Below are positions 1 through 41,646 of a DNA stretch of 41,646 nucleotides, piece after piece (the first letter of the stretch is position 1; every line of letters begins with the position of its first letter). The notes under the pieces were generated by a model. That model made no database searches. It was not told the origin of the DNA and worked only from the letters and a program-made list of their open reading frames with translations. A program made the translations under genes and the position numbers. This stretch comes from an uncultured Methylococcaceae bacterium (GTDB lineage Bacteria; Pseudomonadota; Gammaproteobacteria; Methylococcales; Methylococcaceae), in assembly GCA_903934875.1 (NCBI GenBank), contig CAIZPP010000041.1, forward strand, positions 1-41,646, written 5' to 3'.

Positions 1-65
1 TTAACCGAATAACCTGCGCTTACATACCCACTATCAAGTAACTCTTTGATGTTGAAAATGCGGTA
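1..65 (+). repeat. Truncated copy A of the 122-bp TACAGCG repeat (cut by window edge)
   Basis: The conserved right end of the repeat family is present, running from the inner hairpin remnant (TTAACCGAATAACC) to a slightly diverged terminal AAAATGCGGTA. The left half lies outside the window. It closely matches the right halves of the copies at 23476-23597 and 32461-32584. The nearest gene to its right (the MscS channel) ends here, so this copy lies behind a gene stop and not in front of a start. Confidence 0.85.
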
Positions 66-128
66 TAGTGATGTTGCCGGTTTGTGGCGTGCGGCGACTC
101 ATCGCAGCGTAAGCGTTCACCCCTAGCG

Positions 129-227
129 GAAATCCCCTCGCCCTACGGGAGAGGGTTAGGGATTTCAAAATCAAGGCTCTACAGATGCCCTCACCCCCAG
201 CCCCTCTCCCGCAGGGCGAGGGGGGTG
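129..227. repeat. GC-rich intergenic inverted repeats (CCCCTCTCCC type)
   Basis: Two hairpins lie side by side between the repeat at 1-65 and the MscS stop. One has arms GAAATCCC (129-136) and GGGATTTC (159-166). The other has arms CCCCTC (201-206) and GAGGGG (218-223) inside a GC-rich block. Related blocks occur near 2744-2780 and 6113-6149, so this is a dispersed intergenic repeat. The second hairpin could act as a bidirectional terminator for the leftward MscS gene, but it has no clear T-tract. Confidence 0.55.
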
Positions 228-283
228 AACGTTTACATCGCAGCCTGCCAAGCCCTGCGGCGACGAGTCGCCGCACTCCATAT

Positions 284-2680
284 CTAAGTTGCGCTCTTCC
301 GCAACAAGCTCACCTGCAAGGGCTGCGCGGTATCCAGGTGTACATCGCGTTGTGGGAAGGCCATGACAATGCCGTTGGCGCTTAGGGTTTTGTGAATCAT
401 ATAGCGCAAGTCGCTGGCGATAGTCCGCCAATCCACGTCGCGCTTGATCTCAACCCAGACATACAAGCCGAACTGCAAGGCATCACTGCCAAAATCCTCA
501 AACAAAACTTGTGGCGGCGGCTTGTCTTGCACCAGCCCGTGCCGGTCCGCCGTTTCCAACAGCAGTTCCGTCAACTTCTGCACCGGCGCGTCATAGGCGA
601 CCCCCAGCTTGACCACAATGCGCACCGACTGGCTGCTCAAGGTCCAGTTAGTCACATTTTCCTCAACAAAGGTGCTGTTCGGAATCAGAGTTTCGATGCC
701 GTTGCCATCGCGGAAATGGGAACTGCGCATCCCTATGTCGATGACATGCCCACGGACACCGCCCACTTCCACTAAGTCACCCGGCCGGAACGGGCGCTCC
801 AACAGCAACATCAGGCCGCTGATCAGGTTTTTCAGCAAGTTTTGCATGCCGAAGCCCGCGCCTATGGCCACCGCCCCGCCGGTGAAAGCGAATACCGTGA
901 GCGGAATCTTCACTATCACGAAGCTGGTCATTAGCAAAACCGCGCCGACTAGGAACAGCACCCAGCGCCGCGCAATGCGGGCGCTGCTCGCATCAATGCC
1001 GATGCGGGCGACGGCATTGCGCTCCACGAACCGGGCCAACTTGGACGAAACCCATAGGCCAACCACCAAGATAGACAGGGCGATCACCACCTTGCCCACA
1101 GTGACGCTGCGCTTGCCGGTGACGGGTTGGCCATCGACTTCAATGGTGTCTTCCACCGCGAAGATTTCGAACTGCCACAACTGGGGAACGGCCTGGCGCA
1201 CCTGTGCCCACCAATCCCGCATCTGATTCGCCACGGGTTTGCTACGCTGCCGGTCGTCCAAGTCTTGCTTCCACAAATCCAACAGATGGTCGGTCACTTC
1301 CAGTCCGCCAAACATGCGCCGGTAGCTTGCCTCGCGCTCGACAAAAAGTTTGTGCAGCTTCTGCTGGTAATCGCTCAACGGAGCGGAAGAGGGATCGAGC
1401 ATCTGCCTTTCCATGTCTAAGATTTGGTCGGTCGTCAACTTGAGCCGCTGTTCCAGAAACTGCCGGATGGGCTTCGATTCGATTTGCAGCTTGGTGATCA
1501 CCCCGTATCCCTGTCCCGCATCCGCAGAGCTGGGGGAGTCGCCCTTGGGCCAACGCAATTCCCAGATTTTCTCCCGCATTTTGACCGAATCTACCAGCCA
1601 GTTCAGTGTCTGATAATTAATGTCGGCGTTCTCCGCCTGTTCGCGGCAGAGTTTGAGTTCGTTCTCCAACTCGGCGACAGGCCGTTGCGCAGTGTCGCCT
1701 GCCGCCTGGGATGCCCGCCTTTGCTCTAGGGCGTCTGCCGCATCATCCACTGCCTGATGGCTGGCTTCGACAATTGGGAGCATCGCCTCCATCTCGGCTT
1801 GGAGGTTTCCGCGCTCCACCGCCAGACGGTCCCGCACCTGCTTGCGGTCGGCGGGCGCGAAGGAAATTTGGCGTTTCACTTCGTCCAGTTGCCGCTCGGA
1901 AAATGCAAGTTTTTGCCGGGTTTCGGCCATTTCCTCAGCGCTGGTTCGCTGCTCAATGCGAATGCCGATGACACGGGACTCAGCCAGGCGGTTGCGCTGC
2001 CCTTCCAAGTCGCGCAGCCAAACCAAGCGGGCGTTCCCGGCGTTGGCATCGCTTTCAAGCTTTTCGTTGGCCTGGCGCAGGTTCTTGGCAGTTTTTTCAA
2101 AGGTATCACTCCTGCGCAAGGATTCCTGCCCCAAGGCGGCATTCATGGCCTCCAGCGCAATAAGATATTCCCTGTGGAAGCGCACTTTTTCCCGCAATTC
2201 GTCCAGCAAGGAAAACGAATATGGCGGCGGGGTCGCCATGCCGGCCCAGTTCGCCGCCGTGCGGTCGAGTTCCGCACCGCTTTGCTGCAGGCTCTTCAAT
2301 TTCAACAGGCTATCGATTTGGCGCTGGTAAACCCGGACCATCTGCTGCTGCAACAGCCCGCTCTCAATGACTTCCTCCGGGGTCGCCACGCTGCTCGAAG
2401 GCATTGCGCTGGCTTTCACCTGCGCCAGAACCTCTTTGGTGGCGGCCAGTTTGTTGCGCAGTTCTGCGATGAGGGTGTCCGGCGGTGCCGTGGACCAGTC
2501 GGTTTGCTGTGCTGTGGAGTCCGCTTTCCCCGCTGGCGCGGCAGCGGACACAGGCAGCGGGGAAGCCGACTCGCAGGGTGCGCCCGCCAAACCTAGCGCC
2601 AGGCAGAGCACTGCCATCCAAGAGGCCCTTGGCGGGGCGGGGTTCGGCCTTGGCCTAGCGGGAAGCGGCATGTAGGGCAT
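284..2680 (-). CDS. MscS-family mechanosensitive channel with long periplasmic coiled-coil domain
   Basis: This 798-residue protein should be an inner-membrane channel that opens under osmotic down-shock. The N-terminus has a hydrophobic segment (about residues 22-38), followed by a long Gln/Glu/Arg/Leu-rich, mostly helical region (about 60-500) expected in the periplasm. Membrane helices follow at about 528-545 and 573-590, then the pore-lining helix with the Gly/Ala-rich stretch FTGGAVAIGAGFGMQN near 600. The beta domain contains RPFRPGDLVEV and LIPNSTFVEENVTNW, both typical of MscS. The length and large periplasmic part resemble the bigger MscK/YbiO-type paralogues more than the ~286-residue MscS. 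It stands alone on the minus strand, with an intergenic stretch of about 450 bases beyond its start. It has no evident link to polysaccharide synthesis. Confidence 0.93.
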   Translation of the reverse strand: MPYMPLPARPRPNPAPPRASWMAVLCLALGLAGAPCESASPLPVSAAAPAGKADSTAQQTDWSTAPPDTLIAELRNKLAATKEVLAQVKASAMPSSSVATPEEVIESGLLQQQMVRVYQRQIDSLLKLKSLQQSGAELDRTAANWAGMATPPPYSFSLLDELREKVRFHREYLIALEAMNAALGQESLRRSDTFEKTAKNLRQANEKLESDANAGNARLVWLRDLEGQRNRLAESRVIGIRIEQRTSAEEMAETRQKLAFSERQLDEVKRQISFAPADRKQVRDRLAVERGNLQAEMEAMLPIVEASHQAVDDAADALEQRRASQAAGDTAQRPVAELENELKLCREQAENADINYQTLNWLVDSVKMREKIWELRWPKGDSPSSADAGQGYGVITKLQIESKPIRQFLEQRLKLTTDQILDMERQMLDPSSAPLSDYQQKLHKLFVEREASYRRMFGGLEVTDHLLDLWKQDLDDRQRSKPVANQMRDWWAQVRQAVPQLWQFEIFAVEDTIEVDGQPVTGKRSVTVGKVVIALSILVVGLWVSSKLARFVERNAVARIGIDASSARIARRWVLFLVGAVLLMTSFVIVKIPLTVFAFTGGAVAIGAGFGMQNLLKNLISGLMLLLERPFRPGDLVEVGGVRGHVIDIGMRSSHFRDGNGIETLIPNSTFVEENVTNWTLSSQSVRIVVKLGVAYDAPVQKLTELLLETADRHGLVQDKPPPQVLFEDFGSDALQFGLYVWVEIKRDVDWRTIASDLRYMIHKTLSANGIVMAFPQRDVHLDTAQPLQVSLLRKSAT

Positions 2681-3140
2681 GTCTTATGCGGCAGGAAAGT
2701 GTTAAACGGCGGCTTGTCATCGCTTGATTATACGACACAACACGCCCTCATCCCCGGCCCTCATTCCCTGGGGAGAAGGGAAAAACCACGAAATTCACGC
2801 ACAATTCCTCCGCAAATCACCTTGCCAAGCTGGTGCTTGGCGTTCCTTCTGGGAGCGGCAAGCCCAAGCATCATCTTTTGCTGTGGCATACAATAAACTA
2901 ATTTTATCAATAAGCTATAAGTCAACAAAAATATTGCGGATTTTTATAAATTTTCTGTTTCTGTTTTTGGTTTTATGTTATAAATATAACCGTAGAAGAG
3001 GTACGTGTAGGCGGTCAGCATGGAAAGCCCCGTTCGACTTAAGGAGCGTTGTGGGATTTAATCGCCCGGACGGATTCCCCTTTTAAACGCCCGCCCACCC
3101 AGGCGGGAACCAGTCAATCCGTTTTTGGGGAGCATGTGTT
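2681..3140. other. Intergenic region with AT-rich island, repeat hairpin and leader hairpin
   Basis: This 460-base gap lies between the divergent MscS gene and the small gene at 3141. It holds a member of the GC-rich repeat (about 2744-2780, arms CCCT..CCC/GGG..AGGG), then a strongly AT-rich stretch (about 2890-2990, with TATAAATATAAC-like sequence) that probably carries the promoter for the downstream gene. A perfect hairpin CCCGCC/GGCGGG lies at 3090-3107 with a 6-base loop, within the probable 5' leader. No ORF here looks like a real gene. Confidence 0.5.
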
Positions 3141-3452
3141 ATGTCTGACTCTGAAATGTCTATCGGTAGCCAGAACCTGTTTGGCTTGCAATTCGACAAA
3201 GGGGATTCTCACAGATTGGGGCCAAGCGCGGAGGAAGCGCGAAAGCTGGAAGAATTTGTGGCGACGGGCTTAGGTAGCCGGGGCGGCCCCAATAAGCTGT
3301 CCAACAAGTTGAAGCGCAACCCTATGTCTTATATTTTGCGCAACGCCATTCCGCTGGAGCACTTTATAGCATCGGCCCTACGCAGCAGGGGCGGTCCCAA
3401 CAAAGTGACCAACAAGCTGAAAAGCCGCCTGAGTTCCTATTTGTACGATTAG
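3141..3452 (+). CDS. Small protein with duplicated SRGGPNK module, function unknown
   Basis: This 103-residue basic protein is not recognisable as a known family. It has two copies of a 30-residue module: residues 37-66 and 73-102. Aligned without gaps, 17 of 30 positions are identical, including SRGGPNK followed by a two-residue variable step and NKLK, and a closing S-Y pair. The first 36 residues are acidic and unlike the modules, so the layout resembles a leader plus two repeats. A good ribosome binding site (GGGGAG, 8 bases before the ATG) supports the start. There is no signal peptide or membrane helix. The gene is followed by a hairpin at 3460-3477. It could be a nucleic-acid-binding or regulatory small protein, or a modified-peptide precursor with two cores, but no modification enzyme is next to it. 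Confidence 0.72.
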   Translation: MSDSEMSIGSQNLFGLQFDKGDSHRLGPSAEEARKLEEFVATGLGSRGGPNKLSNKLKRNPMSYILRNAIPLEHFIASALRSRGGPNKVTNKLKSRLSSYLYD

Positions 3453-3459
3453 TGCCAAA

Positions 3460-3477
3460 GCCGCAGGGAAGCGGCTG
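3460..3477 (+). terminator. Hairpin after the small duplicated-module gene
   Basis: Perfect 6-bp stem AGCCGC/GCGGCT with a 6-base loop, starting 8 bases after the stop codon at 3452. No run of T follows, so intrinsic termination is uncertain. It may instead protect the mRNA end. Confidence 0.4.
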
Positions 3478-3904
3478 TGTTGGACATCTGGCAAGCAATC
3501 TCTGGTTTGATTGGATGTCCTTTGTACATATTCAAAATCCGCTATTTTCCAACCCTATCTGAACTAAAGCGCCCAAGCCAGTTCGGCCCTCTCTACGCAT
3601 ATTCCACGCCATTCGGCCAGGCAGCCGGAGCGAAGCGGCCTTGGGTTTTGCAGGCAATCACTTAGGATTTACGCAAATTCACCTTGTTCCTATAGGCAAT
3701 TCTACGGATACCGCTGCTCCCGCAGCGCGGATATTCTATGCCTTCGCCCGGCGAGACGCTTCCTTATAGCAGGTACAGGGGAGTTGCGGATGGGGTATCG
3801 GCTTCATTCCATAGTCGGAACCGGGCACCACTATTTAAGATTCATTTTGACTGGCCTTATGCAAACTTTTTATCCCGTTGAATCCTAAGCAAGCCGCAAC
3901 TGCC
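3478..3904. other. Intergenic region, no clear gene
   Basis: No convincing coding region is visible in this roughly 430-base stretch. A short ORF at 3477-3665 lacks a ribosome binding site and recognisable features. A compact perfect hairpin CGCTGC-TCCC-GCAGCG lies at 3712-3727. The stretch before 3900 has TTTAAGATTCATTTTGACTG, which could contain a promoter for the small gene at 3905, but no strong consensus is present. Confidence 0.4.
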
Positions 3905-4129
3905 ATGCAAAAACATTCCATTCATTTCCAACAAATCGAACAATGGTTCCAATGTGCCCAAGCACCCTACGGAGTTAAGGATATCTATGCGTTCAACGCG
4001 CTTTACCGACGCACTTACAATCACCTCACCCGCGAAGAGAAGCGCCGCGTCGAAGATGAAATCGTCAGCACCATGATTGACGGGGTCGAATATCCCGACC
4101 TAAAGGCAAAAATCTACGGCGTAGTCTAG
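3905..4129 (+). CDS. Small hypothetical protein (74 aa)
   Basis: This short protein is rich in charged and aromatic residues, with a helical look (LTREEKRRVEDEIVSTMIDG in its second half). It has no signal peptide or membrane segment and is not recognised. The frame can be extended to a TTG at 3878 (83 residues), but the ATG at 3905 is preferred as a standard start. No strong ribosome binding site is seen for either. Its last 30 bases overlap the 3' end of wecB, which is on the other strand, so the two are convergent. Amino-acid composition looks like a real protein and not a shadow, but support is modest. Confidence 0.5.
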   Translation: MQKHSIHFQQIEQWFQCAQAPYGVKDIYAFNALYRRTYNHLTREEKRRVEDEIVSTMIDGVEYPDLKAKIYGVV

Positions 4130-5218
4130 CAATCGCTCAAGTTCGGCCACGATCCGTTCCCCGCTGTGTCCGTCCCATTTTTCCGGGATGCCCCCCTTCT
4201 TCCATTCTCCGGCAAACAGGCGGTCCAAGGCGGGCCGCAGGCAGGCGGGGTCGGTCCCGATCAATTCATTGGTGCCGATGCTCACCGTCTCCGGGCGTTC
4301 GGTAGTGTCCCGCAGCGTCAGGCAGGGTACGCCCATCACGGTGGTTTCCTCCGTGATTCCCCCAGAATCGGTGATGACGGCCTTAGCATTCTTCACCAAG
4401 TAATTGAATTCCAGATAAGGCTGGGGTTCGACTAGGCGCAGGCAGGACGGCAAACAGTCCAAAGCCTGCAGTGTCTTGGCTGTGCGCGGATGCACGGGGA
4501 ACACCACAGGCAGGCCCCGCGTGCCTGCCGCAATGGCGGTGAGCAATTGCACAAAGGTCTCGGTGGTGTCCACATTGGCCGGACGGTGCAGGGTCGTCAC
4601 TAGGTATTCACCTGCCTGCAAGCCCAGCCCGTCCCAGAATGCGGGTGGCCTCAGGCGGTCCATGTTCGAGAGCAGCGTGTCGATCATCGTGTTGCCGACA
4701 AAGAAAATGCGATCCTCGCCGACCCCGGATTGGCGCAGGTTCTGGTTGGCCGCTGCGCTAGTGGTGAAAAACCAGTTGGTGATCGAGTCCGTCACCCTGC
4801 GATTGATTTCCTCCGGCATGGTCCAATCGCCGGAACGGATGCCACCTTCCACATGGGCCACGGGCACACAGAGCTTCTGCGCTGCGATGGCGCAAGCCAT
4901 AGTGGATGTCACGTCGCCTACCACCAAGCACAGATCGCTGCGCACATCCAGCAACAGACGCTCGTAGGCGGTCATGATGGCGGCCGTCTGCCCGGCCTGG
5001 GTGCCGGACCCCACTTCCAAGTTCACGTCCGGTTGGGGAATGCCCAGTTGGGTGAAGAAATCGCCGGACATGCGGGCATCGTAATGCTGCCCGGTATGCA
5101 CCAAGCGGTAGCGCAATGGCCCGCCCGCCACCTTGTGTGCGTCTAGCGCCCGGATGATGGGCGCGATTTTCATAAAATTCGGACGTGCTCCGGCAATAAT
5201 ATCGATAGTATTTGTCAT
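4100..5218 (-). CDS. wecB: UDP-N-acetylglucosamine 2-epimerase (non-hydrolysing)
   Basis: A cytoplasmic enzyme that interconverts UDP-GlcNAc and UDP-ManNAc, giving an activated amino sugar for surface polysaccharide. The 372-residue length is exactly that expected. Family motifs are in order: GARPNFMKIAP (residues 10-20, with Arg12 and Lys17), HTGQHYD (41-47), VVGDVTST (99-106), HVEGGIRSGD (122-131), MPEEINRR (134-141), TTLHRPANVD (208-217, His211), VFPVHPRT (239-246) and TDSGGITEE. The hydrolysing SiaA/NeuC type would normally be linked to sialic-acid genes, and none are seen. It diverges from the export lipoprotein gene across a gap of about 115 bases, so the two could share a promoter region. 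No UDP-ManNAc dehydrogenase (WecC) is present in the window, so ManNAc may be used directly. Confidence 0.94.
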   Translation of the reverse strand: MTNTIDIIAGARPNFMKIAPIIRALDAHKVAGGPLRYRLVHTGQHYDARMSGDFFTQLGIPQPDVNLEVGSGTQAGQTAAIMTAYERLLLDVRSDLCLVVGDVTSTMACAIAAQKLCVPVAHVEGGIRSGDWTMPEEINRRVTDSITNWFFTTSAAANQNLRQSGVGEDRIFFVGNTMIDTLLSNMDRLRPPAFWDGLGLQAGEYLVTTLHRPANVDTTETFVQLLTAIAAGTRGLPVVFPVHPRTAKTLQALDCLPSCLRLVEPQPYLEFNYLVKNAKAVITDSGGITEETTVMGVPCLTLRDTTERPETVSIGTNELIGTDPACLRPALDRLFAGEWKKGGIPEKWDGHSGERIVAELERLLDYAVDFCL

Positions 5219-5282
5219 CTTGGGTCTAGCGAAAATTGCTGATAAAAAAACAATTTAAGCAGAAAAATACTCATGTTTCGAC

Positions 5283-5288
5283 TATAAT
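5283..5288 (+). promoter_or_regulatory. Candidate -10 box before the export lipoprotein gene
   Basis: A perfect TATAAT lies 46 bases before the preferred start at 5335, in an AT-rich divergent region. No good -35 hexamer is seen at the normal spacing, so this is a weak-to-moderate prediction. Confidence 0.4.
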
Positions 5289-5334
5289 TTTAAAGATGAC
5301 TAAAAAAATATGGGCCGAATTTATCACGAAGTGT

Positions 5335-5958
5335 ATGAAAACCGTTCTCCACGGGCTTAGATTCCTAACTTTTCTTTTCGGTTGCGCATTGCTGCCGTCC
5401 TGCCAGTGGCTGGACTTGGCAAGAGACCAGCCGAAAGCCCCGGTCGGTAGCCTGCCCAAGGCCATGACAACCGATGCTTACCGCCTCAACCCAGGCGACA
5501 AACTGGAAATCACGGTTTGGCATGAAGAGAACTTGCACTCGGAGGTGCTGGTCCTGCCGGATGGCACCGTCTCGTTTCCCTTGGTCGGGCATGTCCCGGC
5601 CGCCCGCAAAACTACCGAAGAATTGGTCGCTTTGCTGCGCGAGCGCTTGAGCAAATACATCCCCAACCCCGAAGTAAACATTCGCTTGCTTGCCGCAGAG
5701 GGCAACAACATTTATGTGGTCGGCGAAGTTGCCCATCCCGGTGCAATCAATATGACGAGGCCCACGGATGTGATGCAAGCCTTGGGCATGGCCGGCGGTT
5801 TGACGCAGTTTGCCAAAAGAAACAGCATCCACATCTTGCGGCGCGATGCCGAAGGCCACGCCACAAGCATACCCTTTGAGTATGGCGATGTGGAGGGCGG
5901 TGACAACATAGAATCGAATATTCTGTTGCAAAGTGGCGACACTATTGTTGTGCCTTAA
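5335..5958 (+). CDS. Polysaccharide export outer-membrane lipoprotein (Wza/EpsE-like, short form)
   Basis: Predicted outer-membrane lipoprotein that forms the export channel or its periplasmic part. The preferred ATG gives a 207-residue precursor with a 22-residue lipoprotein signal (basic start, hydrophobic core LRFLTFLFGCALLPSC) ending at lipobox Cys23. The frame is open further upstream (ATGs at 5236 and 5296), but those starts put a long non-signal stretch before the lipobox. The mature part has the polysaccharide export domain (YRLNPGDKLEITVWHEE, then LPDGTVSFPLVGHV) and one SLBB-type domain (NNIYVVGEVAHPGAINM). It is much shorter than Wza (about 380 residues) and matches the short export proteins of XrtA/PEP-CTERM-type EPS loci. 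It lies just upstream of the barrel, chain-length and kinase genes. Confidence 0.88.
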   Translation: MKTVLHGLRFLTFLFGCALLPSCQWLDLARDQPKAPVGSLPKAMTTDAYRLNPGDKLEITVWHEENLHSEVLVLPDGTVSFPLVGHVPAARKTTEELVALLRERLSKYIPNPEVNIRLLAAEGNNIYVVGEVAHPGAINMTRPTDVMQALGMAGGLTQFAKRNSIHILRRDAEGHATSIPFEYGDVEGGDNIESNILLQSGDTIVVP

Positions 5959-6112
5959 ACCGCTATGGAAAGGAGATCGTCTGGCTACAGTATAGGCTGT
6001 TGCGGAAGTAAAGCATTACAAAACGCCCTCCTTCCCTTGGATAGACCAAAGTGTATTGCCTGTGCCGGACGGGGTCTATGAACCATAGGGCAAGCCTTGG
6101 TCAGTTTCAGAG

Positions 6113-6149
6113 CCGCCCCCAGCCCCTTTCTGCAAAAGAGGGCAGGGTG
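6113..6149. repeat. GC-rich dispersed repeat overlapping a gene start
   Basis: The block from CCGCCCCCAGCCCC to GAGGGCAGGGTGAA matches in layout the block at about 187-230 (CACCCCCAGCCCC then GGGGGGTGAAC). Its end contains the GTG chosen as the barrel gene start and a purine-rich stretch that could serve as its ribosome binding site. Confidence 0.5.
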
Positions 6150-7469
6150 AATTTAAGTCAAGTCGTTTGGCTGAAAATCGGCGTGTTTGCCCTAGCCTGC
6201 CTAGGATTCGGCAAAGAAGCAAAGGCATCGGATTGGGCTGATTGGGCTTCAGAGTGGGCAAATTTGAAAGCTTCCTTGACGCAACAAATACAATATAATG
6301 ACAATATGACTTATAGTTCTACCCAAAAACAGGCGGCTTTTGGCTATTTTTTGAGCCCTAGCCTACAAGCCAGCCACAATACCGAATCATTCGACATCAG
6401 TGTTAAAGCACAGGGAAGCATTAAACGTTACGACAATCCGCTGTGGGATTGTGAAAACTATACACTGGGCTTGAATAGTCAATATAAAACCCGCCGCAGT
6501 ATTTTTAAAATGGTCGGAGGATACGGCATCAGTTGTGCCTATTCCAGTCAATCCCAAGAGACAGGGGTTATAGTACCCGGAGTCCAGTCCACCAATTACA
6601 ATTTGGCACCCTCTTGGATGTGGCAGTGGACGGCTCGCAGTCAATTGAGCCTAGGGGCTGCATACACGAACAGAAGTTATACCAGCAGTTCGAATTCGAC
6701 GGCGAAAACCAGTTCCACCGCTCCCACAAGCTACACCAACTACGACTCCTACAGCATCAATCTGGGGCTTAACTATGCATGGGACCGTGAACTCAGTTTG
6801 AACGGGGGATTGTATTTTATGGACAGCCAATACCAAGGAAGCAACGCTTCGACGCAGCGGTCAATTGGTCTGCAGTTAGGGGGGCAGTATGTAATCAGTC
6901 CATACTGGACTGCTAATTTCAGCGCAGGCCTAAGGCGGACAGATATCCAATATGCCTCAAATGCCCCAAACAGTTCGAGCATGAGTCCGCTAGGTAATGC
7001 CAGTCTAAGCTATATAGACCGTCTAAGCAAGTTCTCTATTGGCTATTCAAGCACCATCGTGCCGAGTGCCCTTGGCCAAACGCTGCAAACCCAATCGGTC
7101 TATGCCAGATATTCGTACAAACTTACCCCACATCTGATGCTGAACATCAACACCAACCTTTTGCAGAGCCTGCCGATCGGTGGTCAAGCCTCCAGTGGCA
7201 CCACCACGAGTGCTTATGGTCGCAACTCTGTCAATAGTTCGGTGGCGTTTATTTGGGATTTCGCGGCAAACTGGCAGCTTAAAGGAAGCTATGCCTTCCT
7301 ATGGCAGAAGCTTCAGCAACAAGGACCAGCCGAGGGAAATGTCGTGACGCTTTCCTTGAGTTATGCTCTCGATGAAATCGAAGAATTAGCCGCCGGAAAA
7401 TATAATATGTTTGATGATACGACAGTTGTTCACAGTAGTTCCACCGAAAACCATGGACTGTCGTTTTAA
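6147..7469 (+). CDS. Outer-membrane beta-barrel protein of the EPS export system
   Basis: Probably an outer-membrane barrel that assists polysaccharide secretion. The chosen GTG start gives a 440-residue precursor with a signal peptide (LKIGVFALACLGFGKEAKAS, cleavage near residue 27). The frame extends up to ATGs at 6078 and 6051, but that would translate a dispersed GC-rich repeat (about 6113-6149), so those starts look unlikely. The mature part consists of alternating Tyr/Ser/Asn-rich amphipathic strands (for example QLSLGAAYTNRSYTSSSN and YTLGLNSQYKTRRS) and ends in a terminal Phe (HGLSF), the usual barrel-assembly signal. Size and position between the export lipoprotein and the chain-length regulator fit the PEP-CTERM-locus outer-membrane protein group. 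The function is inferred mainly from context. Confidence 0.75.
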   Translation: MNLSQVVWLKIGVFALACLGFGKEAKASDWADWASEWANLKASLTQQIQYNDNMTYSSTQKQAAFGYFLSPSLQASHNTESFDISVKAQGSIKRYDNPLWDCENYTLGLNSQYKTRRSIFKMVGGYGISCAYSSQSQETGVIVPGVQSTNYNLAPSWMWQWTARSQLSLGAAYTNRSYTSSSNSTAKTSSTAPTSYTNYDSYSINLGLNYAWDRELSLNGGLYFMDSQYQGSNASTQRSIGLQLGGQYVISPYWTANFSAGLRRTDIQYASNAPNSSSMSPLGNASLSYIDRLSKFSIGYSSTIVPSALGQTLQTQSVYARYSYKLTPHLMLNINTNLLQSLPIGGQASSGTTTSAYGRNSVNSSVAFIWDFAANWQLKGSYAFLWQKLQQQGPAEGNVVTLSLSYALDEIEELAAGKYNMFDDTTVVHSSSTENHGLSF

Positions 7470-7478
7470 TGCAAGCCA

Positions 7479-7597
7479 TACAGCATTTTTAATATCGAAG
7501 AGTTACTTGTTAAGTTATATTATTTTGCAAAGCAATTAAATGATTGGTTGGCTCATATTTCTTAAAAGGCTATGTGAAGCATGGGCGTTTATTTATG
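7479..7597 (+). repeat. Repeat copy B1: D-type left half joined to a flanking repeat
   Basis: It starts TACAGCATTTTTAATATCG and follows the D subtype (copies at 25612 and 41488) as far as GCAAAGCAATT. It then switches to a different sequence containing GATTGGTTGG and TATGTGAAGCATGG. That second sequence also precedes the elements at 25945 and 32461. This looks like a chimera made by recombination or by insertion of B2 next to a broken D-type copy. Confidence 0.75.
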
Positions 7598-7719
7598 TAC
7601 GGCGTTTTCATCTTCATAATATACCTAAAAATGATATTCGATTAACTCTTTCGGTAAACCGAATAACCTGTGCTATAATAACCACTACCAAGTAACTCTT
7701 TGATGTTGAAAAGGCTGTA
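7598..7719 (+). repeat. Repeat copy B2 (C-type, 122 bp)
   Basis: A full C-type copy from TACGGCGTTTTC to GAAAAGGCTGTA, with conserved end on the right, ending 18 bases before the chain-length regulator ATG. The inner hairpin (TTCGATTAAC ... GTAAACCGAA) differs in sequence from other copies but still pairs. This copy contains TGCTATAAT, a perfect extended -10 box. Confidence 0.88.
7671..7679 (+). promoter_or_regulatory. Extended -10 promoter inside repeat B2, reading into the chain-length gene
   Basis: TGCTATAAT matches the extended -10 consensus (TGnTATAAT) exactly. No good -35 box is seen, which extended -10 promoters can tolerate. Transcription would start near 7686, giving a leader of about 50 bases before the ATG at 7738. 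Confidence 0.55.
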
Positions 7720-7737
7720 TAAGGTATTGATAAGTTA

Positions 7738-9513
7738 ATGGAAGAAAATGAAACAACTCTAATTGAAACGATAAACGGCTTCCTATCCTTAGTGAAGCGG
7801 CATAAGTTTTACCTGCTGATACCATTTATCACCATCAGTACCATTTCATCCATCGTTGCGATGAAGCTGCCAATGGCTTTCATTTCGAAAGGTACCATTC
7901 TTATCGAACAGCAGCAAGTTCCTCAAAGTATGATCCAAACCACCGTCACTGGCTTTGCCGACGAGCGCATCCGATTTATCCAACAGCGTGTCATGACTAG
8001 GGATCGCATCCTCTCAATCATTGACAAATATCACCTCTATGCCAAGAAAAAGGATAAATCGACCCCCAGCGAGTTGACACAGCAGTTTCTAGATGATGTC
8101 ACGGTGGACCTTATCGCTGCCGATGTGAAATCCCAAGGTAGCAGTGCCGGCAAGGCAACCATAGCTTTTACCATTGCGTTTAAATCTGAACAGCCTGTCA
8201 TGGCGCAGTCGGTTGCCAACGAACTGGTAAATCTTTTCTTGGCGGAAAATAGCCGAGTGAGAACCCAGCGCGCCACGAAAACGACAGAATTTATCAACGA
8301 AGAAGCAGGGAGGGTCAATCGGGACATTCAGGGCATAGAAAACAAAATTGCCGAGTTCAAGGAAAAGTTCGGTAGAAGCCTGCCGGAACTGTTACCCTCA
8401 AACCTAGCCGCCGTTCAACGGATAGCTGATGATTTGCGGCAGACGGAAACCCAGGTTAGTCTCCTAAAAGAACGGATAGACTATCTTACCACTTCGCTTC
8501 CTAGGGCTAGGCAAGGGGTTCCCGTCCCGCAACAACTGGGTGTGAGGGAAAAGACCCCGCCCGCTCTTAGCAAGGAAGATCAAATCAGGGCTTTAAAAGC
8601 AGAATATATGCAATTGGCAAGCCAGTACAACCCCGCACACCCGGATGTCGTGCGGATTACTCGGCAAATCAAAGCGCTTGACCCTAGTTTTACCGGGATG
8701 CTGGACCAGCAAGACGCTGCGCTTGAATTAAATAAGACCCAGCAGGAGTTGGACGCACTGCAGGAAACCTATCCCGAAAATCATCCTGATGTGGTCAGAC
8801 TCAAACAAAAGACTAAAAAGCTTGAGCAGCAGGCGGTATCGACGCAGGCCAATCCGCCTCCGGCCCCTGATGACTCGGCGGGTTCGACCGACCCTCTTTA
8901 TATCAATTTACTGGGGCAACTCAACAATAGCCAGAGCGAGCTTGAAGCCCTGGTGAAACGGCAAGCCGACCTGCAAAAAAACTTGGAGCAACTTAATGGC
9001 TATATTGCCCAGACCCCTCAGGTGGAGCGGGGATACAATGAACTCGTGAGAGAGCGGAACGCCGACTTGCAGAAGTTCGCCGAACTTAAAAACAAGGCAC
9101 AGGAAGCCAGGTTGGCACAAACGCTGGAGGAAGAGCAAAAGGGTGAGAGCTTCACTCTGATAGACCCCCCCATTCTTCCAGAAAAACCTGAAAAGGGAAC
9201 CCGGACAAAACTATTATTTGGGGGTGTTGCCGCCAGTTTGCTGGTCGGCGTGGGATTGACCGTATTGGCGGAGGCATTGAATAGTAGTGTGCGCGGGCAT
9301 AAAGCTTTACAGGCAATAACCGGGATGCAAGCTATTATCGTGATTCCCTACATCAAAAATAACGATGATGAGGCGCTTGAACGGCGACGGGCCAAACTCG
9401 TATGGATATCGGTCCTAGTATTGTTAGTGCTTGCGATTCTGCTAACCCACTTCGTGGTGATGCCCTTGGGTGATGTTTGGGATAGACTAGTTGCTTATGC
9501 GCAGCACTTCTAA
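7738..9513 (+). CDS. Polysaccharide chain-length determinant (Wzz/GumC-like, no kinase domain)
   Basis: Inner-membrane co-polymerase that sets chain length and links the polymerase to the export channel. The 591 residues include a first membrane helix (about 25-43), the Wzz domain, a long periplasmic coiled-coil region (about 185-470) with two YNPAHPDVV/YPENHPDVV repeats (about 297-305 and 345-353), the GumC-type VERGYNELVRERN segment (429-441), a Pro-rich IDPPILPEKPEKG stretch before a second membrane helix (about 492-511), and a third helix (about 555-575). It lacks the C-terminal Walker motifs of Wzc; the partner ATPase is the next gene, as in many proteobacterial EPS loci. The start lies right behind repeat B2, with only a weak AAGG site, so its transcription may depend on the repeat. 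Confidence 0.92.
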   Translation: MEENETTLIETINGFLSLVKRHKFYLLIPFITISTISSIVAMKLPMAFISKGTILIEQQQVPQSMIQTTVTGFADERIRFIQQRVMTRDRILSIIDKYHLYAKKKDKSTPSELTQQFLDDVTVDLIAADVKSQGSSAGKATIAFTIAFKSEQPVMAQSVANELVNLFLAENSRVRTQRATKTTEFINEEAGRVNRDIQGIENKIAEFKEKFGRSLPELLPSNLAAVQRIADDLRQTETQVSLLKERIDYLTTSLPRARQGVPVPQQLGVREKTPPALSKEDQIRALKAEYMQLASQYNPAHPDVVRITRQIKALDPSFTGMLDQQDAALELNKTQQELDALQETYPENHPDVVRLKQKTKKLEQQAVSTQANPPPAPDDSAGSTDPLYINLLGQLNNSQSELEALVKRQADLQKNLEQLNGYIAQTPQVERGYNELVRERNADLQKFAELKNKAQEARLAQTLEEEQKGESFTLIDPPILPEKPEKGTRTKLLFGGVAASLLVGVGLTVLAEALNSSVRGHKALQAITGMQAIIVIPYIKNNDDEALERRRAKLVWISVLVLLVLAILLTHFVVMPLGDVWDRLVAYAQHF

Positions 9514-9542
9514 TGCCAATGGATTTTTTATCGGAGCCTAAA

Positions 9543-10319
9543 ATGAAGCCCCCGGAAATTGATCAACAGCCGTCATTAATTCAGTATACCAATACCAAAG
9601 TGACTAGAAGCAGCCCGGATTTACTGCGCCAGAGGCGTACCATCATGGGTTTGAAAAACGACCCGCATATCAATATTTTTCGCCAGCTTCGCACTAGGGT
9701 GCTGAAAAGGCTGCGCGAAAATAAATGGAACAGCTTGGCCATCACCAGCGCGACACCCAATGCCGGAAAAAGCTTTGTGATAGCCAACTTGGCTATCGCC
9801 CTAGCGATGGAGGTCAACCAGACGGTGCTGGTCGTGGATGCCGATCTTAGGAACCCAAGCCTAGGTTGGTTTTTCGGTTTGGACGTGGAAAAAGGCCTGC
9901 TGGATTATCTGAACGGGGACACGCCATTGGCAGAGATTTTGATCAACCCCGGCTTTCAGCGGCTGGTGGTATTGCCTGGAAAGGGTCATACGACGCATTC
10001 ATCCGAGTTGTTGTCATCGCCCAAGATGGTTGCCTTAGTGAATGACATGAAATCCAAATATGACTCGAGAATCATCCTGTTTGATCTGCCTCCGCTGCTG
10101 ACATCCGATGATACCATGCTATTCATGCCCAATTTCGATGCAGCCCTGTTCGTAGTGGAGGACGGCAATAACACTGCTGAGGATATCCGCCGATCCCTGC
10201 AAATACTGGAAGGAACCGAGTTAATGGGTATCGTCCTGAATAAATCACAGGAACCAGTAGAGAAGAATGCCTATCACAGCACGAGTGTTACCCGCGTTAG
10301 CGACCCTGCGAATGCATAA
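9543..10319 (+). CDS. BY-kinase-like ATPase of the EPS system (CpsD/CapB-like)
   Basis: Cytoplasmic P-loop protein that partners the chain-length regulator. The 258 residues have a Walker A variant SATPNAGKS (69-77), Walker A' VLVVDADLR (95-103) and Walker B ILFDLPP (178-184), the usual order for bacterial tyrosine kinases. The usual Tyr-rich tail is missing: the last 20 residues contain a single Tyr, so autophosphorylation may be limited or absent. The ATG at 9543 has a good GGAG site six bases upstream. An in-frame ATG at 9513 overlaps the previous stop and would add 10 residues, with no ribosome binding site. It is co-transcribed with the preceding gene. The closest known group is the kinase/ATPase of XrtA-associated EPS loci. 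Confidence 0.88.
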   Translation: MKPPEIDQQPSLIQYTNTKVTRSSPDLLRQRRTIMGLKNDPHINIFRQLRTRVLKRLRENKWNSLAITSATPNAGKSFVIANLAIALAMEVNQTVLVVDADLRNPSLGWFFGLDVEKGLLDYLNGDTPLAEILINPGFQRLVVLPGKGHTTHSSELLSSPKMVALVNDMKSKYDSRIILFDLPPLLTSDDTMLFMPNFDAALFVVEDGNNTAEDIRRSLQILEGTELMGIVLNKSQEPVEKNAYHSTSVTRVSDPANA

Positions 10320-10389
10320 ACCGGAGTATTGCCAGAGGCGTTCTTTCAATGTATTGTTTCGCGATTAGAAGTATAAAATAATCAATAAT

Positions 10390-11550
10390 ATGTCTTCATC
10401 ACATCGTATCCATATAGCCAGCTGCATCGATTCGTTCGAGGTCGGTGGAACTGAGTTGAACGCCGTGCGTACTGCGGAAGCGTTGGACTTGGAACGGTTT
10501 GAGCTGTGCGTGACACACTTCCATGCCGACGGCCCGCTGCGTGCCCGATACGAAAAGCTCGGAGTGCAAATGGTCCATTTCCCTATCCCGAATTTATACT
10601 CTCCGCAGACTTTACGGCAGGGTGTGCGCTTTGCCACGTTTCTACGAGACTGGGGGGCCGATGTCGTACACACGCACGACCTCTACACCAATATCTTTGC
10701 CGTGCCTTGGGCGCGCCTATTCGGAAAATGCCAGGTCATCGCCAGCCGCCGTTGGTGGTATGATGCCCCCCGGCCCGGACTGGTACCGCTGAATCGATGG
10801 AGCTACAGGCTGGCCCATAGGATACTGGCAAACAGCAGCGCGGTGGCAAACCTGCTAGTTCGCGAAGAGGGTGTGCCATGTGAGAAGATCGTAGAAATTC
10901 CCAATTTTTTGGCGGAAACCGCGTTCGATTCGGTGGACGAGGCATCGCGCATGGCTCAGATGCGGGCTTGGGGGGTTCCAGGGGATGCCTTCACCGTCGG
11001 AGTAGTGGCGCGGCTGGCGCCTGTCAAGAACCATGCCCTGCTTTTGCGGGCCTTGGCACAACTCGACCCGCGATTCCACGTGGTGCTGGTAGGCGACGGA
11101 CCGTCCCGCTCCGAACTCGCCCAGTTGGCGAACCAACTGAATATCGAATATCGCGTCCATTTCGTCGGAGAAGTGATGTCACCTTTGAATCTGCACCAGT
11201 TTTTTGACGCTAGCGTCCTTTGCTCGCTGAACGAGGGGTTCCCTAATTCCGTGATTGAGGCTCTGGCGGCGGCAAGGCCGGTTCTTGCCACGCCGGTTGG
11301 GGGGGTGCCCGATGTGGTGGTTGACGGGGAGACCGGCATCTTGGTGCCTCCCGAAGACCCTGCTGCGCTCAGCGGGGCGTTGCGGATGCTTGCTGCGAAC
11401 CCGCCGCTAAGAACCCGGCTTGGGGAGGCCGGCCGTGAGGCGGTGCGGATGCAATTCCATCAGAACATCGTGATAGAGAAGCTTTCGACACTCTACGAAA
11501 CACTGGCAAACCGCAGTCTGCTGGTCACAAAGGGGAAAGCCGATGGATGA
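10390..11550 (+). CDS. GT4-family glycosyltransferase
   Basis: GT-B fold glycosyltransferase of 386 residues, likely adding a sugar to the lipid-linked EPS repeat unit on the cytoplasmic membrane face. The N-terminus has a Gly-rich acceptor-side loop (SFEVGGTELNAVRTAEAL) and the HTHDLY motif. The C-terminal half has the donor-site signature NEGFPNSVIEALAAARPVLAT with the E-x7-E pattern and VGGVPDVV. It resembles the sugar transferases found in XrtA/PEP-CTERM-type EPS loci. The 3' end overlaps the deacetylase start by 8 bases (ATGGATGA arrangement), so translation is probably coupled. Donor and acceptor cannot be read from sequence. Confidence 0.9.
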   Translation: MSSSHRIHIASCIDSFEVGGTELNAVRTAEALDLERFELCVTHFHADGPLRARYEKLGVQMVHFPIPNLYSPQTLRQGVRFATFLRDWGADVVHTHDLYTNIFAVPWARLFGKCQVIASRRWWYDAPRPGLVPLNRWSYRLAHRILANSSAVANLLVREEGVPCEKIVEIPNFLAETAFDSVDEASRMAQMRAWGVPGDAFTVGVVARLAPVKNHALLLRALAQLDPRFHVVLVGDGPSRSELAQLANQLNIEYRVHFVGEVMSPLNLHQFFDASVLCSLNEGFPNSVIEALAAARPVLATPVGGVPDVVVDGETGILVPPEDPAALSGALRMLAANPPLRTRLGEAGREAVRMQFHQNIVIEKLSTLYETLANRSLLVTKGKADG

Positions 11551-12595
11551 GGGAGTGCCCAAAAAAGCGGCAAGGCGTATCCGCCATGCGCTACTAGCCA
11601 GTTTTCGCGCAAGCGGCGGATTCAGATTGGTTGCCGCATCGCCCTGGCGCCATCGCCATCTGCTTATCCTTTGCTACCACGGAGTGTCACTGCGAGACGA
11701 ACACGAATGGGACCCAATGCTGTTTGTGACGCCAGCCTTTTTGCGGCGGCGGTTTGAGATTCTGCGTGACAACGGATATGTGGTATTGCCATTGGCCGAG
11801 GCGGTCTGCCGCCTAGTGGACGGCAAGCTCCCCCATCGTAGCGTGGCACTCACTTTCGACGATGGCTTCCACAATTTCTTCTCGGCCGCGATGCCTTTGC
11901 TTGAGGAATTCGGCTACCCGGCAACGGTTTATTTATCGAGCTACTACTGCCTCCACCAGCGCCCGATCCTTGGCATAACGCTCCGCTACCTGCTCTGGCT
12001 AGCCCGTTCTCAGGCGTTGCCCGCCGGAACACTCCCCGCGCAAAGCGAACCGGTGGACTTGGGGGATGTGCGGCAACGGGACCGGCTGGCCGCTCGCCTG
12101 CTCGTCGATGTGCGACTCCTCGCACAGGACCGCGAGGCGCAACTAGCGTGGCTTGCCCTTGTGGCAGACCGGCTGGGGATCGACTGGGAAGACATTGTGC
12201 GAAGCAGGCGTCTCCACCTCATGACAGGGGAAGAAGTCGCCGCCATAGCACAGCGGGGCTTCGATGTCCAACTACACACACACCGCCACCGGACACCCCG
12301 TGAAGAATCCACTTTCCGCTCTGAGGTGCTTGAGAACAGGCTTATCATCAAGGAATTGACTGGCAGGCCAGCGACACATTTCTGCTACCCTAGCGGGGAT
12401 GTCGATCCCGTTTTTCTGCCCTGGCTGCGCGATCTCGGCGTGGAAACGGCTACGACCTGCGCGGTTGGCTTGGCAAATGTCGGACAAAATACTCTGCTGC
12501 TCCCCCGCTATATCGACACTATGGCGCAGACTGAAGTATTATTTGAAGGTTGGTTATCCGGTGCGGCAGAGATGCTAAAATGGAGGGGCAAATGA
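11543..12595 (+). CDS. Polysaccharide deacetylase (NodB domain)
   Basis: Metal-dependent carbohydrate esterase family 4 enzyme of 350 residues. It has the HG motif (CYHGVSL, about 44-50), the metal-binding TFDDG (104-108) with both catalytic Asp, and a second metal motif HTHRH (245-249), somewhat more spaced than usual because of an insert (about 140-220). The likely role is removal of acetyl groups from an amino sugar or modified residue in the polysaccharide or its precursor. No clear signal peptide is visible, so it may act in the cytoplasm or be exported in an unrecognised way. The start follows GGGG by 7 bases. Its stop overlaps the next gene (ATGA). Confidence 0.9.
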   Translation: MDEGVPKKAARRIRHALLASFRASGGFRLVAASPWRHRHLLILCYHGVSLRDEHEWDPMLFVTPAFLRRRFEILRDNGYVVLPLAEAVCRLVDGKLPHRSVALTFDDGFHNFFSAAMPLLEEFGYPATVYLSSYYCLHQRPILGITLRYLLWLARSQALPAGTLPAQSEPVDLGDVRQRDRLAARLLVDVRLLAQDREAQLAWLALVADRLGIDWEDIVRSRRLHLMTGEEVAAIAQRGFDVQLHTHRHRTPREESTFRSEVLENRLIIKELTGRPATHFCYPSGDVDPVFLPWLRDLGVETATTCAVGLANVGQNTLLLPRYIDTMAQTEVLFEGWLSGAAEMLKWRGK

Positions 12596-13938
12596 ACCAG
12601 GCCACCGGTCGCCACGGGGCAATTTCCAGCCCCGCCAATTTGTCCGTGTCGACCTTGAAAAATCAATCCACCCGGCCTGCGGGTCCGAAATCTAAGGCGC
12701 GGGAATCACGGCTAGGTTTGCCTGACTTCAAATGGACAATGACGCTGCTGGGTTTGTGCATTTATTCCTTCGCAATCATAACCTTTAAATTTCCCGTTGC
12801 GCAGCTTGGCATAGCCATGGGTGTCATGGGATTGCTCTCAGGCCGCAACCCAGTGCAAAAGCCGACACCTTTTTTGCTATATTTGGCCTTTATGTTTTGG
12901 GCTTTGGTAGCGTCCTTCACCTCGCCATTTGCTGATGTTGCCTTAGAAACCGTGGTAGAACGCCTTAAATTGCTAGTCGTCCTCCTAATCGCCATGAATG
13001 CTTTCCAGACAGAGGGCCAATTTCGCTTCTACCTATTGCTTATACTCGGTTGCTTCATACTGTTCCCCGCCCGCGGCACGTTCCTAGGGGGCGACACTGT
13101 CCAAGGCCGTGCGGTATGGACCCACGTCTATAATAATCCCAACGATTTGGCGGCACTGTGTCTCCTTGCATTCGGGGTTGCCCTTGCCATTGTCTTCTCC
13201 GAGACGACATGGAATCCCGTAAGGCTGGGCTGTGGGATCAGCGCGGCCATACTGCTTGTTGTGATTCTGCGCACACAGTCACGGGGTGTCTTCTTGGGGA
13301 TTATAATTGCCATAGCCCCAGGCTTCATCCCGATTTTGCTGAAGCAATTACGCCTCGCTATTGGCATGGGCATTGTTGTCGGATTGGTTCTTAGTTTTGC
13401 AATTCCGCCGAAGACATGGGAGCGTCTGGGCGGTATTAAAAAGCTGACCAGCACCGAAGCAGTCGAAAATCAGAACGACAGCAACGAAGCCGACTCCTCA
13501 GCCGCGCAACGCCTTGAAATAGTAAAGACAGGATGGAAAATATTCCTTGACCACCCCATTTTCGGCATGGGTCTGGGTGCGTATCCACTGGCAAACAACA
13601 TGTATTCCCCTTTTCTGGGAAAAAGGGACACGCACAATACTTATATCAATCTGGCCGCAGAGACCGGGTTGCCTGGGCTTGTGATTTGGTGCTCATTGGT
13701 TTGGTCCGTTTTGTACCGTGCCTATCGCGCCCGGCAGCGGGCTGCGGAAAGTCCGCTGAAAATCCAGAACTACTGGCTCGGACAGGCTCTCCTCGGATAT
13801 CTCGTGGCCGGCACGTTTGGCTCTTACTCCGGGCTGAATTTCCTTTATCTGATGCTGTCGGCCTTGTGGTGTTCGACAAATTTGCTGGTTGCGGCGTCAC
13901 CGCGCCCGATGCGCCGCGTTGGCGCAGGAAGAACATAA
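12592..13938 (+). CDS. O-antigen ligase/polymerase (Wzy-type) membrane protein
   Basis: Multi-spanning inner-membrane protein of 448 residues with about ten to twelve hydrophobic segments. The Wzy_C-type periplasmic loop lies near residue 344, with GMGLGAYPLANN followed by DTHNTYINLAAETGLPGLV. The His in THNTY and the ETGLPG stretch are the family signature. It most probably polymerises EPS repeat units. The start at 12592 overlaps the deacetylase stop in ATGA form and is preceded by GGAGGGG. An upstream ATG at 12550 is open but would extend into the deacetylase gene by 14 codons. The first 45 residues are polar and Ser/Lys-rich, predicted cytoplasmic. The gene lies one base before the amidotransferase start. 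Confidence 0.9.
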   Translation: MNQATGRHGAISSPANLSVSTLKNQSTRPAGPKSKARESRLGLPDFKWTMTLLGLCIYSFAIITFKFPVAQLGIAMGVMGLLSGRNPVQKPTPFLLYLAFMFWALVASFTSPFADVALETVVERLKLLVVLLIAMNAFQTEGQFRFYLLLILGCFILFPARGTFLGGDTVQGRAVWTHVYNNPNDLAALCLLAFGVALAIVFSETTWNPVRLGCGISAAILLVVILRTQSRGVFLGIIIAIAPGFIPILLKQLRLAIGMGIVVGLVLSFAIPPKTWERLGGIKKLTSTEAVENQNDSNEADSSAAQRLEIVKTGWKIFLDHPIFGMGLGAYPLANNMYSPFLGKRDTHNTYINLAAETGLPGLVIWCSLVWSVLYRAYRARQRAAESPLKIQNYWLGQALLGYLVAGTFGSYSGLNFLYLMLSALWCSTNLLVAASPRPMRRVGAGRT

Positions 13939-13939
13939 A

Positions 13940-15841
13940 ATGTGTGGAATCGCTGGTTTTGTAGGTTTTCAGATATCCGCGGAAGAAGCGGCTTGCCAAG
14001 TGCGAACGATGTGCGATGCCATCAGGCATCGTGGACCGGATGCCGATGGTTACCATGTTGCCGAGGGCGTGGCGCTGGGTATGCGCCGCCTGAGCATCAT
14101 TGATGTCGGGGGGGGGCGGCAACCGATCTATAACGAGGACGGGTCGATCACCGTCGTCTTCAATGGAGAGATATACAACCATCATGCCTTGCGCCGTGAG
14201 CTTGAAGCCTCGGGGCACCGTTTCCGTACTCACAGTGACACGGAAGTGCTGGTCCATCTCTACGAAGATTTCGGTTCCGGGATGGTCTCCCGCTTGCACG
14301 GCATGTTCGCTTTCGCTATCTGGGACAGCCGGAACAGTAGTCTGCTGATCGCACGGGACCGGACCGGCATGAAGCCGCTCAGCTACATGGAGTCCCAGGA
14401 AGGTCTGGTTTTTTGTTCCGAACTGCGCTCGCTATACGCCCTGCAACCCGAGCGTCTGCGCGTCTCGCCAAGCGCGGTCATGCAATATTTGGCTTTTGGC
14501 TATGTGCCCGATCCCGACAGCATCTTCGAAGGCGTGAAGAAATTACCCCCCGGCCATTTATTGGAATGGAACGCGGCCAATGGAGCAAAGCTGCACAAAT
14601 ACTGGACGCCGCCGAGTGCCGAAGGCCCCATCGCCAACGAACAGGAACTGGTTGATGCCATCCGCGCAAAACTGGATGCGGCGGTGGAGTCCCATCTGGA
14701 ATCCGAGGTGCCGCTTGGCGCATTCCTATCGGGCGGACTGGATTCGTCAACAGTAGTCGCATTGATGGGCCGCCATGCGGCGGGCAGGGTGCGCACGTTT
14801 TCTATCGGATTTGCCGAAGAGGAATTCGACGAGTCCGCAGCCGCACGGTCTGTCGCCGAGGAACTGGGCACCGAGCATACCGAACTGCTCCTGCGCCCTA
14901 AGGTTGAGGAAATCTTCGAGTCGATTGCAGCAATGTTCGACGAGCCATTCGCCGACTCGTCCGCCATCCCTACATTCGCTGTGGCGCAACTTGCGCGGCA
15001 ATCGGTGACTGTCGCGCTCTCGGGCGACGGCGGCGACGAACTGTTCGGGGGCTACTCCAGATATTGGGAAACCTTGCGACACGGTGCGGAAAGCGGAGGC
15101 AGGCTTGGCAAACTGTTGACCGCGCTGGGGCTCATGCTGCCGCATATGTTTCCTGGGCGCAATCGCCTAGTTGACTTAGGGCGCTCCAAGTGGGGCAGGT
15201 ATGCCGCCACGGTGGTCCAGCCATTGCGACTGGATGAGGGCGGGGTTGCGCGGGCGGACCAACCGGGCGGAACAGGGTTTGTCGCCGACCAACTGCGAAG
15301 ATGGATTCCAGCGGAACTGGGGGATGACTTTGCCTCCGCGATGATGCGGGTTGACCTTGAGACATACCTTCCAGGGGATATCCTGACGAAAGTGGACCGG
15401 ACCAGTATGGCCGTCTCGCTGGAGGCCAGGGTGCCGTTGTTGGATTTCGACCTCGTCGATTTCGCGTTGGGCATCCCTGGAAGCGGAAGGGTGACGGTCG
15501 GCGAGAGCAAACGGCTTTTCCGTCTCGCCATCAAGGGAATCGTCCCAGACTCAGTGCTGTCGCGACCGAAGCGGGGATTTGCGGTTCCGCTTGGGCGTTG
15601 GTTCCGCGGACCGCTCCGCCACCGTGTTGAGGCCCTCCGCAAGCCGTCGCCCGAACTCCGGCAGTATGTGGACACGGGCGCGGTTGGGCGGCTGGTCTCC
15701 GAACACTTGATAGGACGGCGGGACCACAGTGCCATGTTATGGCGCCTCATGGTGCTGGACTGTTGGCTTGCGGCACTCAAAATGGGCCGCCTCGGGCAAC
15801 CGCCGACATTACCGGCGATGCCTGCAATGACTGCCCGTTGA
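13940..15841 (+). CDS. AsnB-type glutamine amidotransferase of the EPS locus (first copy)
   Basis: Asparagine-synthase-like enzyme of 633 residues. The start is fixed by the mature N-terminus MCGIAGF, in which Cys2 is the glutaminase nucleophile; an upstream ATG at 13889 would bury it. The glutaminase domain has RHRGPDADG (29-37), NGEIYNH (75-81) and SDTE (99-102). The synthetase domain has the PP-loop SGGLDSS (264-270), SGDGGDELFGGYSRY and EARVPLLD. Both active sites appear intact. Family members inside EPS loci of the XrtA type are named amidotransferases. The likely role is amidation of a carboxyl group, perhaps a uronic acid of the polymer; free asparagine production is the alternative. 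It is directly after the polymerase gene (one base gap) and converges with the heparinase-like gene. Confidence 0.9.
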   Translation: MCGIAGFVGFQISAEEAACQVRTMCDAIRHRGPDADGYHVAEGVALGMRRLSIIDVGGGRQPIYNEDGSITVVFNGEIYNHHALRRELEASGHRFRTHSDTEVLVHLYEDFGSGMVSRLHGMFAFAIWDSRNSSLLIARDRTGMKPLSYMESQEGLVFCSELRSLYALQPERLRVSPSAVMQYLAFGYVPDPDSIFEGVKKLPPGHLLEWNAANGAKLHKYWTPPSAEGPIANEQELVDAIRAKLDAAVESHLESEVPLGAFLSGGLDSSTVVALMGRHAAGRVRTFSIGFAEEEFDESAAARSVAEELGTEHTELLLRPKVEEIFESIAAMFDEPFADSSAIPTFAVAQLARQSVTVALSGDGGDELFGGYSRYWETLRHGAESGGRLGKLLTALGLMLPHMFPGRNRLVDLGRSKWGRYAATVVQPLRLDEGGVARADQPGGTGFVADQLRRWIPAELGDDFASAMMRVDLETYLPGDILTKVDRTSMAVSLEARVPLLDFDLVDFALGIPGSGRVTVGESKRLFRLAIKGIVPDSVLSRPKRGFAVPLGRWFRGPLRHRVEALRKPSPELRQYVDTGAVGRLVSEHLIGRRDHSAMLWRLMVLDCWLAALKMGRLGQPPTLPAMPAMTAR

Positions 15842-15851
15842 CCGAGGCAAA

Positions 15852-18188
15852 TTAATCCTCCCTTCGCCACACAAACGTGCCCGGCTGTTCTCTTGCGCCG
15901 CAAAACGTCTCGCCACAGTAAGTCACGGTATTGCAGTGGACTGCTATTATGCGCGAAGGGCGATTATCCGAATCCAGCATTGCGTACAGAAATCTCCCAT
16001 CGGTTTCCCAACCATCGGCGGTGATGGCCGAAAAGCCATCACCTAGGATGAAAACTGAATGCACATTCCCGTTTCCCAAGCGGTACGCACGGTGGGCATG
16101 CCCAGTGTTCAAGGCCGCCAGTGTGAGCGCGGATGCGCCTGCTGCTCCGCTCCAGAGGATGCTTGCAACGGCTTCCTTGCCTCCCGCACTCTTTTTATCG
16201 AGCCTGACGACAGGCGCGGCTTGCTTTGCGCCATAGGCAGGGGAAAACCAGCCAGACTCGACTGCGGGGTGCCATCCGTCTGCGGCGGTAATGATATATA
16301 GTTTGCTTTCCTCCAAACCGACGCTCCACCTGCCTGCTGCCTCTTGTTCCACGCCCGCACCGGGTGCCAGATGCCAGTGCAGGGCATAATCGTGCGGGCC
16401 GTCACTCACTAACTCGTCCAACACGAACCAAAAGCCGTCATGCGGCGCAAAAAGCGTGCGGCGATGCGTCACGGGGGGCTGGCACCGGGTGTAGCCGTCA
16501 TGGGCGGCGGCGATGAATTCAAATTCCGGGGTGAATGCAACTGTCTCCAAGCTGACCTTAGGCCACTGGAACCAAGAAAACGCGGTTTTGGGGATGGCTT
16601 GGGAAAGGCCGTCCACGGTGACGGTGTTGTGCGCCCCTGTCACGCGGAAGTACTCCCGCTCGGAATCCGGCCCGACATAATTGCATGCGCCCGGATCAAC
16701 CAGCGCTGGCTTCCCATTCAAATTCAATGTCAGGCTCAGCGCGTCGGCATGGCCATGTCCTCCGCTTCCGCCTCCCAAGGGACCGGCATCGAACACCAAC
16801 TGGCTGCGGCCGATTTCCCGGCAATCGCCGCAGAGCGGCGCGGTTTGCAAAACCGAGTCGGTCTTACTCCGGGGTCCAACCGGCTCGGGCATCGTGCCGC
16901 GACCTTTCCCGCCGTAGGCGATGTACAATCCCGCGTGGTCAAACCGGGCTGATTTGCCGCCTGCCAATGTAGGAAAGTCAGCAAAGGCCGTCAGCCCTTC
17001 CTCTCCGAGTAGCCACAGCATTTCTTCGGTGACCTGCACACCCGGTTGTTTAAAATCCGCGCATTGGTAAAGCGCGGCTCCTATCGCGAGCGGGTCTGAC
17101 AAGTGCTCGGCCCGATTGCGGCGGCCATCGAACAAGCGCCCGCCATCGTCGTCGCCGAAACGCGGCGGAGGCCCTGCCTGACAAAGGCAGGCAAGATGCA
17201 CTAGCATTTTCTTCACGACATCGTCAAATCCAGCCGGAAACGGCTTCCCGTTGCGTTCGGCGAGTATGCGGGCATGCAGGAAGAAATCGAGTGCGTACAC
17301 ATGGTAGTAGGTCGATTGCTCGAAATAGGCACCGTCCTCCAGAACCTTGGTGAGCGCGTGTTCCAACAGGACGTTCCAGCCCGTCTCGCTCCAATCTTGG
17401 GCCTTGGGCAGTGAAGGGAACAGTGTGCCGATGCAATACAGTGCCACAGCCTCGCCCTGCAAATGCGTGTTCGGCGAGAAATAGGTTGACAGGTAGCGCC
17501 GGATGTACCAAGCATTGAAAGCCAGCGCTTGCATGATGTCTTGGCGGAGTTTTGCGGTGCTTCCGCATCCGCCCAACAGTTGCGCCGTCCAGACCCACGA
17601 CAGGCTGCGGAAAGCGACCTCAAGGCTGCTGGTCCAATTGATGCCCAGGGGGTAGGGGTTCTTCCGCTGCCAGTCATAATAAAGGCTTTCCAGCTTCCTG
17701 ACAAAACGCTCGTCACCTGTCAGCAGCCAGGCTTTAGCGAGGGTTGGCAAAAACTGGTGGCGGTTAAGTTCCCAAGTGACCTTGCTGTCGCCGACCTGCT
17801 GGAAATCCAGATAGCCGATCTTGGGCCAGGGCTTGAGCGGTGCGCATCTGCCGCTAACGATGTCGAGCTGCCAATCGATATCCTTGCCATAATCCAGCAC
17901 TCCGTAACCGAGCAGCGAAAACTGGTGGTCCAATATCTGCTCGGCCTGGTTAAGTATATTGTCGTCGTAGTTGGGAATAATGCCGCAGATCAGGCGAATC
18001 CGTTGCGGGATATCGTCCTTGTGGAAAAAAAACCGTCCGGCTTCAGTCGAATACTGTGCCGTGTGGGGTTTGAACGATGGTTGCAACAAGCCTAGACTGT
18101 CAATCCTCTTGGCAAGCTCTTGCGCAAAGCGCGAGTATAATTCCTCTGCGCCCATGGACGCCAGGCGCTGAAGTTTGTTATGGGACAC
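15852..18188 (-). CDS. Heparinase II/III-like (alginate-lyase-fold) polysaccharide enzyme
   Basis: A 778-residue protein with the two-part architecture of heparinase II/III and PL15/PL17-type lyases: an N-terminal alpha-toroid (about 60-330) and a C-terminal beta-sandwich (about 410-700). Candidate catalytic residues are visible: NTHLQGE (240-246), TYYH (293-296), GGHGHADALS (476-485) and AHNTVTVDG (519-527). No signal peptide is seen, which is common for the EPS-locus members. It probably cleaves or edits an acidic polysaccharide by beta-elimination, or processes the product during export. The partner GT gene lies 4 bases upstream on the same strand, so both form one leftward operon inside the rightward cluster. 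The presence of an AlgD-like enzyme nearby makes a mannuronate-containing substrate plausible. Confidence 0.88.
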   Translation of the reverse strand: MSHNKLQRLASMGAEELYSRFAQELAKRIDSLGLLQPSFKPHTAQYSTEAGRFFFHKDDIPQRIRLICGIIPNYDDNILNQAEQILDHQFSLLGYGVLDYGKDIDWQLDIVSGRCAPLKPWPKIGYLDFQQVGDSKVTWELNRHQFLPTLAKAWLLTGDERFVRKLESLYYDWQRKNPYPLGINWTSSLEVAFRSLSWVWTAQLLGGCGSTAKLRQDIMQALAFNAWYIRRYLSTYFSPNTHLQGEAVALYCIGTLFPSLPKAQDWSETGWNVLLEHALTKVLEDGAYFEQSTYYHVYALDFFLHARILAERNGKPFPAGFDDVVKKMLVHLACLCQAGPPPRFGDDDGGRLFDGRRNRAEHLSDPLAIGAALYQCADFKQPGVQVTEEMLWLLGEEGLTAFADFPTLAGGKSARFDHAGLYIAYGGKGRGTMPEPVGPRSKTDSVLQTAPLCGDCREIGRSQLVFDAGPLGGGSGGHGHADALSLTLNLNGKPALVDPGACNYVGPDSEREYFRVTGAHNTVTVDGLSQAIPKTAFSWFQWPKVSLETVAFTPEFEFIAAAHDGYTRCQPPVTHRRTLFAPHDGFWFVLDELVSDGPHDYALHWHLAPGAGVEQEAAGRWSVGLEESKLYIITAADGWHPAVESGWFSPAYGAKQAAPVVRLDKKSAGGKEAVASILWSGAAGASALTLAALNTGHAHRAYRLGNGNVHSVFILGDGFSAITADGWETDGRFLYAMLDSDNRPSRIIAVHCNTVTYCGETFCGAREQPGTFVWRRED

Positions 18189-18192
18189 TGGC

Positions 18193-19278
18193 TTATTCCC
18201 CCAACAGCCAATCGGCGGTCAATGCGACATTGTCCTGTCCTGTCCCCAAGGGTAACTGCTGCTTGACAACATCGAAATTTTGCAGCAGGTACTCTAATTT
18301 GCTGCACATGTCCGCCGCATCCATTTCGGCATAAGTGATTACGCCCGCCGGTCTGCGTCCATTTTCACTGGCGACCACAGGCACCCCGAGAGCCAGAGAC
18401 TCCAATACGGACGCGCTCACCCCGTCGCAGGCCGGTGTCCTTAATTTCAAGGTACAACGCAACAGCAGCGTCAAAAATTCGTCGTGGCTCAAGTTTCCCA
18501 GCAATAGCAAGGATTCCTTTTCATCTGCGGCAAAAGCGGAAATATGGTCACGGACTGCGGGCACCTCTTTTTCCGGAAACCCAAGCCATATGAACCCCGC
18601 ATGAGGATGGCTTGCCCGCAACAACTTCATCCCCTCGCGCAGAATCTCCAGACGGTACTCTGGGCGAAACGAAACATAACAGAAAATTGCCGGGTCATGC
18701 GACTGCAAGAAAGTTTCCACCTCGTCACCCAAATCCACCGTTTGATGGGTAAGATTCTGGCTGGAGAAGCCAGCAGCAGTGCCGATTTTGGCGGATGGCA
18801 CAGCATAGCGTTCGATTGGGCGCTTGATCTCATCGCTGTCACAGAGGATACCGGAGGCAATGGCGAACAGCAATCTGAATTTCCAGTGCCAAAGCGACGA
18901 CTTGGGCAAGGGGAAAAAAGTCTGTGGTGTGCCACCGTGGAATGTCACCGTTGCCTTGCGCAGAAATAGGTGGCCAACGGCGACTGCGATGAGGGCAAGG
19001 AGGTAGCCCTTGGGGGACTCGGCGTTGACATGCACATTGATAGAATACCCGGATGCGGCAAATCGTATCACTTTAATCAGATAGTCGAGCCCATTTTGGA
19101 CATCCACATATTCCGTGCTCTTGATTTGGCGGTTATCATTGATTTTCAGAACCTCGCATCGGTGTCCGCGCCGCCTGATTTCCGCAACAACATACCGGGT
19201 GTGCGTGCCCCAGCCGTCGTAGGGAGGGGGGTAGTTGGCGATTTCCAAGTGTTTATGCGGCGTTTTTTTCGGAGGCAT
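18193..19278 (-). CDS. GT4-family glycosyltransferase
   Basis: GT-B fold glycosyltransferase of 361 residues with the acceptor-side YPPPYDGWGTHTRYV near the N-terminus (the acceptor-loop glycine appears as GWG). The donor-site region is CDGVSASVLESLALGVPVVAS, retaining the Glu of the E-x7-E motif but with Asp-Gly in place of the first Glu, so the classical pair is partly altered. FHGG in the N-terminal half is also typical. It is the first gene of the leftward pair with the heparinase-like enzyme (4-base gap). No good ribosome binding site is seen before the ATG, so the start is tentative. The sugar specificity is unknown. Confidence 0.85.
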   Translation of the reverse strand: MPPKKTPHKHLEIANYPPPYDGWGTHTRYVVAEIRRRGHRCEVLKINDNRQIKSTEYVDVQNGLDYLIKVIRFAASGYSINVHVNAESPKGYLLALIAVAVGHLFLRKATVTFHGGTPQTFFPLPKSSLWHWKFRLLFAIASGILCDSDEIKRPIERYAVPSAKIGTAAGFSSQNLTHQTVDLGDEVETFLQSHDPAIFCYVSFRPEYRLEILREGMKLLRASHPHAGFIWLGFPEKEVPAVRDHISAFAADEKESLLLLGNLSHDEFLTLLLRCTLKLRTPACDGVSASVLESLALGVPVVASENGRRPAGVITYAEMDAADMCSKLEYLLQNFDVVKQQLPLGTGQDNVALTADWLLGE

Positions 19279-19615
19279 TAGAAAAACTTATGGCCTTTTT
19301 CATCCGGGTAATTGCCGGTAGCATATCACCACCTATCACTTTGCGCCAAGAGGGCAATGAAAAAGTGCGCAATGCCAGTTTGGGAGTAATGTGATGATAG
19401 GTAGTGAGATCAAAGCATTGGCTAAATCTCGACAGCAAAGACACTACCATGTTAAAGTGATACTTAGTATAGCCGAATAGGAAAGACCATGACTGCCACC
19501 CCCCTGCAACCGACGACAATCAAAATTGACCAGCTCACCAAGGATGGGATTGGGCTTAATTGCCTATCATCCAAGCCCGTCTCCACTTGCAGTTTTCCCC
19601 AACGTAAGGTGTTTA
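19279..19615. other. Divergent intergenic region between GT4 and the algD-like gene
   Basis: About 337 bases between two divergent operons, expected to carry both promoters. A TATC-rich stretch at about 19321-19341 and a GTGATGATAGG stretch near 19390 form an imperfect inverted repeat that could be an operator. A possible -10 (TAGTATAG, about 19465-19472) precedes a short ORF at 19489. No repeat element of the TACAGCG family is present here. Confidence 0.4.
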
Positions 19616-19629
19616 ATGCGCACGATTAG
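19489..19629 (+). CDS. Possible short leader ORF overlapping the algD-like start
   Basis: A 46-codon ORF starting MTATPLQPTTIKIDQLTKDG, with a ribosome-binding-like AGGAAAG before the ATG and a stop 13 bases inside the algD-like gene in a different frame. It could be a translated leader, a remnant of a lost gene's 5' end, or chance. No family is recognised. Confidence 0.25.
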   Translation: MTATPLQPTTIKIDQLTKDGIGLNCLSSKPVSTCSFPQRKVFNAHD

Positions 19630-20935
19630 TGTTTTTGGTTTAGGTTATGTTGGATCGGTTACCGCTGCCTGTTTCTCCAGCAAGGGCCACAAAGTCTTAG
19701 GCATTGATGTGGCGACGGAAAAAGTCGAACTGATGGCGGCAGGAAAGACCCCCATCTTTGAACCGGGTATTCAGGAGATGATCACTGAAGCCCATGCCCA
19801 AGGTCGGCTCACCGCCACGACGGATATCAACGAAGCCGTGCTCGGGAGTGAAATTTCCTTCATCTGCGTAGGCACGCCTAGCCAAGCGAATGGGAAACTC
19901 GATCTTAAAGGTATCCGACACGTTTGCGAGCAGATTGGCGCCAGCCTGAGGCATAAAGATACATTCCATGTCGTGGTGACTCGCAGCACCATCCTGCCTG
20001 GCACCACCGCCGATGTCATTACGCCTGCGTTGGAGGCTGCCAGCGGAAAGAAAGCGGGCAGGGACTTTGGCGTGGCCACCAACCCCGAGTTCCTCCGCGA
20101 GGGTTCTGCGATCAAAGATTTCCTCAACCCGCCGATGACCGTGCTGGGCGTGGACGACGCAGAATCTGAAGCCTTGCTGAAAGCACTTTACGCATGGGTG
20201 CCCGCCGAGTTGTTCGCCGTTCCGGTGCCCTCGGCAGAAATGGTGAAGTATGCCTGCAACACCTTCCACGCACTGAAGGTGGCTTTTGCCAATGAAGTCG
20301 GCACACTGTGCAAGCACGCCGGTGTGGACACGGAGGCGGTCACGAAGATTTTCCTGTCGGACAAGCAGTTGAACATCTCCCCTTACTACCTGAACCCAGG
20401 CTTTGCCTTTGGCGGTTCCTGCCTGCCTAAAGATGTGCGGGCTTTGACGTATCGCGGCAAGGAGTTGGATTGCAAACTGCCGCTGCTTGATTCCATCATG
20501 CCCAGCAACCATGAGCATATCGAGCGCTCGGCGCTATCCATCATGGCCCACGGCAAAAAGAAAATCGGCATGCTCGGGCTTAGCTTCAAATCCGGCACTG
20601 ATGACTTGCGCGAAAGCCCGCAAGTCCTGCTAATCAAGAAATTGCTCGGCGAGGGCTACCAAGCGCAGATATGGGATGAGAACGTGTATATGGGCCGCTT
20701 AATTGGCTCCAACCGACAGTTTATCGCAGACAATATTCCGCATCTCGGCTCCTTGCTTACCAATGACCTTGAGGCGGTTTTGCGCGAGTGCGAGATTGTC
20801 CTGATCGGCACTAGGGTGGACAAGGCAAAGCTGGAATCGCTGCTGCAACCACACCACATCGTCATCGACTTGATCAACTTGCACAAACACAACCGGGTTA
20901 GCCATGAGGGCGAATACGAAGGGATATGCTGGTAA
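19616..20935 (+). CDS. algD: GDP-mannose 6-dehydrogenase (AlgD-like)
   Basis: NAD-dependent sugar-nucleotide dehydrogenase of 439 residues that oxidises GDP-mannose to GDP-mannuronate in two steps. It has the Rossmann start VFGLGYVGSVTAACF (6-20), FICVGTPS (82-89), RSTILPGT (123-130), the nucleophile Cys269 in FGGSCLPKDVRAL (265-277), and LSFKSGTDDLRESP. The close match in length, the SCLPKD region and the C-terminal EGICW ending, as in Pseudomonas AlgD, favour GDP-mannose over UDP-glucose or UDP-ManNAc (WecC has GGHC instead). The frame is open back to 19526, but the ATG at 19616 follows AAGG and gives the correct N-terminus. The next GT starts one base after the stop. No GDP-mannose synthesis genes are in the window. 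Confidence 0.85.
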   Translation: MRTISVFGLGYVGSVTAACFSSKGHKVLGIDVATEKVELMAAGKTPIFEPGIQEMITEAHAQGRLTATTDINEAVLGSEISFICVGTPSQANGKLDLKGIRHVCEQIGASLRHKDTFHVVVTRSTILPGTTADVITPALEAASGKKAGRDFGVATNPEFLREGSAIKDFLNPPMTVLGVDDAESEALLKALYAWVPAELFAVPVPSAEMVKYACNTFHALKVAFANEVGTLCKHAGVDTEAVTKIFLSDKQLNISPYYLNPGFAFGGSCLPKDVRALTYRGKELDCKLPLLDSIMPSNHEHIERSALSIMAHGKKKIGMLGLSFKSGTDDLRESPQVLLIKKLLGEGYQAQIWDENVYMGRLIGSNRQFIADNIPHLGSLLTNDLEAVLRECEIVLIGTRVDKAKLESLLQPHHIVIDLINLHKHNRVSHEGEYEGICW

Positions 20936-22129
20936 ATGAAAATCATCTGGGTAAAGGCCGGTGGCTTGGTTCCGCCGGATTCAGGCGGCAAAATCCGTAG
21001 CTTCCACATTGCCAAGGAACTCGCCAAAAACCATCAGGTGACATTGTTCACCTTTTATGTGGAAGAACCCAACGACGAGCACCCCAAGCTCGCACCAGTC
21101 TTCGAAAAGGTGGTGACGCACCCGCTAAAGATCAGCAGCGGACGGGGGTTCGGCGAAGCGCTCGGCTATCTTGCCCATTTTTTTGCCCCTCTGCCTCACT
21201 CCCTCAGCAAATATTGCCGCCCGGAAGTCGCCCGCCATCTGCGCGAAGTTTTGCTGGCGGAGAAGTATGATATTATCCTGTGCGATTTTGTCAACGCAGC
21301 CCCCGTTGTTCCGTTCGACCTCGGCATTCCTGTGGTCACCTTCACGCATAATGTGGAGGCCATGATTTGGAAACGGCACTGGGAGGTGGCGGTCAACCCA
21401 GTCTGGAAGTTCGTATTCCAACGCGAGTATGAAAAAATGCGAAAGGCGGAGTTGGACTATTTGCGCCGGTCGGTACATGTGCTGACAGTTTCGGACACCG
21501 ACACGGACTTCTTTGCCAAAGATATAAATCCCGCAAAAATCACCACCATTCCGACTGGCGTGGATACTGATTATTTCCAACCCGCTGATGGCGAGGAACC
21601 CGAAAGCCTAGTGTTTACCGGTTCCATGGATTGGATGCCCAACGAAGACGGTATTCTCTATTTTGTTGAAGCGATTCTGCCATTGATTCGAAAACCGCGC
21701 CCAAACACGAAATTATGGGTGGTTGGGCGCCGACCGGGCAAGAAAATCTTGGCGCTGGCGGAATCCGACCCTGGCATAGCGGTCACCGGGCGGGTCGAGG
21801 ATATTCGCCCGTCCATCGCGAAAGGCTCGGTGTATATCGTACCGCTACGGGTGGGAGGCGGCACACGGCTGAAGATATTCGAGGCGATGGCGATGGGCAA
21901 AGCTGTGGTGTCAACCACGATTGGCGCAGAAGGACTCCCGGTGACCAATGGCTCGGACATCGTATTGGCCGACGAACCCAAGCACTTTGCCGACGCAGTG
22001 TGCCGCCTGCTAGGATCGCCGGAAGAGCGGAAACTAATCGGCGATGCCGCAAGACGGCTAGTGGAGGAGAAATACAGTTGGGGGGCGGTGGCCAGGCATG
22101 TGGAAAGCGTGTTACGTTTGATCCCTTAG
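20936..22129 (+). CDS. GT4-family glycosyltransferase
   Basis: GT-B fold glycosyltransferase of 397 residues starting immediately after the algD-like stop, so the two are co-translated or tightly coupled. The N-terminus (MKIIWVKAGGLVPPDSGGK) has the Pro-Asp-Ser-Gly-Gly acceptor loop typical of sugar transferases in PEP-CTERM/EpsH-type EPS loci. The donor-site segment is PLRVGGGTRLKIFEAMAMGKAVVSTT. Because it follows the GDP-mannuronate-forming enzyme directly, it might transfer mannuronate, but this is inference from position. It is the last gene of the rightward core group before the accessory region. Confidence 0.9.
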   Translation: MKIIWVKAGGLVPPDSGGKIRSFHIAKELAKNHQVTLFTFYVEEPNDEHPKLAPVFEKVVTHPLKISSGRGFGEALGYLAHFFAPLPHSLSKYCRPEVARHLREVLLAEKYDIILCDFVNAAPVVPFDLGIPVVTFTHNVEAMIWKRHWEVAVNPVWKFVFQREYEKMRKAELDYLRRSVHVLTVSDTDTDFFAKDINPAKITTIPTGVDTDYFQPADGEEPESLVFTGSMDWMPNEDGILYFVEAILPLIRKPRPNTKLWVVGRRPGKKILALAESDPGIAVTGRVEDIRPSIAKGSVYIVPLRVGGGTRLKIFEAMAMGKAVVSTTIGAEGLPVTNGSDIVLADEPKHFADAVCRLLGSPEERKLIGDAARRLVEEKYSWGAVARHVESVLRLIP

Positions 22130-22363
22130 GATTGTTTTGAATGAAAAAAAGCGAAACGTAAGGGCCATAGTCGACTACTTGCTCCAAGTCGGTTAAAAAA
22201 ATCTTACACATCGAAAGTGGTGAAATGATTACAAGTGATAACTGCGAACATGCCGCGCAAGGCCATCTCTATGTCAACCAATAGATGATCATGGTTAATG
22301 CGTACGCAAGGTTTGTCGAATTTACGAGTGAGCATTGATGATGTCACGCATTAAACCGTACCC

Positions 22364-23425
22364 ATGGACCATGACCATTCCTATAAATTGTTATTTTCCC
22401 ATGCCGACATGGTGGCGGACCTGCTGCGCGGCTTTGTGCATGAGCCATGGGTGGGGGAAATCGATTTCGCCAGCTTGGAAAAGGTGGGCGGCAGTTATGT
22501 CGCAGACGACCTCCGCGAACGCGAGGACGACATCATCTGGCGGGTGCGCTGGGGTCAAGATTGGCTGTATGTCTATCTCTTGCTGGAATTCCAGTCCACC
22601 ATCGACCGCTACATGGCGGTGCGCATACTGGTCTACTTAGGGCTGCTCTATCAGGATTTGATTCGTACGGGCCAATTGGCTACCGATGGTCGGTTGCCCC
22701 CAGTGTTGCCCTTGGTCTTGTATAATGGTGTCAAAGCATGGGATGCGCCACGGGAGATTGTTGATCTGATCGTCGAAGCACCCCCAGGGTTGGAACGCTA
22801 CCGTCCCCAACTGTGCTATTTCCTGCTGGACGAGGGGCGGTTTTCCGACACCGAACTGGCCCCGTTGCAGAATCTGGCGGCGGCCTTGTTCCGACTGGAA
22901 GGCAGCCGTACGCCGCAAGACGTGGAGCGTGTGCTGGCGGCTTTGGTCGAATGGCTCAAGTCGCCGGAGCAGGCTTCGCTGCGGCGGGCATTCACGGTCT
23001 GGCTGAAGCGGGTGTTTCTGCCGGGCCGGGTGCCGGGCGTGGAATTTAGCAACCTGAACGATTTACAAGAGGTACAGAACATGTTGGCTGAACGGGTCAT
23101 CGAGTGGACAGAAGAATGGAAGCGGCAGGGCGTGGAGAAAGGCCGACAGGAAGGTAGGCAGGAAGGTCTGGAGGAAGGTTTACAAAAAGGTTTGCAGAAA
23201 GGTTTGCAGAAAGGTTTGCAGAAAGGTTTGCAGAAAGGTTTGCAGAAAGGTTTGCAGAAAGGCCAGGCCGCCTTGTTGCTGCGCCAGATGGAACTTCGCT
23301 TTGGGGCATTGAGTGAAAGTAGCCATGCAAAGGTGCAGTCGGCGGATACCGACACGCTGCTGCGGTGGGGGGAGCGGGTTTTGACGGTCATGGCGGAGGA
23401 AGAAGTATTCAAGGATATAGGATAG
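22364..23425 (+). CDS. Rpn-family recombination-promoting nuclease/putative transposase with tandem-repeat linker
   Basis: A 353-residue protein of the Rpn/transposase_31 group (PD-(D/E)XK fold). The N-terminus has HDHSYKLLFSHADMVADLL and the nuclease core segment VYLLLEFQSTIDRYMAVRIL, where Glu and Gln fit the ExQ motif. A linker of about residues 250-300 is made of EEG/QKG units. It includes seven LQKG repeats encoded by six identical 12-base units plus one degenerate unit (23177-23260). The C-terminus (QMELRFGALSE...) matches the DUF4351-type domain common in these proteins. Rpn proteins are linked to RecA-independent recombination and are often mobile or variable; the in-frame repeat can change in length without a frameshift. 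It is unrelated to polysaccharide synthesis. Confidence 0.82.
   Translation: MDHDHSYKLLFSHADMVADLLRGFVHEPWVGEIDFASLEKVGGSYVADDLREREDDIIWRVRWGQDWLYVYLLLEFQSTIDRYMAVRILVYLGLLYQDLIRTGQLATDGRLPPVLPLVLYNGVKAWDAPREIVDLIVEAPPGLERYRPQLCYFLLDEGRFSDTELAPLQNLAAALFRLEGSRTPQDVERVLAALVEWLKSPEQASLRRAFTVWLKRVFLPGRVPGVEFSNLNDLQEVQNMLAERVIEWTEEWKRQGVEKGRQEGRQEGLEEGLQKGLQKGLQKGLQKGLQKGLQKGLQKGQAALLLRQMELRFGALSESSHAKVQSADTDTLLRWGERVLTVMAEEEVFKDIG
23177..23260 (+). repeat. 12-bp tandem repeat (GGTTTGCAGAAA x6 plus one variant)
   Basis: Six perfect copies at 23189-23260 preceded by GGTTTACAAAAA at 23177-23188. In frame they encode LQKG units in the Rpn-family protein. Perfect identity between units suggests recent expansion. 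Confidence 0.95.
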
Positions 23426-23475
23426 CGTTCCCGAGGTGGAGTTTTCGCAATGTGCTAGGGGATAGAATCAAGTGA

Positions 23476-23597
23476 TACAGCGTTTTCATCTTTAAAACAT
23501 AACTAAAAATGGATATTTGTTTAACCCTAAAGTTAACAGAATGACCTGCGCTTACATACCAACTATCAAGTAACTCTTTGATGTTGAAAACGCTGTA
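23476..23597 (+). repeat. Repeat copy C (C-type, 122 bp)
   Basis: A full copy with ends TACAGCGTTTTC and GAAAACGCTGTA and inner hairpin TTAAC-CCTAAA-GTTAA. Flanks show only TA duplicated, consistent with TA target duplication. The conserved end points right, 40 bases before the second amidotransferase ATG. Confidence 0.93.
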
Positions 23598-23637
23598 CCC
23601 TCACTCGTTTTGAAAAAATAGTTTTAAGGTAAAGATT

Positions 23638-25593
23638 ATGTGCGGCATTAACGGTATCGCCTTCAGCAGTCGAAGTTCGCGTCAGGTGGACCAGTCTACC
23701 CTAGTCCGTATGCGCGATGTCCTGCGGCATCGTGGCCCGGATGACGCGGGACTGTTCATCGAAGGCCCGGTCGGCATCGCGCACCGCCGCCTCAGCATCG
23801 TAGACTTGGCTATGGGGCATCAACCCATGCCCAACGAAGATGGCTCGCTGCAAATCGTCTTCAATGGGGAAATCTATAATCACGCCGACCATAGGCCTGA
23901 TTTGGAGGCGCGTGGCCATGTGTTCGCGACGCATTCCGACACGGAATCCATACTGCATCTGTACGAAGAATATGGCAAGCAGTGCGTGGACCGCCTCAGG
24001 GGGATGTTCGCGTTCGCCATCTGGAACCGGCTCACCAAAGAACTGTTCATCGCCCGTGATCGTCTCGGCGTGAAACCGCTCTATTACGTCCACACCGCCG
24101 ACGGGTCGCTCTATTTTGCGTCGGAGATCAAAGCGCTGCTGGCCGCAGATGCCTTGCGGCCGGAACTGAACCATGACGCGCTGCCCGATTACCTTGCCAA
24201 CCACGCCACCAGCGACGACACGACCTTGTTTGCCGGTGTCCGGCGGCTTTTGCCGGGACACACGCTGCTGTGGCAGGACGGCAAAATACAGATCGAACGC
24301 TACTGGGATGCCCGTCCCGGCGAATTCGCCGATGGCCAGCCGCGTGCTGTGGCGGACTATGTGTCCGAGTGGAGCGAACTGTTTGAAACGTCTGTAAAAT
24401 TGCGGCTGATGGCGGACGTGCCGCTAGGCGTGTTTCTTTCCGGCGGCATCGATTCCTCGGCCATCACTGGTGTCATGAGCAAACTGGTTGCGGAACCGAT
24501 CAAGACCTTCTCGGTAGGCTTTGACGCACCCGAGGCCAACGAACTGGAGTATGCGCGTGTGGTGGCGCGGGCGTTTGGCACCGACCACCATGAAGTCGTC
24601 GTCCAGCCAGCCGATTTTTTGGCCGCCCTGCCGCACTTGATCTGGCACGAGGACGAACCGCTAGCCCACCCATCCAGCGTCGCCCTCTATTTTGTATCCC
24701 AACTCGCACAGCGGCATGTCAAGGTAGTGCTAAGCGGCGAGGGCAGCGATGAACTTCTGGCTGGTTACAACCGTTATCGGATGTTGTTACTGAACCTTTC
24801 CGCCGGCAAGCTTTATCATCAATTTTCGACAGAAGGCATCCGCAGCCTCGTCCGCAGTGCCGCGACCCGCCTTGCCCCAGACGCGCTGCGGCGCAAGCTG
24901 TCACGGACGTTCCTGTGGCTGGAACCTGATGTGGGTTCTTTGTATTTCGATAATTTCGCGGTGTTCCCCAGGCACATGCAACGGCATCTATTTTCCAAGG
25001 AACTTATGGCTAGGGTAGGGCAACCCAACCCCTACGCCGGGATGCTAAGCTATTTCGATGCCGACCCGTCGGCAACATTACTGCAAAGGCTGTTGTACGC
25101 TGACCTGAAGACCTATTTGCAGGAACTGCTGATGAAGCAGGACCAGATGAGCATGGCGGCATCCATTGAAAGCCGTGTGCCATTCTTGGACCACAAACTG
25201 GTCGAGTTTTCCACAGCGCTCCCAGACCGGCTGAAGCTACGCGGCTGGACCACCAAATACGTGTTGCGTGAGGCGATGAAGACCGTGCTGCCAGAAACCA
25301 TCCTCAACCGGCCTAAGATGGGCTTCCCGGTGCCGTTGGCACGCTGGTTCAGGGGGGAGTTCCGCCCGCTACTCGACGAATACGTTGTCGGCGAACGCGC
25401 ACTAGCCCGCGGTCTATTCCAAGCCGACTTTCTGCGCAAGCTTGTGCAGGAACATGCCACTGGCAAAGCCGATCACATGGAACGGCTGTGGACGCTGGTC
25501 AATTTTGAAATGTGGCAGCGGAGATTTATTGATGGAGATTCGCTTGCCGCTTCCCTACCCCAAATAAAAGAGGTGGTACGCTCCAATTTCTAA
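23638..25593 (+). CDS. AsnB-type glutamine amidotransferase (second copy)
   Basis: A second, clearly diverged asparagine-synthase-like enzyme of 651 residues. It starts MCGINGI with Cys2 as nucleophile. The glutaminase domain has RHRGPDDAG (30-38), FNGEIYNH (75-82) and SDTES. The synthetase domain has SGGIDSS (268-274), SGEGSDELLAGYNRY (Glu in place of the Asp found in the first copy) and ESRVPFLDHKLVEF. Both active sites look intact. It has its own ribosome binding site (TAAGGTAA) and lies right behind repeat copy C, so it is a separate transcription unit. It may amidate a different sugar than the first copy, or make asparagine. The flanking repeats and the Rpn gene suggest it arrived as an independent cassette. 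Confidence 0.88.
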   Translation: MCGINGIAFSSRSSRQVDQSTLVRMRDVLRHRGPDDAGLFIEGPVGIAHRRLSIVDLAMGHQPMPNEDGSLQIVFNGEIYNHADHRPDLEARGHVFATHSDTESILHLYEEYGKQCVDRLRGMFAFAIWNRLTKELFIARDRLGVKPLYYVHTADGSLYFASEIKALLAADALRPELNHDALPDYLANHATSDDTTLFAGVRRLLPGHTLLWQDGKIQIERYWDARPGEFADGQPRAVADYVSEWSELFETSVKLRLMADVPLGVFLSGGIDSSAITGVMSKLVAEPIKTFSVGFDAPEANELEYARVVARAFGTDHHEVVVQPADFLAALPHLIWHEDEPLAHPSSVALYFVSQLAQRHVKVVLSGEGSDELLAGYNRYRMLLLNLSAGKLYHQFSTEGIRSLVRSAATRLAPDALRRKLSRTFLWLEPDVGSLYFDNFAVFPRHMQRHLFSKELMARVGQPNPYAGMLSYFDADPSATLLQRLLYADLKTYLQELLMKQDQMSMAASIESRVPFLDHKLVEFSTALPDRLKLRGWTTKYVLREAMKTVLPETILNRPKMGFPVPLARWFRGEFRPLLDEYVVGERALARGLFQADFLRKLVQEHATGKADHMERLWTLVNFEMWQRRFIDGDSLAASLPQIKEVVRSNF

Positions 25594-25611
25594 TCTGGAT
25601 GGCCTGTGTGT

Positions 25612-25735
25612 TACAGCGTTTTTAACATCGAAGAGTTACTTGTTGAGTTATATCACTTTGCAAAGCAATTCGCACAATGGGTGGTTTGATTGAGTTGTCC
25701 TTTATTATTTTTCTTTGTTAAGAAAAAACGCTGTA
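25612..25735 (-). repeat. Repeat copy D (D-type, 124 bp)
   Basis: A full D-type copy from TACAGCGTTTTTAACATCG to AAAAAACGCTGTA, with the conserved end on the left. It starts 18 bases after the amidotransferase stop. It carries TGATATAAC on the minus strand. Together with copy E in the opposite orientation it encloses a 209-base spacer. Confidence 0.93.
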
Positions 25736-25944
25736 CATAATTACAAATCCGGACTCCTAGCGATGTAGTGGCACATAGGCCGTCGTCTGACTAGCAACAA
25801 AAAATGTTGCCAGAACTATGGCTTACGCCTAGAGTGCCTTACCACGTTTAAGGAAGCCCATCAGTGGATTAGTATATGCAGTTAAATAATTGGTTGGCAT
25901 GAATTCATGATAAATGGTATGTGAAGCATGGGAAAGTTTTTTTG
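25736..25944. other. Spacer between inverted repeat copies D and E
   Basis: No ORF is seen. The first 35 bases share a block (CATAA..., then ACTCCT.GCG.TG) with the sequence after the copy ending at 41610. The last 60 bases (TAAATAATTGGTTGG ... TATGTGAAGCATGG) recur before the elements at 7598 and 32461. A hairpin GCAACA-AAAAA-TGTTGC lies at 25794-25810. The spacer itself is therefore made of repeat-associated sequence. Confidence 0.6.
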
Positions 25945-26066
25945 TACAGCATTTTTATCTTAACAAAGGATAATAATAAAAGACGCTCAATTAAACCCTC
26001 TTGTGTGTATGTGCCTTGCAAAATGATATAACCTGAAAGTAACTCTTTGATATTAAAAATGCTGTA
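25945..26066 (+). repeat. Repeat copy E (D-type, 122 bp) abutting the flippase start
   Basis: A full D-type copy from TACAGCATTTTTATC to AAAAATGCTGTA, inverted relative to copy D. Its last base is directly followed by the flippase ATG. It contains the extended -10 motif TGATATAAC at 26024-26032, reading toward the gene. Confidence 0.93.
26024..26032 (+). promoter_or_regulatory. Extended -10-like motif in repeat E, reading into the flippase
   Basis: TGATATAAC fits TGnTATAAT in eight of the nine positions and recurs in the D-type copies. Transcription would start near 26039, giving a leader of about 28 bases made entirely of repeat sequence and without a clear ribosome binding site. Confidence 0.4.
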
Positions 26067-27551
26067 ATGCATGAAATAAATCACAAAATGGCCAAAGGGG
26101 CCGCATGGATGGTAATTCTTAAGGTTGTCGAGCGCCTCATCGGACTTGTCAGTATGATGATTTTAGCTCGCCTTCTTATTCCGGCAGATTATGGTTTAAT
26201 GGCGATGGCTTGGTCTATCATCGCCGTGTTGGAGGTGATGGGAACATTCCGATTTGACCTTGCCATAATTCAAATTAAAAAGGTGGTTGATTATCATTAT
26301 GACACTGCTTGGACTTATACAATAATCGTTGCAATAGTTACCAGTTTAATTTTAGCATTACTAGCACTTCCAGCGGCGCATTTTTATAATGATCATCGAC
26401 TTGAATACATAATGTATGTTTTGGCTATCGGAACTTTTGCGCAAGGATTCGAAAACATAGGCGTTGTTGCCTTTCAAAAAGATATTAATCTAAAACTGGA
26501 TTTTATTTTTCAAGTAACGAAGAAAGTAGTATCATTTGCTGTCACTATCGGCATAGCTATTGTCTATAAAAATTATTGGGCTTTGGTTATTGGCACTGTA
26601 TCATCAAGGTTTGTAGGCGTAATTTTTAGTTATATGATACACCCTTACCGTCCAAAATTTTCATTGGCTGGTGGAAGCGATCTATTCCATTTTTCAAAAT
26701 GGATGCTTATCAACAATATTATGATATTTATCAACAACAGGTCAGTTGATTTTATTCTCGGCAAAATGGCGGGGCCGGGTGCTCTAGGCACATATTCCAT
26801 GGCTAATGAAATAGCCAACCTTCCCACTACAGAATTAGTCTGGCCCATTGGGCGGGCACTTTTTCCTGGCTATGTCAAATTACTTCATGACATGCCTGCT
26901 TTTCGTAAAAGTTTTTTAAATGCCTTAGGTCTAATTATCACATTCGCGCTGCCCGTAGGCATAGGAATAGCGGTATTGTCTGAACCATTGATTTCTATAT
27001 TACTCGGTCAAAAATGGGCCGGTGCGGTACGCGTAATGCAGATTCTTGCTGTCTATGGTGCCATACGCGCATGTTATACTAGCTTAGGTTCAGTATTTTT
27101 AGCACTTGGTCTTCCTAAATTAATATCCAAGCTGGCAATACTTAATATCTTTATTTTAATACCAATATTATTTTGGGCAGTGCCATTATGGGGGGCTGTA
27201 GGTGCTGCTTTGTCAATGTTGGCCGCACTTATAGTACAATTTAATTTTTATTATTTGGTTTTGATGAAAAAAATCAAACTAAATTTTTTACAAATTTTTG
27301 CTGTCGCATGGCGCCCATTATGTGCGACATTGATTATGGCATTAGTTGTGGACTTAACCAATAGAACTACAATGTTATACTACCATAATGTCTGGCAATT
27401 ACTTTCATGTGTTGCTACAGGTATCGTGGTATATGTGTTTTTTATTTTGTTCTTATGGAAATTATTTGGATCGCCAGCGGGGGCCGAGAGATTGATTTTA
27501 GACTTTGTAAAATCACGCATACAGCGTTTTCAACATCAAACAGTTACTTGA
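26067..27551 (+). CDS. Polysaccharide flippase (Wzx/MOP superfamily)
   Basis: Multi-spanning inner-membrane protein of 494 residues, with about 14 hydrophobic segments, that should flip lipid-linked repeat units across the inner membrane. The N-terminus (NHKMAKGAAWMVILKVVERLIGLVSMMILARLL) is typical of Wzx/lipopolysaccharide flippases. The gene is visibly AT-rich compared with the core EPS genes, which suggests separate acquisition. The first ATG directly follows repeat copy E and has no ribosome binding site; an in-frame ATG at 26088 is an alternative. The last residues (IQRFQHQTVT) and the stop come from an element end at 27520-27553, so the natural C-terminus has probably been replaced or extended. 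Confidence 0.9.
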   Translation: MHEINHKMAKGAAWMVILKVVERLIGLVSMMILARLLIPADYGLMAMAWSIIAVLEVMGTFRFDLAIIQIKKVVDYHYDTAWTYTIIVAIVTSLILALLALPAAHFYNDHRLEYIMYVLAIGTFAQGFENIGVVAFQKDINLKLDFIFQVTKKVVSFAVTIGIAIVYKNYWALVIGTVSSRFVGVIFSYMIHPYRPKFSLAGGSDLFHFSKWMLINNIMIFINNRSVDFILGKMAGPGALGTYSMANEIANLPTTELVWPIGRALFPGYVKLLHDMPAFRKSFLNALGLIITFALPVGIGIAVLSEPLISILLGQKWAGAVRVMQILAVYGAIRACYTSLGSVFLALGLPKLISKLAILNIFILIPILFWAVPLWGAVGAALSMLAALIVQFNFYYLVLMKKIKLNFLQIFAVAWRPLCATLIMALVVDLTNRTTMLYYHNVWQLLSCVATGIVVYVFFILFLWKLFGSPAGAERLILDFVKSRIQRFQHQTVT

Positions 27552-27553
27552 TG
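27520..27553 (-). repeat. Repeat fragment F: conserved end inside the flippase 3' end
   Basis: TACAGCGTTTTCAACATCAAA and the following GTTACTTGATGG match the conserved end (C-type, minus orientation); the rest of the element is missing. It provides the last ten codons and the TGA stop of the flippase gene. Confidence 0.85.
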
Positions 27554-27557
27554 GATT

Positions 27558-28304
27558 ATGGTTGTGCCAACGATAGTTATATTAACATTGGTGTTTACAA
27601 TGGGGTTTGTCCTGTTGTACCGTAAACTCTCCACCGTAAGAGAGAGTTTGATTTATGAGGTTTCGCTGATGCTTGATAATAATCACAGGCAACTTGAGGC
27701 CCTGTCGGCATTGTATATAGAACTTGGTCTAGCTCATGCACTTCCCGAGACACGGGGGTTTGCAGGGTCACCGGATTTTCTAAGAAACCTAATGACCTAC
27801 ACACTCAAGAACCACCCACAGACGATTGTTGAGTGTAGCAGTGGGATTTCTACACTGATTTTGGCCCATTGCCTGAAAAGGAACAAAACAGGCCATATTT
27901 ATAGCTTGGAACACGACCCGCATTATGCTAACCATACTCGCTCCATTCTTGCAGAGCATGGGGTCAGTCAATATGTTACGGTAATTGATGCCCCTCTAAC
28001 ACATCTGAGTATCAATGCTTGGATCGGACAGTGGTATGCCATTGATGATTTGAAAATCATAGAAAGCATTGATCTGATCGTGATTGATGGACCCCCCCAT
28101 TTTACTTCAGAAAATGCTCGCTATCCTGCTGTGCCAGTCCTTTATGACCGATTGTCAATTGGAGGCGCAGTCGTTTTGGATGATTCCAATCGGCCCGAAG
28201 AAACATGGGCATTTGGGCAATGGCTCAAAGATTTCCCTAATAGTTTAACGAAATTGGAAATGCCGAAATGTGAAAAAGGTTGTGCCGCCTTGGTCAAACA
28301 ATAA
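27558..28304 (+). CDS. Class I SAM-dependent methyltransferase with N-terminal membrane anchor
   Basis: A 248-residue protein with one N-terminal hydrophobic segment (VPTIVILTLVFTMGFVLLY, residues 3-21) followed by a Rossmann-type methyltransferase domain. SAM-binding motif I appears as TIVECSSGISTLIL (about 88-101), the acidic residue after beta-2 as SLEHDPHY (about 115-122), and the post-motif as IDLIVIDGPP. It probably methylates a sugar or lipid-linked intermediate at the membrane. It lies 6 bases after the flippase stop and within the same low-GC cassette. The anchor places its catalytic part in the cytoplasm if the N-terminus is out, but topology is not certain. Confidence 0.75.
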   Translation: MVVPTIVILTLVFTMGFVLLYRKLSTVRESLIYEVSLMLDNNHRQLEALSALYIELGLAHALPETRGFAGSPDFLRNLMTYTLKNHPQTIVECSSGISTLILAHCLKRNKTGHIYSLEHDPHYANHTRSILAEHGVSQYVTVIDAPLTHLSINAWIGQWYAIDDLKIIESIDLIVIDGPPHFTSENARYPAVPVLYDRLSIGGAVVLDDSNRPEETWAFGQWLKDFPNSLTKLEMPKCEKGCAALVKQ

Positions 28305-28340
28305 GGTGTAAAGTATTTTCTTAATTTATGAAATCATCAA

Positions 28341-29519
28341 ATGACTAACTCTTTTAAAGTATTAGCTTTAGCACAAAATTCATGGCATGGGCGCTGGCTA
28401 AACCGGCAGCAGTTATTGTCTAGGTTGGGGATTAAATATCCCATAGTATACTCCACTGGTGGTTGGTTCACGTGGGACAGAAACTCCACAGATTGGCATA
28501 CAGCGAGTCTATTCGGCGATTTTGCGTTAGAGGACAACGTTTGGATTGATAAGTCTCCAAAAGTTTTAATGCGCTATCCAAAAGTATCAGCCTATGATGA
28601 TGTGATTGTACGCTGGCAAGCTAGGCGCTGGACTTCCCGCTTAAATGCCCTAAGCGACGCGCCATTGGTCGCGCATGTATTTTATCCGTCTTTATTCCCT
28701 TATTTAAAATACATCCGCCCCCAAGTCCTTGTATACCATGCCTATGACCTGTTCCCTAAGACCCCAGGATGGAACAGCGAGATTGCTGGATATGAACGCA
28801 ATTTACTCGAAACTGCTGATTTGGTGGTGGCTTCTTCGCAATCAATAGCAGATGGCATGTTTTCGGTGGTTAACAGAGAGATTCGGGTACTCCCCAATGG
28901 CGCAGATATTCCAGCTTATGAGCACGCTTTGACAAGTGGATCGGAAGAACCCCAAGATTTGAAAAATATACCTCATCCCCGCATTGCTTACATGGGGAGT
29001 TTACAAGCGAAAGTTGATTTTGACTTGATTGCCGATTTGGCAACGCGGGAACCCGATTGGCATTTTATACTCATCGGCCATGTGGTCCCGGTGTTTTCGC
29101 CAGGAGGCCCCGAATGTGGAAGCCTGACTAGGTGCAGGAAGTTGCCAAATGTGCATGTTATCCAAGCAAAACCGCACAGCGAAATCCCGTACTATGCAAT
29201 CAATATGGACGTGAATCTCATGTGCTATCGCCTTGACGATACAACTTGGGTGAAATCCATTTATCCGCTTAAACTACATGAATATTTGGCAGCGGGGAAA
29301 CCTGTGGTCAGTTCAGATTTGGCGAGTGTGTCGCCATTCGCGTCCGTTGTCAGGATTGCAGGTGATTTGGAAGATTGGCACAAAGCCATCAGCGAAGCAC
29401 TGACAACGGGAGGAACCGGTAGCAGCGACACTAGGCAAGCGGTGGCCAGAGAAAATAGTTGGAATGCCAGAGTAAAGCAACTCGAAAACTGGCTGCTGGA
29501 AAAGCTACAGCGTTGTTAA
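28341..29519 (+). CDS. Glycosyltransferase (GT-B, TuaH-like)
   Basis: A 392-residue glycosyltransferase. The N-terminal half contains a Trp-rich segment (NSWHGRWLNRQQLLSRLG) and VYHAYDLFPKTPGW, and the C-terminal half has VLPNGAD, MGSLQAKVDFDL and KLHEYLAAGKPVVSSDL, the GT-B donor-site signature. This pattern resembles the TuaH-type sugar transferases. It ends with LQRC*, where the last codons and the TAA stop are supplied by an element end starting at 29506, so the original C-terminus may be lost. It lies 36 bases after the methyltransferase and belongs to the same cassette. Confidence 0.85.
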   Translation: MTNSFKVLALAQNSWHGRWLNRQQLLSRLGIKYPIVYSTGGWFTWDRNSTDWHTASLFGDFALEDNVWIDKSPKVLMRYPKVSAYDDVIVRWQARRWTSRLNALSDAPLVAHVFYPSLFPYLKYIRPQVLVYHAYDLFPKTPGWNSEIAGYERNLLETADLVVASSQSIADGMFSVVNREIRVLPNGADIPAYEHALTSGSEEPQDLKNIPHPRIAYMGSLQAKVDFDLIADLATREPDWHFILIGHVVPVFSPGGPECGSLTRCRKLPNVHVIQAKPHSEIPYYAINMDVNLMCYRLDDTTWVKSIYPLKLHEYLAAGKPVVSSDLASVSPFASVVRIAGDLEDWHKAISEALTTGGTGSSDTRQAVARENSWNARVKQLENWLLEKLQRC

Positions 29520-29530
29520 TATCGAAGAGT
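29506..29530 (-). repeat. Repeat fragment G0: conserved end in the glycosyltransferase 3' end
   Basis: TACAGCGTTGTTAATATCG and AAGAGT match the D-type conserved end, broken by the insertion of copy G1 at 29531. It contains the TAA stop of the glycosyltransferase. Confidence 0.8.
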
Positions 29531-29653
29531 TACAGCGTTTTCAACATCAAAGAGTTACTTGATAGCTGGAATGAAAGGGCAAGATATTCAGTTTACTTGA
29601 AACGTTAGCTGAATATCCTTTATTAGGGATATTTTAAAGATGAAAATGCTATA
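29531..29653 (-). repeat. Repeat copy G1 (C-type, 123 bp)
   Basis: A full copy with the conserved end on the left (TACAGCGTTTTCAACATC) and the other end GATGAAAATGCTATA. The inner hairpin is TTCAG/CTGAA based. It is inserted directly behind fragment G0. Confidence 0.88.
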
Positions 29654-29758
29654 CAAAAATACTTTCCAAGGACAACTCAATCAAACCACCCATTGTGTGA
29701 ATTGCTTTGCAAAATGATATAACTCAACAAGTAACTCTTTGATGTTAAAAATTGTGTA
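29654..29758 (+). repeat. Repeat copy G2 (D-type, left end decayed)
   Basis: Matches the D-type copy in reverse from AAGGACAACTCAATCAAACC to GATGTTAAAAATTGTGTA; the first 20 bases have decayed. TGATATAAC is retained. A 23-base block right after it (29763-29785) is identical to 36771-36793. The remaining stretch to the Fic stop (29786-29864) shows no gene. Confidence 0.85.
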
Positions 29759-29864
29759 GAGACATGGATGCCGAAACCCATCATTCGGCTATGGCATTCC
29801 GATTTTCATGGATGAGTGGGTGCATACATTTCTCGCTTGCTATGGATGATTGGCATTATTGATT

Positions 29865-30857
29865 TTATCGCAGCTTGCGGCCTTTCTGGCTTAGCCTATA
29901 TTTCTGTAGCGGGCTGTTGAGAGATTGCGGCTGGGTCATCTCAATCCAGCCACCCGCCAATGCCGGACGCAGGTAGTTTTTTCTGAATGTGGGGCGGTGC
30001 TGCAAGCCAAGCCGGTTGAGCAGCTCGCCAATTCTGAGCGATTCGTCGCCGTGGAACACCGCAAGAAGCTGTTTTACTGGGTCGCTTACTGGGTCGGTGA
30101 GCACCGTCTCAGTCATGGCGGTGTGCAGGGCTTGCAGCATAAAAGCCACGAAAGGCGCGGTGTCGGCGATCTGGTCGGCATCGGCCAGCGCCTGATAGTA
30201 GGCAACCTGCCGGTCACGGACGACGGTTTCCACAGGAAGGAAAGCCAGTAGCGGCATCCATCGGCTCAAGATCAAGGTTTGCCATAAGCGCCCTAAACGC
30301 CCGTTGCCATCGGCGAAGGGGTGGATAAATTCAAATTCGTAATGGAACACGCAACTGGCTACTAGGGGATGCAACTCGCCACGCGCCAGCCAGTCTAGCA
30401 AGTCCTGCATCAACACCGCCACACGGCTGGAAGGCGGAGCCATGTGCATGAGGGCATCACCGCGATAGATGCCGACGCCGCCGGAACGAAAATGTCCGGC
30501 ATCATCCAATAGCCCGGTCATCAACAGTCCATGGGCGGCTAGCAGGTCATTGATGGCGGTGGGTCGCCATTGTGGCAGGCATTCGTAGGCGGCAAAGGCG
30601 TTGCGGACCTCTTGAATTTCACGCGGCAGGCCCAGTACCCGCCTGCCTTCCAGCACGGCGGTCACTTGCTCTACGCTAAGGGTGTTGTTTTCGATGGCCA
30701 AGGATGCCTGGATAGTGCGGATGCGATTGCCTCGCCGGAGTCTAGGCGAAAGCTCGCCTTCCGGGGTGAGCGACCAGCGCCCCATGGTTTCGCCGATTTG
30801 TTCGACTAGGTTCAGAATTGTTGGCGTAATGGTCAGTGGTGGCTGGTAGCGGCTCAT
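29865..30857 (-). CDS. Fic-domain protein, class II (putative AMPylase)
   Basis: A 330-residue protein with the complete Fic motif HPFADGNGRLGR (179-190), expected to transfer AMP or another nucleotide group onto a target protein. An N-terminal inhibitory motif SLAIEN (52-57, pattern S/TxxxE/GN) marks it as class II, with the Glu blocking the active site in cis. The C-terminal part (about 265-330) looks like a winged helix that may bind DNA, as in related Fic proteins. The frame is open upstream to 31142, but that part overlaps the neighbouring glycosyltransferase 3' end on the same strand; the ATG at 30857 gives the typical N-terminus (MSRYQPPLTITPTILNLVEQIG). No toxin-antitoxin partner gene is seen. 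Confidence 0.9.
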   Translation of the reverse strand: MSRYQPPLTITPTILNLVEQIGETMGRWSLTPEGELSPRLRRGNRIRTIQASLAIENNTLSVEQVTAVLEGRRVLGLPREIQEVRNAFAAYECLPQWRPTAINDLLAAHGLLMTGLLDDAGHFRSGGVGIYRGDALMHMAPPSSRVAVLMQDLLDWLARGELHPLVASCVFHYEFEFIHPFADGNGRLGRLWQTLILSRWMPLLAFLPVETVVRDRQVAYYQALADADQIADTAPFVAFMLQALHTAMTETVLTDPVSDPVKQLLAVFHGDESLRIGELLNRLGLQHRPTFRKNYLRPALAGGWIEMTQPQSLNSPLQKYRLSQKGRKLR

Positions 30858-30969
30858 CGCAGCAGGGCTTCCGCCAAAATGGTTTTGAGTTGGTCGCGCA
30901 GGGCGGCGGTCTTCTGTTCGAAAGAAATAACCTTTTGATGCCTGTGTGCCTGGGCGTGAGGAATTTTCT

Positions 30970-32415
30970 TCAGTTAGGCGACTTTCTGGTAAAGGGCGGC
31001 TTGCAGTATATTTCTTCCAATAGCGCAGAATAGCGGGCGCCCAGCTTGTCCCAACTGTATTCACCAGTTGCTGCACAGAAGTTTTCGCCCTTGTCTGGAC
31101 TACATTCGTCCGATGCCGTTTTATCTTGGAAATATTGCCCATACCATGCGGCTATGGCTTGTTTGGCACTTTCTAAATCCTGCGGTGCGACCACGCGTCC
31201 CACGCGAGCCTGCCGAATAATATCAGCCGTTGCCCCTTCTTCCACAATTGCCAGAATTGGTTTTCCGGCCGCCATGTATTCGTAGGTTTTTGCCGCAACA
31301 GATAAGCGTTGAGTCCCCCCTAACAAGAGTAACATATCGGAATGCAGAACTTCTCTGAGCGCCTCCGTTCTAGGGACAAAGCCTATCACATCAGCTACTT
31401 CGCTTAACCCATGCTCGGCTATCACCTCCAACAGCGGCCTTTCTGCAACATGCTGGCAAGGGCCAACAAACCTTAAGTTAACTTTTTGCTTATCAATAGT
31501 GCCTTCCTCAATTAATTCCCTGACTGCCTTTAGCATAAGTGCTGGGGTCCGAGAAAAATCAAAACTTCCTACATAGCTGATGGTAAAGCGGTCTGATTTA
31601 ACAACTGGCGTTAATTCAGCAAATTCCTCCATGTCATATCCGTTTGTAATGGTGATCCATTTGTTCTCCGGCAGGTCAGGGTAAAGCTTGCGATACATCT
31701 CGGTCATAGCGGCCGTGACGCACACGATACGGTCAGCGCGCCGCATAACCGCCCGCTCTAGCCAATGATTGATACGGTCAGATATACCGCTGGTCAATAC
31801 AGAGGAGGTTTCATTCCACGCCCACGGATCACGAAAGTCAGCAACCCAAGCGATGCCATAAATGTTTTTCAATAATAACGCAACAAGGTGCGAGGTAAAG
31901 GGTGGGCCAGTGCTGATCAGGCATTGTGCCTTGTAATTGCGGCACGCTTTTAGAGACGAGACGACGGCAAAAGGGAGCCACCCTAAGAACTCATCGGGAG
32001 TATAGAGTAAAGACAGTATGGTCTTTTTTAACCAGCTAGGGGCAGATTCGCAAGACCCTGGCCCTTCATTCCCTGGGACGCCTAAGCTTGCCGCCAGATT
32101 TTCGGTTGTTTTGCCACCGGAAAACCAAGCTATTATCCTTTTCATCCACAAATACACATGGCGAATGTTTGGTATGCAGCGGGTACGGATGACAATGGCC
32201 GAATCTGAACCTGCGATACCTGAATTATTTATGAGATCGTAGTATCGTTCCTTTACAGTCATGGCGATTGGATGCCATCCAGAAAGGGCTAGCTGCCTGG
32301 CAAGATAGACGGGTCGCACTGCCCCCACATTTGCATCTGGCGGCCATGAATAAGCCAAAATGATTACTGACTTACTCTCATTACTATTATATTCTTTGAT
32401 ATTCTTGGTTGGCAT
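30970..32415 (-). CDS. GT4-family glycosyltransferase
   Basis: A 481-residue glycosyltransferase. The N-terminus has the characteristic YSWPPDANVGAVRPVYLARQ acceptor loop, and the C-terminal half has SYVGSFDFSRTP and AAKTYEYMAAGKPILAI donor-site segments. The middle (about 90-230) carries a longer insert than most GT4 enzymes, including WVADFRDPWAWNE, typical of the related group in EPS loci. It is transcribed leftward, and its 5' region contains the TATGTGAAGCATGG block and repeat copy H about 45 bases upstream. The 3' end lies 112 bases before the Fic start. Base composition is intermediate between the flippase cassette and the core genes. Confidence 0.87.
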   Translation of the reverse strand: MPTKNIKEYNSNESKSVIILAYSWPPDANVGAVRPVYLARQLALSGWHPIAMTVKERYYDLINNSGIAGSDSAIVIRTRCIPNIRHVYLWMKRIIAWFSGGKTTENLAASLGVPGNEGPGSCESAPSWLKKTILSLLYTPDEFLGWLPFAVVSSLKACRNYKAQCLISTGPPFTSHLVALLLKNIYGIAWVADFRDPWAWNETSSVLTSGISDRINHWLERAVMRRADRIVCVTAAMTEMYRKLYPDLPENKWITITNGYDMEEFAELTPVVKSDRFTISYVGSFDFSRTPALMLKAVRELIEEGTIDKQKVNLRFVGPCQHVAERPLLEVIAEHGLSEVADVIGFVPRTEALREVLHSDMLLLLGGTQRLSVAAKTYEYMAAGKPILAIVEEGATADIIRQARVGRVVAPQDLESAKQAIAAWYGQYFQDKTASDECSPDKGENFCAATGEYSWDKLGARYSALLEEIYCKPPFTRKSPN

Positions 32416-32460
32416 ACATTTCTAAATAATTGGTATGTGAAGCATGGATATATCTTTATG

Positions 32461-32584
32461 TACAGCGTTTTCATATTAAAAATATACCTAAACAGACATT
32501 CAGTTAACCCTTCAGGTTAACCGAATAACCTGCGCTACCATCATACCCACTACCAAGTAACTCTTTGATGTTGAAAACGCTGTA
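32461..32584 (+). repeat. Repeat copy H (C-type, 124 bp)
   Basis: The clearest full copy: ends TACAGCGTTTTC and GAAAACGCTGTA, with a central hairpin GTTAACC-CTTCA-GGTTAAC extended by TTC/GAA pairs. It lies between the GT4 start and the stop of the beta-helix gene (19 bases away). Confidence 0.95.
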
Positions 32585-32603
32585 GCTCACAGCAAGCGGT
32601 GTA

Positions 32604-34271
32604 TTAGTGGACCACTTGCAGATTTTTAGGTGGGGCAAAGGCTCCGGGTCCGGCGACCCCTGTGCTTATGCTCGCAATGGCATCTATGTTCGCGCCCAAA
32701 TCCAACCCGTCAGTCCCTGCGCTCTTGTAAGGGCTGGTGGTGGATAGGTGGTAATCCCCTCCGGAATAGTTCACAAAGCCAACCGCTGTCACATTGGCCG
32801 GGAAGTAGTTATTGGCAGGGTATGTCGAACTCATGTTAGGCCCAATGATGGCATTGTTAGTAAATAGCCAATTGGTAAAGTAATATTTCAAACAACCGTT
32901 GCCTTCCCCCTGATTGGACCCAAAAAAACCATATGCTCCATGAGTAACTAGATTATTAGAAAAAACAAACTGGTCATTCGCTGGAGTCCCATCCATAGAA
33001 CCAAGCTCAGTGGAGCCTGTCGTGGTTGTGATAAAGGCGGTATTGTGATCTATGGTTAAATTGTTTACCCCAGACAATATTTGAAATATTTTCCCTCCCC
33101 CGCCAAGCCCGGCAACCCCAATGATATTATTTTTTATCAGAATGCGATAGGTATTCTGGCTTGTGTTGGGAGAATCGTGGCCCATGATATTAATTCCACT
33201 ACTAACATTTGTCAGCGTATTGAGTTGAAATGTAATATCCTGTACTACGGACCAAGGGGCATTGCCATTTTGATTACGCGGCGTAAACAACACAGAATAG
33301 CCATCTTGGGCACTTGGCCAATTGTTTTGCAAAAGGTTACCCTGGATTAACACACGCTGGGCGTTTTTCAATTCTATCAGGTTCTTTACTTGCCAAGCAG
33401 GTGTGACAGACATCCAAGCAATCTGTTTGGCAATGTAATTGCCTGTGATTGTTATATCGGACGGCACAGAATTGGCAATCGCAGGATCGGCACCACCAAA
33501 CAGGATATTTTCGCTTGATGCCTCTAGGTAATTGTTGCTTATTTTAAACGGACCGGGGCTGTTGTAAGCCCATACCGCTTGCGTATCGCTGCCCACTTGC
33601 ATAAAACCTGAAACATACGAGTCAATAACCGCCACATTGATGCCGTCCATTTCGACACCACGACGGCCTCCTAAGGTCGGGTCGCCGTGGATATAGCAGC
33701 GGTCGATGGTGATATTGCTAGGCAATGCGGCTGCCGATGTTTCGCCATTGCCCACGGCAAAAAGAGTATACATAAACACACCCTGCACGGGGGCCATTTC
33801 TATGCCAATAAAGCGGTAATGGTTCGCACCCGACGCCGCCTGAATGCCTATTCCGCTATTCCCATAGGGAAAAACTAGCTTTGCCATGTTTGGCGCGTCC
33901 GTGGGTACCGCGCGGTTTCCCGGAGACGGAAGGCTGGAATAATTGCTTGACACGACGTATATCCAGCCGCTTCCTTTGGTTTTAACGGGCAACGTGAAAT
34001 TTCCCGTAAACGTCGCCCCCGCCTGCAATACGATGACATCACCTAAATTGGCACCATTAAGAGCAGCCTGGAAATTTCCCCCGGCGTTTACGTTGATGGT
34101 ATTGCCGCCAGCGGGCAGCGAATAGGTGGTGTCAATGAATGCCTGTGGCAAGGCCGGCAAGGACGTCGCGCTACTGCCTAGGCTTGGCCACAAGGAAAAT
34201 AATGCCATGCCCAATAAACAGGCGGTTGCCATTTTGCCAGCGTAAATTCTTGGGCGCTGATATGAACACAT
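32604..34271 (-). CDS. Secreted right-handed parallel beta-helix protein (first paralogue)
   Basis: A 555-residue secreted protein. The ATG at 34271 has an AGGAGA site seven bases upstream; the frame extends 10 codons further but that part overlaps a leader hairpin. The signal peptide (MATACLLGMALFSLWPSLGSS) is clear. The mature part has regularly spaced short strands with Asn/Gly turns typical of pectate-lyase-like beta-helices, for example NFQAALNGANLGDVIVLQAG near the start. It is clearly paralogous to the protein at 39877-41481, with similar segments throughout, by eye over half identical. Beta-helix proteins in polysaccharide loci include lyases and mannuronan epimerases, but no catalytic signature is recognised here. 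It lies 100 bases after the LamG protein gene, likely the same operon. Confidence 0.8.
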   Translation of the reverse strand: MCSYQRPRIYAGKMATACLLGMALFSLWPSLGSSATSLPALPQAFIDTTYSLPAGGNTINVNAGGNFQAALNGANLGDVIVLQAGATFTGNFTLPVKTKGSGWIYVVSSNYSSLPSPGNRAVPTDAPNMAKLVFPYGNSGIGIQAASGANHYRFIGIEMAPVQGVFMYTLFAVGNGETSAAALPSNITIDRCYIHGDPTLGGRRGVEMDGINVAVIDSYVSGFMQVGSDTQAVWAYNSPGPFKISNNYLEASSENILFGGADPAIANSVPSDITITGNYIAKQIAWMSVTPAWQVKNLIELKNAQRVLIQGNLLQNNWPSAQDGYSVLFTPRNQNGNAPWSVVQDITFQLNTLTNVSSGINIMGHDSPNTSQNTYRILIKNNIIGVAGLGGGGKIFQILSGVNNLTIDHNTAFITTTTGSTELGSMDGTPANDQFVFSNNLVTHGAYGFFGSNQGEGNGCLKYYFTNWLFTNNAIIGPNMSSTYPANNYFPANVTAVGFVNYSGGDYHLSTTSPYKSAGTDGLDLGANIDAIASISTGVAGPGAFAPPKNLQVVH

Positions 34272-34292
34272 TGTGACTCTCCTAAGTGGGCG

Positions 34293-34309
34293 GAAATCCA
34301 TAGGATTTC
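34293..34309. promoter_or_regulatory. Leader hairpin before the beta-helix gene
   Basis: Perfect 7-bp stem GAAATCC/GGATTTC with a 3-base loop, ending about 10 bases before the ribosome binding site of the gene starting at 34271. It may affect translation or processing between the two genes. Confidence 0.4.
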
Positions 34310-34372
34310 AACAAAATAATTGATACGTCGGTGGAAGCGGGAGCAAGCCAGAGTATGGCCCGCATTAGGGTG

Positions 34373-36529
34373 TCAATAACCAGAGCCATATACCGACACC
34401 GCCCCGCCAGTTGCAATACCACCTGTTGTCCAATTGTTCGGTAAGCTAGTTAGTGTACTGGATGCGCTGGACTCTGTCACGCTTGTGCCCGTGCCCGGTT
34501 GTCCGCGCAGATTCAACGTCCCTCCCGTACCGAGTATCACTATCCAATAGGATTGGCCTGCGGACAGACTCAGTGGATACAGTGATGCCGAATTCCAGGC
34601 GCCCGCCTGCAACGCAGTCAATATGCCGACAGATCCCCACAGCGACCTAGGGTGCCCGTCGGTCGTGCTGGTATAAATGGCCACTTGCAGCTTCGTCGCG
34701 GACGAACCTGCATCCAAATAGACCTGAATGTCGGCCAATGTTTGGGACGTTGCAGGCGTGATCTTGAACGCCTGTGCCGTGCCTGCCAGGAGGGATGCCG
34801 GTGTGGATTCGACGTTCGTGTCGCCTGCGACGAACTTCAGCGGATTCGACACACTGATTGCGCTGGTCGAATCGCTGATGATTTGATCGTTAGTCAATGC
34901 CCGATTGTATATCCGCACTTCGTCGATATAGCCTTGGAAATACCCGCCCCACAGAGAGTTGCCACCAATCTGCAACACGCCGGACGAGGTGTTGACTGCG
35001 CCGGTTTGAGGCAGCGTGCTAACTAACACGCCATTGACGTAGAGGTACTGGTATTGCCCGTCGTAGGTGGTCGCCAGATGCGTCCACTGGTTAAGCGGAA
35101 TCTGCATGTTGCCACCAATCGCCACTTCGCTTCCGGCCAAAATGGCGGACATCGGCTGGTTGGCGCCGTTGTTTGCCGCCAGCAGGTACGCTTCGCCATA
35201 CGAGCCGGCATTAGGTTGTTGTTTCATGACGACGGTACTCGTGCCGCTTACCCACGTGGTCGGATACACCCAGGCCTCCAGCGTCATAGCGGAGGACGAG
35301 GGCAATGATGCGCTATTTTGTACCGTGACCCAGTTAGGGGAACTGCTTGTGCCGCTAAATTTCAACGCATTGCCAAAGCGGCCTCCTACGACTCGAACGG
35401 CTCCGGTGATAGTGCCATAATTGCCAGAGCCTGAAGCATCCTCTGCATAAGACCCATTGACCTCATCAAAGCCATAGGCTGCCACTAGCCCGCTAGTATT
35501 GCCAGCGGCGTTGCCCGTGGTGGCCGTGGTGGCCGTGGTGGCCGTGGTGGCCGTGGTGGCCGTGGTGGCCGTGGTGGCCGTGGTGCCGGTGCTGTCGCCT
35601 GCGGTGCTGGTTACGGAAGGCGTGGTGACGGTAATCTGATTCGATAGAGTATTGGTGACGCTACCGCCAGGACCGGTCACTGTGAGAGATACGTTATATG
35701 TGCCTACACTCCCATACGATTTGATCGCAGTCGGCACGGTGCTTGTGGTTCCAGAGTTGGTGGTGCCGTCGCCGAAGCTCCACTGCCAGCTAGTAATGGC
35801 TCCTGTCGTCGCGGGAGTGAAGGTCACGGCGAGCGGGGCGTTGCCGCTAGCCTGGCTAGGCGTGAAGTTCGCTGTCGGGGCAGCCTGTGCATTTACAGAT
35901 GCTTCATTGGAGTATCTGCTTTGAAATGCCCGCGTCGTATCATAGGCACTGACTGCGAAATAGTAGGCGGTGCCGGTTTGTAATCCCGTTAATGTGTAGC
36001 TGGTGCTGTTTCCCACGTCAACGCTTGCTGTGTAATTGCCGCTGCTCGTTCCGTAATAGACGATGTAGCCGCCCACATTGGCTGCCGTACTGGCTGCCCA
36101 AGCGAGTGTCACAGTGGATGAAGAGGCATTGCCCGCTGCCGATGGCGGCAAAGAATTTATTGACCCTGCTAAGTAATTTTGCCATGTATTGGTGACAAAC
36201 GGGGCAAGTAGGATGCCTGCAATGGCAGCGACAACGACTGCATAATAACCTATTCGGTTGTTACGCCTACCCTGTCCTGCAGCGGGAAGCCATCGGCGCA
36301 AGGACAAAAATCCCGACCAAGAAAGCCCCATCAGCGCGGCTATGAGCAGGACAGAAGGTATCCAATCAGGCATGGCATAGAGCCATAAAAATGCATCGCT
36401 TGCTTCCAACGAATCTAGCGCCACCGCTTGTCCCGAGACAAATATGAGGCTTGCGAATAATGCTAGGCCGAAAGCCTGTCTGGCCCTGTCAGACAAACCA
36501 TTGGTGGAGTTCATGATATGAATGTTCAT
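34373..36529 (-). CDS. Membrane-anchored FN3-PKD-LamG surface protein
   Basis: A 718-residue protein. The preferred ATG at 36529 follows GAGG by 6 bases; another ATG at 36541 lies three bases from repeat copy I. A signal-like segment (about 20-37, GQAVA) is followed by two membrane helices (about 58-76 and 94-114) separated by an Arg-rich loop, so the C-terminal part should face the periplasm or outside. Domains in order: FN3 (about 128-214, with YIVYYGTSSGNY), PKD (about 218-303, with WSFGDGTTNSG), a TATT repeat linker (318-338), LamG/concanavalin (about 349-556, with WVYPTTW and YDGQYQYLYVNG), and a C-terminal jelly-roll-like domain (563-718). It is probably a carbohydrate-binding surface or matrix protein. 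A dialanine motif SAAG lies just after the last helix. Confidence 0.82.
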   Translation of the reverse strand: MNIHIMNSTNGLSDRARQAFGLALFASLIFVSGQAVALDSLEASDAFLWLYAMPDWIPSVLLIAALMGLSWSGFLSLRRWLPAAGQGRRNNRIGYYAVVVAAIAGILLAPFVTNTWQNYLAGSINSLPPSAAGNASSSTVTLAWAASTAANVGGYIVYYGTSSGNYTASVDVGNSTSYTLTGLQTGTAYYFAVSAYDTTRAFQSRYSNEASVNAQAAPTANFTPSQASGNAPLAVTFTPATTGAITSWQWSFGDGTTNSGTTSTVPTAIKSYGSVGTYNVSLTVTGPGGSVTNTLSNQITVTTPSVTSTAGDSTGTTATTATTATTATTATTATTATTGNAAGNTSGLVAAYGFDEVNGSYAEDASGSGNYGTITGAVRVVGGRFGNALKFSGTSSSPNWVTVQNSASLPSSSAMTLEAWVYPTTWVSGTSTVVMKQQPNAGSYGEAYLLAANNGANQPMSAILAGSEVAIGGNMQIPLNQWTHLATTYDGQYQYLYVNGVLVSTLPQTGAVNTSSGVLQIGGNSLWGGYFQGYIDEVRIYNRALTNDQIISDSTSAISVSNPLKFVAGDTNVESTPASLLAGTAQAFKITPATSQTLADIQVYLDAGSSATKLQVAIYTSTTDGHPRSLWGSVGILTALQAGAWNSASLYPLSLSAGQSYWIVILGTGGTLNLRGQPGTGTSVTESSASSTLTSLPNNWTTGGIATGGAVSVYGSGY
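35516..35578 (-). repeat. 9-bp tandem repeat encoding Ala-Thr-Thr units
   Basis: Seven near-identical 9-base units (GTGGCCGTG type on the plus strand) encode an Ala-Thr-Thr linker between the PKD and LamG domains. The in-frame period allows linker length change without frameshift. Confidence 0.9.
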
Positions 36530-36543
36530 ATTAAACCTCATTA

Positions 36544-36666
36544 TACAGCGTTTTCGACATCAATCGGTTACTTAATAAGGCTTATGGTTATTGCTAGACA
36601 TTTTTTTCAACCAAAGGTTGTTTGAATATTCATTTTTAGTTGGTTTTTAAAGATGAAAACGCTGTA
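36544..36666 (-). repeat. Repeat copy I (C-type, 123 bp)
   Basis: A full copy in minus orientation with ends TACAGCGTTTTC and GATGAAAACGCTGTA; the central hairpin is CAACC-AAA-GGTTG, different in sequence from other copies but still pairing. The conserved end faces the LamG gene start, two bases from its first ATG. Confidence 0.92.
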
Positions 36667-37082
36667 CATAAAGATATTACCATGTAATTCTTTTGATACC
36701 TATGGCTAAAAGCAGGATAACCTACTCCCATGTCACTCTAAAAATGGCTAATTGGTAGGACGGGTAGAGGCATGGATGCCGAAACCCATCATTATAAGTG
36801 CTCCAATGTTGTGATGGGTTTCGCTTATGCTCTACCCATCCTTCTGCAGTTTTGTTCAATTTTGTAGTGATAAGGGAATAGAGTACATACAATGCAAGCA
36901 TTGTGCCAATAACAAAAAAACAGCAGATGGGTTGATATCGATGGCTATTAGGAAGAAAGATAAAGATAGAAACTGGATGGTTTGTTACTGTGAGGCGACA
37001 CCCGGTAAAACCACCGCATTAGTTTAGCTGAAAATCGAATATTAACATCACAAGCATTTGATTATAAATAACTTTAACATAA
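36667..37082. other. Intergenic region with hairpin and possible fragment ORF
   Basis: A 416-base stretch between repeat copies I and K. A perfect 11-bp inverted repeat GAAACCCATCA/TGATGGGTTTC lies at 36781-36791 and 36812-36822. The first arm is part of a 23-base block (36771-36793) that also occurs at 29763-29785. An ORF at 36827-37027 has some Cys residues (CKHC, CYC) but no ribosome binding site and no recognised family, so it is not called as a gene. Confidence 0.5.
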
Positions 37083-37204
37083 TGACAGCGTTGCCTGCCC
37101 ACGACGGGCACCATTGCAAATTGCGATTTAATTATCAAAACGCATTGCAACTTGAATTGCGGGTAAGCCTTATCAAGTAAGCGATTGATGTTGAAAACGC
37201 TGTA
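37083..37204 (+). repeat. Repeat copy K (diverged, about 122 bp)
   Basis: The conserved right end is intact (AAGCGATTGATGTTGAAAACG, then CTGTA), sharing AAGCCTTAT and GATTGATGT details with copy I. The left end is TGACAGCG and the inner left half is unlike either subtype. It lies one base beyond the LapD stop codon. Confidence 0.75.
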
Positions 37205-37205
37205 A

Positions 37206-39152
37206 CTATTCACTCTCTGGCTTGCCAATAAAATACCCTTGCACACCATCAACACGCATGGCCGTCAAGATAGCTTGTTCATCATTGCTTTCAACATTCA
37301 AAGCGATGACTTTAATGTCGATTTCATGGGCTGTCCGTGTCAAAGCTTGAACTAAAAACTGATTGTCTTTATCGAGATTGATATTTCGTACAAAACTACC
37401 GTCAAGTTTGATGTAAGTGGGGTTGATAGAATTAAGGTAGGCGAACGAGGAAAAGCTACGTCCGAATTGATCAATGGATAGTTTTGAACCATAGCTATGC
37501 AGGCTTTTGGAAAATGATTTGGCGGCAGGTACATCGTGTAAAATACCATATTCAGGTATTTCGAAGATCAGCCGTTTTGCGCATTGTGGAAATAAAGTCA
37601 ATTGCTCACACAGCCAAGCGACGAATTTTGCATCGCGCATGGAAGTTGTTGTGATATTAATAGCATATATATTATCTATATTCGATTCCTTTCTCATATG
37701 ATATAGAGCAGCTTTTATAACCAGCATATCGAGATCGCGAGCCAAACCAATCTTTTCGGCCATAGGCATGAATAATCCGGCTACCAATAGGTTTCCAGAA
37801 TCCCCTTTCAAGCGCAGAAATATCTCTCTGAATATAATTTCTGTTGACTTGGATGAAACGCTATAAACTGGCTGGAAGTGTAGTATGTATAAATTATTTA
37901 CAATAGCCATTTCAAGATACTTTCGCCAATCATTCAGATCATCAGGGAAACCCTCAACCCATGGTTTATGCTTATATAGGCTCCATCCGCATTTCCCCTC
38001 ATCCTGTGCTGTGTGTAAGGCCTGATCGGCATGGGATAATAATTCTGCTGCCGATTGTCCAGAAAACAGAGCAGCACCGATATAACCGGGACGGCTATTG
38101 ACCACCCACGCCTCACTCAGTAGCATAAGCTGTTCGCTCAAATCTTGCGCCAACATACTGACTGCGCCAGGAGAATCATAGGGCATAATAATCGCGAATT
38201 CTGCTCCCCCCAAACGTGCGACGATGCATTCGCCTTTATCTTGGCAAACTGAACGAATCATTTCGGCGATGCGCCGCAGCAAGTTGTCGCCTTCATTGTA
38301 CCCATAAACATCATTGAACTTTTTAAAGTCGTGTAGCCTCAGTAAAAGCAATGCTCCCCAAAAGAACTCTTCCTGGCTTTGTGTCAAATGATCCATTTGT
38401 TTGTCGAAATAGCGCCGATTGCCGATACCGGTGACAGGATCAAGATGGGCTTGGTCGCGCAATACATCAGTAATCGCCGACTGCTCTTCGAACATCTGTT
38501 TGACTCGAAGAGACATTTTGTTCATTGCCAAAACCACTTTCCGCAATTCACGGGTTCTCGGGATTATGCTTTGTATCGGGTAGGAACGACGACAAATAGC
38601 CTCTGCCTGTTCCTCCACCGCTCTTAATGGCTGCATTACAAGCCGTAACAGTGCAAGGCTTAACCCTAGGGAAATGATGGCTGACCCCAAATACCAATAA
38701 AATGTATCCACCGCTGTGCGCCATAGCTCATCATAGGCTAGCCCTGGGTGGCTGCTAACCCGAACTCTACCCGACTCTATCCATCCATCGACGATCAGGG
38801 CATCTGCTTGTGGCGTTTTAAGGGGTATAAGCGCTATGAACCAGTCGGGAACCCCTTTAATCCGGACAGGATTGACACGCTTTATCATCTGCTTGCCATC
38901 AACCGAGGCTATGGCTATTTCTTGGTAATATCCCCGATCAAAAATTGCATCCACCATCGCGTTCACAGTCGCTGGATCATTCATGTGTGGTGATAAAGAC
39001 AGCCCAAGCGAAGTGGCGGCATCTTGTGCGTGGGATTCCAGTTGTCGCATCAGGTATTGTCGGGTATTATTAATACTGACAGTGAAAGTTCCCACCGACA
39101 TGCATGAAAATAGTATCAGAATAATCAGTAGCATTTGTCGATGCAAAGTCAT
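37206..39152 (-). CDS. lapD: LapD-like c-di-GMP receptor (degenerate GGDEF-EAL)
   Basis: An inner-membrane receptor that binds c-di-GMP in the cytoplasm and controls the periplasmic protease LapG. The 648 residues follow LapD closely: a membrane helix (about 6-24), a periplasmic LapD/MoxY-type domain with SHAQDAATSLGLSLS (40-54) and FDRGYY (71-76), a second helix (about 152-170), HAMP, then GGDEF (about 235-395) and EAL (about 405-640). Both enzyme domains look inactive: GGAEF (315-319) replaces GGDEF, REIF replaces the EAL motif at 442-445, and DQFG (561-564) replaces DDFG. This is as expected for a receptor. A good AAGGA site precedes the ATG, 15 bases after lapG. Its stop lies one base from repeat copy K. 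Confidence 0.92.
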   Translation of the reverse strand: MTLHRQMLLIILILFSCMSVGTFTVSINNTRQYLMRQLESHAQDAATSLGLSLSPHMNDPATVNAMVDAIFDRGYYQEIAIASVDGKQMIKRVNPVRIKGVPDWFIALIPLKTPQADALIVDGWIESGRVRVSSHPGLAYDELWRTAVDTFYWYLGSAIISLGLSLALLRLVMQPLRAVEEQAEAICRRSYPIQSIIPRTRELRKVVLAMNKMSLRVKQMFEEQSAITDVLRDQAHLDPVTGIGNRRYFDKQMDHLTQSQEEFFWGALLLLRLHDFKKFNDVYGYNEGDNLLRRIAEMIRSVCQDKGECIVARLGGAEFAIIMPYDSPGAVSMLAQDLSEQLMLLSEAWVVNSRPGYIGAALFSGQSAAELLSHADQALHTAQDEGKCGWSLYKHKPWVEGFPDDLNDWRKYLEMAIVNNLYILHFQPVYSVSSKSTEIIFREIFLRLKGDSGNLLVAGLFMPMAEKIGLARDLDMLVIKAALYHMRKESNIDNIYAINITTTSMRDAKFVAWLCEQLTLFPQCAKRLIFEIPEYGILHDVPAAKSFSKSLHSYGSKLSIDQFGRSFSSFAYLNSINPTYIKLDGSFVRNINLDKDNQFLVQALTRTAHEIDIKVIALNVESNDEQAILTAMRVDGVQGYFIGKPESE

Positions 39153-39167
39153 ACAAAGAATCCTTAT

Positions 39168-39902
39168 TTATTTGCCATTCAGAGATTGCATTCTATGAAG
39201 TAGCTCTTGCCATAGATTAATGCGTTCAGGGGCTCCCAAGAATTGCCCAATTCCCCTCTGTTTTGCTAACCACAAACCTTCTGCGTTAAAGCTATAAACA
39301 GGCATTAGGTCGGTTCGCTGTGTGGCCGGTTGTATGGCATGGATCAAGTTATCCAGTACCAATGGAACAGTTCCAGGCGGGTTAGTGTAGGTGAGTACCA
39401 TATGTGCTTGGTTCAGCGTTAACGACTTCACATAGGTTAAACGGAGATGCTCTTCCGGTACATTAAGCACCCGTAAGGTGAAATATTTGGCGATGGAAAA
39501 ATCTTCACAATCTCCACCGCTGCTTGCTAACGTTTCAATTGGGGTTGCCCAATAGTCGCTTTTCCCCCAATGGGTCATATCATCGACAAATTGTAGTTCG
39601 TTGATAAAAGCATTTACCAATTCCAATTTTTCATGTTCGCTCTTGCCTTGATTGGAATCGATCAATTTCTGCCATGTCTTTACTCTATCTACGGCTTTAT
39701 CTCCGTATTTACTTCTAATATCTGTCAAAGTTGAGTCTGGTATTTTAAAATCGTTTGTGACAGATTGGGCTATTTGTATTATCAATAATAATAGTATGGC
39801 AAGAAAGACAATTCTACGCCATTCATATAGAACGATGATCAAAGCCAGCAATCCACGGTGAATAAGGGCTGGCGGTCTAATTCCCTCCTGTTGCTGAGCC
39901 AC
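39168..39902 (-). CDS. lapG: LapG-like transglutaminase-fold cysteine protease
   Basis: A 244-residue periplasmic protease anchored by one N-terminal helix (about 31-46). In the Lap system it cleaves a surface adhesin after a dialanine motif when LapD releases it at low c-di-GMP. The catalytic triad is visible: Cys132 in SSGGDCEDF, His167 in LNQAHMVL and Asp184 in LVLDN. The acidic residues around Cys132 fit the calcium-binding site described for this family. It is transcribed with lapD (15-base gap) and overlaps the 3' end of the beta-helix gene by 26 bases, so the three appear to form one operon. No LapA-type adhesin with large repeats is present in the window. Confidence 0.92.
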   Translation of the reverse strand: MAQQQEGIRPPALIHRGLLALIIVLYEWRRIVFLAILLLLIIQIAQSVTNDFKIPDSTLTDIRSKYGDKAVDRVKTWQKLIDSNQGKSEHEKLELVNAFINELQFVDDMTHWGKSDYWATPIETLASSGGDCEDFSIAKYFTLRVLNVPEEHLRLTYVKSLTLNQAHMVLTYTNPPGTVPLVLDNLIHAIQPATQRTDLMPVYSFNAEGLWLAKQRGIGQFLGAPERINLWQELLHRMQSLNGK

Positions 39903-41481
39903 TCATGGCCACTCCGAAGCCTGCTTTTGCGATGGCGCTTATGTCCGCACCCAGTTCATTTCCATCCGTCCCGGCGCGTTTGTACGGGCTGGAAACGGAT
40001 AGGTGGTAATCCCCTCCGGCATAATTCACAAAACCGACTGCCGAGGTGTCGGTAGGAAAATAGTTGCCTAAGGGGTATCCATTGGTCTTTGCCCCAATAA
40101 TTGCATTGTTTGAAAATATCCAGTTGGTGTAGTACTTGGAGAGTGTGGCATTTCCCTCTCCGGTTCCGCTTCCAGTAAACCCGTAGGCTCCTCTGGTAAC
40201 TATATTATTGGTGATATCGACTTGGTCCGATGGTGGATTGCTTTCAGTAAAGGCGAATGTCCCTGTGCCGAAGCCCGTATTGTGGTCTATCGTGAGGTCA
40301 GTCACTCCACCTAGAATTTGCAAGATTCGCCCTGCACCGCCGCCCAGCCCGGTAACCGCTATGAGATTATTTTGTATCAAAAAACGGTGGCTATTCTGGC
40401 TTGGGTGTTCGCTATCGTGGCCCGCAAGGTTAAACCCTTGGGCAAGGTTTACCAGCATATTGAAGCGAAACGTGATGTCTTGCACTATCGACCAAGGGGC
40501 TGTGCCGCCTTGATTGCGGGGAGTGACTAGTATGGAGAAACCGTTCTGGGCTTTTGGCCAGTTGTTCTCGAAACGATTTCCATCAACTAATACGCGTTGG
40601 GCGTTCTTAAATTCAAGCAGGTTTTTCACGCTCCAAGCCGACCCCATCCATGCAAGCGGTTTAAAAAAGTGATTGTGCCTGATTTCGATATCAGACGGGA
40701 CGAGGTCGGCAATCTTCGGGTCGGCACCGCCAAACATGACGTTTTCGCCGGCCGCCTCGAGATAATTGTTGGCTATTTTGAACGGGCCAGGACTGTTATA
40801 GGCCCACAATGCCTGGGTGTCCGCGCCCACTTCCTTGAAGTCCGAAACATAAGAGTCGACAACCGCCACGGATATGCCATCCATGGCGACGCCCCGGCGG
40901 CCTCCGACGGTCGGATCGCCGTGAATGTAGCAACGGTCAAACGTAATATCATGGGGGAGCGCTGCTGGCGATGTTTCCTTATTGCCAATAGTGGCAAGTG
41001 CATAGACGAATTTGCCGGTGACCGGTGTGACTTCTATGCCGATAAAACGATAGTGGTGCGCCTTAGTTGCTGTTTGTATTGCGCTTCCGTTGCCTGCCCC
41101 AACAACGATTTTTGGCATATTGGCCGCGTCAGCAGGTTTAACCCGGTTTCCGGGGGCTGGAAGCTTGGCATAATTGCCAGAGCGGATATAAATCCAACCC
41201 GATCCGGCAGTTTTGTCAGGCAACGTAAACGGACCCGTGAACGTCGCTCCCGCCTGCAAAACGATGGTGTCGCCCGGGCTTGCGTTGTTGAGGGCCGACT
41301 GGAAGTCACCCCCGGCGTTGACGGTGATGGTATTGCCCGCAGGTGGCAAATAGGTGGTGTCAATCAATGCCTGTGGCAAGTTTGGCAGGGCCGCGGCACC
41401 ATTGCTAGGGCTTGACCAAAAATAAAGCGATGCCATTCCCGTCAGGCAGGCGATAGCGGCATGGATACTCTGAATTTTCAT
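39877..41481 (-). CDS. Secreted right-handed parallel beta-helix protein (second paralogue)
   Basis: A 534-residue secreted protein, clearly paralogous to the one at 32604-34271 along its whole length (shared segments such as DTTY, then NTI/VNAGG and GDTIVLQAGATFTGPFTLP). The signal peptide (about residues 6-30) is clear. The mature part shows the regular short strands and Asn-rich turns of a right-handed beta-helix, with motifs such as DRCYIHGDPTVGGRRG and YNSPGPFKIANNYLEA. The function may be polysaccharide binding, cleavage or epimerisation; no catalytic residues can be assigned. It overlaps lapG by 26 bases at its 3' end. The ATG is 6 bases from repeat copy L and has no ribosome binding site, so expression may depend on the repeat. 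Confidence 0.8.
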   Translation of the reverse strand: MKIQSIHAAIACLTGMASLYFWSSPSNGAAALPNLPQALIDTTYLPPAGNTITVNAGGDFQSALNNASPGDTIVLQAGATFTGPFTLPDKTAGSGWIYIRSGNYAKLPAPGNRVKPADAANMPKIVVGAGNGSAIQTATKAHHYRFIGIEVTPVTGKFVYALATIGNKETSPAALPHDITFDRCYIHGDPTVGGRRGVAMDGISVAVVDSYVSDFKEVGADTQALWAYNSPGPFKIANNYLEAAGENVMFGGADPKIADLVPSDIEIRHNHFFKPLAWMGSAWSVKNLLEFKNAQRVLVDGNRFENNWPKAQNGFSILVTPRNQGGTAPWSIVQDITFRFNMLVNLAQGFNLAGHDSEHPSQNSHRFLIQNNLIAVTGLGGGAGRILQILGGVTDLTIDHNTGFGTGTFAFTESNPPSDQVDITNNIVTRGAYGFTGSGTGEGNATLSKYYTNWIFSNNAIIGAKTNGYPLGNYFPTDTSAVGFVNYAGGDYHLSVSSPYKRAGTDGNELGADISAIAKAGFGVAMSGSATGGN

Positions 41482-41487
41482 ATGACT

Positions 41488-41610
41488 TACAGCGTTTTTA
41501 ATATCGAAAAGTTACTTGTTTGTTTATATCATTTTGCAAAGTGGTTCATACACAGGATGGTTTGATTGAGTGTCCTTTATTATTTTTCCTTGTTAAGAAA
41601 AAACGCTGTA
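41488..41610 (-). repeat. Repeat copy L (D-type, 123 bp)
   Basis: A full D-type copy from TACAGCGTTTTTAATATCG to AAAAAACGCTGTA, with the conserved end on the left, facing the beta-helix gene start six bases away. It carries the extended -10 motif on the minus strand. The 26 bases after it partly match the sequence after copy D. Confidence 0.93.
41523..41531 (-). promoter_or_regulatory. Extended -10-like motif in repeat L, reading into the beta-helix gene
   Basis: On the minus strand this reads TGATATAAA, close to the TGnTATAAT consensus. Transcription would start near 41516, about 35 bases before the ATG at 41481. Confidence 0.4.
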
Positions 41611-41646
41611 CATAAATGCAAATCGAAACTCCTCGCGGTGAAAAAA

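Follow-up and report, generated by a model that had tools for sequence, protein, structure and literature searches.

An abundant repeat family in an uncultured Methylococcaceae bacterium probably consists of IS630-type MITEs with modular ends

The repeats of the window, by which we mean the whole analysed stretch of 41,646 nucleotides, are likely to be IS630-type MITEs, that is, non-autonomous relatives of an insertion sequence (IS) of the IS630/Tc1-mariner type with modular A and B ends. The window is the entire contig C41 of an assembly (5,412,172 bases, 344 contigs) from an uncultured Methylococcaceae bacterium. The family comprises units of ~122 bp and longer elements with an A-end on either side (A-A elements), which span 451–461 bp when full, have the inverted ends TACAGCRTTTT, and contain no transposase gene. 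The A-end, which is the main terminal repeat, is strongly conserved over ~31 bp, starts with TACAGCGTTTT, and abuts unrelated flanks, stacked and nested copies apart. The inner end of a unit is designated B. The features of the window are as follows.

1–65, minus strand: C unit fragment with its A-end at 65; the rest of the unit lies beyond the contig start.
7479–7719, unstranded: A-A element of 241 bp, composed of a truncated D end (A-end at 7479), a C tail, and a C unit at 7598–7719 (A-end at 7719); typed D, C.
23476–23597, minus strand: single C unit of 122 bp without a tail, with TA at either end.
25612–26066, unstranded: full-length A-A element of 455 bp, composed of a D unit (25612–25735), a centre (25736–25944), and a second unit (25945–26066).
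27520–27553, plus strand: A-end remnant of ~34 bp, overlapping the 3' end of the ORF at 26067–27551.
29506–29758, unstranded: A-A element with a stacked end, composed of a 25-bp A-end (29506–29530), a C unit (29531–29653), a 14-bp tail, and a D fragment (29668–29758, A-end at 29758).
32385–32584, minus strand: C unit (32461–32584) with a C tail of ~76 bp (32385–32460).
36544–37204, unstranded: A-A element of 661 bp with both ends of the F type, at 36544–36666 (plus) and 37084–37204 (minus).
41488–41646, plus strand: D unit (41488–41610) followed by a D tail up to the contig end.

The original prediction listed 14 copies or fragments of the repeat, and the repeat or a fragment of it is present at all 14 coordinates. 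The reading of several entries was revised: the copy at 1 comprises the final 65 bp of a C unit that is truncated where the contig begins, the entry at 29506 represents a conserved end of 25 bp that is stacked onto the unit starting at 29531, and the entry at 29654 consists of a 14-bp tail and a D fragment of 91 bp with its outer end at 29758. The second unit of the 455-bp element (25945–26066) is a hybrid with a D-type body and a C-type tail that matches the IS leader described below, and the element was typed D, D. The remnant at 27520 resembles the F subtype. Both ends of the window's contig fall inside repeat copies, which shows that these repeats break assemblies.

A genome-wide search with the A-end pattern TACAGCGTTTTYAAYATCRAAGAGTTACTTG (≤3 mismatches) gave 629 matches in the 5.41-Mb window genome (G000) versus 0 for the reversed-pattern control. 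At the same threshold, the window contained 11 A-ends versus 4.84 expected from the genome average (Poisson P 0.011). At ≤8 mismatches, 274 A-ends, which include some B-ends of variant units, were found in a 1.08-Mb sample of the genome, with 0 in the control. This sample comprises 20% of the genome, window included, and was taken from contigs known to carry copies; the elements cover 3.0% of it, a figure for stretches picked for holding copies and not an unbiased genome figure. When the search was extended to 151 genomes, as had been proposed, the A-end was confined to the window's own genus (found in 5 of its 7 genomes and in 0 of the 144 outside it). Genomes G000 to G006 are placed in one genus, and we infer that the window species is another species in the genus of Candidatus Methylumidiphilus alinenensis, which comprises lake methanotrophs. 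The repeat had no match in Rfam or among plasmids and 0 exact matches in viral contigs. In the open-access literature, no description was found of this repeat family or of MITEs in these methanotrophs; the parts of PMC4853749 (Thiomargarita) consulted do not describe the family, and PMC8397446, which has the genus in its title, contains nothing on transposons under the four terms checked, the word “repeat” occurring once in another meaning.

The subtypes C and D of the original prediction are real; a third subtype, F, is present at 36544 and 37204, and further variants exist. Past the inner end B, C units often run into CATAAAGATATTTCCATGCTTCACATACC and D units into CATAAATGCAAATCGGGACTCCT, and these tails differ because a C and a D unit usually terminate the same longer element at its two sides. 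The claim that only TA is shared at both borders holds at the conserved end and fails at the other end in part of the copies: the inner end was recognised in 60 unpaired units, of which 24 continue into a tail specific to their subtype and 36 have no such continuation. Alignment beyond TACAGCG, which had been named as a sign of larger duplicated segments, was thus found on one side in many copies, and single 122-bp units also look mobile.

Of the neighbouring A-ends less than 700 bp apart, 54 of 69 converge and 2 of 64 diverge. Thirteen of the 54 convergent neighbours are single variant units of 120–133 bp in which both ends match the pattern, leaving 41. Among convergent pairs 140–1000 bp apart, 28 of 44 joined a C with a D unit versus 16.0 expected, a value reached in 0 of 10,000 shuffles; pairs of less than 140 bp, which may hold B-ends of variant units, were left out of this typing test. 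Therefore, C and D units mostly belong to a single longer element, 451–461 bp when full, with C forming one of its ends and D the other. The 8 full-size pairs comprise six C-D pairs, one C-F pair, and one D-D pair, the last being the window element at 25612–26066. In the full pairs examined, the order is A-end, D unit, D tail, centre, reversed C tail, reversed second unit, and A-end. The shorter pairs (241 bp, 253 bp, and others) look like internal deletions of the longer element.

DDE_3 genes in the relatives led to a 317-aa ORF that scored 176.7 bits against IS630 (cut-off 100) and 1.7e-29 against DDE_3, and a second member of this transposase is 73% identical to it. Among the named genomes searched, the transposase query matched Candidatus Methylumidiphilus alinenensis AMbin10 and an uncultured Methylococcaceae MAG. 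In the IS copies of the relatives, the transposase stop codon sits within the A-end. On the 5' side, contig C113 of G006 has a C unit of 124 bp followed by a leader of 129 bp ahead of the transposase ATG, and contig C100 of G006 has a partial C unit (the contig starts inside the unit) and then the leader in the same position. In C289, the C unit and leader are present and the 5' part of the transposase gene is lost; an intact transposase ORF in C181 has no C unit ahead of it. In contig C155 of G006, the leader with TACATAAAA adjoins a foreign flank at a single TA without a C unit, a structure that is as expected had the C unit left precisely. An IS630-like transposase with the same terminal repeat, which the original prediction had proposed to look for, is thus found in the relatives, with the A-end over its stop codon and a C unit on its 5' side. 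Structural continuity with the repeats of the window species is further revealed by the leader, which aligned to the C tails with local scores of 37, 50, 38, and 49 versus shuffled maxima of 29, 25, 29, and 30 (4 of 4 copies compared), exceeding 300 of 300 shuffles in each copy. On this homology and the C-D pairing, we reject the idea that the C tail is a separate repeat hit by a MITE.

The D half is linked to the IS by the A-end alone, which speaks against an origin by simple deletion. Neither the D body nor the D tail matched the transposase gene or its right end above shuffles; the D tail may be a separate repeat into which a MITE inserted. Slices of the D tail gave weak matches to the leader in 3 of 4 cases, probably because the slice extends into sequence on the side of the C tail. 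In the copies of the relatives, no transposase gene had a D unit next to it, and the D half may come from another IS variant or another module. No complete IS with both ends in one contig was seen in the relatives, and the IS structure was pieced together from several broken copies.

The transposase protein had no match in G000 at E values up to 1e-5, whereas in G005, in which the gene is likewise largely unassembled, four transposase stubs lie at contig ends. The family in the window species is therefore probably an orphan without a detectable transposase of its own, although an unassembled copy is conceivable. G000 encodes one other DDE_3 ORF (36.7 bits), which this transposase did not match and which has no A-end beside it; such an ORF could in principle act on the repeats.

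The 245 A-ends located away from stretch edges comprise 108 with a convergent partner, 36 in tail-less single units that stop at B, 24 in single units that carry a tail, and 77 that are neither paired nor bounded by a recognised B; many of the last are other subtypes (~115–135 bp) or are interrupted by another repeat. Among the 36 tail-less rows, three have a B that also serves a stacked neighbour, and in at least one, C54:37731, the B is not real. A-ends without a B (119 of 245) outnumber B-ends without an A (15 of 142), an asymmetry that is overstated since the B patterns are narrower. Of 39 C tails, 5 have no preceding B, as do 2 of 17 D tails, and the loss of the end unit from tailed elements, as in C155, is rare. 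Twenty A-ends are stacked, each lying 19–99 bp outside another A-end of the same direction. A far A-end is present for 8 of these 20, and in 7 of the 8 the rest of the outer copy is missing beyond it. Another 7 stacked A-ends have a B as their far end, and the remainder of the outer copy was found in none of them; here the count takes B as the far end, although the element may continue past it. Most simply, a later move would have paired the outer A-end, even a very short one, with the far end of the inner element.

Mobility was examined by comparing filled and empty sites, as the original prediction had advised, and three loci, two single units and one 302-bp pair, were found empty in G006. 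For the 302-bp pair (C91:35985–36286), the G006 flanks are contiguous and the TA is conserved. For the 121-bp unit at C192:20845–20965 and the 122-bp unit at C232:34414–34535, the flanks span the junction in G006 with gaps of 8 bp and 2 bp nearby, respectively, and the TA is not conserved. The C232 alignment begins 78 bp upstream of the junction, further out from which G006 has ~160 bp of other sequence; in G001, G003, and G004, this site aligns with small insertions. These two units come from a flank test in which 4 of 9 prepared single units were compared (C192, C232, C45, and C123) and 2 of 4 were clean in G006; C45 aligned only with gaps of ~45 bp or more, and C123 gave no match. When 49 units in five contigs were compared with stretches of the relatives, the C91 site alone was empty (1 of 49), and the first 20-kb comparisons with the relatives yielded no clean empty site because the flanks diverge or synteny breaks. 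Within the window species, a 279-bp pair is nested in a C unit: its in silico removal leaves one TA, and the rejoined halves match uninterrupted C units (66 matches, the best with a 1-nt gap at the junction). A second nested site, proposed for 29506–29758 (59 bp, 80%), was set aside because its left part could be chance, and the spanning matches C188:30588–31102 and C41:29531–29653 are element-to-element and were not counted. The predicted TA target duplication is thus supported by the nested copy and the three filled/empty comparisons, with the TA itself conserved in the relative at 1 of 3. Judged from these sequence comparisons, single ~122-bp units also look mobile in their own right.

These observations make the following arrangement likely. 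The left end of the IS is probably a whole C unit, with an outer A-end, a hairpin, and the inner inverted copy B, followed by the gene leader; the right A-end contains the transposase stop codon, so that an A-end lies on both sides of the IS. The full non-autonomous form in the window species spans 451–461 bp, one of its ends being a C unit and the opposite one usually a D unit, and the shorter A-A forms probably arose through internal deletions. A single end unit could move alone as a 122-bp MITE into TA, duplicating the TA, because it is bounded by two recognition ends (A outside and B inside). Any two convergent A-ends could likewise be mobilised together, which would give rise to hybrid and stacked copies. 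The homology of the C half to the IS, the end pairing, the empty sites, and the TA are direct observations; we infer that this transposase did the moving and that it is able to use either B or the far A, and the source of the D half is likewise a matter of inference. Taken furthest, the arrangement would be a transposon with self-mobile ends: the IS left end and both non-autonomous ends would be complete two-ended units, one transposase would move the whole IS, an end pair, or a single end, and short outer A-ends (19–32 bp) would be captured, so that ends stack or swap and modules recombine into new elements. We propose this tentatively, as a reading that may well prove wrong.

The C unit could instead have been a MITE whose insertion next to an older left end gave the IS its new end, in which case C155 would represent the older form and the C-D pairs would be MITE composites around a captured centre. 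This account is possible though doubtful. The presence of TACATAAAA at a different flank with a single TA in C155 is in line with it, as is the D half without a counterpart in the IS; however, precise loss of the unit explains C155 equally. IS630 ends should resemble each other, whereas CATAAAAATCGC is unlike the right-hand repeat, and the outer flanks differ at the two complete unit-bearing left ends (C113 and C289), so the unit travelled with the IS. That the 122-bp units form an independent MITE family with two sequence subtypes, unrelated to the longer elements, is quite unlikely. Single units with TA at both ends do exist (the 36 rows, with the reservations given above), and two of them are empty in the relative, but the subtype-specific tails and the C-D pairing (28 of 44 versus 16.0 expected) contradict this as a complete account, and IS copies have C units as their left end. 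It is highly improbable that the copies spread within larger duplicated segments or through homologous recombination and not by transposition: homology does pass B in many copies, yet the A-end borders unrelated flanks (stacked and nested copies aside), the tails lead to the opposite end of the same element, and the empty sites rejoin without the element.

The original prediction had further read the changing but still paired central hairpin as a sign of selection on structure. In C units, the central hairpin is real (mean z −3.3 versus dinucleotide shuffles), and whole C and D units also fold better than such shuffles (mean z −4.27 and −2.56, respectively). The covariation of the hairpin, by contrast, equals that of the shuffled control, so the idea of selection on this structure is not supported. 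For the central 11-bp stem, which was tested in C units, the covariation score was 0.178 versus 0.176 in shuffles, and 7 stem pairs had changed on both sides versus 4.9 in shuffles (35 of 500 shuffles); the alignments held 60 of 78 C units (A2) and 32 of 46 D units (A3). Covariation was found only in the terminal repeat, chiefly G-C versus A-T at position 7, as would follow from a need for both ends to fit one protein or from copying of one end onto the other. Only 41 of 274 insertion points fall within ORFs, though ORFs of this crude set cover 84% of the sequence. Many single units have an ORF only a few bases away, on one side or on both. The hairpin (mean z −3.3 at the C-unit centre) and the scarcity of insertions in ORFs would both suit repeats kept as regulatory RNA or terminator hairpins, like the RNase III substrates of Correia/NEMIS, with mobility belonging to past history. 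This is unlikely, though: no hairpin covariation exceeds the control, removal of harmful insertions also gives an intergenic bias, and many copies are truncated.

The family suggests a concrete route from an IS to a very abundant MITE family, through modular IS ends that can leave on their own. The genus also provides a natural series from G001, with an apparently intact transposase ORF and 3 A-ends, to G000, with 629 A-ends and no detectable copy of this transposase, which is suited to testing the birth and orphaning of MITEs.

REP elements are associated with a tyrosine (Y1) transposase of the RAYT group and are not known to make a target duplication; the TA duplication of the window repeats speaks against a system of this kind. 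By description, the following elements come closest. RUP of Streptococcus pneumoniae is, in the sections of PMC2229807 consulted, a ~107-bp MITE that inserts into TA and has ends in common with IS630-Spn1; the window repeats are likewise short MITEs inserted into TA with ends common to an IS630-family IS, but they belong to another host, and the IS of RUP is present in RUP's own species whereas that of the window repeats was not found in the window's genome. The same sections describe no element whose ends are themselves mobile units. Correia/NEMIS of Neisseria, as outlined in those sections (PMC2229807), is a TA-flanked hairpin repeat of ~107 and 155 bp. By description, both families consist of short repeats that form hairpins, are flanked by TA, and occur in two or more size classes, but the longer Correia/NEMIS class is the shorter one plus a 50-bp internal sequence, whereas C and D are here mostly opposite ends of one element. 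ERIC/IRU, for which passages of PMC2229807 and PMC10969869 give 711 copies in Photorhabdus luminescens and a 7-bp terminal repeat, is comparable in abundance and differs in that terminal repeat and in its organisms. ISY100 (IS630/Tc1-mariner), according to the part of PMC2170065 consulted, undergoes cut and paste in vitro at its terminal repeats into TA, with TA duplication. The same mechanism is expected for the window repeats; ISY100 is, however, a complete autonomous IS, for which that part describes no nested end units, whereas the window repeats are non-autonomous. TIME and TIME-COMP, in the portion of PMC4133298 consulted, are Tn3-derived miniature elements with 5-bp duplications, and two of them, flanking DNA in either orientation, move as a composite. 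The joint movement of two miniature elements is shared with the window repeats, whereas the Tn3 family, the 5-bp duplications, and the free orientation of the flanking elements are not, and TIME is not described there as an end unit of its own parent. As far as these sources go, transposition of IS630/Tc1-mariner elements into TA, IS630-linked MITEs, and composites of miniature elements are already known; what looks new is the modular layout, with transposon ends that are mobile units in their own right.

Within the C units of this genome (a ~122-bp subtype of the main TACAGCG repeat) that carry TA at both ends, position 7 changes jointly in the two terminal repeats, the pairing being G/C in 25 units, A/T in 13 and other in 9. 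The strongly conserved terminal repeat of this family, the A-end, additionally contributes coding sequence in the window: the A-end at 29506–29530, which is stacked on the C unit at 29531–29653, provides the final codons and the stop of the ORF listed here.

Window 28341–29519: glycosyltransferase-like ORF

A second MITE family with CTGATGTTACGCA ends, unrelated to the main repeat, was observed in the own-genome stretches, where some copies are hosted by D units, the other ~122-bp subtype. Its units are mostly ~128 or 138 bp in size. The 1.08 Mb sampled, on contigs known to hold main-family copies, contained 41 convergent units, six with identical 8-bp flanks and 12 with an A-end ≤130 bp away.

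G000:C173:12346–12473: example copy of the second family

Three further features were recorded in the window.

32604–34301 and 39877–41481, minus strand: two mutually related ORFs
35505–35594: tandem repeat GCCGTGGTG (9-nt period) inside the minus-strand ORF 34373–36541
22364–23425, plus strand: YhgA-like putative transposase ORF (Transposase_31)

The paired ORFs, neither of which had a match in a Pfam search, share 72–80% DNA identity in their common stretches. The YhgA-like ORF contains an in-frame 12-nt repeat encoding GLQK (23121–23264), and sequences related to this ORF region are repeated in the relatives.
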